From Pyrocephalus nanus (taxonomy: Eukaryota; Chordata; Aves; Passeriformes; Tyrannidae), in the NCBI GenBank assembly GCA_038380795.1, contig CM076259.1:29184977-29248976 (forward strand): DNA of 64,000 nt, given 5' to 3'. A program made the position numbers and the translations under genes. This document shows, in pieces, positions 1 through 64,000 of this stretch. The notes below the pieces were generated by a model. The model was not told the origin of the DNA. It was given only the letters and a program-made list of their open reading frames with translations, and made no database searches. Positions within the stretch are counted from its first letter, which is position 1, and each line of letters starts with the position of its first letter.

Positions 1-69
1 GGTTCTTTAATAGCCAGGATGGGATGCAACTTTTGTCTTCCAGTATAAAGGGAGCCTTTCCATTCCTTA

Positions 70-575
70 TAATTGGAAAGAATGGTGTTCCGGGAAGGAC
101 ATTGAGACGCTGGAGCAGGTCCAGAGAAGAGCAACAAGGCTGGTGAAGGGACTTGAGCCAAGTCCTATGAGGAGAGGCTGAGGGAGCTGGGGTTGTTTAG
201 CCTGGAGAAGAGGAGGCTCAGGGGGAACCTCATCACTCTCTACAACAACCTGAAAGGAACTTGTATCTGGGTGGGGGTTGGTCTCTTCTCGCAGGCAACT
301 ATCAGTAAGACAAGAGGATATGGTCTTAAGCTCTGCCAGGGGAGGTGTAGGTGGGATATTTGGAAGAAATTCTTTCCAGAGAGGATAATCAGGCATTGGA
401 ATGGGCTGCCCAGGGAAGTGGGGGATTCTCCATCCCTGGAGGTTTTTAAGATGAGGCTGAATGTGGCACTTAGTGCCATGGTCTAGTAACCACAAGGGTA
501 GTGGATCAAGAGTTGGACTTGATGATCTCAGAGGTCCTTTTCAACCCTGCTGATTTTATGATTCTATGATTCTAT
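70..575 (+). mobile_element. CR1 LINE fragment, 3' end
   Basis: Typical CR1 3' sequence: GGAGCAGGTCCAGAGAAGAG, GGGCTGCCCAGGGAAGTGGG and GTTGGACTTGATGATCTCAG, ending in the tandem ATTCTATGATTCTA tail at about 555-575. Confidence 0.88.
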
Positions 576-2639
576 TGCTTCCAGGGCAGCTGAGACAGGC
601 TCAGGGAATCCACTCAGGAAAACACGGGGAGCCATCTTTTAGAGCATTCTGCCTGATCAAGTGTACCTGAGTGCAACACACAGCAACACAGGGACAGGAG
701 GAGGAACTCCTTTCCCTCTCCCCACACTGCACATTTAGTGCTATTTTTGCATAGCTGAAAACCAGGTCGGTGATGAAGCAGGAGGCCAGCCCTCTGGGCC
801 AGGCTTTGGCTGACAGCTGCTAAACCTGTTTAGCCTGTTACTTGCAGGAATTCACCTTCTATAGGTGAGACCCTGGGGCTACCCCAGAGATGAGGAGGCA
901 GGCTGGGTGCCACCTTCCTTTTCAGTTCTGACATGGACTGAGCGCTGGAAATCTCAGTGCTCACACTTTGTTTGGGATTCCAGCCTGTCTCCTTGGGTCC
1001 TGGAGCATCAGGTGTAAAACTCAGAGCTGTTATGACTCATATCACACAGCCAACCAGGCACTGGAGTCCTGGGCATTGCTCTGTCACCCTCCTCCCCTTG
1101 CCAGTGGCTGTGCCTGCTGCCACTTTCTACTGACTTACACAAGGCACAGCAGGTTATCCAAGGAGCATGAGTGCTGCTGTGCTTCCGCTGTGTGGCAGCT
1201 TCATTTCACTGTAGGGAAAGCCACAACAGTTGCAGCAAAATGCCCTGCAAATCTTTCCTTCACAGCCTTTTCCTTGTGGATATATAATATTAAATTTCTA
1301 ATATTTTCCAACTATTTTATTTGATACTTTCTGGATGCTCAATTTATTTAGCAATAAAGGTAGTATAAATCTCAGCTGATGGATTCAGTGAGGTGCTTAG
1401 AATACAGCTAACAAATTAGTAAAGTTGTTAATTAAAATTTGCTGGTTGGTTCTTGTCCCCACCTGCATTGCACAGACATGTTACCACTGCATCATGCACA
1501 GTGCACAGAAGAGGGAGAGGGGTGGAGAATTCAGCAGAGAAAAATTGTATCGCAATTAACATGACTTTAAATTGTAACTAAAGTGAAATATACCTTGTTT
1601 AGTTTGCTTTTGTGGTGATTTTGATTCAATCCAGAGCCACAGAGAAATTTAGATATCTAATTTCTGTGTGAGACAACAGCTCTGTGCATCCGGGCCTTCC
1701 TGCCAGCTTTGTGTACAGAGAATCTGACTGCAGTCTGAGGCAGGTGCTGTGACATAAGCCAGGGCACATACTCTGTGTGACAAAGGGTCTCAGTAAAGTA
1801 GTAACCAAAGGAGAGCTGCAGATTTAATTCCTGTGATAAAGGTGTGCAGAAGAGCAGCATCATTTATTCTTATTGAGTTGGCTGCAATGGTCACGTAACA
1901 ACAGATACTTTACAGGTGTTGGGGGGAAACCTGTGTGACTGAACCGGGAGAAAGTGTGCACAAAGCAAATGACAGTCATTCAGCATGTCAATCTCCACAG
2001 TAACATAAAGGAGTTATATGGAAATAGCAAAGATAAGAGGGCCTTGCACAGCCTAATCTCTTTATATTGTGGAAACCAACAGTGTGAGGTAATGTGAGGT
2101 CAATGTGTTAGGGCTCCAATTCAGCTTCTAGTCACTCATTATTTGTCTAGCTGTGTGTCTGCCTGTCCATATAGCCCAGCTGTCCTAGCTCTCCTCCTTC
2201 AATTCTCAGCAGTGGCAGAGGCTGGGAAATGGCAGAGAGAAATCTTTTGGGCTTCCCTAGTTGATAAAGACTAGGGTGGGGCAAATGAAGAAAGTTTCTG
2301 TTATAGGAGATTTGCCAATTCCCACATCATTTGAAGTTTAAACCTGCAGTTTAAAAAATACAAAGAGTCTGATTGTTGAGTTTCTTCAACTTCCTTTTGA
2401 CCTATTATTTCCTTTTTCTAAATGAGTGCTGAGATTCCTACAGATTTGCCTGGCTGTAGAAACTGAGGCTTTAAAAGGAAAAAACTGAGATATTGCCAGA
2501 TTTTATTTTTTTTGATGAAAGAACTGACAGCATGATGTACTAGGATGAGGGAGGAGGGAAAGGCAAGGATGAATGTGATTGGCTTTTGAGCCAAGCATTC
2601 TGGGATGGGGGCTAATCCAGACCTGTCTTGGTTCTGCAG
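576..2639. other. no gene seen (TCAF 5' intron)
   Basis: Presumably an intron of the TCAF gene, because the first exon in the window begins at an acceptor (TTCTGCAG, 2632-2639). No match to the missing N-terminal TCAF repeat was found. Confidence 0.6.
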
Positions 2640-5600
2640 GCACCAGGCCGACCTCAGCCTTGATGCTGAGTTTCTCCTGCGTGGTGTGCTGGAGCTGGAT
2701 TTGATGACGGGGGGCATTCCCTCCACCCTGCTGGTGCACGGTGTCCTCTCCTTCCCCCTCTGCCTGGACAGCTCGCACCGCTGCCTCTTGGCTGCGGCAC
2801 ACTATGGCCGAGGCCGTGTTGTGGTGGCGACCCACGAGAGCCATCTGTTCTCCCCTAAGCTGGCCAGATTCCTGCTCAATGCTGTCTGCTGGCTGGATGC
2901 CGGGAGGAAGGGGCTGGTGGGTGTGAATCCCAGCCTGAAGAAACTGTGTAGCCTCCTCTCTCCGGAAGGGGTGAGGTCACAGGTGTCAGAGCTGATGGGT
3001 GACCTCAGCGTGTACTGCTGCTCTTCCTACAGCGACAGAGAGGCGGAAAGGATTCACGCTTTCGTGGCAGAGGGAGGTGGCCTATTGGTGGGAGGCCAGG
3101 CCTGGTACTGGGCTTCCCAGAACTGTGGCAAAGCCGCTGTGGCAGAATATCCTGGCAACAAAATCCTGAACCGCTTTGGGCTGAGTATCCTGGGGCAGGG
3201 TGGCCAGGCGGCCAAGCACCGGCCCGTGGGGCCCGGGGAGCACTACCACTTCCGCAGGGCACTCCTGCTCTTCAGCACGCAGGTGCACAAACGTGAGGAG
3301 CTCACGGGGCCCCTGAAGGACTGGCTGCACTGCCTGGCACGAGACTGCGCTGCCTTCCTGCGCATCCCAGCCCACGACTGCCCAGCATATGCCTCGCTGC
3401 ACCGCATCCTGACCAAAGTGCTTCAGAGAAGCGGGATCCCACAGGTCAGCAGGCACTGCCCTGTCAAGAGGAACTCCAAAGAGGCAGTCCTGCTCTGCAT
3501 GGCAACCGAGCTGTCCCTCACCATGACAGACAGTGCAGCCTTGGTGCAGAAATGTGCTGCTGGAGTCTGTGCCCTCCCCATCACTGTGGAAATTGATGGC
3601 ACAAACCCAGGTGAGGAGTGCCTCTCCCTTCCTCTTGAAACATCCTGTTGCCGGGGTGGGCATGGTGCCGGGCCTCAGCATGCATCCATCTGTGTATGTC
3701 TGAACATGTGCAATTTCACTGTGGGCTTGACAGGAGGACAACTTCTGTGTAGTGGCAGACGGGCTCCTTTTGTGGCCAGCCCTGATTTCAGCACTCTGAA
3801 ACACCCCTTCTTCCTCACTGTTGGTGCACAGGCACCTGGGGAAGAAGAACCCTCTAACAAGTGGTACGCCAGGGTACTTGCACAGCACAATGGCTTTGGC
3901 AAGAAAGCTTCTTTGGGAAACCCTGTGCTCCACACTGCAGGTTGCTGTTACCATAGTTGTGCTGATACAGCCATCTATGGAGCTATCTTACAAAGAGGCA
4001 GGAGTTAGAAACAAGAGGGTTTTTTGTTATGTATATAATTTCAGCCTGAGTTATAGCACAGTCTCACATCTTGTTGTATCAGCACAGTTAGTGGAGTGAA
4101 GATCTAGTTTTGGGGGTGAAAACAAGAGGCTGGAAGTATGATGGGAACTTCTTGGGCTACAACCACCACTGAAGCCAAGGTATTTGGTAATTATGTTATC
4201 AGTGATTTATCTAAGCTTAGGCCTTGTATCTCTACAAGCTTGCTGAGATTCCTGCTCACAACTGGTATGTTTAAACTGTAGGTTAAATTCCACTAGTAAG
4301 ATTTTATCCCCTGGAGAGATTAATCTTGAGATTTGGTGGGGTTTTTTTGGTACTAGAGTATGATTGATAAGGTTGTTTCCAAACTGTTCTAATGAGACAA
4401 AGGAGACTGTTTCTGGAGTGGCAATGCCTGAGTGTAGTGGTTATGCAAAGAGAAAAATTGTGGAATAACTGCTCATTGGTTTTAGCATTAATGAGTCCGG
4501 ACAAAAGGGGAAAATTGTTAGGGTTGGTTGAACTGAATGGATTGGCTCAAACACAGTATTTTGTTTAACCAGAAATATTCAGAATTTTTGTCATTTCACA
4601 TAAACAAAGAAGAAAGAAATGCTAGCAAACCCTGAACACCATTTCAAGACTGCCTTTGGTGCAAATTCAGCAAAACTGAAATGAACTGGTAAAACATTGT
4701 GATATAGTCTAATTTGCATTTTTCTGTGAATTAGGTTTTGCTTGACAAAACTGGTCTTGCTGTCTTGGATGACAGGAAAGGTTGTAAGTTGGGTGCTTTA
4801 CGACAGTTCAGCTCTTTTTAGGACTTTTGGTGTTTGTATTGAAACATACCTAAGTAAATTTTATGTCAGAGCTTGGGAGTGGAATTTACCCAATCTGTAC
4901 AGTAGAGATGGGTCAGTTTTGCACTGTGTATTGCAAATAATTAAAGAGATCTAGGATGAGGAGACTTGCTTTTCCAAGTGAAGACTGTCTAGAAACATGC
5001 TGAATTGTAGTGGCATGATGGGATATCCATCTTACCATTACACCTAGCATGGAATGATCTCTTTAGGCCTTCTCATAACTCCAGTCAGCTAGAAATGGGA
5101 ATTCCTATGGGCTCCAGCTTGTGCTGGAAAAATGCAAATGAATAGGGAAAAATGCAATGCTACTCTCAATCTGTTATTTGGCAGATATTTCATAACTATT
5201 ACAACTTCAACTGTGTTTCATACCAGCATAGTTGGCACCCCTTAGGAGGGCTTTAGGGTAAGAGAATCTGAGTGGAGGAGGTGTTGGAATTTTGATTTCT
5301 TTTTTTATTATTATGTATTATTTTTAAAGGATACTAGTAAATGCATTTAAGCTTGGCATTTCCACAAGTTCAGATTTGTGTGGGCTTGCTTACTAATGGT
5401 TTGATGTTCTTGTTCATGCTGCTACCCTATAGCCTTAAAACTGTATTTCTGGCAGGTTGGGTAAAATGTGAGATGGTTCTCTGAGTGTAGAGCAAGAGAT
5501 AAGAAAAGGATGGAAGAGTATTTTCTTGCTGCAAATTGAAGTCTCTAGAATCTGTAATGGTCAGGACAAAGAAGTGCTTGACTGTTCAAGACTGTGTTAT

Positions 5601-8600
5601 CTCTTACCTTTAGGTAAGACAGCCTGGAGGAGCACAGGACTCTACCTCCCTGAAGGGCACACAGCAGTTATAACGTGCCCTTGCCTAGTGGTCGGTGCTG
5701 GTCTGAAGGTAACTCTCTCTATTTTGGCTTTAGTTTACACCTCTGTATTTGACAGGTCAGTGCTCAAAAATTCTCTCCTTAACGGTTTTTGCTACCTTTT
5801 CAGTCCCTTCCTACTGCTGCCACCCTGTGGCACTTCAAATGCTTCGTTATTATGTTTTCACCTCGTGTGTCCTTACTCTCTTCTTTTGCATTCTTCGTGG
5901 TTTTGTGTGCTGGAGGGATAATTAAGTGTGGCTGCTGCTTGAGAGCAGCTATGTTCGTTCTGTTATTTTGCAAAGAGAGCTGGGCCGTTCTATGCACAAA
6001 ACTTGATTCCATCTCTTCAGATTTCTCATAAATTGCTTTGACAGTGCTGTCATTACTGCTCAAGTAGATGTATCCAGATCAGAGATACACTGTTACTTGG
6101 GATCCCATTCTCCACGAAATATGACATAGGTAAATGCTTACCTGCTTGAACATTTTTTGCAGCTGAAATGCAAATTTAACTCAGGTGATCTGTCTGATCC
6201 TGCAGCCACATGCTGTTTGTTTTCCTGTAAGAGGTCCAAGGAAAAGGCACAATAAAAGATGTCAGCCGTGTTCATACCTCTCCAACTCCTGTGTTACAGG
6301 ACGTGACCTTGCTTCTGGTAAAGGGTAGAGGAATGATCAATGCAAGTACAGTGTAGTGAAAGAAGTCACTGCAGTACCCTGACCAACTAGTGAAGGATGT
6401 AGTTGAGCCAGTAATAACAGGAGAATAGCTGTAAGACTGAGACAGGGATAGCACTGAACTTCATCAGCTTTTTTCATTATATTTGCTGATTCTGGCGACC
6501 ACAGGCTGAAAACTTGAACTAGGCTGGAGTCAGAAGGCTGCTTCTGTGTGCGTGCTCTGCAGGGACAGTGCTGCAGGATAGAGCTCAGAGTGTTGAGGTC
6601 AGTCTGCCAGGTCACACTCGGACACCTTTGACCAGCTGTCCCTATGCTTCTGTTTGGCAGGTGCAGATTGGGTGTCACACAGATGACCTCTCTCATGCCA
6701 AAGAGCTGAAGCGGGCGCCAGTGGTAATACGCACCTGTGATGTTGCCTGCCAGAAGCAGTCCGTTTCTTGCCTCTGGGGTGGCCTGATTTATATCATTGT
6801 ACCAGCAAGGAGTGTCCTGGGGAAGGTGCTCATCACAGTGGAAGGGGCAGTCAGAGCTCCTTTCTTCAAGCTTGGTATGTTTGTTTACCTTGGTGCTTTT
6901 TTCCTTTTAGGGCTGCTCTCAGGTGCTGCTGTCCCTCTGACTGAAAGTAAATATGGTCCTGTGCTTAGGAAGGTCTTAAAAATGCTTGGGTTTAGGAATA
7001 CCCAGATTTAGTTTTCTTACTATGGTGTCCTCTGGGATTCCCATTTTTCTACTAATTTTTAAAAATGGTAGAAAGGTGGCCACCAGGACTGTCAACCTCA
7101 CTTCTGTAGCTGGGAAGATCATGGAACAGATTCTCCGAGATGCTATGCTAAGGCACATGGAGAACAGGGGGGTGATTTGGGACAGCCAGCCTGGCTTCAG
7201 CAAGGACAAGTTCTGCCCAGCAAACCTAGTGGCCTTCTATGATGGAGTCACTCCATCAGTGAACAAGGGAAGGGGTATGGATATTGTCTATCTGAACTTC
7301 TGTAAGGCCTTTGACATGGTCCCTCAAAAAATCCTTCTCAAAATTGAAAAGTCATGGACCTGTTGGAGTGGGTCTAGAGGAGGGCTGTGAAGATTACTGG
7401 GGGACTGGAGCACCTCTCCTGTGAGGCAAGGGTGAGAGAGTTTGGATGTTCAGACTGGAGAAGAGAAGGCTCCTGGGAGACCTTATTGTGACCTTTAAAG
7501 TGGGCCAGTGGTGATGGTTTTAAACTAGAAGAGGGAGACTGACCTCTGCCACGACAAAGCATGCTTTGTGATCTGCCAGCTTTACTGTGCCCCCATCTGG
7601 CCATCTCTAGTCCCTACAATAAATCTCTGATGAATTTCCCGTGTTTCCAGCAGTTTCTCTTTTCTTCTCTTCCTAGATTCAATTTCTTCTTTCTCTTCTG
7701 TTAAACTAAACAAAACCAAGGTTGTTGTGTGAAATAGCAAATCTCTGCTAGAGAAGAAGTAGTCAGACACTGGAGAAACTTGATGCTTCTTGTTCTTTGA
7801 TGGAAAACAGGGATCTGTTCTTGCTATGCTACTCTGTTATATGCCAGTCCTTTTCTGTCTGTTTCCTACCAGTTAAAGAGCCTAGGGAGACTTCCTAAGC
7901 ACAGAATAAGGGTTGGCTATTTAACAGCCACCCCCGCCCAGTCATGGAATTGTTTTCCGTGAAAATTTCGTGACCATGGACTACTCCAAGCTTGACCTCT
8001 GTAAGTGTGCCCAAAAGTCAGAGCTGCTCTTAAACCTATTTTCTTTGTTGTTGACATAGGGGAGACCTGTGAAAGCCAGTGGAAGGCCTGTATCCGACAC
8101 TACCCTGCTCCCTGGGCAGAACTGGCTGTTGAGAATCTTATCCTGACGGTGCCCTCCGACAGCATCCGCCACATGGAGAACCCACGGCCGCTGCTGACCC
8201 TGTGGAATGAGATCATGGTGGCAATAAGCAAACTGGCAGCCATACCAACGAAATTCCCAAGGCCAGAGAGGATTGTAACAGATGTCCAGATCTCATGTGG
8301 TAGGTGCATTGCCATATGGCCTTCTCGAGGGCTAAGAGACAAGTGACCTCCAGCACCAGTGTCTGTTCCTTCAAGGTTATTTTGCTAAAACCAGACAGGG
8401 AACATATGTGAGGTGTTAAATGACTGTGACCCTTGCATAATTGCAAGATACTCCATCAGGGTGGAAATATGGTAAGGCAGGGCTCGAAAAACATATTGAC
8501 CTTTTTAGATGACTCCCTGCTCTCAAAACTACTGTTGTCTCCTCAGCTGTTCTTCTGTCTGGGTGTGTTAAGATGCAGAGCTGCTGACTGCAGTGGCTTT

Positions 8601-11423
8601 AGCTCACATATAGTTACTCATTCTCCCTCCTGAATGCCAATACAGCTGGGAGACAGTGACCCGATTTCTATTTTTTCTCTGCCTCAGTCACAGGATTGTT
8701 TTTATGTGTTCAGTGACAATTTTTAAAGCTCCAAGTGCCTACTTGCTGGAGATGGGCTCCACAAAGGTTTCTGTGGGCAAAGCTTAGCCCAAAAATATGG
8801 GCCTGAGAGGATGGCAGTGGAGGAGTAGAACCTGTATTGCTCTCAAAGCTCATGAGTGTGTGTTTTTGCAGCTGATGCTCCCCACTCCAGCTTTTCCAGA
8901 ACTGAGTGCCTTTGATCTAGATTATATGGTAAATGAACTTTGCAATAAACATTTTTTCAGTTGTTTTTCAAAATATACTGGTTAAATTCATTATCCCACA
9001 AAAAGACAAGGGCTTGGCATGAACCCTGATGTCCTAACTCTTTGCTAAGCCACATGGAAAGAATTTGTGGCACATCCTGGGAGTGTTAAGTTCTGCTATC
9101 CTGAGCAAGTGCCCGTTAAAAAGATCATAGTCCACAAACATAAAATTCCCTTCTGGTTTGAGTGGACTAAATGGTTTCACTCACATTTCTGGACCTGAAC
9201 AGTGATTGCTAAATGCATGCATCCCTCTTGTTAAAAGAAGAGGAGGCTTAAGATCTGTGGGAAGGAGATTGCCATTCATGTTCTCCAGCTTGGGCAGTCT
9301 TCAAACTTTGTGTTCAAAATCAGCTGTGTGGGCTCCCTCTGCAGCGAGTGTAAAGGGCTGCTTATTCCCTGTTACAATAGGCATTTGAGTTTGTGAGAAT
9401 GACTCTTATATCAAGTTTTGGGCTTCTTCAAGGAGGACCAATTAGGGATGAAGACACAAAGGAGTCATAAGTAAACTCCCCCGTGTAATGCAAGATTCTT
9501 GTTCAGCATCATGGTGGGAAGTTGTTCACAGAATAGCTATCCTACAAGGCTAAGACCAGGCTTAAGTATGACAAGCTTTGCAGGACAAACTATGTTTTCC
9601 ACATATCTCACCCACACCACTGACTACTGGAGTGTAGACCTGCAGTATCCACACTCTACACAGGAAGACTCAAGGTCTGCCATGGTGCTGAATCACGTGC
9701 TTGTTTCGGCATCAACTGTGCTCAGTTTGTGAGTATTCTGGGCAATGGTCAGGCCTTTCCCCTCATCCTAAAATCTCAACCTCAGTTCAACCGTGAGTGT
9801 ATGCTTATGTATGAAAAGGGAAAGCAGGGGAAACTGTGCTTAACTGATATTTCAGTCCTACCTTTACACAGTGTATTTGACTATTTGCTGGGGCGAAACA
9901 TGATGAGTTTCCTTACCTCACAAGGGGGAAAAGTGGTCATTCACGGTAGTACATTGTGGTTTGTGAGATAAAGGCAACGCGATCAGAAATGAAAAAAAAG
10001 TTTAGTCGCTTGTGTCTGAGAGGCACTGAGGTGAGCACTTGGTGATGTGTTTTGGTTCCTGTCATTCCTGCAGGCTGGATGCATGCTGGATACCCCATCA
10101 TGGGCCACCTAGATTCGGTGAAGGAGATGTTAGATGTGAAGCATATGCAAACTACTGGTCTTTGGGGTCCTATCCATGAGCTTGGACACAATCAACAGCA
10201 GCAAGCATGGGAATTTCCCCCTCATACCACAGAGGCCACATGCAACCTCTGGTCTGTCTATGTTCATGAGAAGGTGCTGGGGATTCCCAGGCACCAGGCC
10301 CATCAGGCCCTTAAGTCACAGTGTCGGCAGGAAAGGATAAAAGAGTATCTGAGGAAAGGCGCTCAACTAAAGGACTGGAACGTGTGGACTGCTCTGGAGA
10401 CATACCTGCAGGTAACTGGGAGAAGTGTGTGCATTCTTAGTGCAGTCAGTGAAGCCTGTGTCAGAGGGATGGCTGCAGCCTGGTGACTGTAGTTGTCAAG
10501 CCTAGTAGATGTTTTCTTGCTATCTGGGTTCATCTTGGACCCAGAAAGGGCATGAGAGGTATATAGGCAGAGTGTTTAATGCTGATGTCTCCTGAAAACC
10601 TTCCTTTGCCAGACTTGGGCTTAGCCAGTCATGGAGGTAGCTTGGTGCAGTATACTAATCTTTCTCCCTAGGAGAGAAACAGGAGCTGCTGCTGGTTATA
10701 CAGCATGGGAAAAGGATGATCAGACTTGGGCACAGTTCTTTAGACTGCTGCAGATTTCCTGTGGGACACTGGGCTAGTTGGTGAAAAAATCTTGGCGCAG
10801 TAAAATGTCTAGAAGAGCCAGGCTTTGAGCAGTATCATGGCCAGGCTCCTTTTTACAAAACATACAAAGAACATGGTATTCATATCAGTCAATGCACTGA
10901 GTGGAGCCAGTGTAGTCCATCAAGTGGGAAGGGGGTGGGTTTAGCTCTAAAAAGAGATAAAACATGAGACTTTAAAATATGAACCCTGTCCTAGATTAAA
11001 GAGCATTCCCTTGGGAAGTATGCAAGAGAGATTTTCCTCTTTCCCTTTAATCCTCTTAGCAACTAGTAGTCTAATGGAGAGAGCACTCAACCTGATTTTA
11101 ATTGGGTACTATAAAGCAAATGTCCATTTTGATGGCTTAACCTACTGACTGTTGCGAAGTAACTTTCCCTCAGCCCCCTTGTCTGGAAGCTCTCACATCT
11201 AATATGAGCAACAAAATATTTAAGTATTGATCCTGATTTTTCCACATCCCAGAGAAGCACCTGAATCATCAAGCTGAAGAGTAAACCTTTGTTTTTTTCT
11301 TGTGCAATGAATATAAAAATAGTTATACAGAGTAAAACAGTTTGAAAAAGGGAAATTTTCCCACAATAGTTTGGCCAGTGTCCCCCTGCCTCACTCACAC
11401 TTATAGGCTGGGGTTTATATATA

Positions 11424-11506
<83 letters not shown>

Positions 11507-12272
11507 ACCACGTCCTGTCTGGTCAATAGCACAACTGCTGGAATAAATGTGATGTGAAAGAAAAATGACAATTCTGCAACAGCAGCTTTTCTGTATGAAT
11601 CCCTTTTGTTCTCATTCCTAGCCAAAACACATCCTGCTCACAATCTCTCCTTCCTGTTTTCTCAGTACTCCCTGTTGTCCTTGTTCTCCTGTGCTCCTTC
11701 TTTCTAGATATTCTGTCAATGTCCTCTGATGCTTTTTCACTGCACAAGAAGCTTTCCTCTCTCCAAAGCAGCAGCTTGTATAGTAGGTTGCTGACATTTC
11801 TGCATCTTTCATCTCTGTTTGTTTTGGGAGGCCAGTGTAATAGGAAGGTATTTTTCTGTACTCTAGTTATGCTCTGAAGCCTGAAAGTTGGATGCTTTCA
11901 TCTAAGTTTACATTAATTTCAAAAGACACTGCAGAAAACTATGAAATATTCTACTGTTTGTAACACAGGAATAATGCCAGTGAAATGATAACTTAATTGT
12001 TTTTACACTATATTCTTCTCCATCAGTTGCAGGAGGGATTTGGTTGGGACCCCTTCATCCACCTCTTCTCTGACTACCAGAAAATGTCCACTATCCCAAA
12101 AGACAACCCTTCTAAGATGAACTTGTGGGCACAGAAGTTTTCTCAGCAGGTGAATAAAAATTTGGCTCCATTCTTTATGGCCTGGGGATGGCCTATCAAG
12201 AAAGAGCTGTCTCTGGAACTGTCCTCTCTACCCAGCTGGGAACAGGACCCAATGAGATCCTATAAACCATAA
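2640..12272 (+). CDS. TCAF: TRPM8 channel-associated factor (TCAF/FAM115), 3' six exons; N-terminus outside window
   Basis: Exons read at 2640-3610, 5614-5708, 6661-6874, 8060-8299, 10074-10411 and 12027-12272 (TAA stop). All have AG acceptors and GT donors, and the phases join cleanly to about 701 residues. Family knowledge: TCAF proteins (about 920 residues in mammals) bind the cold/menthol channel TRPM8 and control its surface level and gating; they carry an N-terminal repeated domain and a peptidase-M60-like domain. Seen here: [23 protein letters not shown] and [13 protein letters not shown] in the first exon (second N-terminal repeat), [10 protein letters not shown] and [12 protein letters not shown] in the third, [13 protein letters not shown] and HELGHNQQ in the fifth, and [13 protein letters not shown] in the last. 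The missing roughly 220 N-terminal residues match the first repeat, which must lie left of base 1. Whether this is the orthologue of TCAF1 or TCAF2 cannot be told. A possible AATAAA signal lies at 12467-12472. Confidence 0.93.
7069..7550 (+). mobile_element. CR1 LINE fragment with reverse-transcriptase remnant
   Basis: Lies in the TCAF intron. The frame reads [39 protein letters not shown] and [18 protein letters not shown], the conserved CR1 reverse-transcriptase core. It then jumps near 7345 to CR1 3' sequence (ACTGGAGCACCTCTCCTGTG), so it is internally deleted. Confidence 0.9.
10074..10411 (+). other. TCAF: TCAF exon carrying the M60 zinc-type motif HELGH
   Basis: This exon encodes [13 protein letters not shown], then HELGHNQQ, then [14 protein letters not shown]. 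The complete HExxH followed by nearby glutamates is the pattern of an M60 (enhancin-like) metallopeptidase active site. From memory, mammalian TCAF1 has HELGR here and so lacks the second histidine. The reading frame is open and both splice sites are good. Activity is inference only. Confidence 0.85.
11416..11504. repeat. (TA)n microsatellite
   Basis: About 88 bases of alternating TA with two TTT interruptions, in the TCAF intron before the last exon. Confidence 0.98.
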
Positions 12273-12466
12273 AGGAAAACTATCTAAATCTTGATTCTCA
12301 TACTAGCTATGGCCTATCTTTTTCTCCTTGTGTGTTGCATGACAGCTCACTATGTGCTTAGATTTACACTGGATTCTTCAGCTTCTTGCTGACAATGGAG
12401 GCCAACCCAACAGAAATTCAACAGGAACTTGTCTGCAGATCTGCAATCTAAGCTGTCTTCTGAAGG

Positions 12467-12472
12467 AATAAA
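12467..12472 (+). terminator. candidate polyadenylation signal of the TCAF gene
   Basis: AATAAA on the + strand, about 195 bases after the TAA stop of the TCAF last exon. Position and hexamer fit, but no transcript end is available. Confidence 0.45.
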
Positions 12473-12984
12473 TAATCAGTGAGCTTTGTTCTGGGTTCTT
12501 CACCTCGGGAGGAATGTAATTCTGAGTTTATTTAGTTCCTACAGAACCTTTCTCTGATGAAATGGAAGTTTTCAGGGTGAAGCAGTCACTGGAACGGTCT
12601 CAAGGACAATATCAAGGGAATATAGATCTTTAAAGCAAATAGTAGCCTTCACAATGTTGTACTCTTCAGTTATAACCTCAGTGACATGAGATTTTAACTA
12701 TTGTTTTTATAACCCTAAAATCCCTAATTTTTCATTCCTCTACTTATGCAGAACTTCCACACCTTATGGAAATGGCCTTGTATACAGGTTATATATATAT
12801 ACATAGTTGATACTGAAATGCTGTAGATTTCTTCCTACATTCTATGACTGTGTGACCCAACATCCAGCTTTATGTGAATAAGTCAATTATAAGTTGTAGC
12901 TGTCACTCTTAACCATGGCCTGACAACGAGATACATCCAATGTAGATGGGAGAGTGGAAGCAAAGAGGTGACTTGATTGTAGTC

Positions 12985-13790
12985 AGTAATGGTTTAACTC
13001 ATGGGCTCAGCAAAAGTTAAAACACAAGCACTGACCTGACAGCATGAGGGAGCAGAGAGAAGGAAGACAACAGTTCAAGACAGTAAAAAAAGACCAGAAT
13101 AGAAATTACTCAGATACTTGTTACAACAGCTTTTCATTTTTGTGTTGGCTCAGATGTGGTTCTGGTTTCCCAATGATTCATAGGCCTAATATTTTACTTT
13201 GTGTTTCAAACTTTTTTCCATTCTTATTCACAACTGGTATGAGTTTATCTTCCAATAAAATAAATGCAGAGGCCAATCATAGTTTAAACAGTGTCTCAGT
13301 AGTGGTTTGGAGGTTTGGAAGACTTACATGGTATAAAGATTTAGACCTGGCCTTACCTACAGAAGCATATTTTATCCCTAATGAGTTTATGAATAAAAGT
13401 TTAACCTGTGTCCATTTAAAAAATATACAAAATGTATCAAAGTACAATCAGATCTGTTATCAGATCGGTATATAAACTGGGGGGAGTTGGCTGGGTGCCA
13501 CTGATCACAGCTCAGGGACAGGCTGGGCATCGGTCGGCGACTGGACTCTGCATCACTCGGGTTTCCTGGGTTTTATTCCTCTCTGTGTCTCTTTCTCTGC
13601 CTGTCATTGCAACTATTGTTGTTATTATTATCATTAGCATTATTGTTATATTTTACTTTCCTTCAGTTATTAAACTGTTCTTAACCCATGACTTTTACCT
13701 TTCTTTCATTCCACCCCATCCCCTGCTCAGAGGCAAGGCAGTGAGCAACGGGCTACGTGGTACTTAGTTTCCAGCTGGTCTTAAACCATG
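12985..13790 (+). mobile_element. solo LTR-like block of an avian endogenous retrovirus
   Basis: The 3' part (13440-13790) has the layout of avian ERV LTRs: ACAGGCTGGGCATCGGTCGG, an ATTATTATT-rich stretch, TTATTAAACTGTTCTTAACC, a CCCATCCCC run, and TTAAACCATGAT at the end. TGGTTTAACTCATG near 12988 is the inverted counterpart of the terminal TTAAACCA, suggesting the 5' end. No viral genes are seen next to it. The 5' half is uncertain. Confidence 0.55.
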
Positions 13791-16239
13791 ATGTGCATGA
13801 AACATTGAATAATTTCTGTGAAACTGTATTTCAAGCTGCCATTACAGAACAATTCAGCATGCATGGGAAAATCCTTAAACACACCTGAGACCGACCTGAA
13901 CAGGAGCTGAAGTGGAAAAAAAGTAAAATAGATTAGGAGGCCACATTGATCTTAGCCAAAATAAAACCAGAAACAGAGGATTTTCGTGCTGTGATAAACT
14001 AAGTGGGTTCAGTAGTGAGGTTTTCAGATTACATGTAGACTTACTGGCTTCATTTTTACAGTCAGTTTGCCTTTAATGGAAAGTTGTCTGCTGTTTCTAT
14101 TTACTCCTTTCTGCTGGTAGGGAACCCAACAAAGATTTGATTAAGGCTTTCCTATTATTATCAGGCTAAGGGTGATTTCACTAATAGCTGAAGCATCGGA
14201 TTTGCCAAGGCACTTGGAGAAACACACTGAGGCACAATACCTCTTCAAGGACAAATGTGAAGTGAAATAGCAATGACTGTCAATTTTATTAACTACTTTT
14301 GTATAACCTTTCTGTCTAGCAGCAAATTATTTTCAAACATGGCTTTTTCTTCTGTTGATAGTAAAGAACTCAGTGGTACTGAAGGAGCTGGTGATTTAAT
14401 AACAGGTTCTACTCTTTTTTTTTTCCTAAAAAATTTAGTTAGACTACTAGAGAAATTTGTGCTAATTGTATTGATTATTTTAGCCTTTGATTCTCCAGCA
14501 GCAACTTTAGGAAGTAATCCACAAACCAAGCATAGATAAAGTGGGATTCATCTGCCCTGGTTTGACCTCCAGATATTACCCATCTCAATCTGAGCAGCTC
14601 ACTCAAGGCTCCCTTTAGGCAATTCATCCCCTAAGAGAGCACAGAGGGTTTGTCTACTTGTAAGGTAGGTTAGATGAACCATCACCTCAGCAGAAAGTGA
14701 ACTCTGCACTATGGCAGTGACATAAATGATTTTTTGACCACTTTGCTCAGGGTTTCAGTGCTGTGTGCACCTGACTTGGGCACTTAAAAGCCTCTTCCTT
14801 GTCAGTCTTGCATGGTAAAATGGTGCTAATAATAGGAAAGATGAATGTTCATGAGAACATGGGAATAGTGGTTGGAGAGGATGAATGGCTGAACTAGCAC
14901 TTGAAAACATTCAATATGAGTTGATTATTTCCAGAGCACAGCATAAGTTGGATTTCCATTGCAGAGCAGTGGAATACTAGAGGTCCAGGGAGTTCTGTGG
15001 GAATAGAAGGAGTGGGATAAAAAAATTTCTGAGGGTTTTAATGCTTGATAACTTAAGGCTACACAAGAATGAAAAGAAGCTGTTGTAGGTGCAGAGATTC
15101 TGGACAGTCAAATGAAACTGGAGAGCACAAGCTATGTGAGCGAACTGAAGTTCCAATGGGCCACTGTATTCCCCATATAAAGGCTCTTCTGGAATAAGGG
15201 AATGGCTCTTTTCTTTAAGGAAGTACAGTTCCTTTTGCACAGTATTTTATGAAACAAATACTTCTGCTTGAGTGTTGAGTAATAATTTAGGGATACCGTC
15301 TTACCAAATTGGATTGTAATAAGCATGGGACAAATTGAATATGGTCCAGCTCATGGTAAGGGTTCAAAAATGTACCTGAAACCTACAGAGCTGGGTTGCA
15401 TTAATTACTGCCATTTCTTACAATGGGAAAATGTAAGGGAGGCACAGAATCAGCCAGAAGCTGCTGCTGCTTCTGAAGAATGAAAAGAAAGTATGTGTGA
15501 GATGTACTAAACTGGGATCCAGCTCCTAACTCCAAGGCTTAGATCAGTCCAAAAGCAATCTCATGACCAGTTTGGGATTAATTAGCGTGTTTGAATGTCC
15601 CATGGTTTGAAATAAACATACATATGTGACTGTGAAACAGAGGAAAATATCCCATAAAAACTAAAGTGTAACCAAGGGATTAATCTTAAGCTACCTTGTA
15701 AAGAAAAATTTTCCACATACAAACAAAATTTTTTGAAACAGAGCTCCCTAAAATTCCCACAGCACCTAAAACAACTAAGAGAGCTATAAGCTGCACAATG
15801 GCTTAAACTGCTCAGGGAAGAGACAGGGTGGAAATACAGAAGAATAATCTCATTTGTACTGCAGAAGAGAGGAAGAAACTTAGAGACTCTGTCAGTGGAG
15901 ATGTATATTTTCAGCTGTGCTTTGAGCTGTCCCAGAATGCTCACATAGGAGAGAGGGTCAAGGCTGTGTCAAATAGCAGCAGCTTCAGAGGGGAGGAACG
16001 TGGCTGTCCTTGTGCTGTGGATGGGCACATGGGTAAGTCAGGTATCTACCAAACCTCTGCCCTTGAATCCTGTCAAGCTACATTCATCTGATTGATGTCT
16101 GTGCCAAGGTGAAGAGTAATGTTCCATATGGAAGTATTCTGTTGCCTTTCCCTGCTGAGACAGGAATGTCTTGTTGCCTATGGCAGCTACAGAATACACA
16201 GAGTTTGGATGGAGCTACCCAAGCCCGTCCAAGTTGCAG

Positions 16240-19200
16240 CACCTTTTGGTGACTGTCACAATGATGACCTCAGCTATTCTGCAGAGCTGAAGTGTCCTCC
16301 CTCGGTGGTAAAGAAGTTCAAAGTTGAAAAAAACCAACCATGAAAGTCTCTAGTCTGTGGTGTGGCCTCATATATAATATATATCATAGTGACAAAGGGG
16401 AACACATTAGGCCAAATATCAGTCACAATTAAAAAGACTGTGCAGGCTTGCAGGCTGCATTCTTCAGGCTTGGTAAGTGATCCTGAAACCTAACTATAGC
16501 AGGGCACTATATTTCTGTATTTATGGCTTGCCTATATTTTCCTGGTTTGGTTTTTGTTTGGGGTTTTTTTTTTTATGATCATGTATATGGAAAATGTCAA
16601 AATATGTAATGTCCTGGGAATGTCTTTGCATAAAGCTTTGCATTTCTCAGTGAAGAAATTATATTGATAGGACTTTCTTTTAGGAATTAATCTCTTTCCA
16701 GGTTCCCAGTATAAGCATGTCTGAGACACTTTTAAAGTGGCTTGATATTAAAGACTGAGTTTTATCAACTCCTTGCAGCAACAACAGAAGGGGGTCACCA
16801 AAGAGGACTGGACCCCATGCCAGAATCCCAGGATCTCCCCATGATTCAGTAAAACAGAGTTACATCTAGATAACTTACTGTTTCTGAGGCTATGCAAAAG
16901 ATTTTAGCTATGATGATTCTCCTCTTTCTTCGCACTTAAAACTTCTTTTTAAATTGGCTACCTTTTTTCACCTGAATGCTGAATTAGGGGAACCTGACAT
17001 CTCTGCCTGGTAGTCAACCATCTGTCAGTACCCAGCCCCCGGGGCTGAGCTGGCCACAAGAACATCATCCTGACAGTACCAGCTGCTGATGTACACCACA
17101 TAGACAACCCAGAGAGTCTGCTTTCCATCTGGAACAAGATGATGAATGCAATAGCCAGGCCAGCAGCTCTTCCAGCAACTTTTCCAAGGCCAGAAAACAT
17201 GGTGGCGGATGTCCAGATATCTCATGGCAAGTATAATAACTAGGACATTTTGTCTTTATCTGTGATGAATACTAATAAGGGAAATACACAAGGCAGAAAC
17301 ATTCTTACAAGACCATGCAGATCCTCAAATCAGCAGATTAATTCCACCATATTCAAGAAGATCACTTGAGAGAGAAAGAATCTTTCGTGAATTTCAAGAG
17401 CTTGTACACAAAAATAACATCTTCTGCTGCTAATTTGACACCATCCCAGTACAAAACACAATGAAGGGAGAGAGGCTGGCCACCAAATGACATGTGTACT
17501 GTGTCTTATTACTGGGAATCAGTTTATGCTAATTGCAACAGAAAGAAGGGAAACACAGCTAGTTGTTTTAGGCAGGACAAATGAGATTTTGAAACTTAAA
17601 TTAAGGCATATAACAGACATGCAGGCATTCTGTTATGTAATAAGATCCTGATGTTAGCAGGCATAGCCATTACATCAGTGGGGAAGTGGGGGCAGTGGTA
17701 GGGGAACAGTTTATTCTAAGCAGCATTTTGCTATCTATCATTTGAGAAATATGTTGTTTAAAGACAATTTTCCAGGCTAGTGGAACTGAAGTTTGTAATG
17801 GGTGGAAAGGAGGCTCCTAAAGTCCAAGCTTCAGCATTACTTTCAATCAATCTTCATTCAAGTATTGCACTTTTCTCATTAGGTACTTTCAGCTCTACTT
17901 GACTGCAGCACTAGAGGTGTTTTCTACCACTTGAATTGATAAATTCATCAGCTGCCCAGGCCACCACTCTGTCAATAATCCACAGCTCTAACAGCTTAAC
18001 TCATATGGTGTAGCTCCTGTTGGTCAAGTAGCACTGACTCAACAGAGGCTGGCTCGAATGTAAACATTGGCACAGGTTGCCCAGAGCATTAGTAGATGCC
18101 TCATCCCTTGAAACATTCAGGATCAGGTCAGACCTGACACAACATCCATGGTCAGCCAAGAGTCCAGATTGCTAGACAAGTCTTCAGGGATGAAACAGGT
18201 CTGAGGTCAAGCAAGGAAATCAATCCTCAGGTCAGAGTCAGGTCCAGTGATGGTGACCAAAGTCAGACATTGATTACCAGGAAAGCTCATCGTGATGATG
18301 CACATCTGAAATCAACTGAGGAAGTCAGACCATGGATCAGGATCTGGATCAACAGGCTTGGTGGCCAGACATAGGCATGGCTGTGACAGAGCTGGAGACA
18401 GGTACATCCTCAAAATAGCTCAGGTGGGGACTGATGGCCAAGGGCTGAACTGAAATGTGGCTCCTGGGGTTGTGAACAAGAGGTGGAATGCCAGGTGGGG
18501 CTGCTCAAGGACATTAAAGCCTTTTGTTCCACTCAGGACTCCGACACAAAATTTTGCAAGAAAACATTTTAGTTCCCTGCCTTCAGGGTGAAAATCTGCT
18601 GCTTCTTTTGGAGCACTTCAGGAAAATTAGTCTATTTTTCTACTTTATTTGTGCCTGCTGTTTATCATGAATTTTTTATCATCATCATTTTTACCCCACG
18701 TATTTTCTCTAGAGCCTGAACTTAGATTACAGAGTTTCTAGAGAGAATGGGATAGGGTGCTGGGGTTATTTTCATCAACACAAACCACACAGTTTTTTGG
18801 CTATACAAGGATGCAAACTGTCTTGGCAATGGCATCTTCCTCTCCAGATATGAAACTAAGAAATCACCACTGTCAACAGAAAATTCTACAGACAGAATTA
18901 AATTTCCACACCTGTTCTCCACTCCTGTAGCTGTGAGTACAGTTACCTGCAAGGTCTGTTGTTGTGGCAGAATAATTTGGCCTTTTTTGCTCTTATCAGT
19001 GGGTAGTGCTGAGGATTGAAAGTGTAGAAGAAAGGCATACAATACACACATTCAACTTAGATTGTGTTCCATATGTTTGATTGTCCAGCAGGGGGGGTGG
19101 AAGCACATCATGAGCAGCCTTCGCTTGCGACAAAAAATTCAAAGGATGAGTTAATGTAAAGAGAATTAACTGTATTTTTCTCACTGTGTTGTTGCATCCC

Positions 19201-20808
19201 ATGAGCTTTCCCAGACAGATATTACCAAGACTGTTTGTGGTTTACCTTTCCTACATGTTGGATACCTAGTGGATACCCATTCATGCATCATTTGGAGTCA
19301 GTGACAGAGATGGTAGATGTGCTGTCCCTCCAAGCTGATGGCCTTTGGAGTGCCACTTGTGAGCTGGGTCACAATTAGCAGCAATCTGAATGGGATTTTC
19401 CTCCTTAGAACCACTGAAGCCACCTGCAATCTTGAGTCTGTTTGTGTGAATGGGCCTTCACTGGGCATCCTAAGAGATAAGGCCCACAATGAACTTGCAC
19501 TAGAATTTAGAAAGAAGGGGATTCAAGATTGCTTTGAAAATGGAGCACAACTAAAGGACTAGAAAGTATTTACTGCCCTGGAAACACACCTGCAGGTAAT
19601 CTGCAGACAAAATAAGCTTGCAAAAGATTTGCAAACTGATTATTTTAATCCAGGGCAGCTTCTTTCCTTTTCCTCATGTTCTGCAACCACTTGATCCCTG
19701 CACAGGATTATGTCTCTCTGTTGACTATTAGTCTCCAACAGTGCGTGTGTGCCAGCTCATAGGATTCCACAAACCAACATGAGTCAGTCCTGATCTGTCT
19801 CTGAGACAGCACACTTCAGCAGGAGACCCAGGGCTGCAGGGAAAAGTTTGAAGCAATCCTCAAAAAATGTACTTCTTTTGAATCATTTATGATCTCAGCA
19901 TGGTGCAAAGGTCATTGATCTGTGGAATGTATCACTTTAGGATGCAATGGTAAACCACAGCTTTTGGGTGTTACCAAATACGACTTCTGATCACTGAAAA
20001 TTGTTTATTTTCATTTTTTTTAATAAAAAATTTAAGCCAATCTTGCAGTTTTGTTGGTGCAATACTTTATTCAGTAACACCTAGGATTAAATGACAGTAT
20101 GAGCATTGAGTGTTCAGAGTCATCAAGCAAGGAGCTAGTATTTTGTGCTGAGAGAAAAGAATCCCGTGTACTAAATGATATTTTAAATATGCATACTTAT
20201 AAGCATAGGTTGACATTTGTATCAATCTTATTTTGAACAATTGCAATAACTGTAAAAAAAAAGTAGGAATCAAGCCTGTAAGCACATCCATGCCCTTTGG
20301 GACAAAGAGCACTTACATAAATACTTGATTTTTTTGTTTTGAGTGAATATTAAAAAGATGGGCTTGTTGAATAGTGTGATGGTGTTAAAGGACTACTCTG
20401 GTTCTTCAGTAGACATTTAGAATTCGTGGGGTAGCTACACTTTAAGAAAAAAAAAAGATCAGTAACGGAATTTAGTAAAAGATTTTGTTAAGAATTCGGG
20501 TAGAGCAATTCTAAACTCCCATACATGTATTTTGCACTGTCTCTATTCTTATGATTCAGAGTTGCAAGAGGCCTTTGGATGGGGAAGCTTCATTGAAACA
20601 TTTTCTGAATACCAAATATGCTGAGCTCCCAGGTCATGATGGTTCAAAAATGAATCTGCAGGCAGAAACATTTTCTTATCTGGTGAGGAGGAATTTGACT
20701 CCTTTCTTTAAGGCCTGAGGATATCCATTCAAGCAGAACCATTCCCAGCAGCTTGCTGTTTCGTTTCCCAGCTGGTCAGATGATCCAGTGAAGCAACATA
20801 TCTCCTAA
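16240..20808 (+). pseudogene. decayed second TCAF copy
   Basis: Four blocks follow the TCAF gene in the same order and strand and match its last four exons. They are 16240-16472 (CHNDDLSYSAELK matches [13 protein letters not shown]), 16988-17226 (NIILTVPAADVHHIDNPESLL), 19257-19595 (ATCELGHN then stop, and later [25 protein letters not shown]) and 20560-20808 (LQEAFGWGSFIETFSEYQ). Every block has in-frame stops or frame breaks. The third has lost its AG acceptor, and the second ends at GC rather than GT. The HExxH motif reads CELGH. No equivalents of the first two window exons of the intact gene were found at 12.5-16.2 kb, so the copy is also 5'-truncated. This is the product of an old tandem duplication; it cannot encode a TCAF protein. 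Confidence 0.88.
18060..18140 (+). mobile_element. short degenerate CR1 fragment
   Basis: GGCACAGGTTGCCCAGAGCA and CATCCCTTGAAACATTCAGG resemble the CR1 3' segment seen at 33450-33510. It is short and diverged. Confidence 0.5.
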
Positions 20809-23800
20809 GCGGGTTATGGCTCATGAGAATGTGATTGTCTCTCATAAAGCCAGTGCCCTGCAATACTTTTAAATGGTGTTTGAATAGTAGGGTGTCAGAA
20901 TAAATCTGAGAAGCGGCTCTGCATTGAACATGTGACACAAATTTGTTCTTGGCTCCCTCCCAGGTCTTCGTTTTTGTGTTGGGGTCTCACTACTTCCTTT
21001 CTCAACAGGAGTCATTTTAACCACAGAAGGGGAAATATTTGCTGTCTTAATACCTATGAAACAAAGAAACACCTTCCCATTTTTTTCTTCCTCTGTTTCC
21101 TTATCTCCAAAAGCTTCTCTGTTGCAGACACACTCTGGTTTCAGGTGTGCAAAGTTTGTTAATTAAGGTCATTAGGACATGAGTAGGAACAGGGGGAAGA
21201 AAGTCACTTAAAAAAATAGAGAGACATTGTAAGACAAAAAAGCTAGAAACATATGGAAGAACTCAGGTGAAATTACGGCTACAGCAACAAGAAATAAGAA
21301 CGATCATTTAAAGAAAAACTTTAATGGCCACTGTAGGAAAGGACTTGACTGGTGTTTAGTGAAAGGGGTTGCCTTCATGCTCTGCTTTCAGAGTTGGTAG
21401 CTGTGTAGTGAGAAACATCTGCTTTAGCTCATGTCAGAAGCAAAAGAGTGTTCAGGCAGTGAACTTACCTTTTTAATCCTCAGCTAGAGGAAATTTGCAG
21501 ACTTCTAGTGAATGTAAAATCACGGCAACTCACTCTGCCTGAGGACCTGATACAGCAGGTGCCTCACCTCACAGGATTGAATGTCCATAGGAAAGCAGCA
21601 CAGGAGTGTGTTTACAATGATCTGTTTGATCTCAAATTTAAATAGTCACATCAATGGCCTCTTCTTAAATGCCACACTGAACTTCCCCAATGTTAACATA
21701 CAGGCTACAGCACAAGCCAATTTTTAGGGTGTATTTCAAGATCCTGAGCCAAGCAACTATTTGTCTTATGGCTGTGCTTTCTTTTTCTAGTGAATGTTAC
21801 AGAATTCTTGACCTTGCTGTTAAGGTCACTGATGCACCACAGGGGACTGCTGTGACAGAGTCAGAGACTCTCTTCAACTCCTCCTGATCTCATGGATAGC
21901 TGTGTAGATTCTTCAGCAAAACAGATGGAAAGTAAGAGATATAAGGATCAATAATTTCTTTTCTCTGTACACAAATAAACACGTCAAATCTATGAATAAT
22001 CCAAAGTCAGGGAAGTGACCTGCACTAATAACACTACAAATTGTTCACATACACACCCAATAGCACAGCCAGGAAGATCCCCCAAATCCTTCAGCCACCC
22101 TAAACTTTAAAATCTTTAGTCTATATTTTGAAGCCAAATGATGTAATGATTTTTTCTTCTAGTGAAGTCCTACAACTATTCTGTTTTGAAGTTTTGGGGA
22201 CTCTAAGCTGAGAAAGAGACAATGACTTTATTATTTGATTCCCAGGAACTGAAAACTAATGGTAAATTATTATCTCCTCAACCCCAATGTTTGAAAAATT
22301 TTCACAAAGCTAGTTTTAAATATCCCAGAAAATTGAACTTGCTCCCTTTTCTACAGTAAATAATATCCTTCCAAATTTGGTACTTTTAGCACTGTTATTT
22401 GATGTTATTTGATTTCTTTAGAACCTCTCTTTGCTTTTGGTGTTTTGTGGTGCCCTTACTAAACGCTTTTTGATTGTTGTATCTGTTTGTCCACAATAAG
22501 ATAATATATTGTTAACACATCAGTGATTATATCCAAGGTGTTGGAACTATTTCCTTCATAACATACCAGCAGAACAGGAAAAATTATACTAGGCACAAAT
22601 TTCATTTAGCATTTTCATCGTGATCTCAATGCTAATAAGCCTTATTGATGCCACAAAAATGTGCATTGTTGGTACAGAGTATACAAATATTATCTGAAAA
22701 TATCACAGAAGACTATACTATAGGACATAGGATGAAATTTTAAAGTGAAGAACTATTTTGAACTCCTTATCAAGAGCTTCTTTGTTAAGGTAAGAGCTTA
22801 TTGATGGGAAGTGTCAGGGAGAAAAAAATCTGGGCATATTAGTGGGTCACTGAATAACTTACATTATACTGAAATTGAAATAAATGCAGAAGATAATTTG
22901 GAGGGAGAGTGAGGCACCAGCCTTAGGACTGGTTTTGTCAAACATAGTTTGCTTAAGCCTTGAAAGGGTGGGAGAGGTTCTGTGATTATCTTCTGTGAAT
23001 ACACTGCAATAACCAAAATTCCTGCTGAGCAGGCGAGACTGCTTTGGGGTAACTTGGCAATGTGAACTAGCAGTGCTTGGTTGCTGCAGCTTTGAGAAGC
23101 TATCTCCTCAAGGTCATGAGCTGTGGGAGAAACTTTCTACATCACAGCTCTCATGTCACAAGGTTGCAGCTGTTCCCCATGTGGCACAGCTTCTCAGCAG
23201 TCCTGGTGAGCCTGCCCAGCCTTCCTGCTTTCTGTGTTCCAAGAGAGCTCTGCCTTGTGGACTACTTGCTGCTGTAACTCTGGGCCCCTCACATATCTCT
23301 GGCAGTGCCCCCACTCCTGTACTGTAGACTCTTTTCCTTTCCCAGTCAAAATATACACCCCTATTCTCCCCAGAGACTCATAGTCCTTGTTGAAAGAGCC
23401 GTAAGGATCCAACTACTTCATTTTAGTTTGGATATTAAATTTGATTGTATCTTAGGTCATTGTTTTGAGCCTTATAATTGCCCACAGCTGTAAATGACTT
23501 TATCCAGTGGTTCTAATTTGGAGCCATGGAGCAAGTAGCATTGTAAAATTTGAACTAACTGATTTTCTGAGGTGGAAGAAAAGGACCCTTGAACTCTAAC
23601 TGTTCATCTGCAGTGGATTTGTCCTACATTTGCTTGGGCTAGCGAGAAAAAAAAAAGGTTTATTTTTTTAAATTTTTTCTCTTTTGTAATATGGTGAACA
23701 GATTTGAACACTCCGGAAATGCATATTGATGGCTCCATGTAAATGGAGCTGAGAAGGCTCAGGATGTGGGTATCCCTTCTCCACACACTCATTAACCTGT

Positions 23801-26800
23801 ACATTCCTTCACATTCCACCGAGTCAGTATGCTGAAGAGCAGCAAAATCAGTTTTGTGCACTGCTGCCAGGGGAAGTTGGATCAAGTACAAACCCCAAAT
23901 TATTCCCTGGGAGTGGTGTGGCACTGGATCACATGGCCAGAGGGACTGTAGGATCTCCATCCCTGAGACTATCCAAACTCAACAGGAAAAGGACCTGAAT
24001 AACTTCGTGTAGCCTTGAAGATAGCCCTGCTGCTAGCAGTGCGTAAGACCAAACACCTCCAGATGTGCAATCTTGTCTAAAGTGCTCTAAGGTCCATCAA
24101 AGGTACCAAACAGCAGGACAGCTTCATGTTGTACCCTCACAGTACAGAAACTGTAGACAACAAAACACCATACGGAGCAACTGTCTTCCAAAGAAACTGC
24201 ATTGTTTTGGCACGGTCTTCCCCATCCTCAGGATTCCCTGGCCACTCAGACCAGACCTTCACGGTTGTTTTGAGATATATGACTAAATATCAGTTGACTG
24301 TGTGATCAAGAGATCCCCTTATAGAGGAAAAAAGTGCTTATCTCACATGCTCTTTCCACGACAGTCTGATTCTGTTGCTCCGGTCTTGCTGGATGCCACA
24401 CAATGGCCTTTTGCAGCTTAGTTTAGAATCCAACTCAATTTGCAAAACCAAGAACTCCTAATATTACATTTTTTTCTGCTAGAGCACATATTATCTTATC
24501 TCTGTCTCTTTTCCTTCCAGTTCCTTCCTGGAGAGAAGCCAGTGGCGTGGGACAATATGGGCAGTGTGGAGGACCAGGGTGTGTAGAAGTATGGCAGAGA
24601 TCAAGCCCTGAGGTTACAGAAATGTTCCTGCTGTGTGGGGACACCCTTACAGTGTGAAACTTCAGAGTCTCACATCTCACATGCAGTTCATCCCTCACCA
24701 CAACATCCTTTCCGCCGCTCATTCTCCCCTGCATGAGTCCATTACCCTCTGGTGAAAGTAAATCACAGTGACAGTGACAGAGTGGCAGGTGACTTGCTGT
24801 GAGCAAGAGAACCGCTGGACCTCACAATCAGCTGAAGCACTTGCAGGAAACCAGGAGATCCAAAAGTAGGCCAAGATAAATGATTTATAATTAAAAAGCA
24901 GAAAGTAAAAAAAGTTGCTCAGGTGTATGTAGACTGATTGTGTATAAAATTAAAGAAGTGTTTGAATTTACTTTTAACCAGGTAGAGACATAAAGGCTAA
25001 AGTCACAGGATTTGTCTTAGACAACATATGAGATAAACAATGGGGAAGCAGCATGAACTAGATAGATGAAAAGGAATTTGGGGATCTCTTGGATAACAAG
25101 AAACTGCAAGGCCAACAGTAGTTGGATTACTACTAATACCTTACACAAGGTTGCTTAGGAAATTATTTCAAAACCACCAAATTTTAAAAGACAGAACAGA
25201 TTTGTTTCCAGTGTAATAACTCCTTTAAATGCCATTTCTCTCTTTTATTTCCCCCAAACAGCATTGTATGGTCCTCATCCGTGGTCTAGCAAGAAAAGGC
25301 AAAAGGAAACAAAATATAAAAAGAGAGAAAAAAAAAAAGAGTAAAGGGGGAAACAGGAGGAGTAAAAAGAAGCATAAAGAAGTTGTAAAGGAACATGAAA
25401 GAATCTGAGGTGGGATAAAATAGGAAAAGAGAAAGAGTAGGGGGATAATTCTCTGCTTTGTCTAAAAAAAAAAAAAAAAAAAAAGACATCCCTGAAGGGA
25501 ATTTTTATAGAAAAGTCCTTATAAAAAGATAGTGGCTGTCATGAAAAGCACATACATTTCTATTTTGGCTCAGCGAGGATGATCATTTATTAGAGAAAGT
25601 CTAGTGTATCCTATAAGGAAGAATCAGCTGTCAGAACTAGACATATTCTGAGAATACACACACCCCATGGTGTATGTATTCTCAGAAGTGAAGGTCACTG
25701 TGGCTCCTTCCCTCAGACCTGAGTTCCTTTCCAAAGGAAAAATTAATGTGCCAAGGAGTCATTAGCATCCAGATGTTGTTCTGATAGGCAGTTGGGATGT
25801 GGCCAGGATGTCCACCTGAAAAGAGGGACTGCAGGTGTCATATGTTAATCTGATAAACTTTTTGTCCTTTCCACCCAACCTCCTGGTTCAGTATGCAGGA
25901 TTGTCCTTCTGAAGCTTTCTGAAAGTGCTGTACTTGACTGTAATATCTTCATCTCTGCCTCTTGGTATATCTGCTACCTCCTGAATTAAGACAGACTTGA
26001 GAGGTAAAGACTGATTCTCATTTGTTGAAGAAAGGTACCTCTTTCAGACAAATCCGTATCAAAGAGAGGATCAGGAACCTCCCTTCAGTGATTCTGCAGG
26101 CAAATCCAAAATCATCTCCCCAAATCCCTCTTTTGTCATGACATGTCAAGAAAAACTTTGTATTCCAGATTTGGGCATGGAGACTGTGTCTAGCAAGTTA
26201 CATTTTCTTGAAAACCAATCTCCTGGTGTGAGTTTTGCTCTGTCCCATACCACCTTCCAAGAGCCAGAACTGCAGCTGCCTCTAAAAGCACCTGTGAAAC
26301 ACTGACCACTCTGTGTGTCTCATCTGCCCCTTTTTCTCCCTCAAAACTTTGCTGTTGTGATTTCCATAACTGATTTGAGGAAATAAAAAAGAGAAGTCAT
26401 ATAAGACAGAAATCCATTGCAATATTTTTGTTTGCTGTGATGCTGGACAAGACAAAAAAATTTCTCCATTGTGAAAGTATCACAGCAACTTTAGAAAGTA
26501 GAAGGCCAAGACCTTGCAACAGCCAAGCTTTTGGTCCAGTGGCTAAACCAGAAACCTGGCAAATACACTACTTAAGGTAGAAATTACAAAAATTTGTACT
26601 CAGGTTTTTGATGGGGAAAAAAAAAATCAACGCAAGTTGATTTTTCAGGGTTTATTTTTAGTCCCAAAGTGGAAACTACCAGCTCTTTAAAGAGCATGGA
26701 TATCATTGACGAAAGGGGAGGAACATACTGACAGGTTTGGAAAACTTGAGGGAAGCAGAGCACTTGCTCAAGACTTCTATGCATCTTATTTGCATCAGTG

Positions 26801-27208
26801 CTTCTGATGGGGGTCTTCTACCCTTTTTTTGTATTAAAAATCCTTCCATGGGGGACTCGGGCTTTTATACTTCGTTACATTCAGTTTCTTTCTGTCCCCT
26901 TCGTTGCCATGCCACACATCTCAGTGAATCTCCAAGATCCATCTCCTTTCTGTTGCAACCTGGGCAAGCAATGGTTGGCACTGAGTATGACACAGCCTGC
27001 TCTGTTGGTCTCCATATGGTTCTCCACGGGCTCTGCAGGTGAACATTGGGTCATGCTCCTGGCCAGTCCAGCACACTGGCAGTAATATTCTCATCTACAG
27101 GTGCCAAACACACTAAAAAGTTAAAACCTCCATGCAGGGAGGCTGGGGTTGTGGGAATCTGGGACATGTCACTCAAACGACATCCTCATTCAAAAAGCAG
27201 AATTAACA
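20809..27208. other. no gene seen between TCAF pseudogene and lectin array
   Basis: Both strands were read for lectin and TCAF motifs. Only A/T-rich unique sequence, a poly-A tract and short non-conserved frames were found. TCAF (+) and the lectins (-) converge on this gap. Confidence 0.55.
25464..25484. repeat. poly-A tract in A-rich stretch
   Basis: Twenty-one consecutive A at the end of a purine-rich segment (25290-25484). Confidence 0.95.
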
Positions 27209-27214
27209 TTTATT
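27209..27214 (-). terminator. candidate polyadenylation signal for gene A
   Basis: TTTATT on the + strand reads AATAAA on the - strand, about 520 bases downstream of the gene A stop codon. Unverified by transcripts. Confidence 0.3.
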
Positions 27215-27732
27215 AATATCGGGTTTTTTCTAATGTGTCAACACAGAATATGTTGATGCAAGAAGGAAACATTAAAGATAAACCATAAATAATTTTTCCT
27301 TTCAGAGGAGGGACAAGAACACCCCACTGAATCCTCCTCTTTCAAATTCTGCTCCAGTGATTTGATGAACCAGTATCCTTTCATGAAACAGAGATGGCCT
27401 TTTCCACATCAAGATGTTGACTGGACAAGGAAAGTACTGAAGAATCAGGACCCTCATCTATGAAGGAGAGGAGTGAAAAGGGGCACAGTAAGTCCTTGAT
27501 ATCAGCCTGAGCTATTTCATCTAGGACTGATCTCCAGATTGGAAAGAGATGCAGATGCACAGGCTGGGAACTGAGGTCTTTAAGATCTAGGACTTTATGG
27601 CAGGCTTGCTCATTCTACATTGCAAGATAAAGTATTTGTATTGTCTCAGGCCAGGTTTTCACCAGCTTTCATGAGCTGGCCTTTCTCAAGGATACTTCCT
27701 TGGATTCTTCATCCAAAGTGGAGTTTCCTTCT

Positions 27733-30700
27733 TCAGACAAATTTGACTGCCAGTTCACAAATACGATAGCAACTTGTGAAGCAAAGAACGTTATTCCAGT
27801 TACTGTAAGTGTTGGAGTCTCTGTTTCCCTTGACATGAATTGCAGCACATCTTTCTGCAAAGAGCAAATTGGGTTCTCCAGGTTTCCAGAACCTGAAAAA
27901 GAAAGTTCCTCTGCTGGAAATACATTAGCATGCCTGACAGTGGAGGTGAAGTCACCTCAAACAGTTGTGGAAGAGAAAGGGAAGGTTACTGTGATAGGAA
28001 TCAGGATCCATAGTTTTGACTAGAAAACTGGTCAAGTTTTCTGACTTACAGGGCAGTTGAATACAGAAATCCCCTTCTGATACATACCTGCCTTAGACAA
28101 TGTATTGGTCACTTGGACTGAGGAGGAGTGAATTACAGGACCTTTCCCACTCCACCAGAATACTCACGTGGCTGTCTTCTCATATGGAGTCTGATCCACC
28201 CACTGCCATTGCCCATTTCGGTAAGAAGTTAAGCCTATGTAGTATTTTGTTTCATAGGTGTTAGTAACTTTTTCTTTTGCCAAATTGAAGAGGAACTCCT
28301 GGAAGAAAGTTCATTGTCCATAAGGTGCAGGACTGAGCAGAGGGAGTAACTAGGAGTCCCGGTGGGGTGAGGCTGATGGCAGAGGGGACCCGGTGATGCA
28401 GGGGTGCAGACAGGACATCTCCTCTCCCCTGCAGGGGTGCAGACAGAATAATGCCCCCTCCTAGCAGGACAAGGAGGGGCTCTGAGCCTCCTTCGGGGCC
28501 CAGCACTGAGTCTATGGCAGCTCTGCCTCTCTCTCTGTGCACGTACCTGCTCTTCCCTGCTGTTGATCACCACCAGGTGGGAGCCCATCCCAGTGCAGTT
28601 CTGCTCACTCTCAGCCCAGGACATCGTATCAAGGGACAGAAAATAGCAGCTATTTTGAAACCTTTTCCAGCCCTTTGGGCAGCACATCCAGCCTTCCACT
28701 GTGGGGGAAAAAATGCTCCTTTTCAACAAGGTGTGGTGTCCTTCATCTCTGTGAGCTTAGTGTAAGTTTCCAAGTGATGAGGGGGCAGGGGTGGTTTGAA
28801 CCAGCTTTGGTCTGATCAGAGGTAAATGCTCTCTTCAGCATCCTAATAAATAAAGCTGTCAACATCCTAACAGGCTCCTGTCACAAGCCCCCTGCCTGAA
28901 GAGCCTTTCCCTTTTTCTAGCTGTTCTGCCACATCCATGAAACCTCTGTTTGGTGAGAGACACGGTTTCTGCCTTACCCTTCCTGAGGAAGCAAGATGGG
29001 AAGTAGTTGGCTTGCACTCCTATGAAAACCCTTCCATCAGAAAAGTATTGTCCGAGCTCTCAATTCATGCAGACTGACAGACGTGCAGTAAACTGCTCTG
29101 ATTGCCTTGCTGCCACCACAGTTCCTTAAACAGTTGGGTTATCCTAGAGATCTGTCTTATAGCCAGAAAGTCACATGATGGATTAAAAACCAACAGATTT
29201 ATTCTCCCAAAGCATGAGGCTACATGAGAACAGATTTCTGACCTGAGTTTGGGAGCTTCCACTGCAGGCATTCTAGCTATTGATATTGCCATCACTTCAT
29301 GTGTGATTACAGCCCAGCTCTCCAGCTACTCTGAACGCTTGACAATATCCTCCAATCTCTGTCCCGCTCACTGATTATGATGCCTGTATCAACAAGCAGG
29401 GAGCCAGAGAGGATGGAGCTGAACCAACCTGGACAAAAGGATGAAGCAGTTTCAGCTAGATTAGTGAACCAGACTAACTAACAGTTGAGGGCTTGTGTGA
29501 GCAGAAGAGTAGAAAAGTTAGTCAAATGCAGGTATGGAACAACCCACCCTCTTCCACTGGACCAGAACAGGTTTTCATGGCATCCTAAGTAAAACTGCGC
29601 AATACAGAATCTTCTTCCCTTGAATCCATATCTTTCTTCCTTAAAACAATCCCGTTCTAACTGACAGTGACATTCCCAACCTCAAAGACTGAGTGACATC
29701 AGAGTAAACGTTGGTGAAGTTCTTTGTGTTGCTTATGAGGGTCTCAACATCACTCACTTTTGTCTGCAGAAACGTTGGGAACACAGTGCCACTCTGTAGA
29801 GTTCTGGAGCAGAGTCTTGTACTGGCCATAGCCTCCATGAAGTAAAACAACTGGGAAGAGAGGAACGAGAAGGAAAGTGCTACTGTCACCCTTTCCTCCT
29901 CATTCATAGGCAACCTGTCCCATCCTCCATCTTCTGGCTTAGAGCCCCCACAGAGACTCTGTTATGTGACCAAGCTCTGAAATCTGTATTGAACAAGGAG
30001 GTGAGAAACAGCGCGCCATTCCTCCCACTGCCAGTCACCCCTCCCTCAGATGAACTTGTCTCACCTCTGCTGGCTGAGAGACTCATTTTCCCAGCTGACA
30101 AAAAAAACAGCTTGGACATTCCTCTGGGATGGAGTCAGGAAAGGGACAAAGAAATCATGGGATAGGCTTAATAAAGGTGGAAAGGGTTCCTTGAATCCTA
30201 GGGGAAGTAAAAGACCCTGGAACCCACCAAGGCAGATGATCACAAAGGCAGTTTTGATGACAAGGACTGAAATAAGGCAGACCCAGGGGTTCAGCCAGGA
30301 GCAGCTTCTCTCTTCTGCTGGGGCTGAAAAACAAAAGCAAGAGTGGGAATCCCCCAGACCAGAGTCAGGGGCACCATAACCCAGGTGACTCTGTATCCCA
30401 GCAGCCTGCTGGTACCCTTGTTCCAAGGACTGGGGAGTCTCACAGGTGCTGTAAGCAGGTCCTGCTGCCTGTCAATAGCCATGAGTCAGACCCACAGAGC
30501 AGAGTAACACAGGGGCTGCCTTGAAGCTGCTTTATTGTTTTGCTGGTTGTCATAAGACCTTCCTCTACTCTGTCCAAACTGCACTCCGATTGTTTCTAAA
30601 GGGAAAACAGGCACCTAGAAGCTCTTGGGACAGCCCTTGCTTGGTTTTCCTTAGAGACACCAGAGATGGAAGAAGAGACCTGTGCTCAGCTTGATGCAGA

Positions 30701-31036
30701 CTGTTTTACCAGGGTAAAGACAGCACTCTTCAGTCCCACTGTTTACAGAACAAAACACTAAAATGAATGGCAGACCATAGTCTGCCTGGACTTTTATTCC
30801 CCCCAGCTCTAGGAAAAAGGTCATTCTCCCAGCCCAGGCACTCCCCAGTTCCCTCATCTGTTGCATTGCCCTTGACCTAAGCCCCTTCTCCTGCTCTGAG
30901 GACAGCCACCATACCATGCCCATTATCCATCCTAGCCCTGTATTTCCCCCACCTCTTCCATCTTCTACAGGAGGACAGAAAGGAAGGGTATGTGGTTACC
31001 TGCAGTTCCAGGACTGACTCCCCCTTGGCAATTCAT
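27733..31036 (-). CDS. gene A: CLEC4-type C-type lectin receptor, activating form with EPN motif
   Basis: Six exons on the - strand: 31000-31036 (ATG), 30228-30323, 29758-29850, 28547-28698, 28168-28298 and 27733-27892 (TGA). They join in phase to 222 residues. Residues 1-12 form a short tail without tyrosine. Residues 22-44 form the membrane segment with Lys36 in [17 protein letters not shown]. Residues 45-75 form the stalk with Cys67 and sequons at Asn61 and Asn70. Residues 79-222 form the lectin domain: [26 protein letters not shown] at 176-178, WNN at 202-204, RICE near the end. The architecture is that of CLEC4 receptors such as Mincle, in which a basic membrane residue pairs with an ITAM adaptor; that role here is inference. 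EPN usually marks mannose-type calcium sites. The first lectin exon is nearly identical to B-D, while the other two are diverged. Which mammalian CLEC4 member it matches is not decidable by eye. Confidence 0.87.
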
Positions 31037-31650
31037 TCTCTCCACCAGTGTGAAAACAGAGTTCACTCTTCTCCAAGAGCCCGCGTTACCAATGTGACTC
31101 CAAACGCAGCCTTCCTACTACCCAGGGCAGCTCCCACACTGGTGAGGAGCCTTCACAGTGTCTAATCTGGTGTGCAGGAAAAAGCCATATCCTGGGTGTT
31201 CCCCACAGCACATGGAGATTGGGGAATTTTCATCATTTCCCTGCCAGGACATTTCACAAGATGCTCCTTGCAACACAGAATCTCACAGAGACAAAAGGAA
31301 ACAGATGAAGAGTAGCATCATTCCAGCTCAATCAACCTCCTTTTGCACATACTCAAGGAGTTTCACAGGACATAATGTTGGCCTTCCCTATTTGGTACTT
31401 GCTCTTTCCTAGTGAGGGACTATGTGTGTGAAAATGACAATGCTGCTGGTATTTGCTACTAGAGGGCTAAATGCACTCACAACATCCTGCAAAAGGGAGT
31501 CCAAAAATGGCAAGAAACCATATCTGTGACTCATCCTTAGCAGCCCACATGAAGCCTGAGCCCAGTAACCCAAAGCACAACAAAGAACTTGCCAACACTA
31601 TTTTTAACTAACTGCTCAGGGAAAGAGGATGGAGCTTTGAGCAGAGAGGC
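29435..31650. repeat. A-type segmental repeat, copy in gene A
   Basis: Contains the stalk 1 exon, the Lys membrane exon, exon 1 and upstream DNA. It is nearly identical to 43530-45750 over most of its length and to 37190-38728 over the membrane exon to exon 1 part. Similarity of A and C starts at GAAGCAGTTTCAGC. Confidence 0.85.
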
Positions 31651-32254
31651 TGCATACGACCTGTCATTGTGGAGCTGAAGGTCAGAAAGGATCACTAGAC
31701 GATGCCAGAATCCCTGTGTGTTACAGATCATGAAGTTTGACTTGGTCATGACCACAAAAGGCACAAGCATACATAGTGGTTCTAGCACTGCTCAAGGTAT
31801 CTGGAATGAAAATTCTGCATGACATTGTCCCTAAAGATAACCCGGAGGATAAAGAAGCACTACTGGATCTCATTGTACTCTGAATGGACTGAGATGGGTA
31901 CCCAGCCTTTGCTCTTCTTTGTTTCATCAGCTCGTTTCTCCCTGTGAAGGGGCATGCATGAGGAAGGAATGGGGTAGCTAATGGCAATAACAGAGGGATA
32001 TCAGCTGAAGCCTCAGAAGATCAGGACATAGAACAGGTTACAAGTGAGGACAAGCCTAAACTGTATGTAAAATATATACCCTGAATATGCTTTTTGTGCA
32101 CACCAGGCTTAAGGTAGGGGCAGGCCCTAAATTTCTAAACACCTTTACATAATTTATGTCCAAAAGCTCTAACCCCTTTAGAAAAACACATTCACACGAC
32201 TGCTTTTGCAACCTCCAGTCTGCCACCAAAACCACTGCAGGAAGTACAGCTGTA

Positions 32255-35200
32255 CATCCCCTTTTCTGGAAGCAGAGTTCCCCTAGCCTCACACACTTCC
32301 TGCTGCAGACGCAGGGCTCGTGTGTATCCACACCACTTCCTACAGCCCGCTGACCCACAGGCCGGTGGGACAGCACAGGGTCACATACACACACTGCAGC
32401 TGTGCCTCTGTACCTGCTGCAGCCCTGACTGCCACGAGTGCAGGCCACCCACGGCATCCACGGTGAGGCTGCTCTCTTACAGACAGATGCTGCAAAGTTG
32501 CAGAACAGCCTGATGTCGACTGCCACTTCCTTCCCATTTCTCTGTTTTCCCTCTGTTGCCCTGTTTCTTCCAAATTTGGTTTTCAGACTGATATTTCTCT
32601 GTCTCAGAAGCCTTTTTTTAATTCTCCAATTACTGTTAACCTGGTGGTCCTCTTATTCTATTACAGCAGCTCTGCTTCAACGGAGGGGAGATGGTCTTTA
32701 TCTTAGTTCCCTAGAGAGCAGTCACAGAGCCAAGAGTTGCACTTGCAGTTGCATTTGCTATGCAGAGATGGCACTGTTTGGTCAGGAAAGCCTGGGCAGA
32801 TGATGTTTCCTGGGGCAAACAAAAGTGAGGACAGAGGGAAGGGGTTGAGAAAAAGTTGAGATCCATGGTGGCATATGGTCTGCATCAGGACATGAAGGCA
32901 ATTCAGTAGGCAATGAACTGCTGGAAGGGACTTCATGTGCAGCAGCAGCCCTGCCCTGCCCCTTGCAGCCTCTTCTGCAACATGACCTGGCCTGGGCAGG
33001 CATGCCCTAGCAGGGACCATGGAGGATTTGGCCTTCCACGAATGCTGCTGCATCAGGTGAGCTTGGGATCACCTCTGACTTGGGAAGAGGACTTCTTCCT
33101 CCACGTGGCACTCAAGGCCCAGAGTGCATTGCTGTTCCCATGGGAGCAAGTCCAGAGGGAGAGCCACGGAGATGGAGGCAAAGGGAAAGGAGGCAGAGGG
33201 CTGGAGCACCTCTCCTTTAAAGAAAGCCTGCGGCATTTGTACAGCCTGGGGAAGTGAAGACTCCAAGGTGACCTTAGAGCAGCCTTCCAGTCCCTAAAGG
33301 AGGCTTACAGCAAGGCTGCAGAGGCACCTTTCACAAGGCCGTGTCGTGATGCCACAAGGGTTCCTGGCTGTAAACTGAGCAAGGGTAGGTTAGATTAGAT
33401 TCCAGGAAGAAATTCTCTACTGTGACGTTGGTGAAGCACTGGCACAGGTTTCCCAGAGGAGCTGTGGATGCCCAATCCCTGCAAGTGTTCAAGGCCAGGC
33501 TGGATGGGGCTTTGAGCAACCTGCTCAAGTGGAAGGCCTCCCTGTTGAAGACCCAGGGCTTGAAACTAGATGATCTATAAGGGTCCTGTCCAACACAAAC
33601 CATTCCACAATTCAAGGATTATACCCCTGCAGATTAGAGATGGAAAGAGAGAAAGAGAGATCTATACACACTGCACAGAGACTTTTTTCATTGGTCTAAT
33701 ACTGTATTTCTCTTGCATAAGATGTCAGACTTTGTTCAGCAAAATCAGGACAAGTGCAGGACATTCTGTGTGACTCAACAGAAAGCAGAGACTTCTGCTC
33801 AAGCAGACAAAGGAACTTGCAGCTCAGGACATCTGTCTTCCATTCCTGTGTCTTCTTCCTGGAGAACTCCATGTCTTTTCTGCCAGTGGCCACTGGACCC
33901 ACTCGGAGAGAAGAGGACACAAGAACACAGGACCTGCTTTGATGACCCTCAGCCTTCATGTGTTCCCTCAGCCCCTCCGTGCACTGGAGATGCTGGACAA
34001 AGGGTCATATCACTTCCACTCCCGTTATCCCACCCAGCACAGTGAAAATGCAGGCTTCAGGGCTCCCCACCCCTCCCAGCACAGCCCAGCACCAGTCCCA
34101 GCTCACTGCTCATCACTCAGATTTACTAAGGATGAGGGTATCTTCATCACACAGTGACAGCAGCAGCTTCACAAATTCGATGATACATCAAACATCCGAC
34201 ATTATTCCAGTTGTTGGGTATTTCTGAATCTCTGTGTATTACAACACACTTCTCATCGTCATGCTCACTTGGTTCATCTGTTCGCCAGAACCTGAGAGAG
34301 AGACAGGCATGTCACTCCCCAGCTTTCATCATAAAACACTGCTGGAAAAGGCCACAGAGGGATGCAGGACTTGAAGGGGAGAGACAAAGATTCCCACTGC
34401 TGATTCATGGACAGAAGCAATACCCTTCCTCCCTCTCTGATATCCCACTGGCACCAGTGTCACATGGGAACCTGCCTTCTTCCTCCAGCCTTCCAACACA
34501 GAAGGGCCCTCATCCTTCCTTCTGGGGGGAACTGATCACCAGCACTCAACCCATCAGCTTCACACCCAGCAGAGACATGTGTCTGTCTCCAGGGCAAGTC
34601 TGTGATCCCTCCCTCTCACACACCAACAATACCCTCACATCTCCCCTTCTTTCTTGCACTACCAGGAGCCACACCAATCACTCTCCATCCAGGGATACTC
34701 ACGCTGCTGTCACATTATAGGGAGTCTTGTCCACCCACTGCCACTGATCCTTAATCTCTGCTCTCAGACCGATGTAGAAATTCGGCCTTCTTGTACCTTG
34801 TTTTATCTGCCCAGACAGGAAAACCTGGAAATGAGGGAGAGTGCAATGTCTGTGAGATGCAGGATTGATCAGAGGGAGACATCAGGAGTCCCTATGGGGT
34901 AGGGATGGTGGCACACAGAACCCAGTGCAGGACAAGGAGGAGCTCTGAGCCCCCTCCAGGGCCCAGCACTGTGTCTGTGGTTGCTCTACCCCTCTCTCAG
35001 CCCTGTGCATGTACCTGCTCTTCCTCACTGTTGATCACCACCAGGTGGGAGCCCATCCCAGTGCAGTTCTGCTCACTCTCAGCCCAGGACATCATATCAA
35101 GGGACAGAAAATAGCAGCTGTTTTGAAACCTTTTCCAGCCCTTTGGGCAGCACATCCAGCCTTGGCCTGTGTGGGGAGAGAACACAGAAATTAATGCAAT

Positions 35201-36438
35201 GAATGCTAGCAACAAGAGACATGGTGATTGCAAAGGTCCAAGTTCTCCAGGGACAGTGCTTGTGTTCTCCTAAGTCACTTTTCCTGACAGAAAGTGCTTG
35301 AAAAACAAGGAGAGTAGAGACATTCCTTCCCATTGCTTTGGGGTTTGACCAGTGAGGTTTGTGTACACAAAATCCTGGTAATCTCCTTGCAGGTCTTCAT
35401 AAAATTATTTGAGTGGTCTGGTTTGACTCCTCTGCTTCAAGTCAGTCTCCTTTAGGCCTTTAGCCCCAGGAAACAGGGGATATTGCTTCTTTCCCTGACT
35501 GGAGCTGCCCTTTTATTACTGCTCCATTGTTAACCTCCCCTGGGCCACTCTCTGCTGTCCCCTTTGTCTGGTCAGAGTTCACAGCCACGCTGCTCTCCAG
35601 GACATCATTAACACGGCCCTCTCCTCCCCCTAAGCTCTTAGCAGGAAACCCTTTTTCTCCCTGCTTCCCTCCTCTGCAGTCTGCCTCTCCCCGGTCTGCT
35701 CCTGCTGCCACTTTGTGTCAGAGCAGCATTCACTGTCCCCATCCCAAAGACCTCCTGTACCCCTGCCAGCCCTACTGACCTTTGTTTTCTGACACCGCTG
35801 AGTTGCACTCCCACGCCGTGAATTTCTCCTGCAGGGCTGTGGGCTGCTTGCTGCTGTGGGAGAAGGGAGCCACTGGAAAGGGAGAGGAAAGGTGGCAGCA
35901 TTACCTCTTCCTCCTGGCTCCTCACACAGCGTCTCTGGCCTTCACTCCTCTTCCATCATTTCCACACCAAGCACTGTCCCAGCCATCTCCTCTCCTGGCC
36001 CAAACAACTGGCGTGGCTGCCTTCCCAGCCACAAAGAGACAATCTTGCTTCTCAATTCTCACACAGCAGAAGGAACACTGCAAGGACACACCCTGAGGAC
36101 ATGCCACACACTGAGTGCAGCACTGAGTGCACCCAACCACAGCCACTCTACCATCAACACACCAACAGCCAAGCTGCCAGTCTAAACCTCTGTACAATCA
36201 GTGAATAAAAAGCAGCTCTTCAGGGTCACACTATCACTGCCTAAAGTACATATCAACAGTAATTTGGAGGAGTAGCACATCAGATGGGCCTGTTCCATCA
36301 GCACCAGTCAGATAATCACATACAGGTGGATCTGCTGAAACCAGGGCAGAGGGTAAACTCATAGGACTTCCTAGCCCCCAGTTTCTGGGGAATAACACAG
36401 TGTTGGTGAATGGTCACATCCACAAACTGAAGGACTTA
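32255..36438. repeat. D-type segmental repeat, copy in gene B
   Basis: Holds the 3' flank with a CR1 copy, the three lectin exons and the type 2 stalk exon. It matches gene D DNA (47103-50771) at a constant offset of about 14.32 kb and gene C DNA at about 6.4 kb. The part 32255-32770 is shared only with C (from 38733). Confidence 0.88.
33195..33625 (+). mobile_element. CR1 fragment in D-type repeat (gene B copy)
   Basis: GGGCTGGAGCACCTCTCC, GGCACAGGTTTCCCAGAGGA, CTGCAAGTGTTCAAGGCCAGG and CCATTCCACAATTCAAGG are CR1 3' motifs. It lies 3' of gene B on the opposite strand. The same insertion occurs at 39580 and 47525, so it preceded the duplications. Confidence 0.85.
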
Positions 36439-38300
36439 TTACTAACTCAGTCAATGGTATAGACTGAAAACTGATCAGCATGTGCTTTGCAGTACAGAGG
36501 TCTATCTCCTTCAATCATTTCATTTAGAAATATTCTAGTGAGGAAAGCGGAGTAATCATAGTCGATAGCAATCATTGCCTGATTAATGAATTCCTATAAT
36601 GCAAGAAAGGTCAGAGGAGATGGGCAAAGGCGCTGTGTGACTGACCACCTCTGATGCAAATAAATGGGACCTTATGTCTACACACATGGAATGAGAAGAT
36701 AGTGGTCTTTGTTTTAGTTCCCCTGACTGAATTGATCACCTGAGTAACTGTTCAGTCCTATAAAGATCAAAAAGAGGGGAGTGTCTTCCTAAGTTCGCCA
36801 TGCAACCCCTGTTCAGTGAGAGATGAATTTTTTGTCTTACCCTTCCTGAGGAAGCAAGATGGGAAGTAGTTGTCTCATGATCCTCTGGAATCACATCCAC
36901 CAGAGTAGTATTGGCCAAGCTCTTAACTCATGCAGACTAAGACACATACAGTAAACTGCTCTGACAGCCTTGCAACCACCACAGGCAGTTCCTTATGTAG
37001 CCAGATTATCCAAGAGATCTGGTTTATAGCCAGAAAGTCAAATGATGGATTAAAAATTTACAGATTTATCTGTGTAAAGCAGGAGGCTACATAAGAACAG
37101 ATCTCTGGCCTGAGTTTGGGAAGGGCTGTTTTGGATACGGACATTTGCGTGCTGGCAGAGACACTAGGATTTTTCTTTTTCCCTATCTGAGAAAAGGCTG
37201 TGAAATGGTCCCTTCATCCCAAGGGAATTAAAAGACCCTGGAACCCACCAAAGCAGATGGTCACAAAGGCAGTTTTGATGACAAGGACTGAAATAAGGCA
37301 GACCCAGGGGTTCAGCCAGGAGCAGCTTCTCTCTTCTGCTGGGGCTGAAAAACACAAAGCAAGAGTGGGAATCCCCCAGACCAGAGTCAGGGGCACCATA
37401 ACCCAGGTGACTCTGTACCCCAGCAGCCTGCTGGTACCCTTGTTCCAAGGACTGGGGAGTCTCACAGGTGCTGTAAGCAGGTCCTGCTGCCTGTCAATAG
37501 CCATGGGTCAGACCCACAGAGCAGAGTAACACAGGGGCTGCCTTGAAGCTGCTTTCTGTTTTGCTGGTTGTCACAAGACCTGCCTCTACTCTGTCCAAAC
37601 TTCACGCCTCCTTTATGCTGTCAGACATCCTCTCTCCTCAAACTCATTTTCCTTTTTACCCCCCATTACCCCTGTCTTTCACTAAATGCTCTTTTTGTAC
37701 CTCTCTCCTCTTCATCTCGCTTGCCAGCTTCTTTCTCTCAGCTGCCTTTGTTTTGGCCCTATATCATAAGCCCCTTTATGCAACAGTTTATATTCAACCA
37801 AATGAGCCACTCTCGAGCTCAATGTTTGCACAACTAGACAATCAGAGAAATGATTGTTTCTAAAGGGAAAACAGGCACCTAGAAGCTCTTGGGACAGCCC
37901 TTGCTTGGTTTTCCTTAGAGACACCAGAGGTGGAAGAAGAGACCTGTGCTCAGCTTGATGCAGACTGTTTTACCAGGGTAAAGACAGCACTCTTCAGTCC
38001 CACTGTTTACAGAATAAAACACTGAAATGAATGGCAGACCATAGTCTGCCTGGAGTTTCATTCCCCCTGGCTCTAGGAAAAAGGTCATTCTCCCAGCCCA
38101 GGCACTCCCCAGTTCCCTCATCCGTTGCATTGCCCTTGACCTAAGCCCCTTCTCCTGCTCTGAGGACAGCCACCATACCATGCCCATTATCCATCCCAGC
38201 TCCATATTTCCCCCACCTCTTCCATCTTCTACAGGAGGACAGAAAGGAAGGGTATGTGGTTACCTGCAGTTCCAGGACTGACTCCCCCTTGGCAATTCAT
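34147..38300 (-). CDS. gene B: CLEC4-type lectin receptor, activating-type 5' half with D-like ectodomain
   Basis: Exons on the - strand: 38264-38300 (ATG), 37249-37344, 35780-35872, 35015-35166, 34703-34824 and 34147-34291 (TGA). They give 214 residues. The 12-residue tail is the same as in A (starts [12 protein letters not shown]), and Lys36 lies inside the membrane segment. The stalk differs from A (type 2: contains FTAWEC, Cys67). The lectin domain has CCPKGW, QNCTG (sequon), YIGL, WQWVD, NVTA (sequon Asn163), EPS at 173-175, WNN at 195-197 and [10 protein letters not shown] at the C-terminus. All acceptors are AG and all donors GT. Predicted type II activating receptor; the adaptor partner is inference. 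The stalk and lectin exons and their introns are almost identical to gene D, except the last exon. No type 1 stalk exon is present between 35.9 and 37.2 kb. Confidence 0.88.
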
Positions 38301-38728
38301 TCTCTCCACCAGTGTGAAAACAGAGCTCACTCTTCTCCAAGAGCCCGCATTACCAATGTGACCCCAAATGCAGCCTTCCTACTACACAGGGCAACGCCCA
38401 CACTGCTGAGGAGCCTTCACAGTCTCTAATCTGGTGCTCAAAAAACCACATACCCTGAGTGTTCTCCACAGCAGTGGAGATTGGGGCACTTTGATCATTT
38501 CCCTGCAAGGACATATCAGAAGACATTCACTGCAAATAATAACACAAAGAGACAAAAGGGAACAGATGAAGAGTCGCATCGTTCCAGTTCAAACAATCTC
38601 CAATGCAGATACTCAAGAAGTACTAGCCTTCCTTCTTTGGTACTTGCTCTTTCCTGGTGAGGGAATGTGTGTGTGAAAATGCCTGTGCTGTTGGTATTTC
38701 CTAGCAAAGGGCTAAATCCACTCACAAC
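37190..38728. repeat. A-type segmental repeat, copy in gene B (shorter)
   Basis: Matches 30165-31480 and 44260-45500. The stalk 1 exon part is missing. It carries an insertion of about 250 T/C-rich bases near 37610-37855 that is absent from the A and C copies. Confidence 0.8.
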
Positions 38729-38732
38729 ATGG

Positions 38733-41700
38733 CCTTTTCTGGAAGCAGAGTTCCCCTAGCCTCACACACTTCCTGCTGTAGATGCAGGGCTCGTGTGTAT
38801 CCACACCACTTCCTACAGCCCGCTGACCCACAGGCCGGTGGGACAGCACAGGGTCACATACACACACTGCAGCTGTGCCTCTGTACCTGCTGCAGCCCTG
38901 ACTGCCACGAGTGCAGGCCACCCACGGCATCCACGGTGAGGCTGCTCTCTTACAGACAGATGCTGCAAAGTTGCAGAACAGCCTGATGTCGACTGCCACT
39001 TCCTTCCCATTTCTCTGTTTTCCCTCTGTTGCCCTGTTTCTTCCAAATTTGGTTTTCAGACTGATATTTCTCTGTCTCAGAAGCCTTTTTTTAATTCTCC
39101 AATTACTGTTAACCTGGTGGTCCTCTTATTCTATTACAGCAGCTCTGCTTCAATGGAGGGGAGATGGTCTTTATCTTAGTTCCCTAGAGAGCAGTCACAG
39201 AGCCAAGAGTTGCACTTGCAGTTGCATTTGCTATGCAGAGATGGCACTGTTTGGTCAGGAAAGCCTGGGCAGATGATGTTTCCTGGGGGAAACAGAAGTG
39301 AGGACAGAGGGAAGGGGTTGAGAAAAAGTGAGATCCGTGGTGGCATATGGTCTGCATCAGGACATGAAGGCAATTCAGTAGGCAGTGAACTGCTGGAAGG
39401 GACTTCATGTGCAGCAGCAGCCCTTGCAGCCTCTTCTGCAGCATGACCTGGCCTGGGCAGGCATGCCCTAGCAGGGACCATGGAGGATTTGGCATTCAAG
39501 GCCCAGAGTGCATTGCTTTTCCCATGGGAGCAAGTCCAGAGGGAGAGCCACGGAGATGGAGGCAAAGGGAAAGGAGGCAGAGGGCTGGAGCACCTCTCCT
39601 TTAAAGAAAGCCTGCGGCATTTGTACAGCCTGGGGAAGTAAAGATTCCAAGGTGACCTTAGAGCAGCCTTCCAGTCCCTAAAGGAGGCTTACAGCAAGGC
39701 TGCAGAGGCACCTTTCACAAGGCCATGTTGTGATGCCACAAGGGTTCCTGGCTGTAAACTGAGCGAGGGTAGGTTAGATTAGATTCCAGGAAGAAATTCT
39801 CTACTGTGACGTTGGTGAAGCACTGGCACAGGTTTCCCAGAGGAGCTGTGGATGCCCAATCCCTGCAAGTGTTCAAGGCCAGGCTGGATGGGGCTTTGAG
39901 CAACCTGCTCAAGTGGAAGGCCTCCCTGTTGAAGACCCAGGGCTTAAAACTAGATGATCTATAAGGGTCCTGTCCAACACAAACCATTCCACAATTCAAG
40001 GATTATACCCCTGCAGATTAGAGATGGAAAGAGAGAAAGAGAGATCTATACACACTGCACAGAGACTTTTTTCATTGGTCTAATACTGTATTTCTCTTGC
40101 ATAAGATGTCAGACTTTGTTCAGCAAAATCAGGACAAGTGCAGGACATTCTTTGTGTGACTCAACAGAAAGCAGAGACTTCTGCTCAAGCAGACAAAGGA
40201 ACTTGCAGCTCAGGACATCTGTCTTCCATTCCTGTGTCTTCTTCCTGGAGAACTCCATGTCTTTTCTGCCAGTGGCCACTGGACCCACTCGGAGAGAAGA
40301 GGACACAAGAACACAGGACCTGCTTTGATGACCCTCAGCCTTCATGTGTTCCCTCAGCCCCTCCGTGCACTGGAGATGCTGGACAAAGGGTCATATCACT
40401 TCCACTCCCGTTATCCCACCCAGCACAGTGAAGATGCAGGCTTCAGGGCTCCCCACCCCTCCCAGCACAGCCCAGCACCAGTCCCAGCTCACTGCTCATC
40501 TCTCAGTTTTACTAAGGATGAGGGTATTTCCACCACACAGTTACGGCAGCAGCTTCACAAATCCGACAATGCGTCTGACATCTGACATTATTCCAGTTTT
40601 TGGGTATTTCTGAATCTCTATGTATTGCAACGCAATCCTCATCCTTGTTACCACTTGGTTCATTTCTCTGCCAGAACCTGAGAGAGAGACAGGCATGTCA
40701 CTCCCCAGCTTTCATCATAAAACACTGCTGGAAAAGGCCACAGAGGGATGCAGGACTTGAAGGGGAGAGACAAAGATTCCCACTGCTGATTCATGGACAG
40801 AAGCAATACCCTTCCTCCCTCTCTGATATCCCACTGGCACCAGTGTCACATGGGAACCTGCCTTCTTCCTCCAGCCTTCCAACACAGAAGGGTCCTCATC
40901 CTTCCTTCTGGGGGGAACTGATCACCAGCACTCAACCCATCAGCTTCACACCCAGCAGAGACATGTGTCTGTCTCCAGGGCAAGTTTGTGATCCCTCCCT
41001 CTCACACACCAACAACACCCTCACATCTCCCCTTCTTTCTTGTACTACCAGGAGCACACCAATCACTCTCCATCCAGGGATACTCACGTTGCTGTCACAT
41101 TATAGGGAGTCTTGTCCACCCACTGCCACTGATGCATAGTCTCTGCTCGCAGACCAATGTAGAAATCCTCTCCCCTTGAAGCTTGTTTTATCTGCTCAGA
41201 GAGGAAAACCTAGAAATGAGGGAGAGTGCAATGTCTGTGAGATGCAGGATTGATCAGAAGGAGGCATCAGGAGTCCCTATGGGGTAGGGATGGTGGCAGA
41301 GGGAAGCCAGTCCAGCAGAGTGGACAGGACATTCCCTCTCCCCTGCAGGACAAGGAGGAGCTCTGAGCCCCCTCCAGGGCCCAGCACTGTGTCTGTGGTT
41401 GCTCTACCCCTCTCTCAGCCCTGTGCATGTACCTGCTCTTCCTCACTGTTGATCACCACCAGGTGGGAGCCCATCCCAGTGCAGTTCTGCTCACTCTCAG
41501 CCCAGGACATCTTATCAAGGGACAGAAAATAGCAGCTGTTTTGAAACCTTTTCCAGCCCTTTGGGCAGCACATCCAGCCTTGGCCTGTATGGGGAGAGAA
41601 TATAGGAATTAATGCAATGAATGCTAGCAACAAGAGACATGGTGATTGCAAAGGTCCAAGTTCTCCAGGGACAGTGCTTGTGTTCTCCTAAGTCACTTTT

Positions 41701-42625
41701 CCTGACAGAAAGTGCTTGAAAAACAAGGAGAGTAGAGACTTTCCTTCCCATTGCTTTGGGGTTTGACCAGTGAGGTTTGTGTACACAAAATCCTGGTAAT
41801 CTCCTTGCAGGTCTTCATAAAATTATTTGAGTGGTCTGGTTTGACTCCTCTGCTTCAAGTCAGTCTCCTTTAGGCCTTTAGCCCCAGGAAACAGGGGATA
41901 TTGCTTCTTTCCCTGACTGGAGCTGCCCTTTTATTACTGCTCCATTGTTAACCTCCCCTGGGCCACTCTCTGCTGTCCCCTTTGTCTGGTCAGAGTTCAC
42001 AGCCACGCTGCTCTCCAGGACATCATTAACACGGCCCTCTCCTCCCCCTAAGCTCTTAGCAGGAAACCCTTTTTCTCCCTGCTTCCCTCCTCTGCAGTCT
42101 GCCTCTCCCCGGTCTGCTCCTGCTGCCACTTTGTGTCAGAGCAGCATTCACTGTCCCCATCCCAAAGACCTCCTGTACCCCTGCCAGCCCTACTGACCTT
42201 TGTTTTCTGACACCGCTGAGTTGCACTCCCACGCTGTGAATTTCTCCTGCAGGGCTGTGGGCTGCTTGCTGCTGTGGGAGAAGGGAGCCACTGGAAAGGG
42301 AGAGGAAAGGTGGCAGCATTACCTCTTCCTCCTGGCTCCTCACACAGCGTCTCTGGCCTTCACTCCTCTTCCATCATTTCCACACCAAGCACTGTCCCAG
42401 CCATCTCCTCTCCTGGCCCAAACAACTGGCGTGGCTTCCTTCCCAGCCACAAAGAGACAATCTTGCTTCTCAATTCTCACACAGCAGAAGGAACACTGCA
42501 AGGACACACCCTGAGGACATGCCACACACTGAGTGCATAGGACTTCATAGCCCCCAGTTTCTGGGAATAACACAGTGTTGGTGAATGGTTACATCCAGAA
42601 CCTGAAGGACTTCTTCAGTACCTAC
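38733..42625. repeat. D-type segmental repeat, copy in gene C
   Basis: Matches 32255-36438 and 47103-50771. It lacks about 240 bases present in B and D (equivalent to 36110-36358), where GAGTGCA is joined directly to TAGGACTTC near 42533-42540. Confidence 0.88.
39580..40010 (+). mobile_element. CR1 fragment in D-type repeat (gene C copy)
   Basis: Duplicated copy of the CR1 at 33195-33625, with a few substitutions. Confidence 0.85.
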
Positions 42626-45132
42626 CCCTTCGCTTCCCGTCATGAGGATGTTGAAGACCCCAGTGAGGTCTCCCTTCAGTCTCCTCTTCTCCAGGACGAA
42701 CAGATCAAGTGAACTCAGCCACTCCTCGTAAGGTTTTTCCCCCAGACCCTTCACCCTCCTTGTGACCCTCCTTTGGACACTCTCTAATAGCTGAATGTCT
42801 TTTTTATATTTTTTATATTGTGGTGCCCAAAAGTGCACACAGGACTCAAGGAGAGGCCTCATAGTGGCCTCGATGCCTGATGATGAACGAATTCCTGTAA
42901 TGGAAGAAGGCTCAGAGGAGATGGTCAAGGACGATGACTGACCACCCCTGATGCAAGTAAAGGTGACCTTACAACTACACAAAGGGGGATGATACATTGC
43001 CTTTGTTTTGGTTCAGCTGAGCGAAATGACCAGCTGAGTAATTGTACATCCCTCTAAAGATCACAAAGAGGGTGGTATCTTCCTAAGATAGCCAGAGCAG
43101 CATGGGATGAGTGAATATGTGTATATGAATGCAAATTATGTCTATAAATATGTGAATATGAGCAAATTATGAAAGAGTGTAAAAAATCAAATTATTAACA
43201 GAAACCTACTTGAGGAAAGCACTGGGCCTGAGCTGGCTTTAACTCACACAGTTTGTCTTGGTCACTGGGGACACTGGATGCCTTAATGTTGAGCATATTA
43301 TACAACTGTGTTCAGTTTTGGGCCCAGCAGAACAGGAAAGACATTGAGGTGCTGAGTGTGTCCTGAGAAGGACACTGGAGCTTGTTTGGAGCACAAGTCC
43401 TGTGAGAAGCAGCTCTGGGAGCTGGGGACTTATGGATACCCTTGGGCTTCCCCATGGGAGCATGGGTGGTTGACTGTGATGTTTGTGTGAACAGGCAGGG
43501 AGACAGCACAGGGAATGGAGCTGGATTCATCCAGGATGAAGCAGTTTCAGCTAGATTAGTGAACCAGACTAACTAACAGTTGAGGGCTTGTGTGAGCAGA
43601 AGAGTAGAAAAGTTAGTCAAATGCAGGTATGGAACAACCCACCCTCTTCCACTGGACCAGAACAGGTTTTCATGGCATCCTAAGTAAAACTGTGCAATAC
43701 AGAATCTTCTTCCCTCGAATCCACGTCTTCCTTCCTTAAAATCATCTAGTTCTAACTGACAGTGACATTCCCAACCTCAAAGACTGAGTGACATCAGAGT
43801 AAATGTTGGTGAAGTTCTTTGTGTTGCTTACGAGGGTCCCAACATCACTCACTTTTGTCTGCAGAAACGTTGGGAACACAGTGCCACTCTGTAGAGTTCT
43901 GGAGCAGAGTCTTGTACTGGCCATAGCCTCCATGAAGTAAAACAACTGGGAAGAGAGGAACGAGAAGGAAAGTGCTACTGTCACCCTTTCCTCCTCATTC
44001 ATAGGCAACCTGTCCCATCCTCCATCTTCTGGCTTAGAGCCCCCACAGAGACTCTGTTATGTGACCAAGCTCTGAAATCTGTATTGAACAAGGAGGTGAG
44101 AAACAGCGCGCCATTCCTCCCACTGCCAGTCACCCCTCCCTCAGATGAACTTGTCTCACCTCTGCTGGCTGAGAGACTCATTTTCCCAGCTGACAAAAAA
44201 AACAGCTTGGACATTCCTCTGGGATGGAGTCAGGAAAGGGACAAAGAAATCATGGGATAGGCTTAATAAAGGTGGAAAGGGTTCCTTGAATCCTAGGGGA
44301 AGTAAAAGACCCTGGAACCCACCAAGGCAGATGATCACAAAGGCAGTTTTGATGACAAGGACTGAAATAAGGCAGACCCAGGGGTTCAGCCAGGAGCAGC
44401 TTCTCTCTTCTGCTGGGGCTGAAAAACACAAAGCAAGAGTGGGAATCCCCCAGACCAGAGTCAGGGGCACCATAACCCAGGTGACTCTGTATCCCAGCAG
44501 CCTGCTGGTACCCTTGTTCCAAGGACTGGGGAGTCTCACAGGTGCTGTAAGCAGGTCCTGCTGCCTGTCAATAGCCATGGGTCAGACCCACAGAGCAGAG
44601 TAACACAGGGGCTGCCTTGAAGCTGCTTTATTGTTTTGCTGGTTGTCACAAGACCTGCCTCTACTCTGTCCAAACTGCACTCCGATTGTTTCTAAAGGGA
44701 AAACAGGCACCTAGAAGCTCTTGGGACAGCCCTTGCTTGGTTTTCCTTAGAGACACCAGAGATGGAAGAAGAGACCTGTGCTCAACTTGATGCAGACTGT
44801 TTTACCAGGATAAAGACAGCACTCTTCAGTCCCACTGTTTACAGAACAAAACACTGAAATGAATGGCAGACCATAGTCTACCTGGACTTTTATTCCCCCT
44901 GGCTCTAGGAAAAAGGTCATTCTCCCAGCCCAGGCACTCCCCAGTTCCCTCATCTGTTGCATTGCCCTTGACCTAAGCCCCTTCTCCTGCTCTGAGGACA
45001 GCCACCATACCATGCCCATTATCCATCCCAGCTCCATATTTCCCCCACCTCTTCCATCTTCTACAGGAGGACAGAAAGGAAGGGTATGTGGTTACCTGCA
45101 GTTCCAGGACTGACTCCCCCTTGGCAATTCAT
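40512..45132 (-). CDS. gene C: CLEC4-type lectin receptor, activating type, C-terminal extension and two stalk exons
   Basis: Exons on the - strand: 45096-45132 (ATG), 44323-44418, 42198-42290, 41433-41584, 41088-41209 and 40512-40677 (TAG). They give 221 residues. A further in-phase stalk exon lies at 43853-43945; if included, the protein is 252 residues. The tail and Lys36 membrane exon match A. The type 2 stalk and first lectin exon match B and D. Lectin exon 2 differs at about ten residues ([12 protein letters not shown] versus [12 protein letters not shown]). The last exon carries EPS, WNN and an additional cysteine (CQTHCRICE). The stop used by B and D is TGG here, so the frame runs seven codons further to TAG (ends [10 protein letters not shown]). 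Otherwise intact. Predicted activating type II receptor. Confidence 0.86.
42655..42875 (-). mobile_element. CR1 fragment in gene C intron
   Basis: Read on the - strand it gives a CR1-like 3' segment: GAGAGTGTCCAAAGGAGGGT and CTGGAGAAGAGGAGACTGAA. It is absent from the matching place in genes B and D, so it was inserted after or during formation of C. Confidence 0.75.
43300..43440 (+). mobile_element. CR1 fragment in gene C intron, + strand
   Basis: TTCAGTTTTGGGCCCAGCAG, GAAAGACATTGAGGTGCTGA and GAGCAGCTCTGGGAGCTGGG-like sequence resemble the CR1 stretch just before the 3' end. Diverged. Confidence 0.55.
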
Positions 45133-45750
45133 TCTCTCCACCAGTGTGAAAACAGAGTTCACTCTTCTCCAAGAGCCCGCATTACCAATGTGACCCCAAA
45201 CGCAGCCTTCCTACTACCCAGGGCAGCTCCCACACTGGTGAGGAGCCTTCACAGTGTCTAATCTGGTGTGCAGGAAAAAGCCATATCCTGGGTGTTCCCC
45301 ACAGCACATGGAGATTGGGGCACTGTCATCATTTCCCTGCCAGGACATTTCACAAGATGCTCCTTGCAACACAGAATCTCACAGAGACAAAAGGAAACAG
45401 ATGAAGAGTAGCATCATTCCAGCTCAAACAATCTCCAATGCAGATACACAAGTGGTTTCACAGGACATAGTGTTGTCCTTCCCTCTTTGGTACTTGCTCT
45501 TTCCCCCTTCAGTGAGAGTGTGTGTGAAAACACATATACTGGTATGTATATTGTGTGTTTACTGGCAAAGCACTAAACCCACTGGCAACGCCCTGCAAAA
45601 GGGAGCCAATATGCAAGAAAGCATATTTGTGAGTCAGTCTGGGCAGTGCCTATATAAAGCCCAAGCCCAGTAACCCAGAGAACAACAAAGAACTTGACAA
45701 CATTATTTTTAACTAACTGCTCAGGAAAAGAGGATGGAGCTTTGAGCAGA
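43530..45750. repeat. A-type segmental repeat, copy in gene C
   Basis: Nearly base-for-base match to 29435-31650, including the stalk 1 exon, the membrane exon and exon 1. The two diverge around 45500, then match again to about 45750. Confidence 0.85.
43853..43945 (-). other. extra in-phase stalk exon (type 1) inside gene C
   Basis: 93 bases with a TCTTCCCAG acceptor and a GTGAGT donor, phase 1 at both ends, with coding sequence identical to the gene A stalk exon at 29758-29850. It contains [10 protein letters not shown], so it has a cysteine at the same stalk position as FTAWEC in the type 2 exon. It sits between the membrane exon and the type 2 stalk exon of gene C. It could be used instead of the type 2 exon, together with it, or not at all. 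Confidence 0.7.
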
Positions 45751-47102
45751 GGGGCCAACACAGCAGAGAGTAAGCCAACATGGAAATAAACTCTTGAAGA
45801 AGTGTCTAAAATGACGCTTTGTGGTGATTAGCTTGTATGACTTCAGACTAAAGAGGTAACTTGTGCTGTTGTGCTCACAGCCAGAGCACTGGGCTTAGTC
45901 AGAGCTAGAGGGGAATGGGAAGAGTCAAAGTAAGAAAAATAGTGTAAAGAAGTATGTTCAGTAAGACCTGTGTGGAAAGATGAAGTTTGGCACTGGGAAA
46001 AAGCCAATGAGAGAGAAGCATCTCAGCCCCAAAGACTCTGAAGTGCACAGTGGCCATGTTCCCTCCACAGGACACCAAAGAACATTAACTCAAATGGTAG
46101 CAGGGAAGGATTTTGTTCTCCTTGAGATACACATCTGGACAGTGAAGCTGGAGAGCACCAGGACATCAGGAAGGGGAAGGGAGGCTCTTTGCAGCACTGT
46201 ACTTCTCCAAGTCCCTGATACTACCACAGTGGTCTGCTGACCACTCACAGCTGTCTCACAGCTGTCTGTGACACTTCTTCACACCCTCCTGCATTACTGA
46301 CTGTATTCTGTGGAATGAAGTCAAATCCCTGCAAGTATCAATCCTGTAGGAGTGGAAATACCCCTGTCAGTCACTGGGGGTGGCTAGATTTAAAAAAGAA
46401 TTCCAGTCTCTTCCCCGCCTGTCAGAAAAGCAACAACATCAGGCATTTATGTACCCCAGGAAACACATCAGTGAAAACAGAGCAGGAGCCCAGGTGTCCA
46501 AGCCAGCTCCCAGGCAGACCATGGAATCTGAGAGGCACCTTCTAGGAAGTTCAGAAATCTTGGCCAGCTACCACAGCAATCTTTTTCTCCTTGTGCCTGT
46601 CATGAGACCAAGTACAGGAAAGCCCAGGAGGTGCAGGGGCCAGCCATGGAAAGACTGAACAACTAAGCTTTATTGCAGAAGAGGTCCATATTGTATACCT
46701 GTAAACATACGTTCTTCCTGCTGGCAGGCTTTCATCCTGCTGGCAGCCAGGCAGGGGAACAGGCTGCTCTTTGAGTTGGTGCCAGTGCTTTCTGCCTGTG
46801 TTGACCTGTGTGATTGCTTACACGTGTACATCCTTTTTCTCCCGTATGCATCTCTCTGTGTACACACTGTACACACCCTCAGTCTCACTACTGTCTGGAG
46901 AGGCACATGTGGAGCTCCCACAAACTGCTGTTCACAGAGCTACTGTTGATTGTCTTGGGAAGCCAAATCTCCTGGTCACCTTGTCTCCACTGTGAGTTCT
47001 CCTCTCTCTTTGGGACACAGAGAGAGCATTCTCTGTCACAGTAAGGACAGGGTCACACAAACAGGAGTTGCACATCCAGTTGCACTCCATGTGAGGAGCT
47101 CA
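45751..47102. other. unique spacer between genes C and D
   Basis: Not shared with the other repeat units. No lectin exon or other gene is recognisable. Confidence 0.55.
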
Positions 47103-50100
47103 CACTGTTTGGTCAGGAAAGCCTGGGCAGATGATGTTTCCTGGGGCAAACAAAAGTGAGGACAGAGGGAAGGGGTTGAGAAAAAGTGAGATCCATGGTG
47201 GCATATGGTCTGCATCAGGACATGAAGGCAATTCAGTAGGCAATGAACTGCTGGAAGGGACTTCATGTGCAGCAGCAGCCCTGCCCTGCCCCTTGCAGCC
47301 TCTTCTGCAACATGACCTGGCCTGGGCAGGCATGCCCTAGCAGGGACCATGGAGGATTTGGCCTTCCACGAATGCTGCTGCATCAGGTGAGCTTGGGATC
47401 ACCTCTGACTTGGGAAGAGGACTTCTTCCTCCACGTGGCACTCAAGGCCCAGAGTGCATTGCTGTTCCCATGGGAGCAAGTCCAGAGGGAGAGCCACGGA
47501 GATGGAGGCAAAGGGAAAGGAGGCAGAGGGCTGGAGCACCTCTCCTTTAAAGAAAGCCTGCGGCATTTGTACAGCCTGGGGAAGTGAAGACTCCAAGGTG
47601 ACCTTAGAGCAGCCTTCCAGTCCCTAAAGGAGGCTTACAGCAAGGCTGCAGAGGCACCTTTCACAAGGCCGTGTCGTGATGCCACAAGGGTTCCTGGCTG
47701 TAAACTGAGCAAGGGTAGGTTAGATTAGATTCCAGGAAGAAATTCTCTACTGTGACGTTGGTGAAGCACTGGCACAGGTTTCCCAGAGGAGCTGTGGATG
47801 CCCAATCCCTGCAAGTGTTCAAGGCCAGGCTGGATGGGGCTTTGAGCAACCTGCTCAAGTGGAAGGCCTCCCTGTTGAAGACCCAGGGCTTGAAACTAGA
47901 TGATCTATAAGGGTCCTGTCCAACACAAACCATTCCACAATTCAAGGATTATACCCCTGCAGATTAGAGATGGAAAGAGAGAAAGAGAGATCTATACACA
48001 CTGCACAGAGACTTTTTTCATTGGTCTAATACTGTATTTCTCTTGCATACGATTTGTTCAGCAAAACCAGGGCAAGTGCAGGACATTCTGTGTGACTCAA
48101 CAGAAAGCAGAGACTTCTGCTCAAGCAGACAAAGGAACTTGCAGCTCAGGACATCTGTCTTCCATTCCTGTGTCTTCTTCCTGGAGAACTCCATGTCTTT
48201 TCTGCCAGTGGCCACTGGACCCACTCAGAGAGAAGAGGACACAAGAACACAGGACCTGCTTTGATGACCCTCAGCCTTCATGTGTTCCCTCAGCCCCTCC
48301 GTGCACTGGAGATGCTGGACAAAGGGTCATATCACTTCCACTCCCGTTATCCCACCCAGCACAGTGAAAATGCAGGCTTCAGGGCTCCCCACCCCTCCCA
48401 GCACAGCCCAGCACCAGTCCCAGCTCACTGCTCATCACTCAGATTTACTAAGGATGAGGGTATCTTCATCACACAGTGACGGCAGCAGCTTCACAAATCC
48501 AATAATGATTGTGACATCTGACATTATTCCAGTTGTTGGGTATTTCTGAATCCCTATGCATTACAACACACTTCTCATTATCATCCTCACTTGGTTCATC
48601 TGTTCGCCAGAACCTGAGAGAGAGACAGGCATGTCACTCCCCAGCTTTCATCATAAAACACTGCTGGAAAAGGCCACAGAGGGATGCAGGACTTGAAGGG
48701 GAGAGACAAAGATTCCCACTGCTGATTCATGGACAGAAGCAATACCCTTCCTCCCTCTCTGATATCCCACTGGCACCAGTGTCACATGGGAACCTGCCTT
48801 CTTCCTCCAGCCTTCCAACACAGAAGGGCCCTCATCCTTCCTTCTGGGGGGAACTGATCACCAGCACTCAACCCATCAGCTTCACACCCAGCAGAGACAT
48901 GTGTCTGTCTCCAGGGCAAGTTTGTGATCCCTCCCTCTCACACACCAACAATACCCTCACATCTCCCCTTCTTTCTTGTACTACCAGGAGCCACACCAAT
49001 CACTCTCCATCCAGGGATACTCACGCTGCTGTCACATTATAGGGAGTCTTGTCCACCCACTGCCACTGATCCTTAATCTCTGCTCTCAGACCGATGTAGA
49101 AATTCGGCCTTCTTGTACCTTGTTTTATCTGCCCAGACAGGAAAACCTGGAAATGAGGGAGAGTGCAATGTCTGTGAGATGCAGGATTGATCAGAGGGAG
49201 ACATCAGGAGTCCCTATGGGGTAGGGATGGTGGCACACAGAACCCAGTGCAGGACAAGGAGGAGCTCTGAGCCCCCTCCAGGGCCCAGCACTGTGTCTGT
49301 GGTTGCTCTACCCCTCTCTCAGCCCTGTGCATGTACCTGCTCTTCCTCACTGTTGATCACCACCAGGTGGGAGCCCATCCCAGTGCAGTTCTGCTCACTC
49401 TCAGCCCAGGACATCATATCAAGGGACAGAAAATAGCAGCTGTTTTGAAACCTTTTCCAGCCCTTTGGGCAGCACATCCAGCCTTGGCCTGTGTGGGGAG
49501 AGAACACAGAAATTAATGCAATGAATGCTAGCAACAAGAGACATGGTGATTGCAAAGGTCCAAGTTCTCCAGGGACAGTGCTTGTGTTCTCCTAAGTCAC
49601 TTTTCCTGACAGAAAGTGCTTGAAAAACAAGGAGAGTAGAGACATTCCTTCCCATTGCTTTGGGGTTTGACCAGTGAGGTTTGTGTACACAAAATCCTGG
49701 TAATCTCCTTGCAGGTCTTCATAAAATTATTTGAGTGGTCTGGTTTGACTCCTCTGCTTCAAGTCAGTCTCCTTTAGGCCTTTAGCCCCAGGAAACAGGG
49801 GATATTGCTTCTTTCCCTGACTGGAGCTGCCCTTTTATTACTGCTCCATTGTTAACCTCCCCTGGGCCACTCTCTGCTGTCCCCTTTGTCTGGTCAGAGT
49901 TCACAGCCACGCTGCTCTCCAGGACATCATTAACACGGCCCTCTTCTCCCCCTAAGCTCTTAGCAGGAAACCCTTTTTCTCCCTGCTTCCCTCCTCTGCA
50001 GTCTGCCTCTCCCCGGTCTGCTCCTGCTGCCACTTTGTGTCAGAGCAGCATTCACTGTCCCCATCCCAAAGACCTCCTGTACCCCTGCCAGCCCTACTGA

Positions 50101-50771
50101 CCTTTGTTTTCTGACACCGCTGAGTTGCACTCCCACGCTGTGAATTTCTCCTGCAGGGCTGTGGGCTGCTTGCTGCTGTGGGAGAAGGGAGCCACTGGAA
50201 AGGGAGAGGAAAGGTGGCAGCATTACCTCTTCCTCCTGGCTCCTCACACAGCGTCTCTGGCCTTCACTCCTCTTCCATCATTTCCACACCAAGCACTGTC
50301 CCAGCCATCTCCTCTCCTGGCCCAAACAACTGGCGTGGCTGCCTTCCCAGCCACAAAGAGACAATCTTGCTTCTCAATTCTCACACAGCAGAAGGAACAC
50401 TGCAAGGACACACCCTGAGGACATGCCACACACTGAGTGCAGCACTGAGTGCACCCAACCACAGCCACTCTACCATCAACACACCAACAGCCAAGCTGCC
50501 AGTCTAAACCTCTGTACAATCAGTGAATAAAAAGCAGCTCTTCAGGGTCACACTATCACTGCCTAAAGTACATATCAACAGTAATTTGGAGGAGTAGCAC
50601 ATCAGATGGGCCTGTTCCATCAGCAACAGATAGTGCAGGTGATGGTAATCATATACAGGTGGATCTGCTGAAACCAGGGCGGAGGGTAAACTCATAGGAC
50701 TTCCTATCCCCCAGTTTCTGGGGAATAACACAGTGTTGGTGAATGGTCACATCCAGAGCCTGAAGGACTTA
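47103..50771. repeat. D-type segmental repeat, copy in gene D
   Basis: Almost identical to 32772-36438. It spans the 3' flank, CR1 copy, lectin exons and type 2 stalk exon of gene D. The left boundary begins at CACTGTTTGGTCAGG, next to unique DNA. Confidence 0.88.
47525..47955 (+). mobile_element. CR1 fragment in D-type repeat (gene D copy)
   Basis: Duplicated copy of the CR1 at 33195-33625, practically identical. Confidence 0.85.
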
Positions 50772-53700
50772 GTTCTATTTACTTAGCCTCTTCCAGTGCC
50801 CAACCACCGTCAGGATGAAAAACTTTTTCCTAATATAAAACTTAAACCTCCCTTGACTCAGCATCATGCTGTTCTCTTGGGTCATGTCACTGGTCATGAG
50901 AGTGAAGGGATCTGTACTTGACAATTTCTGCAAGCATGCCATGAATGATCTTTAACAAAAAATGAGAATGAAACAGTGATCACAATCTCCACAAACTGCA
51001 TGTGCAAGAATAACTTTTAATTATTAATCTGCAATTAACCCTAAAGAGGTGTGAGAGTTAGCACTGTGCAGCTTATCCTGGAGATGCTAAGACTATGAGA
51101 AGCCATGTGTTCCAAAAGGACACAAAGTGTGTCCAAGCACCTTAGACAGCCTAAGTGCAGATTCAGGTGCCTGTGTAGGCTCTTGTGCTTCCATCTCCAC
51201 TTTTTGCCCTCTCTTAAATGTAATTAAGTTCTTTTTGTGTAGTATGAAGGTAGAGAATTGTTCTGAAGTTCCAGAGAGGCCACGCAAGATGGGAATGTGA
51301 AACCTGGGCACACTGAAAAGACTCAGGTAAACAGTGGAAAATTTGTATGCAGACAAAGTCAGGTCAGGAAAACCTGAGACCTTTATACAAAGCCCAGACA
51401 AGCATGCAGTTCTGGAAATGGCCGTGCTTCAAAACTAGAGACCTCCAGAAGCCCCTTCCCGCCTAAGTCTTTTCATAATTCTAAGGAAGAGGATGGGTAT
51501 AACAGAACCATCTGGCATAATGCTGGGGTAGTCCTGCCTCCCACATGCCAGTTGGCCATAACATCTGGTTTGGCTGGCCTGCAAGAGGGAAGTTTGTGTC
51601 ATGTTGCAACTGTTTGCTCCTAAACATACCATTCAGATGTTCAGCATTTGGGTGTTGTGAACCCAAATGTCGGTGCTTGCATCCTTTTCTCATTACAGAA
51701 TTGTTCTTGAGTAAAAGTCCCCTATGGTTGGAAGGTATTCTCCTCTGGGTTCTGATTTCTCTTCCTTTATCCCAGCACTTCCCCCAGACCTCTCTCCTGT
51801 AACCAGCCTGCACATACTCACCAAGGAGAACAACAACAAGGGCAATGCACGTCAAGAGGAGCAGCAGTGAGGTCAGCCACGGGAGCCATGGTGGGTATTT
51901 CTGGGGATGGTGCTCGTGCTTCTTCGTCTCAGGAGGTGCTAAAAGTGAAGGAACACACCAAACAAAACACCATATACCAAGGATGTACTAATCAAGAGAG
52001 AGCTCCTCAAAAATAAAAAGCAATTAAATTTCTGATGTGGAAGTTACACAGGGACAGACTGGGACAGAGCAGGTGGTTTCCAGAGAAGGTCAAGTCCAGT
52101 GACAGTATTCCTGGTTCCAGCCCAGCTGGTGAACTAACAATGCTAACTGCTGTTGTCAGGAGGTAAAGCCTTCATGTGGCCTCAAAATCTGCAGTGAAAC
52201 TTTGTCTTTCTAGAATGAGCACAAAGCTGCCAAATACAACATTGTTCTACACTTGAGACATTCATACGAAGATTTCATGTTGACTTCTTCCCAGAAAACT
52301 TTTTATGCCTGATTCAGTTCCTTCTGAGCTTTTTGGACTTCCTGTGCAGAAGGTTGGTACAAGATGAATGGGGACAGGAGACGAAAATGTACAATGCTAT
52401 GATGGCTCACAATCATTGAGAGATTAAAAGCTATATTTTTCCCTTCCATCTCCGCTCTCCAAGCCAGGGTTCAGAGATTTGCTGTAATAGGTTCTGTTAG
52501 GATGGATTCCTTGGGAGTACAAAGGGCTGTGTCCAGCAGCCTAAGTAAAGTGTCACACTCAGACTAAGACTTGACAGGACCTGACTTTTGTCTCGGGGGA
52601 TTTTGCCAGTACTGAAGAGGTTTGGAATTAGACAGGAGAGGGAGTCACAGGGAAGGGGAAGCCATCACTTGTTAGGAGACTGTTCTAGCTTGTGGCAGGT
52701 ACACAAGCCAGAGCAAACAGAAAGGTAAAGGGACTGCAGCACTCACTGCAGGACAGGAGTAAATAAGTTTTTGGAGAGACTGACATTAATGATAAGATTT
52801 AGAGAGACCTGTTGCTCAGCATGAAACTCCCAAGTTTGTCATCAGCCATGTTTGCCTGCCAGCCATGCCTAGTAAGCAAGACTTCCAGAAACCTGCTCTT
52901 TGTGGAAGCCTTCTGCCTACTTCCCAAAGGCTACAGAAGGGCAAAAGGCATCATCTTGCATTATCTGTAGAGAAAACATTCATAGACAGACAAGATCCAG
53001 ATTTCCTTGGTCAAATAATGTTTTTCTAGCCAAAGCTTTTGCCTGGAGTGCAAACGAGGAATCAGCTCGTGATCTGGAGTCCAGCCACCTACTTCGGACC
53101 TAACCAGTCCAAATAATTTTTTTGATGTGCAGCACATCCAGAGTATGACTGTTCAACTCGTGCCCGGTCAGACCTGAGCATTCCACACTCACACCCACTC
53201 AGGACAGGGGGCACTGCATGCCATACGTCTCAGTAGCAGTTGTGCTGAGTGCAGTAATCTTGTGCGCACTCAGTGGGTTGAGCTCCCTGCAAAATGCTTT
53301 CCACAGTTGGTCTGCATGCTTGTAACATGTCCAGCATGATCCCAGCATAACAGACTTGATGAGCATACGCTGGTTATTCAGCATGTAAATCCAGCATCTC
53401 CTGGGCACAGGCAGCAAGTGCGGGGCAGCACAGATGCCTGTGTTTTTATCTGGGAAATCCTGGTTGGAAATGAGGAACTCTATCTGCACTGCGGTGTGAA
53501 ACACACCCCAATAGTCTCTGCCATTTCTTGTCAGAGTTCATGTTTGATTAGCCTTCTCCTCTCTAACCTCTTGACTGCCAATTTTGGTATCTCTAGAGCC
53601 CAGCTGGAAGGGGCTTCAGAATGGGAAAACCCAGGTGTGCTTGGCCATTACCAACACAGGGTCTGCATGGCCAGAGTAACCATTCAGAAGAACAACAGAG

Positions 53701-55377
53701 CGGCAAGACTGTCTCAATCTTTCACTAGTAATCATAACACTCATCCTGTGGGCATAATGTGAGGCTGTGAGAGACACAGAACTGTCTGCAATGGTACTAC
53801 CAGACACTTCTCTGCATTCCAAACTACAGACAGTGTGAGATCACTTCAACAGGCACACCCAAAATCAGACTCTGAGCACACCCCCAAACCTATAGCATAA
53901 GCTTTGCATCCACAGCTCAAGCAGACATGGCTGGATCAGATGTCTTTGGAATATAATTTGGAACACAGTGGGGAACTTCCACCACCCCCACCTCACCACA
54001 GTGGAAATGCTAGCTGTATCCAGAACCAGCTGATCTCGGTGCATTGAAAACAGTGAGCTTTCAAGAGAGTAATTTATTTCCATGACTCATGCCTCAGAGC
54101 AGTCAAGGAATAACCTGGAGCTGATGCCTGCTCTGTTTGGGATTGTAAAACTGAGGCAAAGCTACTAATAGGCAAATTAATATCCTTAGCAGCAGTAATT
54201 ATTTATTATTATTTTTTATTCATTGATTTATGCACACATACTTTCACTCCCCTGAAACCTGCTGTTGTGTAGGGTCCTGTATGTCAAGGCAGAAGCAATG
54301 AGCCATACATAAAGCCTCTCTATGTGTTCCTACTTGTGCCATAATGACTGCAGAATACATTCTGATCAGAATATATCTTATATTTGCATAAAGCCCGGTT
54401 AAAAAAAAAAAACAAACCACAACATTTTACCACTGTAATTTTAATAGCAGTAAAAATTTGTTTGTTTGGTGCATTAATTATTTTTCAGGAGTAGCAGAGA
54501 TCAATAACAGAGTTGGATCTTCCTCCAGATCCTAAACAATTCTCCTTATGTGTATTTTAGGGTGTTTTGTTCAAGTTTTGGGTCTCTTTTCTCCAACAAC
54601 CAATTCTCAATCAACCATGGACAATGGCGTTACAAGTTCCTGCAGCCAGTACCACTTCTCATGAAGCTGCAGAGTACAGCTGACTGCTCTACTATAGGGA
54701 GACTCCTGTCCTTATCATAAGCAGGAATCTGTGGTTGCACTCTCTTAGAAGCAAGAGCCGTAGCAGCAAGGGCTTGGGCTTATTTGCTGCTTTGGGAGCC
54801 CCTCCACCTTTGTGACAGATCAGGTTGTTTGTAATAAATCAAAGTCTTTATTGTTGGTACTCAGTACTGTCCAAAAATAACTCTTCCAAGACTACTAACA
54901 TGTGAGGATGCAGCCAGCATGGAAGCTGGGCTAAGCACTACTCCTGTACAGTGCCTATGCTGGACCTTCTACTGTTTGCCACTGTTGATGTTGCAACCAG
55001 GGGACTGAGGGAGCCCAAATACGTTCCTTAATGAATGTTCATTTGAAACCTACTGTTTGTGCTCCCAGTAGTCATCCTTGATCATGCTGCAACTCCAACT
55101 CACCTTTACTCTTGCAGACATTCCTCGAGACTCTTACTTCAAAACTCCTTCAGTCTCCTGCTCATTTACTGGTAGACAGCTCCTTTTTCTCACCAATCCA
55201 TCAAGACCAGGTAGAAACCAGAGGCACAGAAGGAAAAGTCTCTGTTTCCTGGTCTTCCTCCCCCCCTCATGTCTGCTTCATTTCCCCTGAAAAACCCCTC
55301 CATTCCTTACCTTTAATCACTGCAGTCGGTGATGCATTCTTGAACTTCACCTCAGCATAGGTTACTTCTGATGCCAT
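48469..55377 (-). CDS. gene D: DCIR-like (CLEC4A-type) inhibitory C-type lectin receptor with ITIM
   Basis: Exons on the - strand: 55311-55377 (ATG), 51822-51938, 50102-50194, 49337-49488, 49025-49146 and 48469-48613 (TGA). They give 231 residues with all phases matching. The cytoplasmic part starts [13 protein letters not shown]5-T-Y7-A-E-V10 fits the ITIM consensus, and the layout resembles CLEC4A/DCIR, whose ITIM recruits SHP phosphatases. The membrane segment, residues 44-61 ([18 protein letters not shown]), has no charge. The type 2 stalk has a cysteine at FTAWEC. The lectin domain has [30 protein letters not shown] and [10 protein letters not shown]. It is the only gene in the array with a tyrosine motif and an uncharged membrane segment. 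The long first intron (3.4 kb) holds no other recognisable exon. Orthology to CLEC4A itself is likely but unproven. Confidence 0.88.
50785..50960 (-). mobile_element. CR1 fragment in gene D intron
   Basis: CCAGTGCCCAACCACCGTCA and AAAAACTTTTTCCTAATATA are typical of CR1 read in reverse orientation. It abuts the end of the D-type repeat. Confidence 0.7.
51822..51938 (-). other. gene D membrane-spanning exon without charged residue
   Basis: Acceptor TTTTAG, donor GTGAGT, 117 bases, phase 1 at both ends. A His/Lys-rich juxtamembrane part ([13 protein letters not shown]) is followed by 18 uncharged residues. It is clearly different from the 96-base Lys-containing membrane exon shared by A, B and C. 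Confidence 0.85.
55311..55377 (-). other. gene D first coding exon with ITIM
   Basis: ATG at 55377 reading leftwards, 22 codons plus one base, then donor GTAAGG. It encodes VTYAEV at residues 5-10. The base after the ATG is G, but the -3 base is T, so the Kozak context is moderate. The split codon joins G with CA of the membrane exon at 51938 to give Ala. Confidence 0.85.
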
Positions 55378-56572
55378 TTAATCACAGCGTGACCACTGAC
55401 CCTGTCCTTAGTTTTGCCACATAAAACGTGGTCCTTTTAGGTCCTTGTTTCCAGGGGGTGACGCCGATAGGTTACTGAGCCTTTCCCATCAGCTCATTCG
55501 CCCTCTGCCCATAAAGAAAGGATGTGTTAAACACTGGAAGCACTGGCAATAACCTCAGAGTTCCTGGTAGCTCAGAAATGCTCCATATGGGTCTTCAGTT
55601 TCTTAGCCCAGAAAATCAGCCCTGGCACTATGGAAACTTCTGAGACACGAATTAAAAAAAAAAAAAAAGAGAACCTTAGAACTGAAAAGGAAGTTGCACC
55701 CCTCCTTCCCCTTAACCAATTCTCAGCTGAGAGGCTTCCTTTTAAAGATATCTTTTGGGTTTTCCTTTTGTCTTTTTACCTTTCTTATTAAACTTTCTCC
55801 CCTTTCCATATTTTCCTGCCCTCCTTTGTCTGTTTGTAATTCTACTATTGCTCCTCGGTTTGCAGCTATCACAGCTCCTAGCCCAGTTTAACCTGCAGTC
55901 CAACACAAAATGCATCCTGCCCTCACTAGTCCCTTGTGATTAAGCTGCATTTGCTACATCAAACGTTGCAGCTATGTCTCAGTTCTCAGAAGTCAGTCCC
56001 AGTCGGGAGCTAGTGCTTACAACAAATCTCAAATGAGGAAATGTTCCTGTAGAAGGGAGACGAGGGATTTGCAGCCTTAGGCAGAGGAATAGAAATAATC
56101 AGAAGTATGATACTTCTAAAGGGAAACAGAGGGATGAGGGCAGGGTCAGGGAGGAGAACAAACAAAGTGGAATTAAAAAAAAATACATTGATGGTTTGAG
56201 AGGTTATTGGGAAGACCACACACAGTGACCTTTCTATCACAACCTGTGAACTTCCACAGCCTGTGGAAGTTCAGAGCAGTGATTGCTTCAGGCTCCATTT
56301 CAGAGGCTTTTGAAAAGGGATGGTTTATGTTTTTTTGCTCCAATACTGTAATTTATCTCCCTTATCTGGTTTCTGGTAAAGGCCTCTGATATTACCTTGG
56401 ACAACATGTCAGTCTACATCAGTTTAGTCTGATTTCAAGCTGGGGCAGATCTTGAAAGGAGACAATTAAGGGAAATGGCTGCTGAGATACATGCTAGATC
56501 AGAAAGACTCTGAGAAGAAATGCCAATAAGTCAGGCAGGTTGAGAAGGGTTCAGTCAGCAGATAGGACTCAG

Positions 56573-56790
56573 GAATCACAGAATGGTTTGGGTCAGAAGA
56601 GACCCTCACAGACTATGAATGGGCTGCCCAGGGAAGTGGTGAATTCTATGTCCCTGGAAGTTTTTAAGATGAGACTGGATGTGGCACTCAGTGCCATGGT
56701 CTAGTAACCCTGGCAGTGTTGGATCAAGGGTTGGACTTGATGATCTCGGAGGTGTTTTCCAGCCCAGCCGATTCTATGATTCTATGATTC
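56573..56790 (+). mobile_element. composite CR1 fragment
   Basis: ATCACAGAATGGTTTGGGTC (reverse-orientation CR1 end) is joined near 56612 to + strand CR1 3' sequence, GGGCTGCCCAGGGAAGTGGT to GTTGGACTTGATGATCTCGG, ending in GATTCTATGATTCTATGATT. Confidence 0.82.
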
Positions 56791-57602
56791 ACAGATTACA
56801 GAGAACTACCCCTAAACAGAGTGGGGCATATGTAGCTGGATTTCTTTAGCAAGGAGCCTCCTCATGTCTTGTGTGCTCTAAACTGGCTTTACTTCTCCAT
56901 TTTGTATTGCTTGCAAAGAGCGTGACTTTTATACAAGAATCAGAACAGCTGCAGAACAGAAGCCTGGCCCCTTGAGAATATGCCTGCTTTTCCTTCCAGC
57001 ACTATGCTTTGTCTTCAGGCTTGGCCCTCTCACTGGAATTAAGTCTCCCCGAGTGTCTGCTGAAATCTAGTAAGCCCTCAAATTTCATGTTGAGATTTCA
57101 GAGCAATCCTCTGCATGCTTCCCCCTGTCACCACCCAACCAAGCTCAACAGTCCCAGTCTCGTGAGGAAAAGGCTTACTTCCTGTCAGGGTTTCAAGAAT
57201 TCCACTGTGAAGAAACAGGAAATACGATCAGCAGACAGAGAAGGAAGTAACTGAGTAGCTTCATGAGTTTTTTCCACTGAAACACATCTCCAAACACAGC
57301 TGAGGCATTTCAAATGTGAATTCAGACTGTAGCTGCTCTTTTTATTAGATTACACTAGACTGCACTCAAACATCAGTAGACAGCTCAATTCTTCTTTCTC
57401 AGCCATCAGAGTTGTTATTGCTTGCTATCAAAATTCAACCCTGAATCATACTTCTATAGGATGCAATGCTGAGCTAGTGTGCAACAGCAGTGAGGCGTTA
57501 TTCCTGAGGGTAAAATTTGTCCTTTGGATTTCATACGCACTGATGGCATGTAAATGGGTGGGAGACAGGAACAATTGGGCACTGCAGTTAGTTGCGGTGC
57601 TG

Positions 57603-57658
57603 AAAAATAAAATAAAATAAGATAAAATAAAATAAAATAAAATAAAATAAAATAAAAA
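57603..57658. repeat. (AAAAT)n microsatellite
   Basis: About eleven AAAAT units, one with a G substitution. Confidence 0.97.
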
Positions 57659-58964
57659 CAACTTGCTTAAAAAAAATACAAACTCACACTTCATTTCTTT
57701 GCATTCTCACTGCTGTTCCTCAGTTCCTCCCTTTCCTCACTTCTGTGTTCTGGTCATCCCCTTGTCCTCCAACAATACCCGTGTTTCTCCACAGACATCT
57801 TTCAGCTGAACCTTACTCTGCACTGCCACATATCTCCCACATTCCCAACTCCCATGTGCCTCACAATCCAGCTCCTTTCTAGGACTCATGTGTTTGCTCA
57901 CCTCAACAGCCCTGTGCTTCATCCTCACTTGTGCTCCTGTTGCTGGTTACACTGCAAGCTCCATGGGCACCATTTGGCTGGCTGACCCAAACAGAAAGCA
58001 CCTGAGGAATTAATGCTCTTTCTCCCCTACCTGTCAGCGAGGTTTGAATAAGGTAGTACCCGCAAGCCTTTCACCTCGCAGACAGCGTCACCCAACCTAG
58101 CAAGCAAGGCCTATGTGACAGCAGAGGAGACAACGTCATTGCACACATGCCTTACTTCTTTTGAAAATCCATCTGAACCAGCGAGCAGAGCAGCCAAGGT
58201 AAGAGCATAAAAAGACATTGGAACAAGGAAAACAGAGACTCAGGGCCAGATGCTGAGAAGTTATTAAGGGAGGTGAGATACTTATTCAAAGGGATTCAGG
58301 CAGTATAAGCTCCCTGAGAGCTCCTGAGGGATTTGGCTTGTCAGAGAGGATCTAGCAACAAGAGATCCCATTGTGTACCCTGCTGCAAGGAAAAGGTTAA
58401 AGCAGGAAGGGACAGTATGCTGCAGTTCTTACTGCAGGAGCTGAGTTCCCCCAGCACGGCAACCCCCTGGGACCTGGGAGAAAAGCATTCCATGCCCTTC
58501 TCAACCTAGGCTGATGACACTGGCCAGAACTGCAAGGATAACAGACCTCTTCTGGAAGGCAGTCACAGAAGGTGAACCAGGGTTCCATACAGATTGCCAG
58601 GAGACCTAGGAAAAAAAGTGTTATAAGACCTATGAAAGCTCAGAGAAAAGGACATTTGAGCCAGCATCCAGTGGAGAAAACAGGGAAGTACTGAATGGAC
58701 AGTGAGAAAGGGAGGTGAGAGCTGTGAGTGGGATAGGTTAAACAGAAGGCAGCACTGTGAAGCCACACTAGTTTCTGGCAGGTGGCAGCACTTCACCACA
58801 GGCAGGCCTGAGTCAGCGGCAACACATGGTGCCCTGAGCAAAACCACCTAGAGTGACAATAGTGCACAGACAGAGACCAGCACCTCCCCAAAGTGCTATG
58901 GTTACAGTACCATGCAGAACACGGTGAAAGGAAAGAAAAGCAGGAGAGATGAGAAAGAAATGTT

Positions 58965-58980
58965 CCCCCCCCCCCCCCCC
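58965..58980. repeat. poly-C tract
   Basis: Sixteen consecutive C. Confidence 0.97.
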
Positions 58981-61900
58981 AAAGGATTTGCGTATTTTCC
59001 CCCTGCACATATTTCTACCAAGTTTTAGTGAGACCTGAGATATTCAAGCAGAAGAGGCTATGTCCCAAAGTTAAATGAGCTGAGGGAGCTCAAACTCAGT
59101 CAGACTCCAGAAGGGAAAGTCGTGTGCCCAGCTGTAATGATAGGCTGTCCAAATCCCCCCGGTGCAAGGGAAAGAATAAAAGAAGGAAGAACACTATCCA
59201 GGGAATCTTCAGAGACAAGAAGCTCCAACCTGCCTCTTTACATAAAGCATTAACATAGGCTTGTTTCTTCAGAAGAGAAGGGACATGTTTCATTCATTTC
59301 CCCTAATTAACAAATTATCCAGTCAAAGCCTACTGAGGGCACATTCAGATGCATTTATCTCACAGCTTTGGTTTATTCCATTACTGTGAACATCGCACCT
59401 TTGCCCCCTTCCTCTTTTGGATCGGAGTCACAAGTCTCAAGGCTAGAAATTGTTGGAGATCAGGTCCAGAGAGTTGCCAGATATTGCAGATGCATTACAC
59501 ATCTGACTTCAAACCTGGGCCAGATCCAAGTCCTGTTTGGACCCCAATGGCCTGTTTCAGAGGCAAGGCTGTGAAGCTTATCTTCTTAGATAAATTGCAC
59601 ATGGGATTCACATGAAACAGTTGTGGCCACATAATACCTCCGCACAGAAGCAATTCTTCATGCTTCATTTCCAGTTCTATCCAAGGATCACACAGATCAT
59701 CAACAGCCTTGAATTCAGTTTGCATACTCTCTGCCCAGTGAGGTGAATGCACCTGATCTCCTTCTTTTGAAGGGGGAATGGGGGGGAGTGGAAGGAAAGC
59801 AAAAAAATGGAAAACAACCACAGTCACCAAGCAACTATGGGGGTTATCAAGTAAGGTCACACACATCCATGCTGTAATCTTAGGGCCACTCTTTTTTGAT
59901 CTCAAGCTGTTCCCCTCCACATCCTCTCCACACAGTAAAATCTTCTCATAGAGAGGTTTTGGGGACAGCCATCCTGGTTAGGTGGGTCTGGAATAGCAGC
60001 ACAAACTTCCCTGGTCCTGAAGAGCTCCCTCACGCCACTCATATCCCCAGGGGCAGATGTATCAGTGAGATTGTAAATGGCCTGTGCTGACCCTTACCCT
60101 GCACTCCATAGCCAAGGCAGCCCTACACACCATTTACAGCCTCCAAGCCCACCTCATGCTGGCCAGCAGCAGGGCGGGGGGACACCACCAGCCCCCAGAG
60201 GAGTGCAGACCTCCCACGTCTGCACTGCCCTGTCAGGACACATAAAGGCAAAGGCCATTTGGAAACAGCCATAGAAAGCTGAATTAAACCCAGCGAGAAT
60301 AGTCAACTCAGTCAGACACTCCTTGGCACCTCGTCACTGAAACATGCTAGTAAAGTTTGAATGCCAGGCAGTGAGGGCTTAAGCTTTGGGGTTCAACTGT
60401 ATGTAGGAGCCTCCTCATGACACAGATGTCAACACAGTTGGATGGGTAAAGGGCAATTTTTTTTGAAGAGCGCACTCTCCAGATGCCTGTGTCACTGACT
60501 TTTACCACAGTAGGACACCAAAGTCAGCACAGTAAAGTGAAGGGCAAGCAAATGGCACTTCAGGGTACTCTGCTCCAGCATGGAGCCAGCATTGACTCAA
60601 AGGGCAAAGGGCCCCTGCTGCTGACTCCCTGCAGGCCCCGGAGCTGCCAACTGGGATGACACAGAGAGCAAAGTGCTGCTTGATGACTCACGCTGTAGAG
60701 TGAGACCCTGCTTCCCGTTCACAGGCTCAGCACACCATCCTGGTCCTCACCCAACCTCTGCCCTTCCTGAGGTGACAGATAGCTGTCAGACCTCAGCGTT
60801 CCCCACCACTGACCACCTTCCCATGTCAGATGTCTCACCACACAGCTGGTCCACCATGGGCCCCACCCCACCACAACCCAGCACAAAAGATGTGCTAGGA
60901 AATACTTCAAACCGGAGGTATCTTGTGCAAACCTTGCTCAAAGCAGGACTACTTCTGGAGTTGGACCAGGCTACAGAGGGCAGGTTATCTGCTTACAGTA
61001 ACCCTGCCTCTGTACGGAATGTATTGCTTAAAGGCTTTTTTTGTTACCAAAAAGTATGCATTGGTCATTTCCAGGCACAGCACATACCCATGGTATTGAC
61101 TTCACCTTTAGGTATTGGTGACAGCAGCCCCTAACTCTGGGCCAGACATACAGCTTATGCTGCCATATCTATAACCCTTCAGCACATACTGTCCAAAAAA
61201 ATGCTCTCCTGCTCCTTCCCACTTGGGACTGCTGCTCGTTGGAATACAGCTTCTTGTCCCTGCCAGCTAACCAAAGTGCTGGTTTGCGTAGCACTACTGA
61301 CATAGCATCTCCACACATCTTTGAACAGTTTGCTTAACACTGTAAACATGCATTTACAGACATGCTTAGACATCACTTTAGAAAAGACTAGGAGGGATGC
61401 TGTTCCTTTGGGCCAAATTTCAAAGACAACAGAAATACATACCTGTACATACACTGGACCACAAGAGGAGACATATGCCTACCCTGGCACAGCTTGATTC
61501 CAAGCCCTACACAAGGCTTTCCGTGCAGCAAGGAAACATAGAGGGCATTGGGACTGCAGAACATGGTTTCATTTGAAAGCACCAGATTCATTATTGCTAA
61601 ATTATCAAAGTACGAATCAGCAGCTGCGATTTCTTTTCAGAGAGCACCTCACCGGTGCTAGCCGGGTCTCAGGTGATGTCTGCCTGCATCCCACCCGCTA
61701 CTTCCCCGATTCCTGGGGGCCAGCCGGCCCCTGAAGCTGGTGGCTGAGCCCAGGAATTGCAGGAAAGCCCGCAACAAAGGGTTTCAGCAGCAGATGGCAG
61801 CACACAGTCACAGGTGAGACTGAACTTCCAACGCCCGATCGCGGATGAGGCTTGCAGACAAAGCTAGGAGGGCAGGGGAGCACCACACATCCCTAGAACA

Positions 61901-64000
61901 CAAGGTTCAGAACAAAGGCTGCAAGTTACAGGCGGCTTCTTCCTTTAGGGAATGTCTCTCCAGTCTCTAGAGTGAGAGTCTATTGTTCACATAATGCAAG
62001 GAGCACTCAACATATTGCCCAGACCTTAAGGCATTATGTGTGTCAACTACTTAGGCCCCAGGGCTCCACTTCTATGCATTACCAGCCCAGCTGTTTTCCC
62101 TCCAAGAACTTTGTAGATTTATGCTGATTTAACAGGTTGAGTTCAGATTCAGATCCTGTTTCATTACCAATGCTCAGGAAGACTTTGGGGTTTTTGGTTT
62201 CCTGTTTGGTTTTTATTTGGAAGGACAACTCTTCCTCTCCATTTCTTCAGGAGTCCACACACAGCGTCAAGGCTTTGTGAAGTCTAGAAAGTTTGTGTCT
62301 GAAATGCACATGGTGTGGCTGTGGTAAGAACAATTGCTGAACGACTGTGAGACTTAAGTCACAGAATGCAGAACATAATTAATGGGAAAAGGAGGTGGGA
62401 AACACTCACATCCCACCTCAACTACAGCTCTCACAGAAGAAACCACCAAAAAACAGATGAAACTGGGATCTTCCCTTTGACACTTCTTTCCTGACTCTAT
62501 TTGCTACAGTCTGCCTCTCAATTGGCATGAACTTTTCTGCCCCTTTGACTAGTCCCTCTCAGACTGAGGGCAGGTCTTCCCAAAAGCCTAAGGAAATCAG
62601 CTGATCTACTATGTGGAACATAAATGTTCAGGGGATACTGCTCAGTTTGATCTGCTGATACACATTAAGGGCCTGGCCTTAATCCTTTACCTAGAGAAGA
62701 CTATTGTCTGCAATACCAGAAACTGTAGTCTCAAGCAGCATGCTTATTGGCTTCTGCTACAATAGAAGAAACCACTGGCAATGGGAAGTGCAGAAGGAGA
62801 TGAAGGAACTCAGCTGGTCTAGCCACAGGCCAGGCCAAGTCATTTCCCCAGTTACCTACCTGGGAGGAAAGATATGGGGATTGGGAAGATTTCCAGAGGG
62901 TACTAAGCTCTCCCCCATGAGCTGCTTCCCAATCCTCTATGCTTCTTTATGCATAAACAAGAGTATATCCCTTGCACTTCCCTTAGGTGCACCTCATCTG
63001 AAAATCCTCCTGCTCTGGAGAAATACCCTTTTAGGCCTTTTAATCCTTTTTGCTTCAAGTACCTACTGAAAAGTCAGAGAAACTTCATCATAGCTTGTGG
63101 GCATGCTGCTCCATCTTCTACCTGCCAGGACCTATACCACATTCCACCAAAACAGGATCACAGCTTTGCTCCTGGATCTGAAAAAAAATGTAGGTTTTTG
63201 TTTTGTTTTTTTTCAGCCACCACAGATATTTGACAATTCAAACAGCCAACTTCAAAGTTTAAGACTTCTCATCTTTACCCAGGCCACAAGACTTCTGCTG
63301 TACTTCCAGCACAGCCATACGGACAGCTTTGCTGATTGGTACACGAACACTGAGCAAGCATGGCTGTGCAAGATAATGGCTGTTTGCAGGCTCGACAGAA
63401 GAACTTCAGGGCCCTGAGCATATTCTCCACTTTCTGGCAGAGTGGCTGCCTGGACTCAGGTCCAGCTTAAGTAACAGAGGCATCTGGCTTTGAGAAACTG
63501 TAGCAAAGTTGGCCGGCGGGCTTATCATAGCTAAGGGTCTCACCCTTGATCCCTGCCTGAGCTAAAGCAGCCATGCCCACATCTGGCCACATACCCTGCT
63601 GATCTAAACCCTCACCCTGACCTGCTCTGATCTTTGTGCTCAAGTACTGCAGGACTGCTTCTTTGTTGGTGAGGCCACTGCCCCCTGCCTGCCCTCCTGT
63701 GACTCAGCTTCCAGCTTGTTCTCTTTCCAAGGAGCCTGCTCTGCTGCCCCTGACAAAGCTCACCTTGCCCACCTCTGCAGTCAGCAGAGACTGCTTCCTA
63801 TCTACCAGCATGGCAAGAATCATTTCTGAAAGGATCTGCAGGCTGCAGAAGCCTCTTAATGTCTGAAATGCTAAATGCCAGGGTAACTAAGTTTTCTCAC
63901 TTGTAGTTTTATCCACATCCTTATCAAGCATTACATGCACCTACAGTCAGGCCTGTTTCTGTATTGTTGATTTGTGTTCTGTGTCGTGTAGTGTTTTACC

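Follow-up and report, generated by a model that had tools for sequence, protein, structure and literature searches.

A probable tandem array of inhibitory, activating and hybrid CLEC4-type lectin receptor genes in Pyrocephalus nanus

In the window analysed here, a stretch of 64,000 nucleotides of contig CM076259.1 from Pyrocephalus nanus, the minus strand carries between positions 27733 and 55377 four open gene models (A, B, C and D), which probably form a small tandem array of DCIR/Mincle-type group II CLEC4 (APLEC) receptors. In the explanation that we consider quite probable, D would be an inhibitory receptor and A an activating one, B and C would be hybrids derived from one fusion followed by duplication, and later gene conversion would have homogenised the copies, sparing their loops.

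Gene organisation

The four models were recovered at the positions given in the first-pass annotation, with the range limited by the stop codon of A, which ends at 27733, and by the start codon of D, at 55377. Gene A (27733..31036, minus strand) contains six exons (31036-31000, 30323-30228, 29850-29758, 28698-28547, 28298-28168 and 27892-27733) and encodes 222 aa. Six exons are also found in gene B (34147..38300, minus strand; 38300-38264, 37344-37249, 35872-35780, 35166-35015, 34824-34703 and 34291-34147; 214 aa) and in gene D (48469..55377, minus strand; 55377-55311, 51938-51822, 50194-50102, 49488-49337, 49146-49025 and 48613-48469; 231 aa). Gene C (40512..45132, minus strand) has seven candidate exons (45132-45096, 44418-44323, 43945-43853, 42290-42198, 41584-41433, 41209-41088 and 40677-40512), two of which encode a stalk, and its protein would reach 252 aa if both were retained. 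The second of these (42290-42198) is of the D type, and the extra one (43853..43945, minus strand) is of the A type, being in frame and identical to the A stalk exon 29850-29758 (0/93 differences, P 0.011 at the local background rate). Moreover, the stop codon of C lies 7 codons beyond the stop position of B and D.

All the internal splice sites are GT-AG with matching phases, and no stops, frameshifts or splice losses appear in the four models. The initial description of four intact six-exon genes on one strand is thus right as to integrity, strand and the exon number of A, B and D, but not as to that of C.

No AATAAA or ATTAAA signal is present within 1.5 kb downstream of B or D, and a scan with a bacterial-type model, uninformative for such a genome, returned no promoter-like sites. 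A search for relatives of D in viral contigs gave one stretch fitting a pattern and none confirmed. When ten frames were scanned in the flanks for synteny with the mammalian cluster, two corresponded to an M60-like peptidase gene, one had a weak reverse-transcriptase match and seven were unmatched.

Lectin domain and family placement

The Pfam domain Lectin_C (PF00059) is found in all four proteins (E 2.6e-19 to 5.3e-21; 1.6e-20 in A). Two of the four, D and A, were compared with solved chains, considering the best 60 of 210 and the best 60 of 204 matches, respectively, and both group with Mincle, MCL, BDCA-2, DCIR and Dectin-2. Among the matches listed, APLEC chains (CLEC4E, CLEC4D, CLEC4C, CLEC4A, CLEC6A and mouse relatives) match A and D at 1e-39 to 1e-27, and langerin, DC-SIGN and ASGR at about 1e-19 or weaker. 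Because several of their domains are summed, multi-domain lectins (IgY receptor, PLA2R, DEC-205 and mannose receptor) score between these two groups or above both, and it is in this way that the IgY receptor becomes the top-scoring chain for D (7e-39). The lectin domain of A is Mincle-like, its best solved match being CLEC4E (8h4v, 1.2e-39), and that of D matches the structure of DCIR/CLEC4A (5b1w) at 6.8e-30.

Group II CLEC4 receptors follow a six-exon rule, and the type II layout, with a lectin domain distributed over three exons and six exons in total, fits A, B and D, C having its seven candidate exons. Gene A contains an EPN motif, and B, C and D contain EPS. Classical calcium-dependent lectins carry WND at the calcium-motif position, where all four genes have WNN, and therefore sugar binding is uncertain.

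Signalling ends

In gene D, exon 55377-55311 encodes a tail with Tyr7 inside an ITIM-type sequence, VTYAEV (pattern [VIL]xYxx[VIL]), and exon 51938-51822 encodes a membrane segment without charge. In A, B and C, the tail is reduced to 12 codons plus a phase-1 base, with neither tyrosine nor ITIM, and Lys36 is located inside the hydrophobic membrane segment. Both sets of features, already pointed out in the first-pass annotation, were read again in the gene models. By its ITIM and uncharged membrane segment, D is predicted to be a DCIR-like inhibitory receptor, which would recruit SHP phosphatases through this single motif, and A, B and C are predicted, by their short tail and membrane Lys, to be activating receptors of the ITAM-adaptor type. 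Thus, A would be a Mincle-like activating receptor lacking a tail signal of its own, its membrane Lys serving to engage an ITAM adaptor, either DAP12 or FcR-gamma. Because this Lys sits mid-membrane in A, B and C, a position typical of DAP12 coupling in KIR2DS, TREM and CLEC5A, DAP12 is suggested at least as strongly as FcR-gamma.

DCIR/CLEC4A, from the mammalian APLEC cluster, has a single N-terminal ITIM and six exons, with EPS in the human protein. D, which is DCIR-like by resemblance, shares the type II layout, a single N-terminal ITIM in a very similar context, the six exons and EPS; it differs in having WNN rather than WND, and in that its lectin end is common to adjoining, putatively activating hybrids. 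Mincle/CLEC4E has EPN, a basic membrane residue (Arg) and a short tail without ITIM. To these A corresponds by its best solved match, EPN, basic membrane residue and short ITIM-free tail, although its basic residue is a mid-membrane Lys instead of the Arg of Mincle, and WNN replaces WND.

Hybrid structure and the fusion junction

As read from the nucleotide sequence, B and C are hybrids that share a junction. B is composed of A-type exons 1-2 and D-type exons 3-6; the 5' halves of A and C are 95.4% alike, and the 3' halves of B and D 98.2%. Between A and C, exons 1-3 contain 0/226 differences, compared with 93/1983 in the remaining 5'-half stretch (Fisher p 6.6e-5), a conservation of the exons that exceeds chance expectation, the non-coding sites differing by 4.7%. 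Between B and C, 2/133 sites differ in exons 1-2 and 64/1048 outside them.

The junction region of B lies at 36444..37249 (minus strand), where D-type intron 2 sequence stops at about 36444 and A-type sequence is found upstream on the gene strand, with 36798-37121 resembling A intron 3. In C it lies at 42536..43533 (minus strand), and the D-type block stops at 42612-42615. Thus, D-type homology ends at one common point in both genes (about 50770-50777 in D), and, furthermore, C 42881-43094 is common to B 36580-36800 (76.6%).

It may be proposed that one fusion event within intron 2 linked an activating 5' module, consisting of the tail and membrane exons of A, to copied stalk and lectin exons of D, and that this single fusion was followed by a tandem duplication giving rise to B and C. 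Since B and C join an A-type 5' module to a D-type lectin end, the lectin scaffold of D would therefore have been wired to the opposite signal. Later gene conversion among the copies would then have homogenised the stalk, exon 4, the introns and the 3' flank.

Divergence islands at the binding end

The stalk exon differs from that of D at 1/93 sites in B and 0/93 in C (D-type exon), and exon 4 at 0/152 and 1/152, respectively. To this extent B, C and D have nearly the same stalk and lectin domain, as first annotated, but the claim does not extend to exon 6 between B and D, nor to exons 5 and 6 of C against either of them. B and D have in common a tract of some 3.4 kb that is otherwise almost identical: 9/~3,241 differences fall outside the exon 6 block and 17/166 inside it (gaps excluded); against a smaller tract with 5/2194 differences, the excess in the block gives a Fisher p of 2.2e-16. 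This block of 166 bases comprises the 145-base exon and 21 bases past the D stop, and the 17 sites that distinguish D from B, which all lie from 48585 to 48481, form an island in D exon 6 (48469..48613, minus strand). The ends of the B-D tract are similarly divergent (11/139, 7.9%, and 16/169, 9.5%, against 10% in the island), although, being alignment ends, they could have counts inflated by misalignment; because of this similarity, the exon 6 island resembles older divergence. A second island is C exon 5 (41088..41209, minus strand), in which 16/122 sites differ from D. In exon 6, C and D differ at 27/166, and intron 5, located between these two exons, contains 2/410 differences plus one gap.

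The C-x5-I-C loop reads LMYHR in B, QTHCR in C and HNHYW in D. By reference to Mincle, this loop and the segment after EPS are expected to touch the ligand. In the explanation proposed above, these segments of exons 5 and 6 would have escaped homogenisation, either kept different by selection on ligand binding or imported from other copies. In the variable loops, picked after the variable codons had been seen, pN between C and D is 0.42, versus 0.03 across the remainder of exons 5-6, and pN/pS values in these post hoc loops are 0.42/0.40 (C-D), 0.16/0.22 (B-D) and 0.42/0.49 (B-C). Exon 6 gives a dN of 0.107 and a dS of 0.268 between B and D, and dN/dS for exons 5+6 is about 0.47-0.62. Positive selection is thus unsupported by dN/dS exon-wide, and in the chosen loops pS about equals pN, so that the test does not support selection there either; adaptive point mutation is no better an explanation than import or old divergence.

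Alternative explanations

It is possible, although somewhat doubtful, that in a genuine array short conversion events introduced the present exons 5-6 from further CLEC4 copies not seen here, and not that an old divergence was protected by selection. Such an import would account for the synonymous differences between B and C in exons 5+6 (about 14/53), which exceed those at their 5' non-coding sites (64/1048; p 6.5e-6), and for three exon 6 sites that differ three ways among B, C and D. However, no further convincing gene copy was found by tblastn within the window (E 0.058 for the best match beyond the models), and the B-D island, being close in divergence to the tract ends, needs no donor.

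An assembly artefact, in which misjoined or over-polished haplotypes or near-identical repeats falsified gene number or intron identity, seems unlikely. Short reads might fail to separate copies as close as B and D over their shared tract, but the 5' ends of B, C and D differ, as do the deletions at their junctions, a 33-base indel is present, the frames are intact in all four models, and A and C diverge at their non-coding sites.

That B and C are decaying duplicates under relaxed constraint, with neutral changes in exons 5-6, is rather improbable. The dN/dS values, a loop pS about as high as pN and the displaced stop codon of C would agree with decay; against it, the models are free of lesions, non-synonymous changes concentrate in the (post hoc) loops, the rest of exons 5-6 being conserved, and the adjoining introns are far less divergent than these exons. 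Finally, it is highly improbable that B and C splice out the Lys module to become soluble or otherwise non-signalling decoys, since, although exons 2 and 3 are symmetric (phase 1) and permit skipping, exons 1-2 have changed little between both genes.

Paired signalling and biological meaning

Within the preferred explanation of fusion, duplication and conversion, paired signalling from one lectin scaffold is likely, as judged from the genes: the same scaffold is found with an ITIM in D and with a tail-less Lys module in B and C, and stalk, exon 4 and fusion point are shared. The pairing of inhibitory and activating receptors initially proposed is supported in this respect, presuming that the genes are expressed, and its pathogen-driven character, also suggested at first, is an inference; its second component, the same or a similar ligand for B, C and D, is weakened, because the segments expected to contact the ligand are among the parts that differ. 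An identical-ligand reading was rejected as it stands, because within the shared tract divergence is highest in exon 6 for the pair B-D and in exons 5 and 6 when C is compared with B or D. The usual argument for paired receptors is that they follow one ligand with opposite signals. Tentatively, and with less confidence than the array itself, it could be suggested that these genes provide near-interchangeable lectin heads with different loops, which would set activating against inhibitory recognition as ligands vary, instead of serving one ligand as a pair, conversion continuously updating the scaffold and sparing only the ligand loops.

In KIR, which are Ig-like, and in Ly49, another lectin-like group, activating members arose when the ligand domain of an inhibitory receptor was joined to a charged membrane module. 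The derivation of activating forms from inhibitory ones in these and other paired families is what is proposed here for B and C; in contrast to KIR and Ly49, the ligand loops of the present array seem to have been left out of homogenisation. Chicken CHIR likewise constitute a bird family with inhibitory and charged activating receptors, although they are Ig-like and A-D are lectins.

Intron sequence directly records the fusion that would have made the activating members B and C. The parts left out of homogenisation indicate which residues may be in conflict, the islands giving concrete loops and chimeras for testing. In sum, the array would add a lectin case of paired receptors, probably outside mammals.

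Gene models and array layout

Four full type II C-type lectin receptor models were found on the minus strand of the window, arranged along the gene strand as D (55377 to 48469), C (45132 to 40512), B (38300 to 34147) and A (31036 to 27733). Every internal splice site is GT-AG, and exon phases agree in all four models (1, 1, 1, 0, 2), with an extra phase-1 exon in C. These models bear out the coordinates of the first-pass annotation, as well as the ITIM of D and the 12-codon tails and membrane-segment Lys36 of A, B and C; its description of four six-exon genes holds for A, B and D, but not for C, which carries a seventh candidate exon. The array is a real, well-preserved paired-receptor set of known kind. 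AATAAA appears ~518 and ~1076 bases downstream of the stop codon of A, and ATTAAA ~1416 bases downstream of that of C; neither signal was present within 1.5 kb past the stop codons of B (34147) and D (48469) on the minus strand.

The candidate exon of C (43945-43853, minus strand, phase 1 at both ends) has the same sequence as the stalk exon of A, which precedes the lectin exons, and accompanies a D-type stalk exon (42290-42198, minus strand). The protein would reach 252 residues if both were read, and the frame is kept when either is skipped. Since the absence of differences from A in 93 bases is improbable (0.011) at the A/C background rate of 93/1983, this A-type exon may still be in use. 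C also reads on beyond the point where B and D terminate, its own stop lying 7 codons further.

On the plus strand, frames within 6523-10483 match an M60-like peptidase gene, presumably TCAF-type (M60-like_N at 6523-7008, E 1.4e-14; Peptidase_M60 at 10046-10483, E 1.9e-37); a long open frame at 2590-4005, which matched no Pfam family, may begin it. A reverse-transcriptase fragment (6980-7387, plus strand), whose RVT_1 match of E 0.001 falls short of the curated threshold, resembles bird CR1 retrotransposons; this likeness and the first-pass annotation are the grounds for a bird origin of the window. A (TA)44 microsatellite lies at 11416-11503, and an AAAAT tandem repeat of ~11 copies at 57604-57657.

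Probable hybrid origin of B and C

Self-comparison of the window revealed a 5' half common to A (29438-31650) and C (43533-45755), at 95.4%, and a 3' half common to B (32721-36438) and D (47052-50771), at 98.2%. On these alignments, the predicted activating receptors B and C look like products of a fusion with D, the inhibitory gene, an origin that the first-pass annotation overlooked. D-type sequence ends at one common point (~36444 in B and ~42615 in C, within D intron 2 near 50770-50777), past which B and C have further common sequence (76.6%); a single fusion followed by tandem duplication would therefore have produced both genes. Later, B would have deleted the stretch holding A's stalk exon, and C ~250 bases adjoining the junction. 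The A-like sequence in B skips from A 29254 to ~30180. Near the junction in C, a repeat fragment (42664-42778), possibly a CR1 piece, matches window 119-232 at 71% in inverse orientation.

The putative signalling half is conserved: A and C show 0/226 differences in exons 1-3, against 93/1983 in the remainder of the stretch (p 6.6e-5), and B and C show 2/133 in exons 1-2, against 64/1048.

Divergence in the ligand half

From D 50627 to 47221, outside a 166-base exon 6 block, 9 of ~3,241 compared sites separate B from D (summed over alignment windows, gap columns left out). The block itself, whose length is set by the longer exon 6 of C and takes in 21 bases past the B and D stop, holds 17/166 differences, all inside exon 6 proper (D 48585 to 48481). 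The tract ends show 11/139 and 16/169, at alignment ends where misalignment may inflate the counts. C and D differ at 16/122 sites in exon 5, 2/410 in intron 5 and 27/166 in the exon 6 block. Introns are thus much more alike than the adjoining exon, the opposite of the usual pattern. The near-identical lectin domain previously attributed to B, C and D stands for exon 4 in all three and for exon 5 in B and D; this pair shows no difference in either exon, so that its divergence island is exon 6 alone. The attribution fails for that exon and, between C and either B or D, for exons 5-6.

Positive selection in B-D exon 6 is unsupported by dN/dS (dN 0.107, dS 0.268), because synonymous sites are also raised. 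On sequence grounds, the island segments are of older or foreign history relative to their surroundings: either conversion would have evened out the tract while sparing them, or they would have been brought in from elsewhere.

The predicted binding loops, also overlooked earlier, are the most divergent feature among the genes. The five residues flanked by the cysteine and the ICE motif (D 218-222) read LMYHR, QTHCR and HNHYW in B, C and D, and the six following EPS (D 193-198) EHDDEK, GNKDED and EDDNEK. In Mincle, the former type of loop lines the glycolipid groove. For loops picked post hoc, with the variable codons already seen, non-synonymous and synonymous proportions (pN, pS) are 0.42 and 0.40 between C and D (pN 0.03 in remaining exons 5-6), and 0.16 and 0.22 between B and D (pN 0.01).

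Lectin family, signalling and ligand

All four proteins match Lectin_C. The comparison with solved structures covered proteins A and D, in two lists that give the top 60 of 210 and of 204 matches. Among these, the top match of A is Mincle (8h4v, 1.2e-39); the top score of D (7e-39) goes to the yolk sac IgY receptor, a multi-domain protein in which several weak domains are summed, and the closest single-domain matches listed for D are Mincle, MCL and BDCA-2 (1e-34 to 1.6e-32), with DCIR at 6.8e-30. Langerin, DC-SIGN and ASGR lie at ~1e-19 or weaker for both, among the matches listed. A carries EPN, and B, C and D carry EPS; all four have WNN where WND is expected, which makes calcium-dependent sugar binding uncertain.

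D would most likely inhibit through its ITIM; for A, B and C, the likeliest outcome is activation by way of an ITAM adaptor bound at Lys36. A mid-membrane lysine usually pairs with DAP12, and arginine with FcR-gamma; DAP12 is therefore the first-choice candidate. B and C would thereby place D's lectin scaffold onto an activating module, and a ligand common to D and B/C is possible, though not established, because the predicted contact loops differ.
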